DNA of 64,000 nucleotides, from contig CM057146.1 in NCBI GenBank assembly GCA_029964075.1, positions 10,001,501 through 10,065,500 on the forward strand, given 5' to 3'. Below, piece after piece: positions 1 through 64,000 of this stretch (the first letter of the stretch is position 1; each line of letters opens with the position of its first letter). The stretch is from Patiria pectinifera (Eukaryota > Echinodermata > Asteroidea > Valvatida > Asterinidae). The notes below the pieces were generated by a model that saw only the letters and a list, made by a program, of their open reading frames with translations, had not been told where the DNA came from and searched no databases. The position numbers and the translations under genes are program-made.

Positions 1-691
<691 letters not shown>

Positions 692-1157
692 TCACATTTT
701 CTCAAACTTTTATCTGAAATCAGACTGATTGAATCTGGGAGAACGACACTATCAGTATAGACGATGTGACATTTGTTTACAAAATTGGGTTTTTGTGGTC
801 ACATGTTGCCAATTTTCAGCAAATGGTTCACTTCTGCACTGCATGTATATTTTTTGAAATGTTAATGGTTTAAAAGTGTTGACATATACCGTTGAACGTG
901 GGCCAAATCACATGCAAAAACATGCCTTACGGTTTGGGTTGCCTGGTGGTTGCGGTCAGCATGACGTCACAGGGCACACGGTCAATAGAAAGAATGCATC
1001 TTCCAAACCCTTCATCCAATTTTCAGACTTTTTGAAATTGACAATATATCATCCCATATCAATAAGGTGCCGAGTCCTGGTTTTATTTTTGTTTTGGGGC
1101 TTAATAAATGTCCTCAGAGTGTGATCACGTTTTCCACAAAATCTCAGACCGACCAAC

Positions 1158-1304
1158 CTTCTCTTTGGCCTTGAAGACACAGGAGATTTGCCTGAGTACG
1201 AGGTCCAGTCCGTCCCGATAGCGCACGCAGTAGTCGTTCATCTCCACGCGGCCCCTAGTGGGCCAGTTCTTGTCTGGTCTGTTGTCTTCAACTATGGCTG
1301 TTGC
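1158..1304 (-). CDS. Exon 23 of window: start of NBD2, A-loop
   Basis: The exon has 49 codons, phase 0 to 0. It encodes NWPTRGRVEMNDYCVRYRDG and LDLVLRQISC, ending KAKEK. The Tyr in DYCVRYR is the A-loop residue of NBD2 (NYCLRYR in MRP1). The acceptor is TCTGTCCAG and the donor GAGAAG|GTTGGT. Confidence 0.96.
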
Positions 1305-1361
1305 CTGGACAGAAACAACAAGAAACCAGAGCTTCTATTTGGACAAAGGCTCAGAAAAGGG

Positions 1362-1821
1362 TATTAACCAGTTTGCGCCGGAGGCCGCGCATGTATACAC
1401 GTAATATTTGTGTGTTATTCGGAATGGATGACAGATAAACACGCAGGGAGCGAGGCTGGAAATATCTGTCAGTGACCCACTCGCAGCGAGCGAGGCTGGA
1501 GTAAGCACCAGGCTCATGCTCAGGTGGTTCACAGGCTCCCATAATGGTTTTCAAATTATACGCACTCTTCAATTTAACCAGTTCGCGCCGGAGGCCGTGT
1601 ACACATAAACGTTTTGTGTTATTCAGAACGGAAGACAGATAAACACGCAGCGAGCGAGGCTGGAAATATCTGTCAGCGACCCACTCGCAGCGAGCAAGGC
1701 CGGAAATATGAGTGTGCTGCCCGAGGGTGATGGCTTCAACCCTCCTGGCTTGAGTTCGAGTGAAAAGTAATCCCGCGCCTCCTTCCGTTCTGGTCAAAAT
1801 AATCCCAGCGTGAACTGGTTA
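1362..1821. mobile_element. Repeat family with AACCAGTT ends, one partial and one complete copy
   Basis: A complete copy at about 1575-1821 begins TAACCAGTTCGCGCCGG and ends GTGAACTGGTTAA, giving short terminal inverted repeats. A partial copy at about 1362-1500 has the same start and the internal CACTCGCAGCGAGCGAGGC. A third copy is at 14523-14760. Both loci are linked to the same neighbour sequence (GCACCAGGC.CATGCTC, then AGGTGGTTCACAGG), so the repeat is larger than its TIR-bounded part. There is no coding capacity. Confidence 0.75.
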
Positions 1822-1936
1822 ACAGCGCACTCTCTCCATCTTAGCTGTCAAAAACATCAGGTGTAAGTGTTTCTAGCAGCTTTCCGAGTTAGTGCCTGTA
1901 AACTCGGAAAGAATACAGTACTTCTAGTGGTACACT

Positions 1937-2128
1937 CTTATCTTGTTAATCCCTTTGTCAACAAACTGGCCCCTGTTATCAGATACTGCTGCTAATCCCC
2001 TGCACTTGTCAATATCAGCTGTGTGATAGCACAAGTGGCTTTATTACACTAAGTGTTAGGGATTATAAAGCCACTGTTTGGACAAAGGATTAAGATAGAT
2101 TAGAGGGCTGGCCAGTTTACAGTTAGAT
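1937..2128. repeat. Weak foldback sequence
   Basis: Imperfect inverted arms are built around TTAATCCCTTTGTC (left) and GACAAAGGATTAAGAT (right), with AACTGGCC and GGCCAGTTT further out. It may be a decayed MITE. It is intronic and non-coding. Confidence 0.4.
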
Positions 2129-2314
2129 TGACTGTTTTCTCTCAAAAGTTTCTAGTGGAGGTTACTCGCAATGAAATGTTAACAACTGACTAGTAGAATA
2201 CAGAGAGAAGTGTCCTCTTAACCCCAACTCTCTCAAAATTTCAAAATCTGCTCCTGAATGTTGCCTTTGCTTTTATGTTTTTTGAAGTCCAGTCATTTCC
2301 GCATTCATCCTTAC

Positions 2315-2416
2315 CTCCGTTTTGACGCGTGTGTATTCCGTGATGCGTTCCACGGCAACAATATTGGCTTCCAGATCGCATGTGACGTGTACCAGCCATG
2401 TCAACGCCCCAGTTAT
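2315..2416 (-). CDS. Exon 22 of window: TMD2 helix 17
   Basis: The exon has 34 codons, phase 0 to 0. It encodes [29 protein letters not shown]. The helix-17 Trp of MRP1 (NWLVRM, Trp1246), important for substrate range, is kept, but the following Arg (Arg1249) is His (TWLVHV). AVERI-EY is the standard exit into NBD2. The acceptor is TTGATGTAG and the donor ACGGAG|GTAAGG. Confidence 0.95.
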
Positions 2417-2812
2417 CTACATCAAACATATCAAAGATAAGAACAAGGAATTACTTCTCACACACTATTATTACATCGCCTTAAAAGAACTTCTGAATTT
2501 CACCAAAATCCAAAGACTGTGCAGTAACCCGATAGGCACATTCTTTGCATTTGTGTGTGTACTGTTAGTGGTATTGGAGGCCTTGAGTTTGCAGTTTGTA
2601 CGAGAAGTTTTCGATTCCAGATTTACACCATTTTGTTTTCCTTTTTGGGTGTATTTGTTTTTCCAGATACAATGGTGCAAATCTATAAGTTTGAGTAAGC
2701 CAGATTTGGTTAGGGCTAGGATTCAAATTTCACGGGAATTTTTTTTTTTAAAGATTTTTAAACTTGGTCATTCTCATCTTCAGTCAGAAAAGGAAAACAA
2801 GTTGACTTTTAC

Positions 2813-2939
2813 CAGCAATGCGTAGGATACGGACAGACCCACGATGCCTGAGCTGATGTAGTCTCGACCAATCACGGCAAAGAGTGCGGCAAAGAAGACC
2901 AGCAAGTTGCCCAGGAACTCCAGACGCAGTGACATCCAT
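2813..2939 (-). CDS. Exon 21 of window: TMD2 helices 15-16
   Basis: The exon is 127 nt (1 + 42 codons). With the split Arg it reads [25 protein letters not shown], then [14 protein letters not shown]. It matches the NRWLAVRLECVGN to VGLSVSYSLQ segment of MRP1. The acceptor is CTCCCCCAG and the donor TTGCTG|GTAAAA. Confidence 0.97.
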
Positions 2940-3183
2940 CTGGGGGAGGTTTGTAAAAATGGGCGAACACAAATTCCAGTTAGGCCATAAACAATCTTCA
3001 AACAGACATGTTTAGTCAAGCACCAGTGAGTTACAACTCAATCATGAATCAGACCTGAAGTCAAGAAAAAATATAATAACAGGGGAGGAACAATGACGCA
3101 GGAAATGCCGTTGTCTCAGTTCGCTCACTTCAAGTGAAGCTTCATTAACTTTAGCCGATACTATGTAACAATCATTTGTCAAA

Positions 3184-3607
3184 GGGTGCATTCGATTAGG
3201 TCACCAGGTTGACTCAGGTATTAAAAGGCAGACGGGCTAGCCACGAAAGCCCAGCAAATCGAACGCTCAAAACGCAGGCCGTCATGATCCTCACGTCATG
3301 TCCGTAGCATTGACAAAACACCCTGGTCAGACTGAGTCTTACTTTGAGATTTTCTTCTCGGGCTGAAACTTTAGCCTCTAAAGTCGCAAAGAGCCCAATA
3401 GATATTTACATTTAGACTTCAAATAAAGTTGCTTTTTGGGGTCCACTTGAGATTTCTGCTGTTGGCCGCCATATTTGTCTGTTTCTTGGAATGAACAACT
3501 CATGTGTGTGACGTATTTCCACCACTGACTCTGCTCCACGAGCAGGGTCTGTGGTGGCTGACCCGGGTGAGCCCCGAGAATGAGGTCAGAGCTAATCCAA
3601 TGGCACG
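3184..3607. mobile_element. Non-autonomous element, copy 1 of 2
   Basis: The ends are GGGTGCATTCGATTAG and, inverted, CTAATCCAATGGCAC. The body shares CTCTGCTCCACGAGCAGGGT and CATGATCCTCACGTCATG with the opposite-strand copy at 26801-27245. The TIR pattern resembles GGTGCATTCG-type hAT-like MITEs (inference). No ORF of note. Confidence 0.7.
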
Positions 3608-3685
3608 GGGCTAAATCGACCTGGTTTAGTCTTGAAACTTTATTCTGTGCAAACAGCGAAATCCACAGCCAATCTACACTCCCTA

Positions 3686-3976
<291 letters not shown>

Positions 3977-4099
3977 TTAAAAGGTATTGCAAAACTTGCA
4001 GTGTTTCTATTCAACTCTAAACACTCCTTATGTTCCCTGCAAGAAATTATAACTCAATGACCCACGAATTTGTGTGTAAAGACAAATCAACAGATAATT

Positions 4100-4815
4100 C
4101 TCCTGAAGACCGAATTCTTCATTGCCTCGTCTAACTACAACTACAAACGTCTAGCCCACCTGACTCTCACCATAAACAACATCACACTCCACCCATCAAC
4201 TTCTATCCGGAATCTCGGTGTTGTTTTCGACAACACCATGTCGATGAGTGATCACGTCACGTCTATCTGCAAATCAGCCAACTATCACCTCCGAAACATT
4301 AGGAGTATACGAAAGTACATTGACGCTGAAGCATGTCACGCTGCCGTCCGGGCACTTGTACTGTCAAGATTGGACTACTGTAATTCACTGTTAAATGGTC
4401 TCAAACAATCTGACTTAGTCAAGTTACAAAAAATCCAAAATAGAGCATCTCGTGTAATCTTCTCCTATCCAAAACATGTTCCACTTCTCCACTGTTCAAA
4501 CAGCTGCACTGGCTTGCAATAGAGAAACGTATAATGAATAAAACGGCTTTGAACATGTATAAATGCATTTCCGCGTGTGCTCGTCTCAGAGAGCCCCTGC
4601 ACTCCTCGGTCTCCCTTTGATTGTTTCCCTGCGATTCTATCGCTGGGCTCTCTTGTCTGAGCGCCGTGGCCTGGGCCTGGCAGTGGTTTCAGTTCCATTT
4701 GGTTTTCCATTATTTTATCCTTGTCATTGTTGTATTTTGGGTCATTTTCTGAGCGCTTTGTAACCCTAGGAAAAGGCGCTTTATAAATGTTATTATTAGT
4801 ATTATTATTATTATG
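4100..4815 (+). pseudogene. CR1/L2-clade LINE, 5'-truncated 3' end with RT C-terminal fragment
   Basis: The plus-strand reading encodes KTEFFIASSN, SIRNLGVVFDNTMSMSDHV, then LVLSRLDYCNSLLNGL and LVKLQKIQNRASRVI. These are the usual C-terminal reverse-transcriptase motifs of CR1/L2-like non-LTR retrotransposons. The reading frame shifts near 4495 and resumes as LFKQLHWLAIEKRI. The 3' end carries the typical GGCGCTTTATAAATG followed by an ATT microsatellite (4790-4815). The copy is 5'-truncated, frameshifted and inactive. It lies antisense to the host gene in the intron between exons 19 and 20. Confidence 0.88.
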
Positions 4816-5210
4816 AAGACGGTCAGAGCATACTGACCAGAACGTCGAGTTTATACCTCTGGTTCTTTTCAGAACCATTCTCTTAGTTGAGAAATTATTC
4901 GCACATGGTATTTCCGCAAACCTTTCATTATTTTATAGTATCTCCACCATGCAAAGCCTCAAATCTTACTGATAATTTGTTTGTTTTATCTATACAGTCG
5001 TGCTGTTCAAATGCTGACACAGCTAATTGTTGAAAGGAATGCTTGAGAAGTCTTCAAAAATAATAAGTTACAATTATTTTTAAGAGAGGCCTCTTGCCCT
5101 ATTTCACTTTTGGTCCCCGAAACATACAGACGCAGGCAGGCACGATTTGACCCGGGTTTAACAAGATACCAATCCAAGGCCCGCAACAGCCTGTGCACCC
5201 AGTCGTAATT

Positions 5211-5797
5211 TACTATACTCCCGAGGACAATGCTGTGTGTTTTCCCTTTGTCCTTGAGTTTTACTATACTCCCGAGGACAATGCTGTGTGTTCCCCTTTG
5301 TCCTTGTGTTTTAATATACTCCGGAGAAATTGCTGTGTGTTCCCCTTTGTCCTTGTGTTTTACTATACTCCCGAGGACAATGCTGTGTGTTTCCCTTTGT
5401 CCTTGTGTTTTATTATACTCCCGAGGACAATGCTGTGTGTTCCCCTTTGTCCTTGTGTTTTAATATACTCCGGAGAAATTGCTGTGTGTTCCCCTTTGTC
5501 CTTGTGTTTTTTTATACTCCCGAGGACAATGCTGTGTGTTCCCCTTTGTCCTTGTGTTTTACTATACTCCCGAGGACAATGCTGTGTGTTCCCCTTTGTC
5601 CTTGTGTTTTAATATACTCCGGAGAAATTGCTGTGTGTTCCCCTTTGTCCTTGTGTTTTTTTATACTCCCGAGGACAATGCTGTGTGTTCCCCTTTGTCC
5701 TTGTGTTTTACTATACTCCCGAGGACAATGCTGTGTGTTCCCCTTTGTCCTTGTGTTTTTTTATACTCCCGAGGACAATGCTTTGTGTTCCCCTGCG
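5211..5797. repeat. 50-bp minisatellite, 12 units, with A/B variants
   Basis: Twelve head-to-tail units have a period of 49-51 bp, each with the core GCTGTGTGTTCCCCTTTGTC. Type A units carry CTCCCGAGGACAATG and type B units CTCCGGAGAAATTG, in a roughly AAB order. Because the period is not a multiple of three, open frames appear in all three plus frames; these are not genes. Single-copy sequence related to the unit continues to about 5935 and recurs at 25376-25540. Confidence 0.93.
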
Positions 5798-6136
5798 TCC
5801 CTGTGATATAACACTCTCCCATAGACTAAGCACGTAACCGTACCATAGAGGACCGTTTTCAACACAAGACGCAACGCCCGAGCACACAAAGGATCTGTTG
5901 TTCTCCCTTTGTCCCTTTGTCGGGGAGTATGTAGTACATGTACGCCTAGGCCTATTCTGTGTCACACTGCATGTTCCGAATGCACAGCTCATACATAAGT
6001 GCGCTCATGTGGAACTTTGGTAGGAGATTACGATTGCACAACCACGGCTTTCAACGTATTGTTACCAGGTCGAAAAGGCAAATGAAAATAATCCTACAAG
6101 CTTCTATAAACAGGTGCCATTCCAAGCAAACTTCAC

Positions 6137-6447
6137 CTGGACTAAGAAGTACACAATTATTGTCGGCACGACGATGACGCAAAACACGGGAGTGCTCCAG
6201 GTGATGATGATCAGGGTGGCTACGATTCGGATGGAGGCCGCTAGGTACGCGGCCAGGTTGTTCGGGATGACGTCATCGATGGTATGGGTGTCCTTACTGA
6301 AGCGGTTCAGGATCCGGCCCATGGGGGTGGTGTCAAAGAAGGACATGGGGGCGCGGAGGACATTGCAGAGCAGATGCTGGTAGAGGGAGCGAGCAGCACG
6401 GAGGACACCGAAGGATAGGGTGAAGGAGGCTAACAGCAACATGATGC
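6137..6447 (-). CDS. Exon 19 of window: TMD2 helices 13-14 and coupling loop
   Basis: The exon is 311 nt (2 + 103 codons). It encodes IMLLLASFTLSFGVLRAARS, then the highly conserved RAPMSFFDTTPMGRILNRFS and KDTHTIDDVIP loop that couples to the NBDs, then two hydrophobic stretches ending TIIVYFLVQ. The acceptor is TGTTCCAG and the donor GTCCAG|GTGAAG. Confidence 0.97.
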
Positions 6448-6498
6448 CTGGAACAAACAAAAAAAGGAAGATATTTTGATTTTTAAATGTTTGTCTAA

Positions 6499-6866
6499 GG
6501 CCAAAAAAAAAAGTCTCCGGTTTCTGGTATGGAGCTTGCCCAAAAAGTGGTGCGGTGACACGGTTTGTTTTTTTTACCTCATTTTTTTGCTTCAAATGTT
6601 GGCTGATGACCTCTGCAAATGGTGCCCGACTAAACTTAGTGCAAATATATGGGAGTCCAGAGAGGCCACATAAAGCTTATTCTCGACCATAACCCAATCT
6701 AAAAACACGTTAAAATTGTGCAGCAGCAGGATTCCAATCAAACCAGTGAGTTTGGCGGTTTTGAGACTTCATCTTTCATTGAAAAAAAAACTTTTTCATT
6801 TTGCCGACGCGCATGGCTACGGCGATGCGCGCGCATACCAGAAACCGGAGACTTTTTTTTTTGGCC
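6499..6866. mobile_element. PIF/Harbinger-like MITE with perfect 33-bp TIRs
   Basis: Both ends are perfect 33-bp inverted repeats starting GGCCAAAAAAAAAAGTCTCC and continuing GGTTTCTGGTATG. The element is flanked on both sides by TAA (6496-6498 and 6867-6869), which fits the TWA target duplication of PIF/Harbinger. It is 368 bp and non-coding. Confidence 0.85.
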
Positions 6867-6899
6867 TAATGTAATACGGATTCAATTATCTGGGTTGTA

Positions 6900-6926
6900 A
6901 TCTAGTCTGGGGAGGGGGGGGGGGGT
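6900..6926. repeat. Poly-G tract
   Basis: A run of G interrupted by one A, GGGGAGGGGGGGGGGGG-like, lies just outside the Harbinger-like MITE. It is capable of G-quadruplex formation on the plus strand. Confidence 0.6.
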
Positions 6927-7026
6927 GATAATGGCACAACTGTTTTGTGATATCGTGGCATGATTTTTTTTATAAATTTAATGAGTCTTTAAGATGAAAC
7001 AATATGATGATAAAAATCATCGTATT

Positions 7027-7450
7027 AGAGTGTCATGGCCGAGTAGTTAAGAGCACCTGACTCAAACTCTGGTGTTTCTGACCAGCAGAGTGTGGGTTCG
7101 CGTCCCGGTCTTGACACTTGTGTCCTTAAGCAAGACAATTAACCATTATTGCTTCGTCCTTCGGATGGGACGTTAAGCCGTCGGTCCTGTGTGTTGTGTA
7201 ATGCACGTTAAAGAACCCAGTAACACTTATGGCTAAGAGAAGGGGTTTGCCCCAGTGTTTCTGGCAGTGGCTACTTAATGCGCCGCAGCAGTTTGAAAAT
7301 CCTTATCAGGTGCTACATAAAACGAGTCTGATATTTCAAATACTTCATTTACCTGTCTTCAAATTAAATTCATATTAATTAGCGCCTTGAGTACCTAATT
7401 GTTGGTAGATATGTGCGCTACATGTATATAAGATTCGTTATTATTTTTTT
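7027..7450 (+). mobile_element. tRNA-Leu-derived SINE
   Basis: The head (about 7032-7118) folds like tRNA-Leu: acceptor GTCA/TGAC, A-box TGGCCGAGTAGTTAAGAGC, anticodon arm with CTGACTCAAACTC (CAA anticodon position) and B-box GGGTTCGCGTCCC. A body follows with CTTCGTCCTTCGGATGGGAC and GCACGTTAAAGAACCCAG, a central segment shared by many metazoan SINEs. The tail AGCGCCTTGAGTACC through TGCGCTACATGTATATAAG resembles CR1/L2 LINE 3' ends, suggesting LINE-driven mobilisation. Confidence 0.85.
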
Positions 7451-7958
7451 TATTATAAAACTGTCATTTTTGTAAAGACATGACGTTTTTTCCAGTTTTT
7501 ATTCCCCTATGAATTTTGATTGAGCAGTCCAAAAATTTGGTCTTTGAAAATATGCGTATCTGCCTGACAAGCAAATGGATCCACGTTGACGCGTGCATGC
7601 CCCAGGTAACATCACCAACAATGTTCGCAGGGTCTATTCTAGCTGTGTTGTACAAGGCAGCAGGGATGAACAATGTTCAAAAGTCTTAAGAGCCATGAAA
7701 GGTGATGTTCCCAGGTAACATGAGGTGATGTATTCCGTGGATTCCATCAGTAAGTCATACATGAACTTTTGCAGTACGTCACGTGAACAGTTCTCAACCA
7801 ATGACATTTCACAATCCAATACCATGGTATAATAAGAAATTGAGTGGTGTGCATTCACGGGTAGTATGAGAACTGGGTACCCTATTGAAATATAACACGG
7901 GTAAAGAAACCCGACCCCAAAATTCAAATCTCCGAAGTTGTCCAAAGGGCCATATAGC

Positions 7959-8269
7959 CAGTGGCGTACCCAGGATTTGGCTTTGGGGAGGAGGGGGCTC
8001 GCAAATTTTTTTGGTTCAAATTTTTGAGAAGTTAATTTTTTTTAACCAAAAATTTGCAAAAATTGTTGGCCGCAGAAAAAAAAATTTGTTTTTTTTTGGG
8101 GGGGGCGTGCTATTTTGACGTTGGTGGCACCAATTACACCCCTATCGTACTTCTCGAAACAAGGCCACATTCATATCACCAAATCGTGGGTCTAAAAAAA
8201 AATTTACAAAAAAACAACCCAACAAATAATTGACATCACCCCTCTCCCCCCCCCCAGGGTACGCCACTG
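7959..8269. mobile_element. hAT-like MITE with GTGGCGTACCC ends
   Basis: The termini CAGTGGCGTACCCAGG and CCAGGGTACGCCACTG are inverted repeats. The flanks CATATAGC (7951-7958) and CTTATAGC (8270-8277) form an 8-bp target duplication with one mismatch, as expected for hAT. It is 311 bp with G- and C-runs inside the ends. No transposase. Confidence 0.85.
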
Positions 8270-8273
8270 CTTA

Positions 8274-8525
8274 TAGCTTTACAGTGAAAACTGCAACTTG
8301 TGAGCATCATCTGTTGCATAAAAATGTCCATAAATGTGAAATCTGTTTCGGTTTTCCATGTAGTCTGCTTTTCATTTTGAAAATTCCCCACAAACTTTTT
8401 TGCCACCATTGTCTGAGAAGTTACTCAGTAATTTGTACAGTTTGTAACCAGTACCCGATCCCATAACCTGGAACCGGTTCCTGACATCAACGGTCGGGTA
8501 CTCGGGTATCCAGTAACAATGCACA
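8274..8525 (-). repeat. Dispersed repeat with GGTACCCGAGTACCC core, inverted copy of 31222-31480
   Basis: The minus strand shares GGTACCCGAGTACCCGACCG-like sequence, the TTCTCAGACAATG motif and several flanking words with the plus strand at 31222-31480. It is an unclassified dispersed repeat lying just outside exon 18. Confidence 0.7.
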
Positions 8526-8621
8526 CTCGTAAAGAAATTTGATAAACGTCAACATTTCTTGACAAATAAAATTGTACCAAATAATACCATGGAATAACAA
8601 AAGCGCTTGATATGGACATAC

Positions 8622-8835
8622 CTTGTGCGACCCCCAGCGCAGCATACACCCCCAGGTAACGGTCTCGCACCTCCGCAGGCTGTGTGCCGTTGATTGGAGT
8701 CTCATTACTCCACTCGCTGAGCCAGACATTGGACAGAACCGAGGCAAGATTGAACAGGACAAAGAACAGAATGACGAACATGAAGACTACGGTACTCAGA
8801 GCATTGATGTAGGCTTTGAAGACCGCCAGCTGGAC
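8622..8835 (-). CDS. Exon 18 of window: TMD2 helix 12 and extracellular loop
   Basis: The exon is 214 nt (71 codons + 1). It encodes VQLAVFKAYINALS, a long hydrophobic helix, then NVWLSEWSNETPINGTQ and VYAALGVAQG. Two N-glycosylation sequons (NET, NGT) sit in the loop. The NGTQ position equals the known glycosylated loop of MRP1 (VNGTQEH). The acceptor is AATTCAG and the donor CAAG|GTATGT. Confidence 0.97.
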
Positions 8836-9047
8836 CTGAATTGGACAAAAAAAATGCATAAGACAAGAAACACAATAAATGGGGCCACTTATCTACCGTC
8901 ACGTTTAGAGCAGTTTTTCCAACAGTTGTGATTTTTTTTTGTTCAATACCTGAAACCACCAAAGAAGAATTTCAACACATGAATGGACATGCAGCCTTTT
9001 GCTAAAGATGATTTGAGTTGATTACTTATACTGCTTTTTGATATTAT

Positions 9048-9121
9048 CCTCCAATTTCCATCAAAAAGTGGACGGAAAACGTAGGTAACTTTTTCCGTCC
9101 ATTTTTGATGGAAATTTGAGG
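9048..9121. repeat. Hairpin, about 32-bp arms
   Basis: CCTCCAATTTCCATCAAAAA, followed by GTGGACGGAAAA, is mirrored by TTTTTCCGTCCA and TTTTTGATGGAAATTTGAGG. It is a short foldback that could be a remnant MITE. An AAAG microsatellite follows at 9137-9154. Confidence 0.8.
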
Positions 9122-9478
9122 GTGATTTTAAAAATCAAGAAAGAAAGAAAGAAATGATTCAACAAATATTACATGTATTATAAGCCTACATGAACATGTC
9201 CATTCACATTTCAAAAACTTTTTGGTTGGTTTCAGGTACTGTAAAAAGAAACAAATACAACCATTTGAAAAACTGCTAACGTGACGGCTGCAAAGTGGCC
9301 CCCTTTATTGTGTATCTTGTCATAACGCTTTTCACAAGACGACTGAGCCAAGTCTTTAATGAGAGCACGTGGGTTAGAAGTAAACCATTCAAAAAGGACC
9401 AAAAAAAGTTTGGTCAACTGTGCAGTAATGATACCTGCAACTTTTCAAAGTATCAGTTCAGTTGTGTGTAAACCAATA

Positions 9479-9618
9479 CGGGGTGAGTCAAAAAAAGCGA
9501 AACCCAAATGTCTGGACTATTGTTTTAGTGAAGTGCTGCATGTAGCACTTTGAAAATCTAGTCTATGAAAGCCCAACTCATAAGCTTTCTTTTAGTACAA
9601 GAATCCTTCAAATCGCCA
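9479..9618 (+). mobile_element. Fragment of the GGGTGAGT foldback family
   Basis: It matches the left arm of the 490-bp elements at 19001 and 23701: GAAACCCAAATGTC, TTTTAGTGAAGTGCTGCATG, TAAGCTTTCTTTTAGTACAA. Only the outer part of one arm is present. Confidence 0.8.
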
Positions 9619-9929
9619 TGCTTTGTTGCGCAGCAGCACTATTGCGCAATAAACTTATGAACAATGTCATGAAACTCGGCGTAGCTGCACAACGTTTTTT
9701 GATAATGTTCTTAACATCTTGGACGAGGATAATAAAGGCATTTATGACGGCTGTTTATGTAAGATTATGTTGTCCGACTTTCTTCGGAATCGTGCAGTAA
9801 CTCTTAACATTCTGTCATGAGTAAAATTACAGCTCATCATATATCTCAAACACAAAACTGTGAGTGTGCTGTATCAACTTGATAAGTTGTGTAATGACAG
9901 GTACACGACAATCACGGGTCGCTAGTAAA

Positions 9930-10739
9930 CATCGGCGGATCCAGCGGGGGGCGCGGGGGGCGCACGCCCCCCCGGCAAATATTTTAAAATGTATACTATC
10001 AGTGAAAAACGGACGGTGATCCGACGGGCCACGCGTTTTGAGTTTGAGGAAGAACAGTCGTTCAAAAGGCGTGGCAATTTTCACGCACCTCCTAAGACTT
10101 ATGCGCGGGTTATGATGGCCGCAGGATACGCGGATTAAACCATGGAGTCTCATTTCGCGTATTTTTTAGCGCGTCATACGTCCATGAGACTGCACGCGGA
10201 CAACTGCTGCGTACAATGCGTATGAAGGTCAAACCGTTTTCACACTCCGGGCTTGGTGACTAAACAAAATCAAACAATGGCCACTTCAGATTCTATTAAA
10301 ATATTTTTCGGATACGTTTCATGCCAGTTTGACACACCCCCCAAATATGGATCCGCTCTAATGAAATATTTAAATTCATGTCAGTTATGTGACCGAGTGC
10401 GGAACAATTGCAAATTATGTGCATGTTCTCATATTTGAGCTTTGAATACAGAAGAAACTTCATAAGAGCAAGAGTATATAGGCCTATTTGAAACAAATGA
10501 AACAAAATATCCCCTCATCATTTTAAAAACTTCTACTAAAAAAAATCTAGGGAAAGTGGCCAGGAAACGCCTCAGATTGCACCACAGAGCATCTAAAATC
10601 CAATTTTTTTCCGGGGCCCTTAAGCGGGCCCCGGACCCCACACCTTAAGGGCTTCGCGCTCCGCGCTCGCAGGTCCTGGACCCTCCATTACAATTCTAGC
10701 CCCCCCCCCCCGGCAAATGGCAGTCTGGATCCGCCCCTG
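9930..10739. mobile_element. hAT-like element with CGGATCCAG ends, degenerate
   Basis: The left end ATCGGCGGATCCAGC and right end CTGGATCCGCCCCTG are inverted, in the same style as the clean copy at 24313-24569. Inside are GGGGGGCGCGGGGG and CCCCCCCCCGGCAAAT runs near the ends, as in related elements. No exact 8-bp target duplication is left. No coding capacity. Confidence 0.65.
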
Positions 10740-10859
10740 GTAAAGTAAGTCATTTGCAGTCGCTACGCCACAACCTACGCCACCTTAAATGATTGTGCAA
10801 GTTACACCATAATTTGTTGCTCAATTCGCCGACATACTCACTATGAAACTTTCATGAAG

Positions 10860-10976
10860 TGTGTCACAACTGAAATATGGCGCAGAGTACGCACTTACGC
10901 GTGTCACAACTGAAATATGGCGCAGTGTCACAACTGAAATATGGCGCAGTGTCACAACTGAAATATGGCGCAGTGT
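10860..10976. repeat. 24-bp minisatellite
   Basis: Four copies of GTGTCACAACTGAAATATGG plus CGCA occur, three in direct tandem and one separated by a GTACGCACTTACGC spacer that recurs after the last copy. The unit length is divisible by three, which explains the open reading frame across it. Confidence 0.92.
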
Positions 10977-11134
10977 ACGCACTTACGCGATAAATTGTAA
11001 AATTTTGCATGTGCAGTTACACAAATCAGCTGTAGGGGAGCATTACTCTGTTGCTAGTGGGTCGTAACTGGGGCCATTACTGCAAACTATGTTTTTCAGG
11101 GTACACTGAAAAACCAAAGACTGCTTTATACAGC

Positions 11135-11663
11135 TTAAAGGGAATGTACATCATTGGCTTTTGCTGTAACTTTCAGAAATGAACTATTTGGGGGGTTAGT
11201 ATATTAGATCACATATTGTTACACTGACATGTTTGAAGTTTTGTGTTCGAAAATGCTTGAAAAACCAAGAAAAAAAAAAAACAAGTAGTCTGGTTCCCTG
11301 ACTCCACTAAAGATGAAATGGATCAAAAATGCCGGAAAATAATATTCTAAGGTAAGGGAACCAGTCTTGCTGGCCTACACCCGTTCATGAACATGGAGTA
11401 GCAAACAAAATTTGGACTGAAAAAAAAAAGCGTACATTTAAAGCAGTAGTTGAAATATAGTTAGGTTTTTCCAACGGTGGTCGACCGACCACCGTTGGAA
11501 ATGTATACAAAAGTACAATTTTTCTTGAAAATGACTTCACACCAGGTGCCATAATTTTATAGGATGCTTTAGACTGTCATTTACCAACATCCTAGTAAGG
11601 TATTTCGTAACAACTTGGTAGTTTTATTTTTCGATGTTTGCAAATGTTGTATTTTCCCTTTAA
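11135..11663. mobile_element. TTAAAGGGAA MITE with central palindrome, copy 1
   Basis: This 529-bp element is bounded by TTAAAGGGAATGTAC and, inverted, TACAA..TTCCCTTTAA. At 11469-11500 is a 32-bp near-perfect palindrome with arms TTCCAACGGTGGTCG and CGACCACCGTTGGAA. A second inverted pair, CTGGTTCCCT and AGGGAACCAG, sits inside. The TTAA ends recall piggyBac-type target preference (inference). Other copies are at 21220 and 29120. Confidence 0.85.
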
Positions 11664-11739
11664 ACCTGAATCAAAAGCTGTCAAAACTCCAGGAGTGGCA
11701 CTGAAGTACATTAGAATGGTTGTCAGTCTCATGACTTAC

Positions 11740-11887
11740 AGTGCCGGTTTCGGATGTCTCCTCTTCTATCAACGTATCGCCATCCTCTGCCTTGGCCATG
11801 GTCTGCTTGCCTCTCTCATCAGGTGTCTTCTCCTCGGGGAATGACTTAGGCTCATGAGTAATCACATCTCCCGAGATGGAGCCCATC
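11740..11887 (-). CDS. Exon 17 of window: acidic linker before TMD2
   Basis: The exon is 148 nt (1 + 49 codons). It encodes MGSISGDVITHEPKSFPEEK, a charged middle, and EEETSETGT at the end. The last residues match the EExAxxGxV motif that precedes TMD2 in MRP proteins. Ser/Thr next to acidic residues offer possible CK2-type sites (inference). The acceptor is CTGTCCAG and the donor GGCACT|GTAAGT. Confidence 0.92.
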
Positions 11888-11999
11888 CTGGACAGGGGAG
11901 GGAGGAGTCATATGTTTTTATTTATTCATTTCAGTATTTACAAATATTAAAATAAGCTAATTCCACTGAAAAGTCACAAACAGGTAAGAGCAAATTAAT

Positions 12000-13290
12000 G
12001 ATCTTCTCCAGACAAGAGAAGGGATGAGGCAATATCCCCTCCCATAACTCTGCAGGATCAAACACAAACAAACGTGTAAGAACAAAGCACCGAAAAAAAA
12101 TACATGAAAATTACATACAGAAAAGGGACACTTCAAGCCAGCATAACAGGTTAAAGGGGGTTGTTAAAAAACATGGCAATTACAAAGAAATAACTTGAGT
12201 AGGTGAGCAGTAAAAAAAAACGAGGGGGAAGTGATAAAAATGGGGGGTGAGAGGCAAAAAAAGAACAAAATTTAGTCAATGGTCCAATCCGAGTCGTATT
12301 TAGAAGAAAAAAAAAACGCTATAGGACGTGCAGTAACTGCACACTGGCTAATAGCTTTGGCAGGTTTCTTGGCCTCCCTTTTCACGGGCTTACTTCTGTC
12401 TGTCACCAGGGGGAATAGAGATTGAAGCCTTGTTAGGTTATCCTGTGTAAGGAATCCCCTACTACCAACTTCTAGACAAAACAGATTTACTGTTAACAAT
12501 ACAATCAGGTGAGGACAACACCCTGTTTATGGTTTCTATTATTACCCCACATGTTCTGATACACCGTGCCCTCTGGAGACATGCACACAACAGGGAACTA
12601 AAGATTGTATACGTCTCCACTGGGCAATTTCAATAGATGAATACGTCTCCACAAGGTTTTCACGAAATAAATATGGATTTTACTCAAAAACTAGGAATTT
12701 CCAAGGTATTTTGATTTGTCGCAAATGGTAGAGTTTTAGAAAAGGGATATTAAGTCCGAATTTCAGCCAAGGAAATTAATTCTGGTTAAAATAAGAGCAT
12801 TTTGAAACTGTACTTTCAAACTTGACAACTTTTACTACACGAGAACAAAGAAATGTCTCCACAAGGATACAAATTTCAGTATGTATGATCTGGTAATGTT
12901 TATAACACCTCACCCGCAGATTCTGTGTCTTGATTGGCCGAGAGCGAGTCACATGGTCCTTTTTATTTTTGCTATATTTCTGTACACGGCCAAAAGTACT
13001 ATACCCATAGTGGCCAAAAGTACTATACCATTAGCATGATTAGCAACCAAAGTACTATTCCATGGCGCGGTATTTGTGTGCAAATGCATGTTGGTGTGCA
13101 CATTGAGCGTTACGCGTGTTGTTCCCAAGAGCCAGCGAAACAGAGTTGGGTTAAACCAATTTGTGAAGGGGTGGTTTGGATGAGAGACATACATTTTCCA
13201 TCAATTTTGTATTAAAAAAGTTCACTGTAACTGTATTTAGATTTAAATAAAGTTAACATATTAAAACCAAGCGATATTGGCTGCTTTATC
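12000..13290. other. Intron 16 stretch with no recognised element
   Basis: No gene or clear repeat boundary was seen. A short direct duplication GGCCAAAAGTACTATACC occurs twice (about 12988 and 13012), and the word GTCTCCACAAGG recurs at about 12645 and 12853. Confidence 0.4.
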
Positions 13291-13300
13291 TCGTGGTGCA

Positions 13301-13404
13301 GTAAAACTAGCTTCCCTCGGTGATCCATGGAGCATTTTATTTTCCCGCAGCTACGCCTCAGGAAAAGAGAATGTCCATGGATCACCTCGGGAGGCTAGTT
13401 TTAC
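13301..13404. repeat. Long hairpin, about 43-bp arms
   Basis: GTAAAACTAGCTTCCCTCGG then TGATCCATGGA is mirrored by TCCATGGATCACCTCGG and GAGGCTAGTTTTAC, with a loop of about 18 nt. It is a foldback sequence of unknown origin in the intron between exons 16 and 17. Confidence 0.88.
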
Positions 13405-13992
13405 TACATCACTTGAAGCATTTAATATTTGTATAACATTCGCAGGGGCAGGTGACAGGTTTAATTGTCAAGCTTTCCCTGAGTCTCCGGCGATGGACAT
13501 GTATACACTTCAGTGGTTCCCTTTGGTTTTGTACACACCGTGTTTTGAACTTGAACTTGGCCATTTTACACAGCCTTTCGGCATAGCAAAAATCTCGCTC
13601 CGCAGCGGGGCCTCAGAGTGTTGCACAATATGAAGTTACGGTGAGAATACAAATAATGTACAAATGCCTCTTAAGAGTCAGTAATCGTGGTGTTTGACTT
13701 AATTAAAGATTTTGACAATATATCTTGTCTTTTCCAAAAATGGTGTTTTTCGGCAAAAAATAATCCTGGCGGCAAGTGGTTAAATGGCTGAGAATTCTAT
13801 GAATATTTTTTTTGTACATCAAAACAAGCTTTCTGTTGACAAAGGCAAATCTGGGGGTTCATAAGGTACCACCCGACAACTACAAAGAAGATAGCAGGAC
13901 ATATTGTCAGGAATGAAGAAATGGCCATGTGCTTATACTCCCCTTCCCCTTGCCAAATGTCTGAGCATCTAAAGACCCACAAGTTATCTTAC

Positions 13993-14098
13993 TTGATAGA
14001 CTCAGCAAGTTTCTGGCTCTGGTCCGCTTCTGACAGCATGGCGATGGAGCTGGTGGCTTCCTCGTTCAACGTCGCCATCTGCTCGGATAAGGATGAAT
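13993..14098 (-). CDS. Exon 16 of window: linker after NBD1
   Basis: The exon is 106 nt (2 + 34 codons + 2). It encodes SSLSEQMATLNEEATSSIAM LSEADQSQKLAESI. It is polar and Ser/Glu-rich, as expected for the regulatory linker between NBD1 and TMD2, and is poorly conserved between family members. It is supported mainly by clean splice sites (TTTTGCCCGTAG and ATCAA|GTAAGA) and by exact phase with both neighbours. Confidence 0.85.
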
Positions 14099-14205
14099 CT
14101 ACGGGCAAAAGATACAGGAGTCAAGAGAAACCAGCCAATACAATGTAGACTTTTCCGACGACCAAACTTAGCAGCCATAACAAGGTAAGCACCAGGCCCA
14201 TGCTC

Positions 14206-14472
14206 GGGGCCCAATTTCATAGCACTGCTTAACAGTAAGCAGACAAGATGTGCTTACTATAGCAGAAAATCATGCTGCTGCTTAAGCACTATTTCATGCT
14301 AACGGTTGCACGCGCATAGGGATTTCTATTGTTACGTCACTGATTTAAGCAAAGTTTTCTTCAGGGGTTAAGCATGCTTTTGCTGTGCTTACTGCTTAAC
14401 GGTCCCTATGAAATAGATGGAGGCTTGGTAAGCACAAAGTCGGCTTTTAAGCAGCGCTGTAAAATTAGGCCC
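14206..14472. mobile_element. GGGCCCAATTT MITE inserted in another repeat
   Basis: The termini GGGCCCAATTTCATAGC(A)CTGCTTAA and GGGCCTAATTTTACAGCGCTGCTTAA (read from the other strand) are inverted repeats. The 267-bp element interrupts the sequence CATGCTC|AGGTGG, which is found uninterrupted at about 1513-1530, so the locus near 1.5 kb serves as an empty site. Confidence 0.88.
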
Positions 14473-14760
14473 AGGTGGTTCACAGGTTCTCATGAGGTTT
14501 TCAAATTATACCACTCTTCAATTTAACCAGTTTGCGCCGGAGGCGAAAGTTTTGCGGTATTCGGAACGCATGACAGATAAACACGCAGGGAGCGAGGCAG
14601 GAAATATCTGTCAGCGACCCACTCGCAGCGAGCGAGGCCAGAAATATGAGTGTGCTGCCTGAGGGTGATGGCTTCAACCCGCCTGGCTTGAGGTCCAGTG
14701 AAAAGAAATCCCGTGCCTCGTTCTGTTCTTGTCAAAAAATCCCGGTGTGAACTGGTTAAG
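14473..14760. mobile_element. Repeat family with AACCAGTT ends, copy 3
   Basis: TAACCAGTTTGCGCCGG to GTGTGAACTGGTTAA contains CACTCGCAGCGAGCGAGGC and GAGTGTGCTGCCTGAGGG, closely matching 1575-1821. The upstream AGGTGGTTCACAGG block belongs to the same larger repeat. Confidence 0.78.
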
Positions 14761-14845
14761 AATCCATGTGACATGAGTGTGAGTGTAGCACCAATTAATG
14801 CTCAAATTGTGGTCATGAGTTTTAATAAACCTAAAACATAATAAA

Positions 14846-14945
14846 GTCACGCTTTGTTTACAAAAGTGGGGACAATTAGCTCTCGTCCCCGACTGGCTCC
14901 CACAGGAAAGGGCACATGTAAACAAGGTGTGACGTCATTTTGTCT
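14846..14945. repeat. Foldback relative of the 18196-18334 element
   Basis: AGTCACGCTTTGTTTACAAA faces TGTAAACAAGGTGTGACGTC. The same words form the arms of the element beside exon 13. Confidence 0.65.
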
Positions 14946-15210
14946 TAGGTCTGTTGCAATCAGCAGATTAGTCTACGGTTACGATGCCAAATCTTCACGT
15001 CAACCCTCAACAAAATCTGAAGGCAAAATTTGCGCCCCGCACAATTTTCAAACCTCACTGCAACACCTATTTGGAGCTGATCCTTGATTGTTTTGTTTTT
15101 TGGTAGCCTTGTGTGTGTTTAAAAGATATTTATAAAATTAAATGTGACATTCTCGCAAGGCTTATAAATGAGTGTGCACAGGGAAAAAGTGCTTCTAGCA
15201 TGTCTAGTCA

Positions 15211-15672
<462 letters not shown>

Positions 15673-16141
15673 TCAAATAAAACACATTCAATTCTGCATG
15701 TCTATGGTCACCATGCTCGAGTTTTTTTCAATGTTTAAAAAGAGATATTTGATGCACCATTTCAATGCCATCTTTCCTGCGATGAAGAGCAGTTAGGCCA
15801 CATGCAATCAATCCATATGTACATGTATGTGTACATGCATTGACAGTTCAATATTTAGTAGTAGTAGAAACATTTATTTCAATGTTGCCGTTTCCACACA
15901 ATAAAATGTTACAATGCCGTGTAAACATATTATACAGAGCAAAATGCAAGGAGTTAAGTAATTGTGTATAATAATGTACATGGATCAATACTAGAACAAA
16001 TTTACGACAACATTTAGGTATAAGGTGAAGCGTCACGCTTTTGTACCCTAACCTATCGACAGACAAGTGGACATGACCGAGAAAAACAGAGACAGTGACA
16101 AAGGACAAAATGGACAACAGTGAGACACACAAAGACACAAC

Positions 16142-16291
16142 CTAGAAAAACACAAACTGGTATGAGACGAGGGCACACATCCAGATTCATAAATTATAAC
16201 TAGTTATTCGAATAAACATAGAAAAACACAAACTGGTATAAGACGAGAGCATGCATCTAGATTCATAAATTATAACTGGTTGTTCGAGTAA
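16142..16291. repeat. Two-copy tandem duplication, about 77 bp
   Basis: TAGAAAAACACAAACTGGTA to GATTCATAAATTATAACT is present twice in direct order with few changes. Confidence 0.85.
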
Positions 16292-16591
16292 GAATTGAGT
16301 AGATGTGATCTAAGATGTGATTTAGCAGAAACCCTGCCACTGGTTCCCGCCTCCTGGATACATTTTCATACAGAACGATAATGGAGGGAATGGAAAGCAG
16401 TCTGCACACCTACCATTGTATGTAAGTGAATCATTTTTGCAACAGGCAGCATGTGTGAACCAGTGTCTCGTGAAACCAGCATGAGTGTCCTTCCAACAGT
16501 AGAACATCGGTTTTCGTAATGAATGCAAATTTTAAGCCCGAAAAATGCTGTTTCCCAGATAATAACCGAAGACTTTAACTTAAGCAACAGC

Positions 16592-16807
16592 ATAAGCCAG
16601 TTCCGTATTTCAATGACCCGGGGTCATTCGGGATGACATCGCTGACGTGATGTTACGCGGTGTTATGCGCACGCCCATTCTGCTGGTAATTTACACGTTA
16701 ATGTCGTACGCCCGCGTTCATGCGCCTTCGAAACGTTCGATTATCCCGAATGACCCATGACCATTATCACTGTGCACATGCACAGTCGAAATAACGAACT
16801 GGCTTAT
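16592..16807. mobile_element. Short foldback MITE with ATAAGCCAGTT ends
   Basis: The outer arms ATAAGCCAGTTCCGTATTTC and GAAATAACGAACTGGCTTAT are inverted. Inner CGGGGTCATTCGGGAT and ATCCCGAATGACCC are also inverted. It is 216 bp and non-coding. Confidence 0.8.
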
Positions 16808-17224
16808 TACATGGTATATATCAAGACAAATACAGTAGGCATGGTAGGGAAGATATCGAATTGACACTAATGCAGCACACTCCCCGACCCTCCAAAATCC
16901 ACCAGGAATTTGTGAAAGATTTTGCAGGAATGTACAGCTCGTCATTATTCTACCTCAGGCAAAACTGCCTGGAGATATAGAATAATGAACTAAAACAAAC
17001 ACAAACAGGGGTGTTAGTGACCACTGATAGAAATAGCTGAAAAACAGCCGAAAAAGGTGTAAAAAAGCTGAATTTTGAAAATCTCCCATACTTTTGTACA
17101 CAGCAAGTGAGGGAAAAAGCTGAAAAACAAGCTGAAGTCCAAAACAAAAAAAAGCTGAAATCAGCTTTAAAGCTGAGATTTCACACCCCTGCACAAAGAA
17201 TGACCAACCAACAGACAGCCTCAC

Positions 17225-17401
17225 CTTTTCCCCTATTTCAGTCAGGTCCCCACCGGGAAGCATGTCCAGGTCTGGTACCAAGGCACAGGCCTCAATTACC
17301 GTCTGGTACCTGTCCTCCTCCAGTGCTTTACCAAAGGTGATGTTGTCCCTCAGGGTGGCGTTCTGGATCCACGCCTGCTGGGGCACATAGGCGACCGAAC
17401 C
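17225..17401 (-). CDS. Exon 14 of window: NBD1 Q-loop region
   Basis: The exon has 59 codons, phase 0 to 0. It encodes [24 protein letters not shown] with the Q-loop Gln, then helical-domain residues ending [12 protein letters not shown]. This is a textbook match to MRP1 ([20 protein letters not shown]). The acceptor is GCTTTCAG and the donor GAAAAG|GTGAGG. Confidence 0.97.
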
Positions 17402-17426
17402 CTGAAAGCAACACAACAAAATTAAA

Positions 17427-17485
17427 GGTAGGGCATCTGCACTAGAAAGCAGGAGGTCGTGGGTTCGAGTCCCACCAGAGTGATT
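17427..17485 (+). repeat. tRNA-like SINE head
   Basis: GGTAGGGCATCTGCACTAG resembles a pol III A-box region, and GTGGGTTCGAGTCCCAC is a perfect T-arm/B-box. The same pattern on the minus strand at 24237-24304 shows it is a dispersed SINE, not a tRNA gene; there is no 7-bp acceptor stem. Confidence 0.7.
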
Positions 17486-18195
17486 TTTTCCAACTATCAC
17501 TCGGGAGGGAACACACTGAGTACACAGTGGTTACACGTCGGTGAAGGGCAAAACCTAATTTGATTTACAACAAAACTGGTAACAAAGCTGTGGGCACGTT
17601 TGATCATTGGCCATTGGTCAACTTGTGGTTGTTTTCTTCACTTATGTTGCAATACACAACAACTTGATAGGCTAGTCCAAAATAGCCACCTAGTCCAAAC
17701 AATACATCAAAGTAAACCACCACAAAAAAACACTGGGATAAATCAACAAAACAAAACAACTACAAATAGGTCAAAAAAAGACTTGGAAGCACTCACTAAA
17801 TTACAACACTGAACAATGACACCCAGTTTTATTTAAAACTTATTATGGAGAACCGAAGTGAATACGTCACGCGAACAACATGTGTGTATTAAAAAGACAT
17901 TAGCGTGTGATTCAGCCCGAGAACCAAAACACGCGCGTACTCCATTCGTTTGCACTACACTTTCTGATTCTAAATGACCTCACATTTCTGTGCGCCATTA
18001 TGTCTTTTTTTTTTTTTTTAGGAAAACTGGATTATTTTTAGAAATTACAAGACTTTATAATCATTCCAAATTTCACAAAAATCCGTCAATGCCCTCCCAA
18101 GATCCTGGGGAGGTGCGAGTACAATCCACCTGCTTTCAAAACAAATACATCGACTCCTCAGTCCTATCAGGGTTGTGATTACTTCAGAGAGACAA

Positions 18196-18481
<286 letters not shown>

Positions 18482-18527
18482 TCAGATCAAAAGAAAAATA
18501 ACAATAATAGATTTAATTGTAATTTGT

Positions 18528-18948
18528 GACCTGTTCTGTCAAAATCAGACTTTTCTCTGGGCATAAGGTCAAAAATGAGATTTTTACATATTGTTAAAAT
18601 ACGTTCTTTTTCCTTTTAATAGGTGGTTGAATTTTTGAAACCGGTCATTCCTGGGCAGAGTTATGCTATTTTGAAGTTCATTGAGTCGAAAAGTAGAACA
18701 CGGAGAAAATGGCCACGAACGTCACAAAACAGACATTTCTTTAACTGAAATACCTTTACAAATCATCAAAAATACTATATTAAGAGTTCAAATTAGGGTG
18801 TCAAACTTTTATAGCATATTTTAGACATGTTCAGGATTACAAAGATGTAAAAATTTGAAAATCGAAAAAAATCACCCCCACAGCGTGTTTTGGCCTTATC
18901 TCAATTTCAACCTCTGCCCAGAAGCGTCTGCTTTTGACAGAACAGGTC
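18528..18948. mobile_element. 421-bp MITE with GACCTGTTCTGTCAAAA ends
   Basis: The left end GACCTGTTCTGTCAAAATCA and right end, reversed, GACCTGTTCTGTCAAAAGCA match at 22 of the first 23 bases. Inner CTGGGCATAAGG and CTCTGCCCAG also mirror. AT-rich interior, no ORF. Confidence 0.85.
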
Positions 18949-19000
18949 AAATTTATGTTATTCTTAAATGAAAGAGAGGGTGATTATGTGTGTGGATATG

Positions 19001-19490
19001 CAGGGCGAGTAAAACAAACCGAAACCCAAATGTCGGGACCACTGTTTTAGTGAAGTTTTGCATGTAGCACTTTCTAGGATAAAAAATTAATAAGTCATAA
19101 GCTTTCTTTTAATACAAAAATGATTCAAATCACTCGCATATTTTTTAAGTTATGGAATTTTGAACACAAACACCGTCTTAAAGTTCTGTCCACGGATCAC
19201 AAAAAAAGCAAGTGTTCTTTCAGCAAAACGAAACAATTCACATGCATTCCTATGAGAATTGTTTTCGTTTTGCTGAAAGAACACTTACTTTTTTGTGATC
19301 CGTGGACAGAACTTTAAAATGGTGTAAAAATTCCGTAACTTGAAAAGTACATGAGTGATTTGAATGATTCTTGTACTAAAAGAAAGCTTAATGACTGGGC
19401 TTTCATATCCTAGATTTTGAAAGTGCTACAAGCAAAACTTCATTCAAAAATTAGTCCTGCCATTTGGGTTGCTTTTTTCAACTCGCCCTG
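19001..19490. mobile_element. 490-bp foldback element with CAGGGCGAGT ends, copy 1
   Basis: CAGGGCGAGT opens and ACTCGCCCTG closes. The whole element is two mirrored arms of over 200 bp, including AAAGTTCTGTCCACGGATCA facing TGATCCGTGGACAGAACTTT and TCTTTCAGCAAAACGAAA facing TTTCGTTTTGCTGAAAGA. The ends recall Tc1/mariner-derived MITEs (inference). A copy of the same length is at 23701. Confidence 0.9.
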
Positions 19491-20349
19491 TAGAGCGCCG
19501 GAACCCTGCAGAAGCCATGTCAGATTCTGGCTGACGTGAAAGGGGTTTCTGAACTCTCGGTTTTGGACCCATGTACATTCCTTGAATTTTTCGCTAGTTT
19601 TCTTGGAGAGTAAGCAAGCATGGGTAGGTGACTTGACTGCTTGTCGTTGCTGCTGCCAGCCACACCTTATTGCGAGCCAGCTTGTCTATATTTTGCTGTG
19701 TTTCTCACGTGGTTTTGCCATGGGTAGCACGCCACATATGCATACACATATCGTGTACATGCATATCGTGTAGTTTGCCCAAACATCCCGAGGCATAGGT
19801 ACACAGGCCGGTAAGTGTTTCAACTTCGTAAGTTTTGATGTTATCTTAAATAGCACTTTACGACACATTTTTATGCCATGAATACTCAAGGTTGGAAGCC
19901 AAGTCTGTATGAAACATTTCTATGGAACAAATCAATGGAAATTGAGGTTTATAGAACCAGAAAAGCAATTTCTCATGACAAGAGATAACCAAGGATAAGG
20001 AGAGATGGTTATTTCAAATAATTAAATAATTGAATATTGGATTCATAGTCAATTGTATATTTGTAATTAAATTAATTTCTATTCTTCTGTTTTCTGTTAT
20101 TTCAGACTGCTGAAGAATGACTGTCGTTTTTTTGTAGTAATAAAATTTTGATCAATTTATAGTGGAATATATACCCAGTGTCACTTTCAAATTTTCTGCG
20201 TAACCTTTCCAGCTCGGTTACACAGAGATTTTGGATAGAGTAAAAAGCCAATGAGGTACTGCACAGCACTCAATTTTGGCATTTGTAGAAGGTTCCAACT
20301 TTCCTGAAACACTAAGAGGGGTAAAATTTTACTGGAAGTCTCAACTTAC

Positions 20350-20416
20350 TTTCTCAGAATTGGACTTTCATCTTTGGACCACGAAAATTCACCGTTCTCC
20401 ACCAAAACAGCCTGGC
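20350..20416 (-). CDS. Exon 12 of window: first strand of NBD1, A-loop
   Basis: The exon is 67 nt (2 + 21 codons + 2). It encodes QAVLVENGEFSWSKDESPIL R. The Trp in FSW takes the place of the usual A-loop aromatic that stacks on ATP adenine; MRP1 NBD1 also has Trp there (FTW). The acceptor is TTTACCCAG and the donor AGAAA|GTAAGT. Confidence 0.93.
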
Positions 20417-21153
20417 CTGGGTAAATATAAGACAGAGGATGAGCGGAGGAATCAAGCAATACAAGAATACACATCTGAGGTGGCAGCCAGGCAGGAAAAC
20501 AGCTCAGCCTCTCATTTGCTGTGCTTCGCATCTTTTCATTTTTCCCAACGTCATTTTATGAACAAGCAACTTAGCCTGCGTCTTCTCATAGCGTCTGTGG
20601 AGACATCGTCACTGATATTTTCCACAAGAAAATACAGTAGAAGGAAAGTTGCATTTTCCACAAGAAAGTTGTAAAAAATTCACAGGCTTTTACAAAAGCA
20701 GGATTTGGAACGAGAACCTGCTTTACATAACCAGGTACAGATATTTCAACAACTACATAAAAAGGGACATATAATAGAGTCAATAAACATTACATAAACA
20801 TTCGTAAATAACCCAAGACAGTTTACCCATTCCTAATGGTCGAGAGCCCGTCACGTGGCCAGTTTTTGATCGGTTGATAAATTTACATGGCTGGCTGGTC
20901 TTAAACACTTTTTCAGTGTCACATGAAATTTGGACTCCTATGAAATCCGGTGCCAGCACCATTTTATTGGTTGAAAGTCTACAAACCTCATAAAATCATG
21001 CAAAATACTACCAGTGAGTCAGTATTTCATAGCCCTAAATTCACACTACACCGGTGCATCTGTTTTGTGCGCCACGTCACGCAGTACTCGCGTCAATCTC
21101 CATAATAGGAGTCATTTACCAGAGGGCCATACCATTGTTTAGGTAGAGGGGTG

Positions 21154-21186
21154 TGTTGATAATTACCCGAGGTGAAAATTATCAAC
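21154..21186. repeat. Short hairpin
   Basis: GTTGATAATT and AATTATCAAC are separated by about 13 nt. It is too small to classify. Confidence 0.5.
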
Positions 21187-21219
21187 ATCCAGACTCCAAC
21201 CGGTATTAAACCAGAGTGT

Positions 21220-21751
21220 TTAAAGGGAATGTACATCATTGGCTTTTGCTGTAATTTTCAGAAATGAACTATTTGAGGGGTTAGTATAATAGATCAAATA
21301 TTGTTACACTGACATGTTTGAAGTTTTGTGTTCGAAAATGCTGGAAAAACCAAGAAAAACACAAATGCTCAAGTAATCTGGTTCCTTGACTCCACTAAAG
21401 ATAAAATGGATCAATTTATAGATGCCGGAAAATTGTAAGGTAAAGGAACCAGTCTAGCTGGCCATGCACCCGTTCATGAACATGTAACCAATAGCAAACA
21501 AAATTTGGACCGAAAAAAGTGTAAAGTTGGAGCAGTAGTTGAAAAATAGTTAGGTTTTTCCAACGGTGGTCGGCTGACCACCGTTGGAAATGTATACAAA
21601 AATACCATTTTCTTGAAAATGACTTCACACCAGGTGCAATTATTTTACATTATGCTTTAGACTGTCATTTACCAACATCCTAGTAAGGTATTTCGTAAAA
21701 ACTTGGTAGTTTTATTTTTCGATGTTTGCAAATGTTGTATATTCCCTTTAA
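21220..21751. mobile_element. TTAAAGGGAA MITE with central palindrome, copy 2
   Basis: It is 532 bp with the same ends as the 11135 copy. The palindrome at 21558-21589 reads TTCCAACGGTGGTCGGCTG and onward, with one mismatched centre pair. It lies 75 bp from the exon 11 donor side. Confidence 0.87.
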
Positions 21752-21825
21752 CACCTCCTTATCCCACATTTATTCCCTTAGTAATTAAGATAAAGTTATG
21801 AACAGATCAAATTTTCTGTACGCAC

Positions 21826-21913
21826 CAATTTCTCTCGTTTGGGATGAAACGTTGGACAGATCCAACTCATCACTCTTGAGGAAGCTTTGGATTCTCTTCA
21901 CCGACACACTTGC
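21826..21913 (-). CDS. Exon 11 of window: end of TMD1, linker to NBD1
   Basis: The exon is 88 nt (29 codons + 1), too short for ORF lists. It encodes ASVSVKRIQSFLKSDELDLS and a polar tail ending TREI. It corresponds to [20 protein letters not shown] of MRP1. The acceptor is TTTTCAG and the donor AATTG|GTGCGT, completing a Gly codon with exon 12. Confidence 0.93.
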
Positions 21914-22187
21914 CTGAAAATTAGGAACCAAACCTTAGTTATGATAATAACAACAATAATAATTTGGGGGCTAATCATCCTTACTCACAGCAGACGCTGA
22001 ATTGCGAAGGACGCAGCTCTGCACCATGGTCGAACCAAAGGCATGTAAAGGCGCCCGAGGCAGCCGCCATATGACCCATCTCTGACCACACAGCAAGATT
22101 GAAAGTGTTTATTTTTGCGGAGGGAGGAAAACCTGAAAGCCCGGAGAAAAACTGTCATGGCACAGGAGAGAATCAACGAACAACTCT

Positions 22188-22268
22188 ACTCACGTGTGAC
22201 CCCTGCCAGGAATCGAACCTAGGCCACAGCGATGAGGAGCAAGCAGTTTACGCACAACGCCACCCATG
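22188..22268 (-). repeat. tRNA-like SINE head
   Basis: The minus strand reads GGTGGCGTTGTGCGTAAAC, a degenerate A-box, and CTAGGTTCGATTCCTGG, a B-box with paired arms. It is treated as a SINE relic because there is no acceptor stem. Confidence 0.6.
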
Positions 22269-22672
22269 CTATGGTATTTTTTATGTTATATGAAATATAT
22301 CAAATACCATGTATTAATGGATGTCTGTCCATAGGCAAGACACTTTACAGCAATAAAACAGATTCACATTACACTGCATCATCAAGCATTTTCCACAAAG
22401 ATGACACTTCTCACTTAATATATTTCATTCATTGCTTACATGCAGTACCACATAGGCAAAGGTGGATACAAAAGTCATGTCAATAAACACCGGTAGCCAT
22501 TCCTGTTTTTATAGACCAAGTGCCTTGTGATGATGTCATGCTGACAGCAACCGCCGGGCAACCCACACATTCAGGCATGTATTGCATGTTATTTGGCCCT
22601 CATAAAACAGTACAGCGCGACCTAAAATACCCGCAAATTTTTTTTTGCGAGGCTCTAGCGTCGCCGTGGAAA

Positions 22673-22808
22673 CACGTCCCGCCATTATTTTGATATCATT
22701 TTAAAGCTTGGAATCTGAACTTTTTCCCTGGCGAGTATTGGTTTGATATAAAGGGATAAAGATAAGATTCTTGTTAAGCTTTAAAATGATATAAAATTTT
22801 GGGACGTG
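22673..22808. repeat. Foldback element, about 35-bp arms
   Basis: CACGTCCCGCC and ATTTTGATATCATTTTAAAG face CTTTAAAATGATATAAAAT and GGGACGTG. It is a probable MITE remnant. Confidence 0.75.
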
Positions 22809-22867
22809 CTGTATATGCCAACACTTTTAAATAATTTATGTTTGTTCAAAGTAAAACAAAGAAATTG

Positions 22868-22945
22868 ACTAGAGCTGAGCTTGAACCTGCGACCTCCGGA
22901 TTGCCGTTCCAGTGCTCAACCAACCGAGCTATCCAGCCCTATGTT
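22868..22945 (-). repeat. tRNA-like sequence (SINE head)
   Basis: The minus strand reads GGGCTGGATAGCTCGGTTGG TTGAGCAC (A-box) and GGTCGCAGGTTCAAGCTC (B-box). The pattern fits an Ala/Val-type tRNA body but the stems are broken, so it is not called as a gene. Confidence 0.65.
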
Positions 22946-23280
22946 GGCAGTCTCCCAATTTTGTCAACGACTTTGTTCAAGGGGCGCTTGTCAGAATCGG
23001 TATCGTAATTTCTTCGAACGGTGGGAGACATCGGTCATTAAGGAGACATTTTCATGTCTCCCTAATGTCACAGCCCCCCTTTAGAGGTACACTTTTTTTT
23101 GTCGCAATTAGGTTATATTTGTTGCTCGTGGTCTAATTAGTAAACATACCGAAATTCATGGAAAAAGGACAACGGAATATTGGGTTAGGGCACATTTAAG
23201 TTTGAAAAAAAATTGTGCACAAGTCTATGGGGATGTCTCCCAAATGTCCAATCCAGGTTAGTTATAATTATTATTATTAT

Positions 23281-23428
23281 TAACTTGTGACTAACTTGTG
23301 ATTTTCTTATGATGATTTGTAAATGGCTTGAGATTGACGTGCAAGTGTCTTTGAGATTTGCATATGATTGGCTTGAGATTGACTTGTGTTGGACTAGTGA
23401 TTTTCTTGTGAATTGACTTGTGATTGAC
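23281..23428. repeat. Degenerate short-period repeat, GACTTGTGATT
   Basis: Variants of GACTTGTGATT and GGCTTGAGATTGAC recur at roughly 10-20 bp spacing. An ATT microsatellite adjoins at 23262-23282. Confidence 0.7.
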
Positions 23429-23448
23429 GCCATCAGAACCAACTGTCA

Positions 23449-23637
<189 letters not shown>

Positions 23638-23700
23638 CTAGATAGATGGAACAATTAAACAATCAGAAACAAACATGTATGCCACAACAATCCAGAAGTA

Positions 23701-24190
23701 GAGGGTGAGTAAAAAAAACGAAACCCAAATGTCGGGACCATTGATTTAGTGAAGTTCTGCATGTAGCACTCTTAAAATACAGGATATGAAAGCCCAATTC
23801 ATAAGCTTTCTTTAAGTACAAGAATCATTCAAATCACTTACTTTTCACGCTACAAAATTCCACCGTTTTAAAGTTCTGTCCACGGATCACAAAAAAAGGT
23901 GTGCATTCTTTCAGCAAAACAAACCCAATTAAACACACATCCTTATGTGATTTGTTTTCGTTTTGCGGAAAGAACACGTACATTTTTGTGATCCGTGGAC
24001 AGAACTTTAAAACTGTGGTTGTTTTTAAAATTCTGTAACTTGAAAGTTACATGAGTGATTTGAATGATTCCTGTACTAAAAGAACGATTATGAATAGGGC
24101 TTTCATATCCTAGACTTTGAAAGTGCTACATGCAGAACTTCATTAAAACAATGGTCCCCGACATTTGGCTTTCGGTTTTTTGCACTCACC
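23701..24190. mobile_element. 490-bp foldback element, copy 2
   Basis: It begins AGGGTGAGTAAAAA and ends TTTTGCACTCACC, with the same mirrored arms as the 19001 element (AAGTTCTGTCCACGGATCAC and its complement). Equal length and full collinearity show an intact family member. Confidence 0.9.
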
Positions 24191-24236
24191 AAGTATAATT
24201 TCATGAGCACCGTACACTCAGTGTTGTCTGAAGGCT

Positions 24237-24304
24237 TGCAAGGAAAAAATTTCAATTCACAAGTGGGACTTGAACCCAGGACCTCCTGCTTACTAGTGCA
24301 GACT
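24237..24304 (-). repeat. tRNA-like SINE head
   Basis: The minus strand has GTCTGCACTAGTAAGCAGG and CTGGGTTCAAGTCCCA, matching the plus-strand copy at 17427-17485. A hAT-like MITE is inserted directly upstream of it (24313-24569). Confidence 0.7.
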
Positions 24305-24312
24305 TCAGGCAT

Positions 24313-24569
24313 CAAGGGCGGATCCAGGGGGGGGGCCAAAGGGGGCCATGCCCCCCCCCCAAAAAAAACGAAACCAATTTTTTTATTTTTTCATGTGACA
24401 TCGCAATAAAGGCAGGCAATGAGTACACCACCATCTTTTACTCAAAAAAACATTGGTTAAAGTGGTCAGAAATTGCCTCAGATCGCACCAGAGCATCTAG
24501 AATCCAAAATTTTTTGGGGGACCAAATTTTTTTTGGCCCCCCCAAATTTGTGCTCTGGATCCGCCCTTG
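24313..24569. mobile_element. hAT-like MITE with perfect 8-bp target duplication
   Basis: The ends CAAGGGCGGATCCAG and CTGGATCCGCCCTTG are perfect 15-bp inverted repeats. TCAGGCAT is directly repeated at 24305-24312 and 24570-24577. It is 257 bp with G- and C-runs just inside the ends. No transposase. This is the clearest recent insertion in the window. Confidence 0.93.
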
Positions 24570-24928
24570 TCAGGCATGCAACTGGGTATTGAGACACAAC
24601 GAGGAAACTCCAAACCACACAAGACTTTGCACAGTACTATTCAATTTGTAATGGCATTCATGAGAAGTTAAAAAAAAAACCGAGGAAATCAGCGGAACAG
24701 AGGAAAAGTTACATGCCTGAGACTTCTTACCATTGAACCACAGAGGTTGGTTGGCTGGTCGACTCCAGTCCAACTGGAGTCACAATTTTTTGTGACTCGA
24801 CTCGAGTCAAGTCGCTAAGGGTAAATGACGCGACTCGACTCCAGTCCCTCATCAGAAGACTTGATTCAAGCAAAGGCTAATAAGGCTAATAAGACTCAAG
24901 TCCCAAAAATAAAAGTGAAACTTTGCGA

Positions 24929-25372
24929 AAACAAGTCAGGTGTGTTTACAAACACAAATGCCCCGCAACTGTGACTGTTCCCATGACATAACCAAAAGGT
25001 CAAGGGTCAAGGTCACAGTGGCTTAAACAAAAGAAATTTTGTCAGCGCGATAACTTGAGAAATACTTTACATGTGAACTTCAAATTTGGTTTGTGGATCG
25101 TTCTTGGTAATCCAAATAGGCCTATCGCATTGGGGGTCGAAAGGTCAAGGGTCAAGGTCACAGTGGCTAAAACAATAGAAATCTTGTATTTATTCTGAGA
25201 TCATAGGGATTAGGGATTAATTCATATAAAACCTACAGAAGACACTAATGCTGTCAATGAACGTTCCATGTGACCAAGGTACATGTAAGTTGATGTTAAA
25301 AGAGTGGTGTTATGTCATGGGAACAGTCACGGTTGCGGGGCATTTGCGTTTGTAAACACACCTGACTTGTTT
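24929..25372. mobile_element. Element with 64-bp terminal inverted repeats
   Basis: The arms 24929-24992 and 25309-25372 match with about two differences (AAACAAGTCAGGTGTGTTTA to TTCCCATGACATAAC). Inside, AAAGGTCAAGGGTCAAGGTC ACAGTGGCT occurs twice, 144 bp apart. It is 444 bp with no ORF. Confidence 0.9.
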
Positions 25373-25375
25373 GCT

Positions 25376-25640
25376 ATGCTTCCGAGGATTGGCTTTGTGT
25401 TTTCCTTTGTTCCCTGATCTAAACCTTTCCCATAGACTTGGTGCACAAACCTGCGTTCGAGGACAATAGGCACCGTCATTCGAGGATGAAAGGCCCCTTT
25501 GTGCTCCTTTTGTTGTCTGTCCTCGAGCGTAATACAATACAGGAACACAGGAACACACACCCACCCACCCACCCACCCACGCACGGAAGGACAAGGCGGA
25601 AACAGAATGCCCCTTCGGCTTCGCCGCGGGGCATAAAAAT
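25376..25640. repeat. Single-copy relative of the 5.2-kb minisatellite unit, with a CACC microsatellite
   Basis: TTCCGAGGATTGGCTTTGTG TTTTCC and CCCATAGACTTGGTGCAC match the minisatellite core and its right flank at 5770-5900. An (ACCC)n tract lies at 25557-25580. Confidence 0.7.
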
Positions 25641-26424
25641 ATTTGCAATGACTTACGGATCAAAATTAATGTTCACGTCACTTTGCGAACACAGTACGGT
25701 ACAGCGGCCACTTGTCATGTACAAACATACAATGTGGCACAGACTCCCCCCTCATGGTTCTGGAACGCAAAAAAATACTATCCAGAGACCGGATTTTAAC
25801 ACATTTTGCAATTCGTTGTTTCATCAGTGGCTTTAAGGCGATTTCTTATAAAGCTCTTGGATTCGAACACCGGCTAAATTGATGCCCTCCTTTTTTTTTT
25901 GTACAATGCAATTTGACCCGATGCCAGAGCAGCTAGCGTACATGTATATAAGATCAAAGTTTCACTTCTTGTTAACTGTTAGTGATACAAATGACTTGAT
26001 CTCTTGTCTTTTTTTTCTTGTCTTTATTTGTTACAGTGTTTAAATATTTGTGACTCGAATTGACTCTAGCTAAGTATTTGACTCGACTTGACTCGACTTT
26101 CTTGACCTAATGACTCGACTCGACTCAACTCGAGTCAATTCTTAAAAACTGACTCAACTCGACTTGAGTTACATCTTCAAAATAACTCGACTCAACTCCA
26201 AGTCACAAAAATCAGTGACTTGTTACAACTCTGTTTATTCGGGACAGCCCTAGGTGCTAATAGGTTAATTGATCAGTAGAGAGGAAAATCTCTAGATCAC
26301 TGGTCTTGTTCACTGGACCAGTCAGTGTTTGGTACCATGGCATTCACATAAAAAAGTGAGACTTGCAAGCTCAATTTCTCTGCTGAATGTTCTGTGAAAT
26401 TGGCCAGAGAGAGAGAGGACTCAC

Positions 26425-26628
26425 AAAGAACGGAGCGCTGGTCCAGACAAAAGTCATGAAGGCACCGAGTACAGCCGCCTTGAGCATGATCCTGAGCTCC
26501 TGCTTACGGATGTCCATGACTTTGTCTTGGAAGGAGGTCTCCCAGGCGTACAGCTTCAGGACTTTGATGCCGTTCAGAACCTCGTTCATCAGCTTGATGC
26601 GCGCGTCTTTGGCCGCCATCTGCTGGGC
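26425..26628 (-). CDS. Exon 9 of window: TMD1 second coupling loop
   Basis: The exon has 68 codons, phase 0 to 0. It encodes KDARIKLMNEVLNGIKVLKL followed by YAWE, the hallmark intracellular loop of subfamily C transporters. A further helix segment (VLGAFMTFVWTSAPFF) follows. The acceptor CCCAG|GCC is chosen because it restores the exact spacing seen in MRP1 (Q-VAHMKSKD versus Q-AQQMAAKD). The donor is TTT|GTGAGT. Confidence 0.97.
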
Positions 26629-26800
26629 CTGGGTTGCCACAAGTGGCGGGAAAAAAAGTAGAGCAATTCACAAAAACCAAATTCAAAATAGGATGACATT
26701 TGATTCCTCAACAAGAGGGCTTGGCATTTCTGACTGACTCTGATCAATGGCAACTATGGACTCTGCGTGGGAACAGTAGAGGGCGCTCTGTGACCATTAT

Positions 26801-27245
26801 TGGGTGCGTTCATTTAGCTCATCCGGGTCGACACAGGTCAGCCCCGTGCCGTTCCTTAGCTCTGACCTCATTCTTGGGGCTCACCCGGGTCATTTATCAC
26901 AGACCCTGCTTGTGGAGCGGAGTCAGTGGTGGAAATAAGTCACACTCATGCATTGTTCATTCCAAGAAACGGAAAAAAATGGCGGCCGGACAGCAGAAAT
27001 GTCAAGTGGACTTAAAAATTAACATTATTTGAAGTCTAAAGGTATTCATTTATTGGGTTCTAATTGCGACCTTTGAAGCTATAATTCCAGCCCAACTTTT
27101 TTGAGTTTTGCAACTGACTGAAAAGCAGTAAATCTCCAACTAAAACCCAATCCCAAACGGGCATTTTTGTCAGTGGCTACGGCCACGGCTAAGGGCGTCA
27201 GGTGAGGATCATGATGGCCCGCGGTTGAGCGTTCGTTTAGCCCGG
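26801..27245. mobile_element. Non-autonomous element, copy 2 of 2 (inverted relative to 3184-3607)
   Basis: It begins GGGTGCGTTCATTTAGCTC. On the other strand it ends GGGCTAAACGAACGCTCAA. The shared interior CAGACCCTGCTTGTGGAGC and GGTGAGGATCATGATGGCC match the first copy on the opposite strand. Confidence 0.72.
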
Positions 27246-27846
27246 CTGTGGTGGCTAACAGTTGATCTGGGTGAGTTGCTCAAATGTGAGCTCCAGTAGG
27301 GGAGACACAACGAGTGCACAGACTGCCACAAATTATGCTCGACTAATTTCATTCCGAATGTGCATAAAGTTGCGCCATCTTTGCTTAAATGTCAGACGCT
27401 TTGGCAGTGCGATTACATGTCCCTCCCAGGGGTCTCCCCCAACTCTCTCTTCGTGACCATTGAGGGGGTACTAGTGCAAGGAGTCTATACAAATACAGCA
27501 CGGGTAGAGACGAAGGAGTGTAAAATTTATACTGGTCTTGAAGTATTGGCTGATTGTGAGTACTTCCCAATCCAAAGCATGTTGTATTTGTATATTGTAT
27601 CTCGTAGATATTTAGCTTCAAAAATCCAAGAAAATTTTAAAATGTTACTCTCTGGGACAGACTCCTAGGGAATGAAATAATTACACCACTAACAGACTTA
27701 CCTAGGTTAACAAACTTAGTAATGGGTTAGGAAAGAAACCACAAAGTAGATTTACATGGGGCTGGATTCCCTTAAAAGTACAAAGAATAGTTGCCATGGT
27801 TTCCGATGCAAATAAGAATTTTGGAGGATTCAGGAAGGCAATGTAC

Positions 27847-28101
27847 CTGGAATTTGCGGATTTTGACCGCAATGACCCCGTTGATCGGTATGAGCAGGAT
27901 GGTGACAGCAAAGCCGGCCATGACCACGGGTCCCAGGACCTGCCAGAGCAGATAGAGGGCCAGGACCACCTGCAGCGGGGAGGCCCAGAGGGTGTTGATG
28001 TAGGTGCACAGGTCCATGCAGCGCTGGGCGTCTACGGACATCAGGTTGATGATCTCGCCGGTGGTCGCCAAGCGCCGGGCCGAGTTGGACAGGAGTAAGG
28101 A
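27847..28101 (-). CDS. Exon 8 of window: TMD1 coupling loop and helices 8-9
   Basis: The exon has 85 codons, phase 0 to 0. It contains the strongly conserved STVGEIVNLMSVDAQRF-type motif as ATTGEIINLMSVDAQRCMDL, then SPLQVVLALYLLWQVLG and a second helix ending IPINGVIAVKIRKFQ. These form the first intracellular loop and the TM8/TM9 pair. The acceptor is CCAAACAG and the donor TTCCAG|GTACAT. Confidence 0.97.
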
Positions 28102-28158
28102 CTGTTTGGGATACCACACACAAAAATACCAGACTGATATGAACCCTTACCACCCTGA

Positions 28159-28375
28159 CTCCATCAAAATCTATACCCATTTTGGAGTATTTTGGCGGAT
28201 TCAGGATACTTCCATATTGCATACAGGGGGATTTTGATGGATTCAGGATTGTAAGCCTAGCTGTACTGCAGGATTTTGATGGATTCAGGATACCTCCATA
28301 CTGAGCAGTCACCAACACCAACATATTTTGCATGACACAAGAGCTGGATTCTGGCGGATTCAGGATACTTTCTAG
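28159..28375. repeat. Irregular repeat of GGATTTTGATGGATTCAGGA
   Basis: Four or five variants of TTTTGGYGGATTCAGGATAC occur within 220 bp next to exon 8, with single relatives at 27818 and near 63071-63150. It is a dispersed, locally tandem motif. Confidence 0.75.
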
Positions 28376-28650
28376 TAAAGTGCGATAACAAGGATTGGAG
28401 TCTATGAGGTCATTGAGTAAGCTTGGGTAGCTCGAGTTAGATTTGAATCAGAATTTAAAAGAATTCATTCTAAGTTTAGGATCATGACTCCTCTGTTTCG
28501 AGGAATCAAATTCTTGTGTGTGCGTTAACCATAGATGTAAATCTTAGGTTACTGGCAAAAGTTTACATATTGCTGTTATCAAAACAAAATGTTCAATACA
28601 TTTTTTCATCATGTAATATTCATAAACAAAAACGTGGCCTATTTTATCAC

Positions 28651-28828
28651 CTTGCGATAGACGGCGCCTATGATGGCCGTGCGTAGCTGCATCCCAATGG
28701 TGGTGGTGATGTGAAAGTGCTGATGCTGCAGTATGGACTGCAGGAACGCCGCCGCGAAGATCAGAAATGCGTAGAAGTAGCCCTGCCAGCGCTGGATGCT
28801 CTTGTCTTCTGTGTAACGAATCAGTTGC
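28651..28828 (-). CDS. Exon 7 of window: TMD1, helix 7
   Basis: The exon is 178 nt (1 + 59 codons). It encodes a RWQGYFYAFLIFAAAFLQSI helix, then HQHFHITTTIGMQLRTAIIG and the AVYRK end. This is the conserved TM7 and cytosolic-loop start of ABCC1-type proteins (WQGYFYTVLLFVTACLQ, then MRIKTAVIGAVYRK in MRP1). The acceptor is CTATTCCAG and the donor CGCAAG|GTGATA. Confidence 0.96.
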
Positions 28829-29119
28829 CTGGAATAGGGATGAGCGAAGTAAATAATAATATTAAAGAGGTCGTGGAATGCTCGAAGACATTTCCGTCAT
28901 TTTTCGGGTATATGTAGCCTAAGGCGTGATGAAATAAAAACGACTATTGTGTCTGTCATGAAATGAGTACAAAAGGTACTTTTGAGAGCTGTTTTTCGGG
29001 TCCTGTTTCGACCCGAACGTGCAATTTGTGTAAAAGTCGTCATTGGGGGCAGCAAACAAAACAAAGTAAACAGGACTCGTTTATACTACGCTGCATCTGG
29101 AGTCCTGTTTATTACGTCA

Positions 29120-29603
29120 CGATTTACTAAATACCCTACTAGGATTTTGGTAAATGACAGTCTAAAGCATAATGTAAAATTATGGCACCTGGTGTCAAGT
29201 CATTTTCAAGAAAATGGTATTTTTGTATACATTTCCAACGGTGGTCGGCCGACCACCGTTGGAAAAACTTAACCATTTTTCAACTACTGCTCCAAATTTA
29301 CCATTTTTTTCCGTCCAAATTTTGTTTGCTATTGGTTACATGTTCATGAATGGGTGCAGGCCAGCTAGGCTGGTTCCCTTACCTTACAATTCTCCGACAT
29401 CTATAAATTGATCCATTTTATCTTTAGTGGAGTCAGGGAACCAGACTACTTAAACAATTTTTGTTTTTCTAAGATTTTCAAGCATTTTCAAACACATAAC
29501 TTCAAACATGTCACTTAAACAATATTTGATCTATTATACTCACCCCTCGAATAGTTCATTTCTGAAAATTACAGCAAAAGCCAATGATGTACATTCCCTT
29601 TAA
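29120..29603. mobile_element. TTAAAGGGAA MITE with perfect 32-bp palindrome, truncated copy 3 (reverse)
   Basis: Reverse orientation relative to 11135, ending GTACATTCCCTTTAA at 29603. About 45 bp of its other end is missing. The palindrome at 29233-29264 is perfect (two 16-bp arms from TTCCAACGGTGGTCGG). Confidence 0.85.
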
Positions 29604-29745
29604 CTGGTGCACTTTGCGTACAACTTTTGATCGGCGCACCACGCTGTTGCAGCTGGCAAATGTAAAACTGCAGGTCTGGGTATGTGTTTAACTTGGATAA
29701 GTGTAAGCTATAATAGCGACAAATAACACAACAATTGCAACTCAC

Positions 29746-29991
29746 TTGAGCAGTTCTGGACTGGCAAACACCAGAACGTCCGTCACCAGCTTCAAGAGGG
29801 ACCCGATCAGAAAAACGCCCCCAAAGGTCCGGAGGATTGCCTTGAGTAGGGAGGCGTTTGGACGGACTTCCGATGTCTGAAGAGTCACTGAGGGCTCGTC
29901 GGCCCAATCACCAGGGGTGTACCTGACTGAATCTGTGTGGACGCGTAGCGTTCTCTGCTTCCTTTTGTGGCCGGATGTATGCTTTGGATTT
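29746..29991 (-). CDS. Exon 6 of window: L0 end and first helix of TMD1
   Basis: The exon is 246 nt (1 + 81 codons + 2). A poorly conserved polar stretch is followed by VRPNASLLKAILRTFGGVFL and the first core helix, LIGSLLKLVTDVLVFASPEL. The Lys and Asp of human MRP1 TM6 (FFFKAIHD; Lys332, Asp336) are both present (LLKLVTD), while the intervening His is Thr. The acceptor is CCCTACAG and the donor CTCAA|GTGAGT. Confidence 0.94.
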
Positions 29992-30703
29992 CTGTAGGGG
30001 TTGCAAAACAAACAAAAAAGACAAGAAAGCAGTTCACAACCAATCAATTCACTTTTGTTAACCTGGGAGGGAAAATGGAACCCTTTCCAAAAAAGCTACT
30101 TGATTGTTTTTTTCGTTGTTGTAATTTCAAACACGTACACTCTATTGCCATCATGGGGGCCAAGTTCTGTTCTCAGAGCTTTTCATTGTTGTTACCTGTG
30201 TCAAGAGGATATTTTAGGATTTTTCCATCATGTGGAAACTTTCACCTTGTGTGACCAGCTTTGTGTGCGTGGCTCTGACCCGGTGACCCTGTATGCCTTA
30301 TCACCCACCTATTAATCTAACCACACAGGTCAATGGACTAGACCATTTTATACAATCAGGGAGTGGCAAGGTAGACCAACACAGGCATATACATGTAAAC
30401 TACAAAATGTTTGAGTTTAAGGATTTGTTTTAGAAACCGCATTTGTGCATTTGGTGCTGTGTGTAATGGCGGGATATTGTTTAGCCTTGGCGGAGGTGTG
30501 CGCTCTCTGAGTGCTCCCTGGTTCTGACTATTATCTTTATCGTGGCGGAAACCTGTTTACCGTTTCTATCATGCCCCATTTTGCTTTCTTATTAATACAA
30601 TGTGAAGGACAAGTTTTGATTCATCTACGGCTGTTTTGAATAGAGCAGACTACTGCCGAGGGCAAACCCTGCCACATGCATATAACTGAATCCAGTGACT
30701 TGC
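29992..30703. other. Intron 5, nothing recognised
   Basis: I see no gene, inverted ends or tandem repeats in this 712-bp intron. Its donor side uses the GC dinucleotide at 30702-30703. Confidence 0.5.
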
Positions 30704-30820
30704 CTTTCTTTGTCCCACTCTGCCAGGAATTTGGGCACCACTGTCCTGGCCTTGTCCCTGTCTAAGAGACTCCACAGATCCGTGGTGGTCAGGGCACGCT
30801 TGTAACCCTGTATAACCATG
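30704..30820 (-). CDS. Exon 5 of window: L0 linker
   Basis: The exon is 117 nt (1 + 38 codons + 2). It encodes SMVIQGYKRALTTTDLWSLL and continues to a charged FLAEWDKE tail. This matches the L0 region of ABCC proteins (GYRQPLEGSDLWSL in MRP1), which is needed for folding and transport. The acceptor is TTCCAG|CATGG. The donor is AAAG|GCAAGT, a GC donor. The split arginine codon AG|A formed with exon 6 holds only with this GC donor. The alternative CAA|GTCACT breaks the frame. Confidence 0.92.
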
Positions 30821-31221
30821 CTGGAATTTGTAGGGGAAAACAACAAAACAAACAATTGTGACCTTCTATATGGAAGTTTTTGAGATCTAATGAAGTTTAT
30901 CTGAGCATTATACTTAAGGCTGTTATTCCATGAAAATAAAATGTAGTCAGTTGGTAAACCTGAAACTTCAGGAGACTGAAATCGTAAAATAAAAAATTCA
31001 TGTCCTAAAGAGTTGTTATATAACCCTGTTATTCTGAATCAGTTAACACAATATAATCCCAGGTTTTGCATTGTCTATATATTCAAATATGCAAGCCTCT
31101 GTCACCATGTAACCACCTATACAGAGACCGATACAGTGCTTACCGCAATTGTAAAACACTCAATGACATCCATCAATCACATGCAATTTTTAGCCAGCGT
31201 GCTACCATACGTATACAACTG

Positions 31222-31480
31222 TTTAGGGCTGTGCATCGGAACCGGGTACCCGAGTACCCGACCGTTAATGTCAGGAACCAGTTCCAGATTACGGAACTGG
31301 GTACCCGCAACCAACTTAACAAATTACTTAGTAACTTCTCAGACAATGAAAAAGAAAGGTTTCGAATGCCATTTGCGGAGAATCTCAAAAATGAAACCAG
31401 GCTACATGGAAAAACAAAACATATTTCACATTTATGACGCTTGTGAAAGTTGCAATTTACACCGTAAAGATGTAAAGCTC
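31222..31480 (+). repeat. Dispersed repeat with GGTACCCGAGTACCC core
   Basis: It matches the minus strand of 8274-8525. An open plus-strand frame through it has no recognisable domain and is not called as a gene. Confidence 0.68.
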
Positions 31481-31959
31481 AATACACACTTGCATCTTGC
31501 TGTATTGACGCACCGATGTGGCAGTATTAACGTGCCGACCTTTATGAACGATCTAAACAGCAAGTTCTGAGATTTGAATTTCGAGTTAGCTTTCTTTCCA
31601 CGACTGTTGACCAGCGAGGAAGGCAGCTTCAAATGGCACGTGTAAAACTTGATCGGCAAGTTTCCAATATTTGAATATTCGGTCAAGTGCAGTTTCGAAT
31701 CATCAAATACTAAATTATTCGAAAATGGAACACAGCCCTAGATTCCACGGCATTTCTGCTGGGAAACTTCCTGTATCTTTAACATCCTCCACTGTACAGC
31801 AAACCAATGGCAGATTCTCTACATGTATAGGGTGCATCAAGCCCTGGAAAGTTGCTTTTGCAAAATTACTGCAAAATCCTCACAAACATGCTGGTTGATT
31901 TTAAAAGGATATTGGCGGGTAAGGATTGAGGACTTTGAAACAATCTTCCACAAGTTTCA

Positions 31960-32136
<177 letters not shown>

Positions 32137-32269
32137 TTATCACAACGGCCGTTCACACTATCCTTGATTTCAGAGACCCCCCTTTCGCACTAGAGTCCAA
32201 CATGGCTTCTACATTGGGTCTGGTGCTCTACATAAAACCGTGCTATGCCCAGTGCAGTTGGCAGTGAAT

Positions 32270-32500
32270 TATCAGACCTTTCAAAACATTTTAAATTTGC
32301 CTGACTAAAAGGGTTTTGAAAGGTGAAATAGTGCTGGAACTTTGAAACTTTTCGAAAGGTTTCGGAAGGTGAAGCAACTCTGTGGGCAAATTCCGTAAGT
32401 TGCCTGTCAATACCTTTCGAAAGGAATTGAAAGGTGTGGTAGTGCAGGAACAATAAATTCTGGAGGGTTTTAAAAGGTCCTGCATTTTTTGTCCTCCAAT
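32270..32500. repeat. Cluster of TTTCGAAAGG-type palindromic words
   Basis: CTTTTCGAAAGG, CCTTTCGAAAGG and TTTTGAAAGGTG recur at irregular spacing with inverted partners such as GACCTTTCAAAAC and GTTTTAAAAGGTC near the edges. It is a probable decayed foldback element. Confidence 0.55.
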
Positions 32501-32553
32501 TTGCCAGAACCCAGATTTTGAGGTGTTTTGAATGGTCTAACTACAGGAGAGTT

Positions 32554-33161
32554 AAGCCCAAGTCACACATTCACGGTTTCGAGCTACGGATCTTCAAGGT
32601 TTGAAATTCGTGATAAACCATGGGAGTACCGTATTCATCCTTAGTACATCCGTGGTTATCCGTCATCTTCCTTGGGTATTCGTGGAGGGGCTACGGAAGT
32701 TTTAAACTGTTCATATCTTCCGTGGTGAACTGTCGTGAAAATTAATCCGTAGTGCAACCGTGGGACATCCGTAGGACAACCGTATTTATTCGTAGTGTTA
32801 TTCGTTGGCTATTCGTGCATATTCTTGGAGATTCGTAGCTCATTTGTGGTAGAAATCTCTACGAATTCGCTACGAATTTCCTACGGATATGCCCGGATGT
32901 GCTAGGGTTCTGCTAAAGTTGTACTACGAATATGCCGTAGGAGAACCGTGGTCATCCGTGGCCCAATCGCAGAAACCGTGGCGTTAACGTCATTATTCTT
33001 AGTAATACCGTTGATACTCTTCAACAATCCATCCATATTCTTGACAAACCGTGGTGTATTCATAGAGAAACCTTAGGACAGTCGTAGTGCATTCTTAGAA
33101 AGTTGATTTCTCCACGAAACTCGACGGTTCATCTTCAACCGTGAATGTGTGACTTGGGCTT
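32554..33161. mobile_element. 608-bp element with 25-bp TIRs and a quasi-periodic CCGTGGT interior
   Basis: AAGCCCAAGTCACACATTCA CGGTT mirrors AACCGTGAATGTGTGACTTG GGCTT. Between them, variants of ATCCGTGGT, ATTCGTAGT and their complements recur about every 10-12 bp throughout. No coding capacity. Confidence 0.88.
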
Positions 33162-33164
33162 CAG

Positions 33165-33362
33165 TAAAATCCAACCCTGATCAGGACCAGGGTTGAGAGG
33201 CTTTACCCGGGTAGCAAATCCAAACTCTACAGCCGACCCGTGTACGCACCAGGTAAGTGTGAACGGTACACCTTGCCGACAAGTGCTCGACGGGACCCAG
33301 TTCTGCTTACGATGGATTAATTTCAACACGGGTAGGTGAGACGATAGTGTGAAAAGGCCTTA
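33165..33362. mobile_element. Repeat with CCCGGGT and AGTGTGAAAAGGC words
   Basis: It contains CAACCCTGATCAGGACCAGG GTTG and ends AGTGTGAAAAGGCC. The reverse complement matches the start of a copy at 63947-64000 (GCCCTTTTCACACTA). Confidence 0.6.
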
Positions 33363-33587
33363 ATATTCAAACCTTCTTGCATTTTCAGAATACCTTTTAC
33401 AACTGAAAAAATATTGAATTAGGTGGAAAGAGAGAAGGAAAAAATGTTGCAACCTGACGCCACTTCAGCGGTTGTGTACAAAGTCTATGGAGAGTCAAGA
33501 AAATTTTCCAGAGTATTTCCGAACAAAAGTGGAAATGTTTCTCGGACCACGATTCATGTCTTATCATTTTTTCAATGACTGGCACTC

Positions 33588-33645
33588 CACCTGGACTTTT
33601 CCAGTTCGATCGGCTTCGCCTCGTGAAATGGAAAAGTCCAGATTT
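33588..33645. repeat. Hairpin at the left flank of the satellite
   Basis: CTGGACTTTTCCA faces TGGAAAAGTCCAG around CGATCGGCTTCGCCTCG. It lies 70 bp before the satellite array begins. Confidence 0.75.
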
Positions 33646-33713
33646 TACCTTAATAATAATCCTCCCATTTCACTCTGAGCCACTCAATATTTGTGTAATA
33701 TCAGACTGTTGTT

Positions 33714-36700
33714 GCTCAAAAGTTCACACGAGGTGCATAGAGACAAGAATTAAATTCCCTGAAGAGTTCAACTCATTACATTCAGTATCCAGTGAGAAAA
33801 CAAAACTTTTTGATTTTTTTACAAAATGCCCCCAAAACTTCAACGTTTTCCATAGCCGGCATCATCGAAAAAGTCAGTTTTTCACCCAAAAATCCAACTT
33901 CACCAAAATTGCTCCAATGTTCACACGCGGTGCATAGAGACAAGAATTAAATTCCCTGAAGAGTTCAACTCATTACATTCAGTATCCAGTGAGAAAACAA
34001 AACTTTTTGATTTTTTTACAAAATGCCCCCAAAACTTCAACGTTTTCTATAGCCGGCATCATCGAAAAAGTCAGTTTTTCACCCAAAAATCCAACTTGAC
34101 CAAATTTGCTCAAAAGTTCACACGAGGTGCCTAGAGGCCAGAATTGAATTCCCTGAAGAGTTCAACTCATTACATTCAGTATCCAGTGAGAAAACAAAAC
34201 TTTTAGATTTTTTACAAAATGCCCCAAAACTTCAACGTTTTCCATAGCCGGCATCATCGAAAAAGTCAGTTTTTCACACAAAAATCAAAGTTGACCAAAT
34301 TTGCTCAAAAGTTCACACGAGGTGCCTAGAGGCCAGAATTGAATTCCCTGAAGAGTTCAACTCATTACATTCAGTATCCAGTGAGAAAACAAAACTTTTA
34401 GATTTTTTACAAAATGCCCCAAAACTTCAACGTTTTCCATAGCCGGCATCATAGAAAAAGTCAGTTTTTCACCCAAAAATCAAAGTTGACCAAATTTGCT
34501 CAAAAGTTCACAGGAGGTGCCTAGAGGCCAGAATTGAATTCCCTGAAGAGTTCAACTCATTACATTCAGTATCCAGTGAGAAAACAAAACTTTTAGATTT
34601 TTTACAAAATGCCCCAAAACTTCAACGTTTTCCATAGCCGGCATCATCAAAAAAGTCAGTTTTTCACCCAAAAATCCAACTTGACCAAATTTTCTCAAAA
34701 GTTCACACGAGGTGCCTAGAGGCCAGAATTGAATTCCCTGAAGAGTTCAACTCATTACATTCAGTATCCAGTGAGAAAACAAAACTTTTAGAATTTTTAC
34801 AAAATGCCCCAAAACTTCAACGTTTTCCATAGCCGGCATCATCGAAAAAGTCAGTTTTTCACCCAAAAAATTCAACTTGACCAAATTTGCTCAAAAGTTC
34901 ACAGGAGGTGCCTAGAGGCCAGAATTGAATTCCCTGAAGAGTTCAACTCATTACATTCAGTATCCAGTGAGAAAACAAAACTTTTAGATTTTTTACAAAA
35001 TGCCCCAAAACTTCAACGTTTTCCATAGCCGGCATCATCGAAAAAGACAGTTTTTCACCCAAAAATCAAAGTTGACCAAATTTGCTCAAAAGTTCACACG
35101 AGGTGCCTAGAGGCCAGAATTGAATTCCCTGAAGAGTTCAACTCACTAAATTCAGTATCCAGTGAGAAAAGAAAACTTTAAGATTTTTTACAAAATGTCC
35201 CAAAACTTCAACGTTTTCCATAGCCGGCATCATCGAAAAAGTCAGTTTTTCACCCAAAAATCAAAGTTGACCAAATTTGCGCAAAAGTTCACACGAGGTG
35301 CCTAGAGGCCAGAATTGAATTCCCTGAAGAGTTTAACTCATTACATTCAGTATCCAGTGAGAAAAGACAACTTTTAGATTTGTATAAAATGCCCCCAAAA
35401 CTTCAACGTTTTCCATAGCCGGCATCATCGAAAAAGTCAGTTTTTCACCCAAAAATCCAACTTGACCAAATTTGCTCAAAAGTTCACACGAGGTGCCTAA
35501 AGGCCAGAATTGAATTCCCTGAAGAGTTCAACTCATTACATTCAGTATCCAGTGAGAAAACAAAACTTTTAGATTTTTTACAAAATGCCCCAAAACTTCA
35601 ACGTTTTCCATAGCCGGCATCATCGAAAAAGTCAGTTTTTCACACAAAAATCAAAGTTGACCAAATTTGCTCAAAAGTTCACACGAGGTGCCTAGAGGCC
35701 AGAATTGAATTCCCTGAAGAGTTCAACTCATTACATTCAGTATCCAGTGAGAAAACAAAACTTTTAGATTTTTTACAAAATGCCCCAAAACTTCAACGTT
35801 TTCCATAGCCGGCATCATCGAAAAAGTCAGTTTTTCACCCAAAAATCAAAGTTGACCAAATTTGCTCAAAAGTTCACACGAGGTGCCTAGAGGCCAGAAT
35901 TGAATTCCCTGAAGAGTTTAACTCATTACATTCAGTATCCAGTGAGAAAACAAAACTTTTAGATTTTTATCAAATGCCCCAAAAACTTCAACGTTTTCCA
36001 TAGCCGGCATCATCGAAAAAGTCAGTTTTTCACCCAAAAAATTCAACTTGACCAAATTTGCTCAAAAGTTCACACGAGGTGCCTAGAGGCCAGAATTGAA
36101 TTCCCTGAAGAGTTCAAATCATTACATTCAGTATCCAGTGAGAAAACAAAACTTTTAGAATTTTTACAAAATGCCCCAAAACTTCAACGTTTTCCATAGC
36201 CGGCATCATCGAAAAAGTCAGTTTTTCACCCAAAAAATTCAACTTGACCAAATTTGCTCAAAAGTTCACAGGAGGTGCCTAGAGGCCAGAATTGAATTCC
36301 CTGAAGAGTTCAACTCATTACATTCAGTATCCAGTGAGAAAACAAAACTTTTAGATTTTTTACAAAATGCCCCAAAACTTCATTGTTTTCCATAGCCGGC
36401 ATCATCGAAAAAGACAGTTTTTCACCCAAAAATCAAAGTTGACCAAATTTGCTCAAAAGTTCACACGAGGTGCCTAGAGGCCAGAATTGAATTCCCTGAA
36501 GAGTTCAACTCACTACATTCAGTATCCAGTGAGAAAAGAAAACTTTAAGATTTTTTACAAAATGTCCCAAAACTTCAACGTTTTCCATAGCCGGCATCAT
36601 CGAAAAAGTCAGTTTTTCACCCAAAAATCAAAGTTGACCAAATTTGCGCAAAAGTTCACACGAGGTGCCTAGAGGCCAGAATTGAATTCCCTGAAGAGTT

Positions 36701-39700
36701 TAACTCATTACATTCAGTATCCAGTGAGAAAAGACAACTTTTAGATTTGTATAAAATGCCCCAAAAACTTCAACGTTTTCCATAGCCGGCATCATCGAAA
36801 AAGTCAGTTTTTCACCCAAAAATCCAACATCACCAAAATTGCTCAAAAGTTCACACGAGGTGCCTAGAGGCCAGAATTGAATTCCCTGAAGAGTTCAACT
36901 CATTACATTCAGTATCCAGTGAGAAAACAAAACTTTTAGATTTTTTATAAAATGCCCCAAAAACTTCAACGTTTTCCATAGCCGGCATCATCGAAAAAGT
37001 CAGTTTTTCACCCAAAAAATTCAACTTGACCAAATTTGCTCAAAAGTTCACACGAGGTGCCTAGAGGCCGGAATTGAATTCCCTGAAGAGTTCAACTCAT
37101 TACATTCAGTATCCAGTGAGAAAACAAAACATTTAGATTTTTTACAAAATGACCCAAAACTTCAACGTTTTCCATAGCCGGCATCATCGAAAAAGTCAGT
37201 TTTTCACCCAAAAAATTCAACTTGACCAAATTTGCTCAAAAGTTCATACGAGGTGCCTAGAGGCCAGAATTGAATTTCCTGAAGAGTTCAACTCATTACA
37301 TTCAGTATCCAGTGAGAAAACAAAACTTTTAGATTTTTTACAAAATGTCCCAAAACTTCAACATTTTCCATAGCCGGCATCATCGAAAAAGTCAGTTTTT
37401 CACCCAAAAATCAAAGTTGACCGAATTTGCTCAAAAGTTCACACGAGGTGCCTAGAGGCCACAATTGAATTCCCTGAAGAGTTTAACTCATTACATTCAG
37501 TATCCAGTGAGAAAACAAAACTTTTAGATTTTTTACAAAATGCCCCAAAACTTCAACGTTTTCCATGGCCGGCATCATCGAAAAAGTCAGTTTTTCACCC
37601 AAAAAATTCAACTTGACCAAATTTGCTCAAAAGTTCACACGAGGTGCCTAGAGGCCAGAATTGAATTCCCTGAAGAGTTCAACTCATTATATTCAGTATC
37701 CAGTGAGAAAACAAAACTTTAGATTTTTTACAAAATGCCCCAAAACTTCAACGTTTTCCATAGCCGGCATCATCAAAAAAGTCAGTTTTTCACCCAAAAA
37801 TCCAACTTGACCAAATTTGCTCAAAAGTTCACACGAGGAGCCTAGAGGCCAGAATTGAATTCCCTGAAGAGTTCAACTCATTACATTCAGTATCCAGTGA
37901 GAAAAGAAAACTTTTAGATTTTTTACAAAATGTCCCAAAACTTCAACGTTTTCCATAGCCGGCATCATCCATAAAGTCAGTTTTTCACCCAAAAAATTCA
38001 ACTTGACCAAATTTGCTCAAAAGTTCACACGAGGTGCCTAGAGGCCAGAATTGAATTCCCTGAAGAGTTCAACTCATTACATTCAGTATCCAGTGAGAAA
38101 ACAAAACTTTCAGATTTTTTACAAAATGCCCCAAAACTTCAACGTTTTCCATAGCCGGCATCATCCATAAAGTCAGTTTTTCACCCAAAAAATTCAACTT
38201 GACCAAATTTGCTCAAAAGTTCACACGAGGTGCCTAGAGGCCAGAATTGAATTCCCTGAAGAGTTCAACTCATTACATTCAGTATCCAGTGAGAAAACAA
38301 AACTTTCAGATTTTTTACAAAATGCCCCAAAACTTCAACGTTTTCCATAGCCGGCATCATCGAAAAAGTCAGTTTTTCACCCAAAAATCCAACATCACCA
38401 AAATTGCTCAAAAGTTCACACGAGGTGCCTAGAGGCCAGAATTGAATTCCCTGAAGAGTTCAACTCATTACATTCAGTATCCAGTGAGAAAACAAAACTT
38501 TTAGATTTTTTATAAAATGCCCCAAAAACTTCAACGTTTTCCATAGCCGGCATCATCGAAAAAGTCAGTTTTTCACCCAAAAAATTCAACTTGACCAAAT
38601 TTGCTCAAAAGTTCACACGAGGTGCCTAGAGGCCGGAATTGAATTCCCTGAAGAGTTCAACTCATTACATTCAGTATCCAGTGAGAAAACAAAACATTTA
38701 GATTTTTTACAAAATGACCCAAAACTTCAACGTTTTCCATAGCCGGCATCATCGAAAAAGTCAGTTTTTCACCCAAAAAATTCAACTTGACCAAATTTGC
38801 TCAAAAGTTCACACGAGGTGCCTAGAGGCCAGAATTGAATTCCCTGAAGAGTTCAACTCATTACATTCAGTATCCAGTGAGAAAACAAAACTTTTAGATT
38901 TTTTACAAAATGTCCCAAAACTTCAACGTTTTCCATAGCCGGCATCATCCAAAAAGTCAGTTTTTCACCCAAAAAATTCAACTTGACCAAATTTGCTCAA
39001 AAGTTCACACGAGGTGCCTAGAGGCCACAATTGAATTCCCTGAAGAGTTCAACTCATTACATTCAGTATCCAGTGAGAAAACAAAACTTTTAGATTTTTT
39101 ACAAAATGCCCCAAAACTTCAACGTTTTCCATAGCCGGCATCATCAAAAAAGTCAGTTTTTCACCCAAAAATCCAACTTGACCAAATTTTCTCAAAAGTT
39201 CACACGAGGTGCTTAGAGGACAGAATTGAATTCCCTGAAGAGTTCAACTCATTACATTCAGTATCCTGTGAGAAAAGAAAACTTTTAGATTTTTTACAAA
39301 ATGCCCCAAAACTTCAACGTTTTCCATAGCCGGCATCATCGAAAAAGTCAGTTTTTCACCCAAAAAATTCAACTTGACCAAATTTGCTCAAAAGTTCACA
39401 CGAGGTGCCTAGAGGCCAGAATTGAATTCCCTGAAGAGTTCAACTCATTACATTCAGTATCCAGTGAGAAAACAAAACTTTTAGATTTTTTACAAAATGA
39501 CCCAAAACTTCAACGCTTTCCATAGCCGGCATCATCGAAAAGACAGTTTTTCACCCAAAATCACAATTGACCAAATTTGCTCGAAATTTCACACGAGGTG
39601 CCTAGAGGCCAGAATTGAATTCCCTGAAGAGTTCAACTCATTACATTCAGTATCCAGTGAGAAAAGAAAACTTTTAGATTTTTTACAAAATGCCCCAAAA

Positions 39701-42700
39701 CTTCAACGTTTTCCATAGCCGGCATCATCAAAAAAGTCAGTTTTTCACCCAAAAATCCAACTTGACCAAATTTTCTCAAAAGTTAACACGAGGTACCTAG
39801 AGGACAGAATTGAATTCCCTGAAGAGTTCAACTCATTACATTCAGTATCCAGTGAGAAAAAAAAACTTTTAGATTTTTTACAAAATGCCCCAAAACTTCA
39901 ACGTTTTCCATAGCCGGCATCATCGAAAAAGTCAGTTTTTCACCCAAAAAATTCAACTTGACCAAATTTGCTCAAAAGTTCACACGAGGTGCCTAGAGGC
40001 CAGAATTGAATTCCCTGAAGAGTTCAACTCATTACATTCAGTATCCAGTGAGAAAACAAAACTTTTAGATTTTTTACAAAATGACCCAAAACTTCAACGT
40101 TTTCCATAGCCGGCATCATCGAAAAAGTCAGTTTTTCACCCAAAAATCAAAGTTGACCAAATTTGCTCAAAAGTTCACACGAGGTGCCTAGAGGCCAGAA
40201 TTGAATTCCCTGAAGAGTTCAACTCATTACATTCAGTATCCAGTGAGAAAACAAAACTTTTAGATTTTTTACAAAATGTCCCAAAACTTCAACGTTTTCC
40301 ATAGCCGGCATCATCAAAAAAGTCAGTTTTTCACCAAAAAAATTCAACTTGACCAAATTTGCTCAAAAGTTCACACGAGGTGCCTAGAGGCCAGAATTGA
40401 ATTCCCTGAAGAGTTCAACACATTACATTCAGTATCCAGTGAGAAAAGAAAACTTTTAGATTTTTTACAAAATGCCCCAAAACTTCAACGTTTTCCATAG
40501 CCGGCATCATCCAAAAAATCAGTTTTTCACCCAAAAAATTCAACGTGACCAAATTTGCTCAAAAGTTCACACGAGGTGCCTAGAGGCCAGAATTGAATTC
40601 CCTGAAGAGTTCAACTCATTACATTCAGTATCCAGTGAGAAAAGAAAACTTTTAGATTTTTTACAAAATGCCCCAAAACTTCAACGTTTTCCATAGCCGG
40701 CATCATCGAAAAAGTCAGTTTTTCACCCAAAAATCCAACTTGACCAAATTTTCTCAAAAGTTCACACGAGGTGCCTAGAGGCCAGAATTGAATTCCTTGA
40801 AGAGTTCAACTCATTACATTCAGTATCCAGTGAGAAAACAAAACTTTTAGATTTTTTACAAAATGCCCCAAAACTTCAACGTTTTCCATGGCCGGCATCA
40901 TCGAAAAAGTCAGTTTTTCACCCAAAAAATTCAACTTGACCAAATTTGCTCAAAAGTTCACACGAGGTGCCTAGAGGCCAGAATTGAATTCCCTGAAGAG
41001 TTCAACTCATTATATTCAGTATCCAGTGAGAAAACAAAACTTTAGATTTTTTACAAAATGCCCCAAAACTTCAACGTTTTCCATAGCCGGCATCATGGAA
41101 AAAGTAAGTTTTTCACCCCAAAATCAAAGTTGTCCAAATTTGCTCAAAAGTTCACACGAGGAGCCTAGAGGCCAGAATTGAATTCCCTGAAGAGTTCAAC
41201 TCATTACATTCAGTATCCAGTGAGAAAAGAAAACTTTTAGATTTTTTACAAAATGTCCCAAAACTTCAACGTTTTCCATAGCCGGCATCATCCATAAAGT
41301 CAGTTTTTCACCCAAAAAATTCAACTTGACCAAATTTGCTCAAAAGTTCACACGAGGTGCCTAGAGGCCAGAATTGAATTCCCTGAAGAGTTCAACTCAT
41401 TACATTCAGTATCCAGTGAGAAAACAAAACTTTTAGATTTTTTACAAAATGACCCAAAACTTCAACGTTTTCCATAGCCGGCATCATCGAAAAAGTCAGT
41501 TTTTCACCCAAAAATCAAAGTTGACCAAATTTGCTCAAAAGTTCACACGAGGTGCCTAGAGGCCAGAATTGAATTCCCTGAAGAGTTCAACTCATTACAT
41601 TCAGTATCCAGTGAGAAAACAAAACTTTTAGATTTTTTACAAAATGTCCCAAAACTTCAACGTTTTCCATAGCCGGCATCATCAAAAAAGTCAGTTTTTC
41701 ACCAAAAAAATTCAACTTGACCAAATTTGCTCAAAAGTTCACACGAGGTGCCTAGAGGCCAGAATTGAATTCCCTGAAGAGTTCAACACATTACATTCAG
41801 TATCCAGTGAGAAAAGAAAACTTTTAGATTTTTTACAAAATGCCCCAAAACTTCAACGTTTTCCATAGCCGGCATCATCCAAAAAATCAGTTTTTCACCC
41901 AAAAAATTCAACGTGACCAAATTTGCTCAAAAGTTCACACGAGGTGCCTAGAGGCCAGAATTGAATTCCCTGAAGAGTTCAACTCATTACATTCAGTATC
42001 CAGTGAGAAAAGAAAACTTTTAGATTTTTTACAAAATGCCCCAAAACTTCAACGTTTTCCATAGCCGGCATCATCGAAAAAGTCAGTTTTTCACCCAAAA
42101 ATCCAACTTGACCAAATTTTCTCAAAAGTTCACACGAGGTGCCTAGAGGCCAGAATTGAATTCCTTGAAGAGTTCAACTCATTACATTCAGTATCCAGTG
42201 AGAAAACAAAACTTTTAGATTTTTTACAAAATGCCCCAAAACTTCAACGTTTTCCATGGCCGGCATCATCGAAAAAGTCAGTTTTTCACCCAAAAAATTC
42301 AACTTGACCAAATTTGCTCAAAAGTTCACACGAGGTGCCTAGAGGCCAGAATTGAATTCCCTGAAGAGTTCAACTCATTATATTCAGTATCCAGTGAGAA
42401 AACAAAACTTTAGATTTTTTACAAAATGCCCCAAAACTTCAACGTTTTCCATAGCCGGCATCATGGAAAAAGTAAGTTTTTCACCCCAAAATCAAAGTTG
42501 TCCAAATTTGCTCAAAAGTTCACACGAGGAGCCTAGAGGCCAGAATTGAATTCCCTGAAGAGTTCAACTCATTACATTCAGTATCCAGTGAGAAAAGAAA
42601 ACTTTTAGATTTTTTACAAAATGTCCCAAAACTTCAACGTTTTCCATAGCCGGCATCATCCATAAAGTCAGTTTTTCACCCAAAAAATTCAACTTGACCA

Positions 42701-45700
42701 AATTTGCTCAAAAGTTCACACGAGGTGCCTAGAGGCCAGAATTGAATTCCCTGAAGAGTTCAACTCATTACATTCAGTATCCAGTGAGAAAACAAAACTT
42801 TCAGATTTTTTACAAAATGCCCCAAAACTTCAACGTTTTCCATAGCCGGCATCATCCATAAAGTCAGTTTTTCACCCAAAAAATTCAACTTGACCAAATT
42901 TGCTCAAAAGTTCACACGAGGTGCCTAGAGGCCAGAATTGAATTCCCTGAAGAGTTCAACTCATTACATTCAGTATCCAGTGAGAAAACAAAACTTTCAG
43001 ATTTTTTACAAAATGCCCCAAAACTTCAACGTTTTCCATAGCCGGCATCATCGAAAAAGTCAGTTTTTCACCCAAAAATCCAACATCACCAAAATTGCTC
43101 AAAAGTTCACACGAGGTGCCTAGAGGCCAGAATTGAATTCCCTGAAGAGTTCAACTCATTACATTCAGTATCCAGTGAGAAAACAAAACTTTTAGATTTT
43201 TTATAAAATGCCCCAAAAACTTCAACGTTTTCCATAGCCGGCATCATCGAAAAGTCAGTTTTTCACCCAAAAAATTCAACTTGACCAAATTTGCTCAAAA
43301 GTTCACACGAGGTGCCTAGAGGCCGGAATTGAATTCCCTGAAGAGTTCAACTCATTACATTCAGTATCCAGTGAGAAAACAAAACATTTAGATTTTTTAC
43401 AAAATGACCCAAAACTTCAACGTTTTCCATAGCCGGCATCATCGAAAAAGTCAGTTTTTCACCCAAAAAATTCAACTTGACCAAATTTGCTCAAAAGTTC
43501 ACACGAGGTGCCTAGAGGCCAGAATTGAATTCCCTGAAGAGTTCAACTCATTACATTCAGTATCCAGTGAGAAAACAAAACTTTTAGATTTTTTACAAAA
43601 TGTCCCAAAACTTCAACGTTTTCCATAGCCGGCATCATCCAAAAAGTCAGTTTTTCACCCAAAAAATTCAACTTGACCAAATTTGCTCAAAAGTTCACAC
43701 GAGGTGCCTAGAGGCCAGAATTGAATTCCCTGAAGAGTTCAACTCATTACATTCAGTATCCAGTGAGAAAACAAAACTTTTAGATTTTTTACAAAATGCC
43801 CCAAAACTTCAACGTTTTCCATAGCCGGCATCATCAAAAAAGTCAGTTTTTCACCCAAAAATCCAACTTGACCAAATTTTCTCAAAAGTTCACACGAGGT
43901 GCTTAGAGGACAGAATTGAATTCCCTGAAGAGTTCAACTCATTACATTCAGTATCCTGTGAGAAAAGAAAACTTTTAGATTTTTTACAAAATGCCCCAAA
44001 ACTTCAACGTTTTCCATAGCCGGCATCATCGAAAAAGTCAGTTTTTCACCCAAAAAATTCAACTTGACCAAATTTGCTCAAAAGTTCACACGAGGTGCCT
44101 AGAGGCCAGAATTGAATTCCCTGAAGAGTTCAACTCATTACATTCAGTATCCAGTGAGAAAACAAAACTTTTAGATTTTTTACAAAATGACCCAAAACTT
44201 CAACGTTTTCCATAGCCGGCATCATCGAAAAAGACAGTTTTTCACCCAAAAATCACAATTGACCAAATTTGCTCGAAAGTTCACACGAGGTGCCTAGAGG
44301 CCAGAATTGAATTCCCTGAAGAGTTCAACTCATTACATTCAGTATCCAGTGAGAAAACAAAACTTTTAGATTTTTTACAAAATGCCCCAAAACTTCAACG
44401 TTTTCCATAGCCGGCATCATCAAAAAAGTCAGTTTTTCACCCAAAAATCCAACTTGACCAAATTTTCTCAAAAGTTAACACGAGGTACCTAGAGGACAGA
44501 ATTGAATTCCCTGAAGAGTTCAACTCATTACATTCAGTATCCAGTGAGAAAAAAAAACTTTTAGATTTTTTACAAAATGCCCCAAAACTTCAACGTTTTC
44601 CATAGCCAGCATCATCGAAAAAGTCAGTTTTTCACCCACAAAATTCAACTTGACCAAATTTGCTCAAAAGTTCACACGAGGTGCCTAGAGGCCAGAATTG
44701 AATTCCCTGAAGAGTTCAACTCATTACATTCAGTATCCAGTGAGAAAACAAAACTTTTAGATTTTTTACAAAATGACCCAAAACTTCAACGTTTTCCATA
44801 GCCGGCATCATCGAAAAAGTCAGTTTTTCACCCAAAAATCAAAGTTGACCAAATTTGCTCAAAAGTTCACACGAGGTGCCTAGAGGCCAGAATTGAATTC
44901 CCTGAAGAGTTCAACTCATTACATTCAGTATCCAGTGAGAAAACAAAACTTTTAGATTTTTTACAAAATGTCCCAAAACTTCAACGTTTTCCATAGCCGG
45001 CATCATCAAAAAAGTCAGTTTTTCACCAAAAAAATTCAACTTGACCAAATTTGCTCAAAAGTTCACACGAGGTGCCTAGAGGCCAGAATTGAATTCCCTG
45101 AAGAGTTCAACACATTACATTCAGTATCCAGTGAGAAAAGAAAACTTTTAGATTTTTTACAAAATGCCCCAAAACTTCAACGTTTTCCATAGCCGGCATC
45201 ATCCAAAAAATCAGTTTTTCACCCAAAAAATTCAACGTGACCAAATTTGCTCAAAAGTTCACACGAGGTGCCTAGAGGCCAGAATTGAATTCCCTAAAGA
45301 GTTCAACTCATTACATTCAGTATCCAGTGAGAAAAGAAAACTTTTAGATTTTTTACAAAATGCCCCAAAACTTCAACGTTTTCCATAGCCGGCATCATCG
45401 AAAAAGTCAGTTTTTCACCCAAAAATCCAACTTGACCGAATTTGCTCAAAAGTTCACACGAGGTGCCTAGAGGCCAGAATTGAATTCCCTGAAGAGTTCA
45501 ACTCATTACATTCAGTATCCAGTGAGAAAACAAAACTTTTAGATTTTTTACAAAATGCCCCAAAACTTCAACGCTTTCCATAGCCGCATCATCGACAAAG
45601 TCAGTTTTTCACACAAAAATCAAAGTTGACCAAATTTGCTCAAAAGTTCACACGAGGTGCCTAGAGGCCAGAATTGAATTCCCTGAAGAGTTCAACTCAT

Positions 45701-48700
45701 TACATTCAGTATCCAGTGAGAAAAGAAAACTTTTAGATTTTTTACAAACTGCCCCAAAACTTCAACTTTTTTCCATAGCCGGCATCATGGAAAAAGTCAG
45801 TTTTTCACCCAAAAATCAAAGTTGACCGAATTTGCTCAAAAGTTCACACGAGGTGCCTAGAGGCCAGAATTGAATTCCCTGAAGAGATTAACTCATTACA
45901 TTCAGTATCCAGTGAGAAAAGAAAACTTTTGATTTTTACAAAATGCCCCAAAACTTCAACGTTTTCCATAGCCGGCATCATCGAAAAAGTCAGTTTTTCA
46001 CCCAAAAATCCAACTAGACCAAATTTGCTCAAAAGTTCACACCAGGTGCCTAGAGGCCAGAATTGAATTCCCTGAAGAGTTCAACTCATTACATTCAGTA
46101 TCCAGTGAGAAAAGACAACTTTTAGATTTTTTACAAAAATGCCCCAAAACTTCAACGTTTTCCATAGCCGGCATCATCGAAAAAGTCAGTTTTTCACCCA
46201 AAAAATTCAACTTGACCAAATTTGCTCAAAAGTTCACACGAGGTGCCTAGAGGCCAGAATTGAATTCCCTGAAGAGTTCAACTCATTACATTCAGTATCC
46301 AGTGACAAAACAAAACTTTTAGATTTTTTACAAAATGACCCAAAACTTCAACGTTTTCCATAGCCGGCATCATCGAAAAAGTCAGTTTTTCACCCAAAAA
46401 TCAAAGTTGACCAAATTTGCTCAAAAGTTCACACGAGGTGCCTAGAGGCCAGAATTGAATTCCCTGAAGAGTTCAACTCATTACATTCAGTATCCAGTGA
46501 GAAAACAAAACTTTTAGATTTTTTACAAAATGTCCCAAAACTTCAACGTTTTCCATAGCCGGCATCATCAAAAAAGTCAGTTTTTCACCAAAAAATCAAA
46601 GTTGACCGAATTTGCTCAAAAGTTCACACGAGGTGCCTAGAGGCCAGAATCGAATTCCCTGAAGAGTTCAACTCATTACATTCAGTATCCAGTGAGAAAA
46701 CAAAACTTTTAGATTTTTTACAAAATGCCCCAAAACTTCAACGTTTTCCATAGCCGGCATCATCGAAAAGTCAGTTTTTTACCCAAAAATCAAAGTTGAC
46801 CGAATTTGCTTAAAAGTTCACACGAGGTGCCTAGAGGCCAGAATTGAATTCCCTGAAGAGTTTAACTCATTACATTCAGTATCCAGTGAGAAAAGAAAAC
46901 TTTTAGATTTTTTACAAAATGCCCCAAAACTTCAACGTTTTCCATAGCCGGCATCATCGAAAAAGTCAGTTTTTCACCCAAAAATCCAACTAGACCAAAT
47001 TTGCTCAAAAGTTCACACCAGGTGCCTAGAGGCCACAATTGAATTCCCTGAAGAGTTCAACTCATTACATTCAGTATCCAGTGAGAAAAGACAACTTTTA
47101 GATTTTTATAAAATGCCCCAAAAACTTCAACGTTTTCCATAGCCGGCATCATCGAAAAAGTCAGTTTTTCACCCAAAAATCCAACTTGACCAAATTTTCT
47201 CAAAAGTTCACACGAGGTGCCTAGAGGACAGAATTGAATTCCCTGAAGAGTTCAACTCATTACATTCAGTATCCAGTGAGAAAACAAAACTTTTAGATTT
47301 TTTACAAAATGTCCCAAAACTTCAACGTTTTCCATAGCCGGCATCATCAAAAAAGTCAGTTTTTCACCCAAAAATCAAAGTTGACCGAATTTGCTCAAAA
47401 GTTCACACGAGGTGCCTAGAGGCCACAATTGAATTCCATGAAGAGTTCAACTCATTACATTCAGTATCCAGTGAGAAAACAAAACTTTTAGATTTTTTAC
47501 AAAATTCCCCAAAACTTCAACGTTTTCCATAGCCGGCATCATCGAAAAAGACAGTTTTTCACCCAAAAATCACAATTGACCAAATTTGCTCGAAAGTTCA
47601 CACGAGGTGCCTAGAGGCCAGAATTGAATTCCCTGAAGAGTTCAACACATTACATTCAGTATCCAGTGAGAAAAGAAAACTTTTAGATTTTTTACAAAAT
47701 GCCCCAAAACTTCAACGTTTTCCATAGCCGGCATCATCCAAAAAATCAGTTTTTCACCCAAAAAATTCAACGTGACCAAATTTGCTCAAAAGTTCACACG
47801 AGGTGCCTAGAGGCCAGAATTGAATTCCCTAAAGAGTTCAACTCATTACATTCAGTATCCAGTGAGAAAAGAAAACTTTTAGATTTTTTACAAAATGCCC
47901 CAAAACTTCAACGTTTTCCATAGCCGGCATCATCGAAAAAGTCAGTTTTTCACCCAAAAATCCAACTTGACCGAATTTGCTCAAAAGTTCACACGAGGTG
48001 CCTAGAGGCCAGAATTGAATTCCCTGAAGAGTTCAACTCATTACATTCAGTATCCAGTGAGAAAACAAAACTTTTAGATTTTTTACAAAATGCCCCAAAA
48101 CTTCAACGTTTTCCATAGCCGGCATCATCGAAAAAGTCAGTTTTTCACACAAAAATCAAAGTTGACCAAATTTGCTCAAAAGTTCACACGAGGTGCCTAG
48201 AGGCCAGAATTGAATTCCCTGAAGAGTTCAACTCATTACATTCAGTATCCAGTGAGAAAAGAAAACTTTTAGATTTTTTACAAAATGCCCCAAAACTTCA
48301 ACTTTTTTCCATAGCCGGCATCATGGAAAAAGTCAGTTTTTCACCCAAAAATCAAAGTTGACCGAATTTGCTCAAAAGTTCACACGAGGTGCCTAGAGGC
48401 CAGAATTGAATTCCCTGAAGAGATTAACTCATTACATTCAGTATCCAGTGAGAAAAGAAAACTTTTTGATTTTTTACAAAATGCCCCAAAACTTCAACGT
48501 TTTCCATAGCCGGCATCATCGAAAAAGTCAGTTTTTCACCCAAAAATCCAACTAGACCAAATTTGCTCAAAAGTTCACACCAGGTGCCTAGAGGCCAGAA
48601 TTGAATTCCCTGAAGAGTTCAACTCATTACATTCAGTATCCAGTGAGAAAAGACAACTTTTAGATTTTTTACAAAAATGCCCCAAAACTTCAACGTTTTC

Positions 48701-51700
48701 CATAGCCGGCATCATCGAAAAAGTCAGTTTTTCACCCAAAAAATTCAACTTGACCAAATTTGCTCAAAAGTTCACACGAGGTGCCTAGAGGCCAGAATTG
48801 AATTCCCTGAAGAGTTCAACTCATTACATTCAGTATCCAGTGACAAAACAAAACTTTTAGATTTTTTACAAAATGACCCAAAACTTCAACGTTTTCCATA
48901 GCCGGCATCATCGAAAAAGTCAGTTTTTCACCCAAAAATCAAAGTTGACCAAATTTGCTCAAAAGTTCACACGAGGTGCCTAGAGGCCAGAATTGAATTC
49001 CCTGAAGAGTTCAACTCATTACATTCAGTATCCAGTGAGAAAACAAAACTTTTAGATTTTTTACAAAATGTCCCAAAACTTCAACGTTTTCCATAGCCGG
49101 CATCATCAAAAAAGTCAGTTTTTCACCAAAAAATCAAAGTTGACCGAATTTGCTCAAAAGTTCACACGAGGTGCCTAGAGGCCAGAATCGAATTCCCTGA
49201 AGAGTTCAACTCATTACATTCAGTATCCAGTGAGAAAACAAAACTTTTAGATTTTTTACAAAATGCCCCAAAACTTCAACGTTTTCCATAGCCGGCATCA
49301 TCGAAAAGTCAGTTTTTTACCCAAAAATCAAAGTTGACCGAATTTGCTTAAAAGTTCACACGAGGTGCCTAGAGGCCAGAATTGAATTCCCTGAAGAGTT
49401 TAACTCATTACATTCAGTATCCAGTGAGAAAAGAAAACTTTTAGATTTTTTACAAAATGCCCCAAAACTTCAACGTTTTCCATAGCCGGCATCATCGAAA
49501 AAGTCAGTTTTTCACCCAAAAATCCAACTAGACCAAATTTGCTCAAAAGTTCACACCAGGTGCCTAGAGGCCACAATTGAATTCCCTGAAGAGTTCAACT
49601 CATTACATTCAGTATCCAGTGAGAAAAGACAACTTTTAGATTTTTATAAAATGCCCCAAAAACTTCAACGTTTTCCATAGCCGGCATCATCGAAAAAGTC
49701 AGTTTTTCACCCAAAAATCCAACTTGACCAAATTTTCTCAAAAGTTCACACGAGGTGCCTAGAGGACAGAATTGAATTCCCTGAAGAGTTCAACTCATTA
49801 CATTCAGTATCCAGTGAGAAAACAAAACTTTTAGATTTTTTACAAAATGTCCCAAAACTTCAACGTTTTCCATAGCCGGCATCATCAAAAAAGTCAGTTT
49901 TTCACCCAAAAATCAAAGTTGACCGAATTTGCTCAAAAGTTCACACGAGGTGCCTAGAGGCCACAATTGAATTCCATGAAGAGTTCAACTCATTACATTC
50001 AGTATCCAGTGAGAAAACAAAACTTTTAGATTTTTTACAAAATGCCCCAAAACTTCAACGTTTTCCATAGCCGGCATCATCGAAAAGTCAGTTTTTTACC
50101 CAAAAATCAAAGTTGACCGAATTTGCTTAAAAGTTCACACGAGGTGCCTAGAGGCCAGAATTGAATTCCCTGAAGAGTTTAACTCATTACATTCAGTATC
50201 CAGTGAGAAAAGAAAACTTTTAGATTTTTTACAAAATGCCCCAAAACTTCAACGTTTTCCATAGCCGGCATCATCGAAAAAGTCAGTTTTTCACCCAAAA
50301 ATCCAACTAGACCAAATTTCCTCAAAAGTTCACACCAGGTGCCTAGAGGCCACAATTGAATTCCCTGAAGAGTTTAACTCATTACATTCAGTATCCAGTG
50401 CTAAAAGACAACTTTTAGATTTTTATAAAATGCCCCAAAAACTTCAACGTTTTCCATAGCCGGCATCATCGCAAAAGTCAGTTTTTCACCCAAAAATCCA
50501 ACTTGACCAAATTTTCTCAAAAGTTCACACGAGGTGCCTAGAGGACAGAATTGAATTCCCTGAAGAGTTCAACTCATTACATTCAGTATCCAGTGAGAAA
50601 ACAAAACTTTTAGATTTTTTACAAAATGCCCCAAAACTTCAACGTTTTCCATAGCCGGCATCATCGAAAAAGTCAGTTTTTCACCCAAAAATCAAAGTTG
50701 ACCGAATTTGCTCAAAAGTTCACACGAGGTGCCTAGAGGCCACAATTGAATTCCATGAAGAGTTCAACTCATTACATTCCGTATCCAGTGAGAAAACAAA
50801 ACTTTTAGATTTTTTACAAAATGCCCCAAAAACTTCAACGTTTTCCATAGCCGGCATCATCGAAAAAGTCAGTTTTTCACCCAAAAATCAAACTTGACCA
50901 AATTTGCTCAAAAGTTCACACGAGGTGCCTAGAGGCCAGAATTGAATTCCCTGAAGAGTTCAACTCATTACATTCAGTATCCAGTGAGAAAAGAAAACTT
51001 TTAGATTTTTTACAAAATGCCCCAAAACTTCAACGTTTTCCATAGCCGGCATCATCGAAAAAGTCAGTTTTTCACCCAAAAATCCAACTAGACCAAATTT
51101 GCTCAAAAGTTCACACGAGGTGCCTAGAGGCCACAATTGAATTCCCTGAAGAGTTCAACTCATTACATTCAGTATCCAGTGAGAAAAGACAACTTTTAGA
51201 TTTTTTACAAAATGCCCCAAAACTTCAACGTTTTCCATAGCCGGCATCATCGAAAAAGTCAGTTTTTCACCCAAAAATCCAACTTGACCAAATTTTCTCA
51301 AAAGTTCACACGAGGTGCCTAGAGGACAGAATTGAATTCCCTGAAGAGTTCAACTCATTACATTCAGTATCCAGTGAAAAAAGAAAACTTTTAGATTTTT
51401 TACAAAATGCCCCAAAACTTCAACGTTTTCCATGGCCGGCATCATCGAAAAAGTCAGTTTTTCACCCAAAAAATTCAACTTGACCAAATTTGCTCAAAAG
51501 TTCACACGAGGTGCCTAGAGGCCAGAATTGAATTCCCTGAAGAGTTCAACTCATTATATTCAGTATCCAGTGAGAAAACAAAACTTTAGATTTTTTACAA
51601 AATGCCCCAAAACTTCAACGTTTTCCATAGCCGGCATCATGGAAAAAGTAAGTTTTTCACCCCAAAATCAAAGTTGTCCAAATTAGCTCAAAAGTTCACA

Positions 51701-54700
51701 CGAGGAGCCTAGAAGCCAGAATTGAATTCCCTGAAGAGTTCAACTCATTACATTCAGTATCCAGTGAGAAAACAAAACTTTTAGATTTTTTACAAAATGC
51801 CCCAAAACTTCAACGTTTCCCTTACCCGCCACAATCAAAAATTCAGTTTTTCACCCAAAAATCAAAGTTGACCGAATTTGCTCAAAAGTTCACACGAGGT
51901 GCCTAGAGGCCAGAATTGAATTCCCTGAAGAGTTCAACTCATTACATTCAGTATCCAGTGAGAAAACAAAACTTTTAGATTTTTTACAAAATGCCCCAAA
52001 ACTTCAACGTTTTCCATAGCCGGCATCATCGAAAAAGTCAGTTTTTCACCCAAAAATCAAAGTTGACCGAATTTGCTTAAAAGTTCACACGAGGTGCCTA
52101 GAGGCCAGAATTGAATTCCCTGAAGAGTTCAACTCATTACATTCAGTATCCAGTGAGAAGAAAACTTTTAGATTTTTTACAAAATGCCCCAAAACTTCAA
52201 CGTTTTCCAAAGCCGGCATCATCGAAAAAGTCAGTTTTTCACCCAAAAATCCAACTAGACCAAATTTGCTCAAAAGTTCACACCAGGTGCCTAGAGGCCA
52301 CAATTGAATTCCCTGCAGAGTTTAACTCATTACATTCAGTATCCAGTGAGAAAAGACAACTTTTAGATTTTTATAAAATGCCCCAAAACTTCAACGTTTT
52401 CCATAGCCGACATCATCGAAAAAGTCAGTTTTTCACCCAAAAATCAAAGTTGACCAAATTTTCTCAAAAGTTCACACGAGGTGCCTAGAGGACAGAATTG
52501 AATTCCCTGAAGAGTTCAACTCATTACATTCAGTATCCAGTGAGAAAACAAAACTTTTAGATTTTTTACAAAATGCCCCAAAACTTCAACGTTTTCCATA
52601 GCCGGCATCATCCATAAAGTCAGTTTTTCACCCCAAAATCAAAGTTGACCGAATTTGCTCAAAAGTTCACACGAGGTGCCTAGAGGACAGAATTGAATTC
52701 CCTGAAGAGTTCAACTCATTACATTCAGTATCCAGTGAGAAAACAAAACTTTTAGATTTTTTACAAAATGCCCCAAAAACTTCAACGTTTTCCATAGCCG
52801 GCATCATCGAAAAAGTCAGTTTTTCACCCAAAAATCAAAGTTGACCGAATTTGTTCAAAAGTTCACACGAGGTGCCAAGAGGCCAGAATTGAATTCCCTG
52901 AAGAGTTTTACTCATTACATTCAGTATCCAGTGAGAAAAGAAAACTTTTAGATTTTTTACAAAATGCCCCAAAACTTCAACGTTTTCCATAGCCGGCATC
53001 ATCGAAAAAGTCAGTTTTTCACCCAAAAATCCAACTAGACCAAATTTGCTCAAAAGTTCACACCAGGTGCCTAGAGGCCACAATTGAATTCCCTGAAGAG
53101 TTTAACTCATTACATTCAGTATCCAGTGAGAAAAGACAACTTTTAGATTTTTATAAAATGCCCCAAAAACTTCAACGTTTTCCATAGCCGGCATCATCGA
53201 AAAAGTCAGTTTTTCACCCAAAAATCCAACTTGACCAAATTTTCTCAAAATTTCACACGAGGTGCCTAGAGGACAGAATTGAATTCCCTGAAGAGTTCAA
53301 CTCATTACATTCAGTATCCAGTGAGAAAAGAAAACTTTTAGATTTTTTACAAAATGCCCCAAAACTTCAACGTTTTCCATGGCCGGCATCATCGAAAAAG
53401 TCACTTTTTCACCCAAAAAATTCAACTTGACCAAATTTGCTCAAAAGTTCACACGAGGTGCCTAGAGGCCAGAATTGAATTCCCTGAAGAGTTCAACTCA
53501 TTATATTCAGTATCCAGTGAGAAAACAAAACTTTAGATTTTTTACAAAATGCCCCAAAACTTCAACGTTTTCCATAGCCGGCATCATCCATAAAGTCAGT
53601 TTTTCACCCCAAAATCAAAGTTGTCCAAATTAGCTCAAAAGTTCACACGAGGAGCCTAGAGGCCAGAATTGAATTCCCTGAAGAGTTCAACTCATTACAT
53701 TCAGTATCCAGTGAGAAAACAAAACTTTTAGATTTTTTACAAAATGCCCCAAAACTTCAACTTTTTCCATAGCCGGCATCATGGAAAAAGTCAGTTTTTC
53801 ACCCAAAAATCAAAGTTGACCGAATTTGCTCAAAAGTTCACACGAGGTGCCTAGAGGCCAGAATTGAATTCCCTGAAGAGTTTAACTCATTACATTCAGT
53901 ATCCAGTGAGAAAAGAAAACTTTTAGATTTTTTACAAAATGCCCCAAAACTTCAACGTTTTCCATAGCCGGCATCATCGAAAAAGTCAGTTTTTCACCCA
54001 AAAATCCAACTAGACCAAATTTGCTCAAAAGTTCACACCAGGTGCCTAGAGGCCACAATTGAATTCCCTGAAGAGTTTAACTCATTACATTCAGTATCCA
54101 GTGAGAAAAGACAACTTTTAGATTTTTATAAAATGCCCCAAAAACTTCAACGTTTTCCATAGCCGGCATCATCGAAAAAGTCAGTTTTTCACCCAAAAAT
54201 CCAACTTGACCAAATTTTCTCAAAAGTTCACACGAGGTGCCTAGAGGACAGAATTGAATTCCCTGAAGAGTTCAACTCATTACATTCAGTATCCAGTGAG
54301 AAAAGAAAACTTTTAGATTTTTTACAAAATGCCCCAAAACTTCAACGTTTTCCATAGCCGGCATCATCGAAAAAGTCAGTTTTTCACCCCAAAATCAAAG
54401 TTGACCGAATTTGCTCAAAAGTTCACACGAGGTGCCTAGAGGCCACATTTGAATTCCCTGAAGAGTTCAACTCATTACATTCAGTATCCAGTGAGCAAAC
54501 AAAACTTTTAGATTTTTTACAAAATGCCCCAAAAACTTCAACGTTTTCCATAGCCGGCATCATCGAAAAAGTCAGTTTTTCACCCAAAAATCAAAGTTGA
54601 CCGAATTTGTTCAAAAGTTCACACGAGGTGCCAAGAGGCCAGAATTGAATTCCCTGAAGAGTTTAACTCATTACATTCAGTATCCAGTGAGAAAAGAAAA

Positions 54701-57700
54701 CTTTTAGATTTTTTACAAAATGCCCCAAAACTTCAACGTTTTCCATAGCCGGCATCATCGAAAAAGTCAGTTTTTCACCCAAAAATCCAACTAGACCAAA
54801 TTTGCTCAAAAGTTCACACCAGGTGCCTAGAGGCCACAATTGAATTCCCTGAAGAGTTTAACTCATTACATTCAGTATCCAGTGAGAAAAGACAACTTTT
54901 AGATTTTTATAAAATGCCCCAAAAACTTCAACAGTTTCCATAGCCGGCATCATCGAAAAAGTCAGTTTTTCACCCAAAAATCCAACTTGACCAAATTTTC
55001 TCAAAAGTTCACATGAGGTGCCTAGAGGACAGAATTGAATTCCCTGAAGAGTTCAACTCATTACATTCAGTATCCAGTGAGAAAAGAAAACTTTTAGATT
55101 TTTTTACAAAATGCCCCAAAACTTCAACGTTTTCCATGGCCGGCATCATCGAAAAAGTCACTTTTTCACCCAAAAAATTCAACTTGACCAAATTTGCTCA
55201 AAAGTTCACACGAGGTGCCTAGAGGCCAGAATTGAATTCCCTGTAGAGTTCAACTCATTATATTCAGTATCCAGTGAGAAAACAAAACTTTAGATTTTTT
55301 ACAAAATGCCCCAAAACTTCAACGTTTTCCATAGCCGGCATCATGGAAAAAGTAAGTTTTTCACCCCAAAATCAAAGTTGTCCAAATTAGCTCAAAAGTT
55401 CACACGAGGAGCCTAGAGGCCAGAATTGAATTCCCTGAAGAGTTCAACTCATTACATTCAGTATCCAGTGAGAAAAGAAAACTTTTAGATTTTTTACAAA
55501 ATGTCCCAAAACTTCAACGTTTTCCATAGCCGGCATCATCCAAAAAGTCAGTTTTTCACCCAAAAATCAAAGTTGACCGAATTTGTTCAAAAGTTCACAC
55601 GAGGTGCCAAGAGGCCAGAATTGAATTCCCTGAAGAGTTCAACTCATTACATTCAGTATCCAGTGAGAAAAGAAAACTTTTAGATTTTTTACAAAATGCC
55701 CCAAAACTTCAACGTTTTCCATAGCCGGCATCATCGAAAAAGTCAGTTTTTCACCCAAAAATCCAACTAGACCAAATTTGCTCAAAAGTTCACACCAGGT
55801 GCCTAGAGGCCACAATTGAATTCCCTGAAGAGTTTAACTCATTACATTCAGTATCCAGTGAGAAAAGACAACTTTTAGATTTTTATAAAATGCCCCAAAA
55901 ACTTCAACATTTTCCATAGCCGGCATCATCGAAAAAGTCAGTTTTTCACCCAAAAATCCAACTTGACCAAATTTTCTCAAAAGTTCACACGAGGTGCCTA
56001 GAGGACAGAATTGAATTCCCTGAAGAGTTCAACTCATTACATTCAGTATCCAGTGAGAAAAGAAAACTTTTAGATTTTTTACAAAATGCCCCAAAACTTC
56101 AACGTTTTCCATGGCCGGCATCATCGAAAAAGTCACTTTTTCACCCAAAAAATTCAACTTGACCAAATTTGCTCAAAAGTTCACACGAGGTGCCTAGAGG
56201 CCAGAATTGAATTCCCTGTAGAGTTCAACTCATTATATTCAGTATCCAGTGAGAAAACAAAACTTTAGATTTTTTACAAAATGCCCCAAAACTTCAACGT
56301 TTTCCATAGCCGGCATCATGGAAAAAGTAAGTTTTTCACCCCAAAATCAAAGTTGTCCAAATTAGCTCAAAAGTTCACACGAGGAGCCTAGAGGCCAGAA
56401 TTGAATTCCCTGAAGAGTTCAACTCATTACATTCAGTATCCAGTGAGAAAACAAAACTTTTAGATTTTTTACAAAATGCCCCAAAAACTTCAACGTTTTC
56501 CATAGCCGGCATCATCGAAAAAGTCAGTTTTTCACCCAAAAATCAAAGTTGACCGAATTTGTTCAAAAGTTCACACGAGGTGCCAAGAGGCCAGAATTGA
56601 ATTCCCTGAAGAGTTTAACTCATTACATTCAGTATCCAGTGAGAAAAGAAAACTTTTAGATTTTTTACAAAATGCCCCAAAACTTCAACGTTTTCCATAG
56701 CCGGCATCATCGAAAAAGTCAGTTTTTCACCCAAAAATCCAACTAGACCAAATTTGCTCAAAAGTTCACACCAGGTGCCTAGAGGCCACAATTGAATTCC
56801 CTGAAGAGTTTAACTCATTACATTCAGTATCCAGTGAGAAAAGACAACTTTTAGATTTTTATAAAATGCCCCAAAAACTTCAACAGTTTCCATAGCCGGC
56901 ATCATCGAAAAAGTCAGTTTTTCACCCAAAAATCCAACTTGACCAAATTTTCTCAAAAGTTCACATGAGGTGCCTAGAGGACAGAATTGAATTCCCTGAA
57001 GAGTTCAACTCATTACATTCAGTATCCAGTGAGAAAAGAAAACTTTTAGATTTTTTTACAAAATGCCCCAAAACTTCAACGTTTTCCATGGCCGGCATCA
57101 TCGAAAAAGTCACTTTTTCACCCAAAAAATTCAACTTGACCGAATTTGCTCAAAAGTTCACACGAGGTGCCTAGAGGCCAGAATTGAATTCCCTGTAGAG
57201 TTCAACTCATTATATTCAGTATCCAGTGAGAAAACAAAACTTTAGATTTTTTACAAAATGCCCCAAAACTTCAACGTTTTCCATAGCCGGCATCATGGAA
57301 AAAGTAAGTTTTTCACCCCAAAATCAAAGTTGTCCAAATTAGCTCAAAAGTTCACACGAGGAGCCTAGAGGCCAGAATTGAATTCCCTGAAGAGTTCAAC
57401 TCATTACATTCAGTATCCAGTGAGAAAAGACAACTTTTAGATTTTTTACAAAATGTCCCAAAACTTCAACGTTTTCCATAGCCGGCATCATCCAAAAAGT
57501 CAGTTTTTCACCCAAAAATCAAAGTTGACCGAATTTGTTCAAAAGTTCACACGAGGTGCCAAGAGGCCAGAATTGAATTCCCTGAAGAGTTCAACTCATT
57601 ACATTCAGTATCCAGTGAGAAAAGAAAACTTTTAGATTTTTTACAAAATGCCCCAAAACTTCAACGTTTTCCATAGCCGGCATCATCGAAAAAGTCAGTT

Positions 57701-60700
57701 TTTCACCCAAAAATCCAACTAGACCAAATTTGCTCAAAAGTTCACACCAGGTGCCTAGAGGCCACAATTGAATTCCCTGAAGAGTTTAACTCATTACATT
57801 CAGTATCCAGTGAGAAAAGACAACTTTTAGATTTTTATAAAATGCCCCAAAAACTTCAACATTTTCCATAGCCGGCATCATCGAAAAAGTCAGTTTTTCA
57901 CCCAAAAATCCAACTTGACCAAATTTTCTCAAAAGTTCACACGAGGTGCCTAGAGGACAGAATTGAATTCCCTGAAGAGTTCAACTCATTACATTCAGTA
58001 TCCAGTGAGAAAAGAAAACTTTTAGATTTTTTACAAAATGCCCCAAAACTTCAACGTTTTCCATGGCCGGCATCATCGAAAAAGTCACTTTTTCACCCAA
58101 AAAATTCAACTTGACCAAATTTGCTCAAAAGTTCACACGAGGTGCCTAGAGGCCAGAATTGAATTCCCTGTAGAGTTCAACTCATTATATTCAGTATCCA
58201 GTGAGAAAACAAAACTTTAGATTTTTTACAAAATGCCCCAAAACTTCAACGTTTTCCATAGCCGGCATCATGGAAAAAGTAAGTTTTTCACCCCAAAATC
58301 AAAGTTGTCCAAATTAGCTCAAAAGTTCACACGAGGAGCCTAGAGGCCAGAATTGAATTCCCTGAAGAGTTCAACTCATTACATTCAGTATCCAGTGAGA
58401 AAACAAAACTTTTAGATTTTTTACAAAATGTCCCAAAACTTCAACGTTTTCCATAGCCGGAATCATCGAAAAAGTCAGTTTTTCACCCAAAAAATTCAAC
58501 TTGACCAAATTTGCTCAAAAGTTCACACGAGGTGCCTAGAGGCCAGAATTGAATTCCCTGAAGAGTTCAACTCATTACATTCAGTATCCAGTGAGAAAAC
58601 AAAACTTTTAGATTTTTTACAAAATGCCCCAAAACTTCAACGTTTTCCATAGCCGGCATCATCGAAAAAGTCAGTTTTTCACCCAAAAATCAAAATTGAC
58701 CAAATTTGCTCAAAAGTTCACACGAGGTGCCTAGAGGCCAGAATTGAATTCCCTGAACAGTTCAACTCATTACATTCAGTATCCAGTGAGAAAACAAAAC
58801 TTTTAGATTTTTTACAAAATGCCCCAAAACTTCAACTTTTTCCATAGCCGGCATCATGGAAAAAGTCAGTTTTTCACCCAAAAATCAAAGTTGACCGAAT
58901 TTGCTCAAAAGTTCACACGAGGTGCCTAGAGGCCAGAATTGAATTCCCTGAAGAGTTCAACTCATTACATTCAGTATCCAGTGAGAAAAGAAAACTTTTA
59001 GATTTTTTACAAAATGCCCCAAAACTTCAACGTTTTCCATAGCCGGCATCATCCAAAAAGTCAGTTTTTCACCCAAAAATCAAAGTTGACCGAATTTGCT
59101 TAAAAGTTAACACGAGGTGCCTAGAGGCCAGAATTGAATTCCCTGAAGAGTTTAACTCATTACATTCAGTATCCAGTGAGAAAACAAAACTTTTAGATTT
59201 TTTACAAAATGCACCAAAAACTTCAACGTTTTCCATAGCCGGCATCATCGAAAAAGTCAGTTTTTCACCCAAAAATCAAAGTTGACCGAATTTGTTCAAA
59301 AGTTCACACGAGGTGCCAAGAGGCCAGAATTGAATTCCCTGAAGAGTTTAACTCATTACATTCAGTATCCAGTGAGAAAAGAAAACTTTTAGATTTTTTA
59401 CAAAATGCCCCAAAACTTCAACGTTTTCCATAGCCGGCATCATCGAAAAAGTCAGTTTTTCACCCAAAAATCCAACTAGACCAAATTTGCTCAAAAGTTC
59501 ACACCAGGTGCCTAGAGGCCAGAATTGAATTCCCTGAAGAGTTTAACTCATTACATTCAGTATCCAGTGAGAAAAGACAACTTTTAGATTTTTATAAAAT
59601 GCCCCAAAAACTTCAACATTTTCCATAGCCGGCATCATCGAAAAAGTCAGTTTTTCACCCAAAAATCCAACTTGACCAAATTTTCTCAAAAGTTCACACG
59701 AGGTGCCTAGAGGACAGAATTGAATTCCCTGAAGAGTTCAACTCATTACATTCAGTATCCAGTGAGAAAAGAAAACTTTTAGATTTTTTACAAAATGCCC
59801 CAAAACTTCAACGTTTTCCATGGCCGGCATCATCGAAAAAGTCACTTTTTCACCCAAAAATTTCAACTTGACCAAATTTGCTCAAAAGTTCACACGAGGT
59901 GCCTAGAGGCCAGAATTGAATTCCCTGAAGAGTTCAACTCATTATATTCAGTATCCAGTGAGAAAAAAAAACTTTTAGATTTTTTACAAAATGCCCCAAA
60001 ACTTCAACGTTTTCCATAGCCGGCATCATGGAAAAAGTCAGTTTTTCACCCCAATATCAAAGTTGTCCAAATTTGCTCAAAAGTTCACACGAGGAGCCTA
60101 GAGGCCAGAATTGAATTCCCTGAAGAGTTCAACTCATTACATTCAGTATCCAGTGAGAAAACAAAACTTTTAGATTTTTTACAAAATGCCCCAAAACTTC
60201 AACGTTTTCCATAGCCGGCATCATCCAAAAAGTCAGTTTTTCACCCAAAAAATTCAACTTGACCAAATTTGCTCAAAAGTTCACACGAGGTGCCTAGAGG
60301 CCAGAATTGAATTCCCTGAAGAGTTCAACTCATTACATTCAGTATCCAGTGAGAAAACAAAACTTTTAGATTTTTTACAAAATGTCCCAAAACTTCAACG
60401 TTTTCCATAGCCGGCATCATCGAAAAAGTCAGTTTTTCACCCAAAAAATTCAACTTGACCAAATTTGCTCAAAAGTTAACACGAGGTGCCTAGAGGCCAG
60501 AATTGAATTCCCTGAAGTGTTCAACTCATTACATTCAGCATCCAGTGAGAAAAGAAAACTTTTAGATTTTTTACAAAATGCCCCAAAACTGCAACGTTTT
60601 CCATAGCCGGCATCATCAAAAAAGTCAGTTTTTCACCCAAAAAATTCAACTTGACCAAATTTGCTCAAAAGTTAACACGAGGTGCCTAGAGGCCAGAATT

Positions 60701-61183
60701 GAATTCCCTGAAGTGTTCAACTCATTACATTCAGCATCCAGTGAGAAAAGAAAACTTTTAGATTTTTTACAAAATGCCCCAAAACTTCAACGTTTTCCAT
60801 AGCCAGCATCATCGAAAAAGTCAGTTTTTCACCCAAAAATCCAACTTCACCAAAATTGCTCAAAAGTTCACACGAGGTGCCTAGAGGACAGAATTGAATA
60901 CCCTGAAGAGTTCAACTCATTACATTCAGTATCCAGTGAGAAAAGAAAACTTTTAGATTTTTATAAAATGCCCCCAAAACTTCAACGTTTTCCATAGCCG
61001 GCATCATCGAAAAAGTCAGTTTTTCACACAAAAATCCAACATCATGATGACCAAATTTGCTCAAAAGTTCACACGAGGTGCCTAGAGGCCAGAATTGAAT
61101 TCCCTGAAGAGTTCAACCCATTACATTCAGTATCCAGTGAGAAAAGAAAACTTTTTGATTTTTTACAAAATACCCCCAAAACT
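33714..61183 (+). repeat. Satellite array, about 140 units of 195-196 bp, inside intron 3
   Basis: This is an uninterrupted head-to-tail array of 27.5 kb. Each unit holds CACACGAGGTGCCTAGAGGC, TTGAATTCCCTGAAGAGTTC (an EcoRI site), TCAGTATCCAGTGAGAAAA, TTCAACGTTTTCCATAGCC, GGCATCATCG and GTCAGTTTTTCACCC. Units differ mainly in a short hypervariable spot: AAAATCCAACTTGACC (195 bp), AAAAAATTCAACTTGACC (196 bp), AAAATCAAAGTTGACC. Short open frames of 60-74 codons recur in both strands because the unit lacks stops in some frames; they have no features of protein selection. Segments of 5-24 units are duplicated within the array. Edge units are the most divergent. Confidence 0.98.
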
Positions 61184-61185
61184 GA

Positions 61186-61650
61186 CCAGGATCGCGGATA
61201 CAAGTTTACTTGGAGATAAATTCTGGTATCCCCCTCAAACTCAAAGCCATCTAATATTATTAGTTATCTTGCGAGCGCGAGTGGAACACGGAATAATGTA
61301 GTGCGTCTGTGTCCCACATGCCACGAGGCCGAAGGCCGAGTGGAATGTGGGACACAGACGCACTACATTTTCCGTGTTCCACGAGCGCGAGCGTGATAAC
61401 GAATTTATCTTCAAGCAAACTTGACGCACAGTAAAGTTGGAACACGCTTGCTGTAACCTACTACGCGCAACTTGTGAATTCACAGTGAATTGTGCAGCAC
61501 TAATCGCATCACGTAGGCTTAGAATAGTGCAATACGCGGAGTGCGGTATGGACAGTGGCCGTGCGGTATGGTTATATGTAGCACGGCTTGTTGCCATGGA
61601 TCGACCAATCAGGATCGAGGATTCAAGTTTGCTTGAAGATAATATATAAT
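61186..61650. mobile_element. Foldback element at the right edge of the satellite
   Basis: At 61269-61392 a hairpin has arms of about 50 bp: GCGAGTGGAACACGGAA and TGTAGTGCGTCTGTGTCCCA, facing GGGACACAGACGCACTACAT and TCCGTGTTCCACGAGCGCG. Outer words GGATACAAGTTTACTTGGAG (61195) and ATCTTCAAGCAAACTTG (61408) are inverted, and a direct copy GATTCAAGTTTGCTTGAAGA lies at 61620. The last satellite unit breaks directly into this sequence. Confidence 0.8.
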
Positions 61651-61699
61651 TATACTATCCATCGTTATGGAAAGCTAGGAAAAGAATAGTGGTGCTTAC

Positions 61700-61822
61700 C
61701 CTATCCGATCTGACAGGGGAATACAGAGGCAGGTTGTCTGCTATAGATGAACACACGAGCTGGGCTAGGACCAGCGCATAGAAGACGAAGAAAGTGACTA
61801 CACGGAACATATCCTGATCTGT
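61700..61822 (-). CDS. Exon 3 of window: last TMD0 helix
   Basis: This exon has 41 codons, phase 0 to 0. TDQDMFRVVTFFVFYALVLA continues into a hydrophobic helix and ends SIADNLPLYSPVRSDR. It corresponds to the fifth TMD0 helix and following turn of MRP1 (DLFRDITFYVYFSLLL, then FSDRSPLFSE). The acceptor is CTTTTCAG and the donor AGG|GTAAGC. The intron after this exon is the 29.6-kb intron that holds the satellite array. Confidence 0.94.
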
Positions 61823-62163
61823 CTGAAAAGAGAAAATTAGAGCGGTGATTGCCAACAATTGTGGAACTTGATGAAAGCGAACCGATACTTTTCGGGAGAA
61901 ATCTAAGATACATTGTTGGAAGTAATTGTTTCTAATGAGGTGTGGCTCACAAAAGAACAAGTGGTGTTTGAGATTTTAGTTGATATGCTCTGACCGTCAC
62001 CAGACAAGTTAGCAGACACACCAAAAAGATTGAGTCAACATCACTGATTTTTCAAACAACAAACTTCTCTTTTAGAGCCTTTTAGGGCTATTCACATACC
62101 ACAGTGTGATGTGGCGAACTAGTACACATCTTCTCACAAGTTGTGCCGTAAAAAAAAATACTA

Positions 62164-62350
62164 CAGGGTGAGTTAAAAAAAAAAGCGGAGCCCAAACTCC
62201 AAAAAATACATTTCATATTTTAACAAATGTAGCACCCAAAATAATAATGACTGGGAAACTGGTTTATTTCATAAACTACTTTTAGATGAAAAAAATGATT
62301 GAAATTGCTCAATCTGTTCAAAGAATATCACCATTTAAATGCAATGACCA
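62164..62350. mobile_element. Diverged fragment with CAGGGTGAGT end
   Basis: TACAGGGTGAGTTAAAAAA resembles the ends of the 490-bp foldback family, and ATGTAGCAC follows at the expected distance. The rest is too diverged to align by eye. Confidence 0.5.
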
Positions 62351-62888
62351 TAAAAACCTGTTTCGTCAAAAAAAATATTATTGTGTGTTCTGACTGTTTG
62401 GAACAACAACAAAAATTACACAGAATACGAATGGCCTTCTTTTTTTTTTCAATTGAAATATTTGAAAATTGTGAGCGGTCTCGAGTGCAGGAAAAAAAAA
62501 CACTGTGTGGTTTTACTGTCAAATGCCACACTTTTGTTGCAAGCCACCATCGCGCATGATTTGAGACCTTCAATGATATAAGACATGTTAGCTCAAATTT
62601 CTTCTTCAAAATCAGTCAGATTTCAGCCTCTGCTACCTGTTCTTCACATTATTTTAACAAATTCTTTGTCAATTATCCAAAAGCGCAGGTGCGCGTGCAA
62701 ATCCCGATCAGCGTCCAGTTTCGGCTAGTGCGTGTTTAACTTGATCACTGCATTTCGAAATTGAATGCATGTATTTGAATATTAGTCCAAGTTGGACTAA
62801 TAGAACATTAAATTATCAGAACATGCACAGCCTTAGAGGTGGCACTTAGGCAAGACCTCTGTCATCTCTCATGGCAAACTGTAGTTAC

Positions 62889-63026
62889 CTCCTCGGAGGC
62901 AAGAATGATTTTGGAGTTGAACTCTGGGACGAAGCAGACTGCCAGCAACAGCCAGAAGCAGAAGAGGATTCCAGAGGTGTGCCTGCCCCGGATGCGCTCA
63001 GTGTGGATTATGAAGAACACCAGCAT
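62889..63026 (-). CDS. Exon 2 of window: TMD0, loop and next membrane helix
   Basis: This exon has 46 codons, phase 0 to 0. It completes one TMD0 helix (MLVFFIIHTERIRGR), gives a basic cytosolic turn, then another helix (SGILFCFWLLLAVCFV), ending in a KIILASEE-like stretch. It aligns residue for residue with the corresponding MRP1 exon (LATFLIQLERRKG onwards). The acceptor is TCAG|ATG and the donor GAG|GTAACT. The in-frame join to exon 1 is what forces the GC donor there. Confidence 0.92.
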
Positions 63027-63065
63027 CTGATGCAATTAAAAGACAAATTCCATTAACTCTAACCA

Positions 63066-63195
63066 CTCCAACTCCATCAAAATCCATCCCCCCATTTTGT
63101 TGGATTTTGGGGGACTCGGTCCAGAAGGCCTGGCGTGACTAAATATTGATGGAGTATGATGGACTGGGGCCTAATGGCCTGAAGCAGTGCTAGGG
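63066..63195. repeat. Relative of the GATGGATTCAGGA motif repeat
   Basis: CTCCATCAAAATCCATCCCC and TTGATGGAGTATGATGG mirror the motif cluster at 28159-28375. It is a minor intronic repeat. Confidence 0.45.
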
Positions 63196-63617
63196 GTATC
63201 CGATAGATTTTGCCTAGCTTCCTGTACTGCTGTTGTGATAAAAGCCATGTGTAGCAAGTCCATGAATGTCAACCAGTGCGTCAGTGGTGGATTCCATTAT
63301 GTCATGTACAGTTTTCCAATTAAAAAGAAAAAGAAAATGGAGGCGGCCTCCAAAAAGGAAGCAGGCGCAGACACTTAACATGTTTTTTTAATTTTTTATT
63401 AGGTCTTACCGCAAACTCTCACTAACTTTCTGTACTAATGTTTCATGAACAGATAAACCTACTCTGGAGTCGCTCCCAACAACTTTTAACACTGGAATTT
63501 TTCACACCAGGTAGTTCCTAACTGATTAATACACCAAAGTTATATCTAATATTTAGAATAAGTTGTTTAGCACGACTCTTGAACGTCAGTCAGTGAAACG
63601 GGTCGAATTATACTTGC

Positions 63618-63746
63618 CATAGTCAACGTAATAACTGCTGGTGTTACAAGATATACCGGTGCGGTCCCCTGGGGTGAGCTGAATATCTGAACCACTGTGA
63701 AACAGACTTCAACCAGGGGGACAATAATCGAGAGAACAGTCAAGAG
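63618..63746 (-). CDS. Exon 1 of window: TMD0 transmembrane segments
   Basis: This exon has 43 codons, phase 0 to 0. It encodes a hydrophobic segment (LLTVLSIIVPLVEV) followed by a loop and the conserved APVYLVTPAVITLTM, which lines up with the APVFLVSPTLL region of TMD0 in human MRP1. The acceptor is a pyrimidine-rich TTTCCAG. The donor reads ATG|GCAAGT, a GC donor. Using the overlapping GT two bases further on (CAA|GT) would throw exon 2 out of frame. Upstream coding exon(s) with the start codon lie outside the window. Confidence 0.88.
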
Positions 63747-64000
63747 CTGGAAAGACAACAAAAACAACAGTTAACAAAATCAAAGGCATTCCTTGACATC
63801 CAACATGTCCAAGAATGATACGATGTTTAAGTGTTTAACCCAAAAGCACTTTGATCGCATTGTACTACACTGTATTAAATTTTTACACCTTGGAGTGCTG
63901 GGACAGTTTGGGCGGTGTAAATAGTAACAAGCAGGGCACTTTCAGGCTGTATAGCCCTTTTCACACTAGAGCCTCTCAACCCGGGTTGAACTCAACCCTG
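63747..64000. other. Intron upstream of exon 1, partial repeat at the edge
   Basis: No exon is visible. From about 63947, TAGCCCTTTTCACACTAGAG with CAACCCGGGTTGAACTC matches the reverse complement of the end of the 33165-33362 repeat and runs off the window. Confidence 0.5.

Follow-up and report, generated by a model that had tools for sequence, protein, structure and literature searches.

The closest described relatives of the locus reported here are satellites and long tandem repeats that lie within or near genes. In Tribolium castaneum, satellites of the TCAST families are scattered near genes, and 29 of 68 TCAST-like elements are in introns (PMC3411249, PMC5844308). One intron of the human gene CACNA1C contains the VNTR 'TRACT', a tandem array of 30-bp units that reaches up to 30+ kb and displays extreme length and sequence variation (PMC13131567, a preprint). 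Introns of the Drosophila Y-linked coding genes kl-3 and kl-5 hold megabases of simple satellite DNA, and these intronic satellites are transcribed (PMC6508621). The central repeats of Crassostrea gigas Helentrons are tandem monomers of ~165-170 bp that are dispersed in an animal genome inside transposons, with a mean of about 5 units per array and 29.3 in the longest (PMC7492417).

Here we describe a satellite array in an intron of an ABCC transporter gene that resembles each of these systems in part. As with TCAST, for which no common flanking sequence is reported, the satellite is a dispersed family with intronic cases; TCAST1-like elements, however, reach four units (1,440 nt) and the longest multimer of the other TCAST families is a 10-mer, as opposed to 141 units and 27.5 kb here (PMC3411249, PMC5844308). 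The likeness to CACNA1C is that of one intron with a tandem array of tens of kilobases, but the array described here is built from a 195-bp unit of a dispersed satellite family rather than from a repeat of one gene (PMC13131567). The Drosophila introns share the presence of satellite DNA within a coding gene, whereas the present case is ~27 kb of a complex satellite, and the other introns of its gene are short (PMC6508621). Unlike the oyster repeats, the array has a right flank of single-copy sequence (PMC7492417). Set against the beetle and oyster cases considered here, the array is long for an intronic complex satellite; it is within the CACNA1C range and much shorter than the Drosophila Y introns. 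It belongs to an already known kind, as an intronic satellite that is long and turns over fast. A literature search by the features of the satellite, run without the species name, found no description of this satellite among the titles and abstracts listed.

Host gene and intron

The analyzed window is a stretch of 64,000 nt that contains no Ns and corresponds to C18:10001501-10065500 in a 613.5-Mb genome. The host gene is an MRP1-like ABCC gene on the minus strand that continues beyond both window ends, such that the array has exon 3 on its right and exon 4 on its left (Table 1; exons are numbered within the window, and exact ends were established for some of them only). The predicted product appears to be a transporter of the ABCC/MRP1 type, with TMD0-L0, ABC_membrane and ABC_tran in MRP order. 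The spliced peptide of exons 1-7 aligned with MRP1 entries over residues 28-324 of 324 (E 1.5e-80), and Pfam identified PF00664 (ABC_membrane) or PF00005 (ABC_tran) in 4 of the 5 window ORFs scanned; the scan of the exon-3 ORF returned no family.

The initial annotation had placed the array in a 29.6-kb intron between exons 3 and 4 with compatible splice sites and phases, and closer inspection bears this out. The intron of 29,631 bp has the donor GG/GTAAGC and the acceptor TTTGGCAG/AAT and is in phase 0 on both sides. Exon 3 ends with the peptide PVRSDR followed by GTAAGC, exon 4 opens with NPCPEAS after CAG, and the MRP1 alignment is gapless across the joint; the joint of exons 4 and 5 is in phase 2. 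The array thus appears to sit between two consecutive, phase-compatible exons of one gene. Without the array the intron would comprise 2,159 bp. The remaining introns, read by eye, are short, at about 0.6-3.4 kb (0.4-2.9 kb in the initial annotation). An ABCC paralogue lies at C18:23.16 Mb, where the exon-3 and exon-4 matches are about half a kilobase apart and the intron is therefore short. The suggestion that the host gene is essential found no support, given that this paralogue exists. Two ABCC exons apparently end in GC donors on the minus strand, as read by eye (window positions 63618 and 30704, in the contexts ATG/GCAAGT and AAAG/GCAAGT).

Table 1. Coordinates of the array, its flanks and the neighboring exons in the window
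Feature	Position	Strand	Basis or remark
Exon 2 (MLVFFIIHTERIRG...ILASEE)	62889..63026	-	identical peptide in loci L070 and L072
Exon 3 (TDQDMF...PVRSDR)	61699..61821	-	aligned to MRP1
Intron between exons 3 and 4, 29,631 bp	32068..61698	-	splice sites, phase
MITE-like high-copy repeat, ~390 bp	61254..61643	.	approximate ends; best 40 of 1,911 candidates scored
Right array flank	61184..61252	.	all 3 genome candidates match, each a copy of the ABCC-array locus
Satellite array, 141 units of ~195 bp	33712..61183	+	TRF, EcoRI spacing, unit splitting
Left array flank (terminal part of a palindromic, MITE-like dispersed repeat)	33591..33703	.	approximate end; best 40 of 1,539 candidates scored
Exon 4	32002..32067	-	aligned to MRP1
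Exon 5 (MVIQGYKRALTTTDLWSLL...), apparent GC donor	30704..30820	-	boundaries counted by eye

Structure of the array

TRF reported a single array with a period of 195, 140.6 copies and 95% matches, which is 27,472 bp (27.5 kb) long and without a gap. Its end at 61183 is the one first annotated, and its start moves from 33714 to 33712. Anchor-based splitting gave 141 units, mostly of 195-196 bp and the final one partial, in agreement with the roughly 140 uninterrupted units of 195-196 bp noticed at first; unit spacings were 193-197 in 139 of 140 cases and 201 in the remaining one. An EcoRI ladder of about 195 bp had been predicted, and the array does contain 137 EcoRI sites, with 134 of the 136 spacings at 193-197 bp (195 bp in 67 cases, 196 bp in 43). 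All units are arranged head-to-tail in a single orientation, and the satellite consensus as written is oriented opposite to the host gene. Among the 140 full units the mean pairwise identity is 0.948 (range 0.861-1.0), 101 of the unit sequences are distinct, and a second state is shared by at least 25 units in each of six alignment columns. The array is long, head-to-tail and of high mutual identity and is thereby a satellite DNA of the complex kind, with a monomer of about 200 bp.

The order of the units is non-random and includes copied blocks of 6-9 units. Pairwise identity between units does not decay with distance, yet the order shows a weak higher-order periodicity near 4.8 units, with minimum differences at lags 5, 9-10, 14, 19 and 24 (means of 8.1-8.8, versus about 10 otherwise); none of 500 shuffled unit orders gave a lowest-lag difference as low. 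The longest recurring run of near-identical consecutive units comprised 9 units, compared with at most 3 in 200 shuffled orders. Units 33-39 and 64-70 recur without a difference as units 40-46 and 77-83, respectively, while units 108-116 and 22-29 recur with 2 differences each as units 118-126 and 46-53.

The consensus unit showed no unusual RNA fold (z -0.36) and no Rfam match was found within the array, and on these grounds we rejected a reading of the array as a conserved RNA. The sole Rfam match reported for the window is a tRNA at 22866-22938. The sense strand of the array has no AATAAA or ATTAAA, as expected under read-through; this is a weak indication, given that a single 195-bp unit often lacks both by chance. 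The array's sense strand also contains 126 copies of the acceptor-like CTCTTCAG, which could act as decoy splice acceptors.

Flanks and scaffold context

The sequence immediately to the right of the array is single-copy. The MITE-like repeat of ~390 bp beyond it is present in the window, whereas the right flank lacks it in its two other copies, and some copies of this repeat lie side by side elsewhere in the genome. On the left, most of the listed copies of the MITE-like repeat stop 4-17 bases short of the array, and one reaches it.

The window belongs to a contig of about 168 kb (C18:9980327-10148171) that is bounded by two gaps of 500 N. On the contig to the left, exons 4 onward recur at C18 9958-9968 kb, and the left array flank recurs at C18:9969207-9969620 with 98% identity, adjoining another array that stops at the left gap (9979827-9980326). 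Past the right gap (10148172-10148671), the next base, 10148672, is already array, which extends to 10164624; beyond it come the single-copy right flank and then exons 3 and 2. No exon 3 was found before the gap of the left contig (91 of 91 candidates scored), its counterpart being on the contig past the second gap. A 60% match at C18:10164654 was considered as an intronless paralogue and ruled out, because that site has an exon 3 of 97.6% identity next to the array.

The first base of the window contig (9980327) is colinear with C18:9907296 on the left contig, and its last base (10148171) with 10254488, where the final 660 bases before the right gap match C18:10253864-10254488 at 91%. Since both ends of the window contig are colinear with the neighboring contigs, the simplest reading is that it represents the other haplotype, which would have been placed in series at the point where the first haplotype was interrupted by the array. 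In the compared stretch C18:9900001-9930000, colinear on-diagonal blocks of more than 400 bp have 88-98% identity, with kilobase indels. The two apparent haplotypes differ at 1 of 138 bases in exon 2, 1 of 123 in exon 3 and 0 of 66 in exon 4; the piece of intron from exon 4 to the array is 93% identical (45 mismatches and 8 gap openings in 1,720 columns). The region C18:9907296-9979826, 9980327-10148171 and 10148672-10254488 is apparently an unpurged haplotig, in which the ABCC gene looks duplicated and is probably single.

A small contig, C978 (34,993 bp), carries a third copy of the right junction. It aligns with the right contig in register at 97.8% (24 mismatches and 14 gaps in 2,120 columns), and it differs by short indels and by a deletion of 6 bp inside exon 3. 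This divergence from the right contig exceeds what strictly two haplotypes would give. C978 is probably a redundant, lower-quality duplicate of one haplotype, and it may instead be a third haplotype from pooled animals.

The array in the two apparent haplotypes

The interior of the array is largely, not wholly, rearranged between the inferred haplotypes, and its edges are common to both. At the left edge, the first 228 array bases are identical, which covers all of unit 1 (197 of 197 bases) and the start of unit 2; the in-register differences per unit are 0, 17, 10, 4, 9, 5 and 7, and the register is lost. At the right edge, the last 64 bases are identical, after which in-register differences of 21, 25, 15, 10 and so on again mark its loss. 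By comparison, 167 bases at this edge are identical between C978 and the right contig, and the two keep their register over the compared stretch, so that register is detectable where it is present.

Alignment by unit order gave a score of 19 for the 77 units of the right contig against the window, with at most 17 in 60 permutations, compared with 63 when the two halves of the window array were aligned to each other. Four array pieces of the left contig (sampled as 45 units, two short stretches excepted) scored 6, 11, 10 and 11, values that were reached by 60, 3, 4 and 3 of 60 permutations. The residual scores above permutation thus indicate that interior turnover is large and not complete. A window partner with at most 1 difference was found for 12 of the 77 right units and 7 of the 45 left units of the other haplotype, and for 0 of 219 units at five other loci. 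Mean differences from window units were 10.4-11.6 within the ABCC locus (the window array itself and the allelic pieces), as against 14.5-24.5 to units of the five other loci, which are samples and come partly from overlapping loci. The apparent alleles thus differ in array composition. The guess that the array is polymorphic holds for sequence and unit order; as to length, the comparison is between 27.5 kb in the window and 26.2 kb in the other haplotype, whose two pieces (about 10.2 and 16.0 kb) are cut by gaps.

The satellite family in the genome

The initial annotation proposed a genome-wide search for the monomer, which proved to be present at many places. A 31-mer pattern with at most 2 mismatches, which matches 136 times in the 141-unit window array, has 2,456 + 2,376 = 4,832 matches in the genome, and the reversed-pattern control had 0. 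This corresponds to an estimated 5,000 or so units, or ~1 Mb and ~0.16% of the assembly. Besides the ABCC locus, the family occurs among the matches listed on C1, C2, C3, C10, C14, C18 (about 9.354-9.383 Mb) and C816, a lower bound on its places given that the best 36 of 557 candidates were scored; the listed places are interstitial on large contigs, plus small contigs, and a centromeric role finds no support among them.

The units appear to be closer to each other within a locus than between loci. The C1 array is an exception, as its 18 units differ by 27.5 among themselves and by 23.7-29.5 from other loci. On C10, 4.5 units (L034:1080-1963) lie between two exon-like stretches, of which one has a Pfam EGF domain; the second has no Pfam match and, in our judgment, presumably resembles LamG. 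The C10 array is likely a second intronic case, again opposite in orientation to the gene, judging from these stretches. At C2:6.66-6.85 Mb, four two-unit copies (~355-365 bp; L059-L062), one of them inverted, are part of segmental duplications of at least 4.4 kb that are 97.7-99.7% identical, and these copies have a different phase at the satellite edge. Edge phases differ between loci, and nine array-edge flanks of 500 bp from five loci had no mutual match at E 1e-3.

Discussion

What is the history by which an ordinary intron came to hold 141 satellite units? The array lies in the intron, both of its junctions are present in more than one contig, blocks of units are duplicated within it, its units resemble each other more than those of other loci, and relatives are dispersed in the genome. 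From these observations we infer a likely course of events: a seed of the dispersed 195-bp family would have entered a ~2.2-kb ABCC intron before the two haplotypes diverged, after which the array would have expanded to ~26-28 kb and turned over at this site as multi-unit blocks slipped or were unequally exchanged. Exchange is rare among the outermost repeats, and these would have remained unchanged as the interior came to differ in unit order between haplotypes. Frozen edges with a reshuffled interior, exact block copies and locus-specific similarity form the pattern expected of unequal exchange and slippage in an array. The whole array is most likely transcribed in the pre-mRNA and discarded with the intron, which would make it a tolerated, presumably neutral passenger that is spliced out. 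As for the arrival of the seed, rolling-circle amplification, which has been put forward for dispersed euchromatic satellites (PMC12653875), would fit the unrelated flanks and variable phase.

An assembly artefact, in which the array was misjoined into the gene or its length resulted from collapsed or expanded repeats, is very unlikely. The scaffold does look misassembled in other respects, with haplotigs in series and 500-N gaps at the edges of array copies, and exact duplications such as the two 7-unit blocks with 0 differences can come from misassembly. However, the left and right junctions each recur in another contig with allelic differences nearby, which upholds the original placement of the array inside the gene; the pieces of the other haplotype add up to about the same size, and distinct units are numerous enough for long reads to place. 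A real tandem duplication of the ABCC gene with two arrays is also improbable, if marginally less so. It would account for the pair of colinear copies that one scaffold carries ~65-73 kb apart, and the 88-98% identity of the blocks with kilobase indels would suit an older duplication. Nevertheless, the homology extends exactly up to the gap on either side of the window contig, so that a duplication requires chance contig ends at both, and exon 3 is missing from the left copy up to its gap and turns up past the second gap.

We give similarly little weight to the idea that the array was moved in by a transposon, as central repeats of the Helitron/Helentron type. Such carriage is known in Crassostrea gigas (PMC7492417), and the left flank is a MITE-like repeat that ends within ~17 bp of the array, yet the right flank is single-copy (3 of 3 candidates), the nine flanks are unrelated and the edge phases vary. 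The four C2 copies do have common flanks, but as segmental duplications. Helentron- or Helitron-borne repeats were rejected because common flanking modules are not found at the single-copy right flank or among the nine flanks compared. A regulatory role, in which the array slows elongation, nucleates heterochromatin or times ABCC expression, is likewise highly doubtful. It has a precedent in the satellite-bearing kl-3 and kl-5 introns of Drosophila, which need dedicated RNA-binding proteins (PMC6508621), and the array is most likely present in both haplotypes. The unremarkable fold, the lack of an Rfam match, the unit order that is hardly kept between haplotypes and the scatter of the family elsewhere in the genome all speak against it. 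It is even less probable that the array is a tunable ABCC element, with RNA or chromatin homology to ~1 Mb of satellite linking the gene's expression to a genome-wide network and with allelic turnover generating heritable variation.

The two apparent haplotypes in one assembly afford a direct view of array turnover, with frozen edges and a reshuffled interior. The array also illustrates how a satellite can break an assembly, with a haplotig seemingly scaffolded in series and an ABCC gene whose doubling is probably false. If transcribed, it provides a natural test of Pol II and splicing across ~27 kb of satellite. The 3' part of the ABCC gene contains a separate tandem repeat at window positions 5209-5805, with 12 copies of ~50 bp that are alternatively scored as 4 copies of a 149-bp unit.
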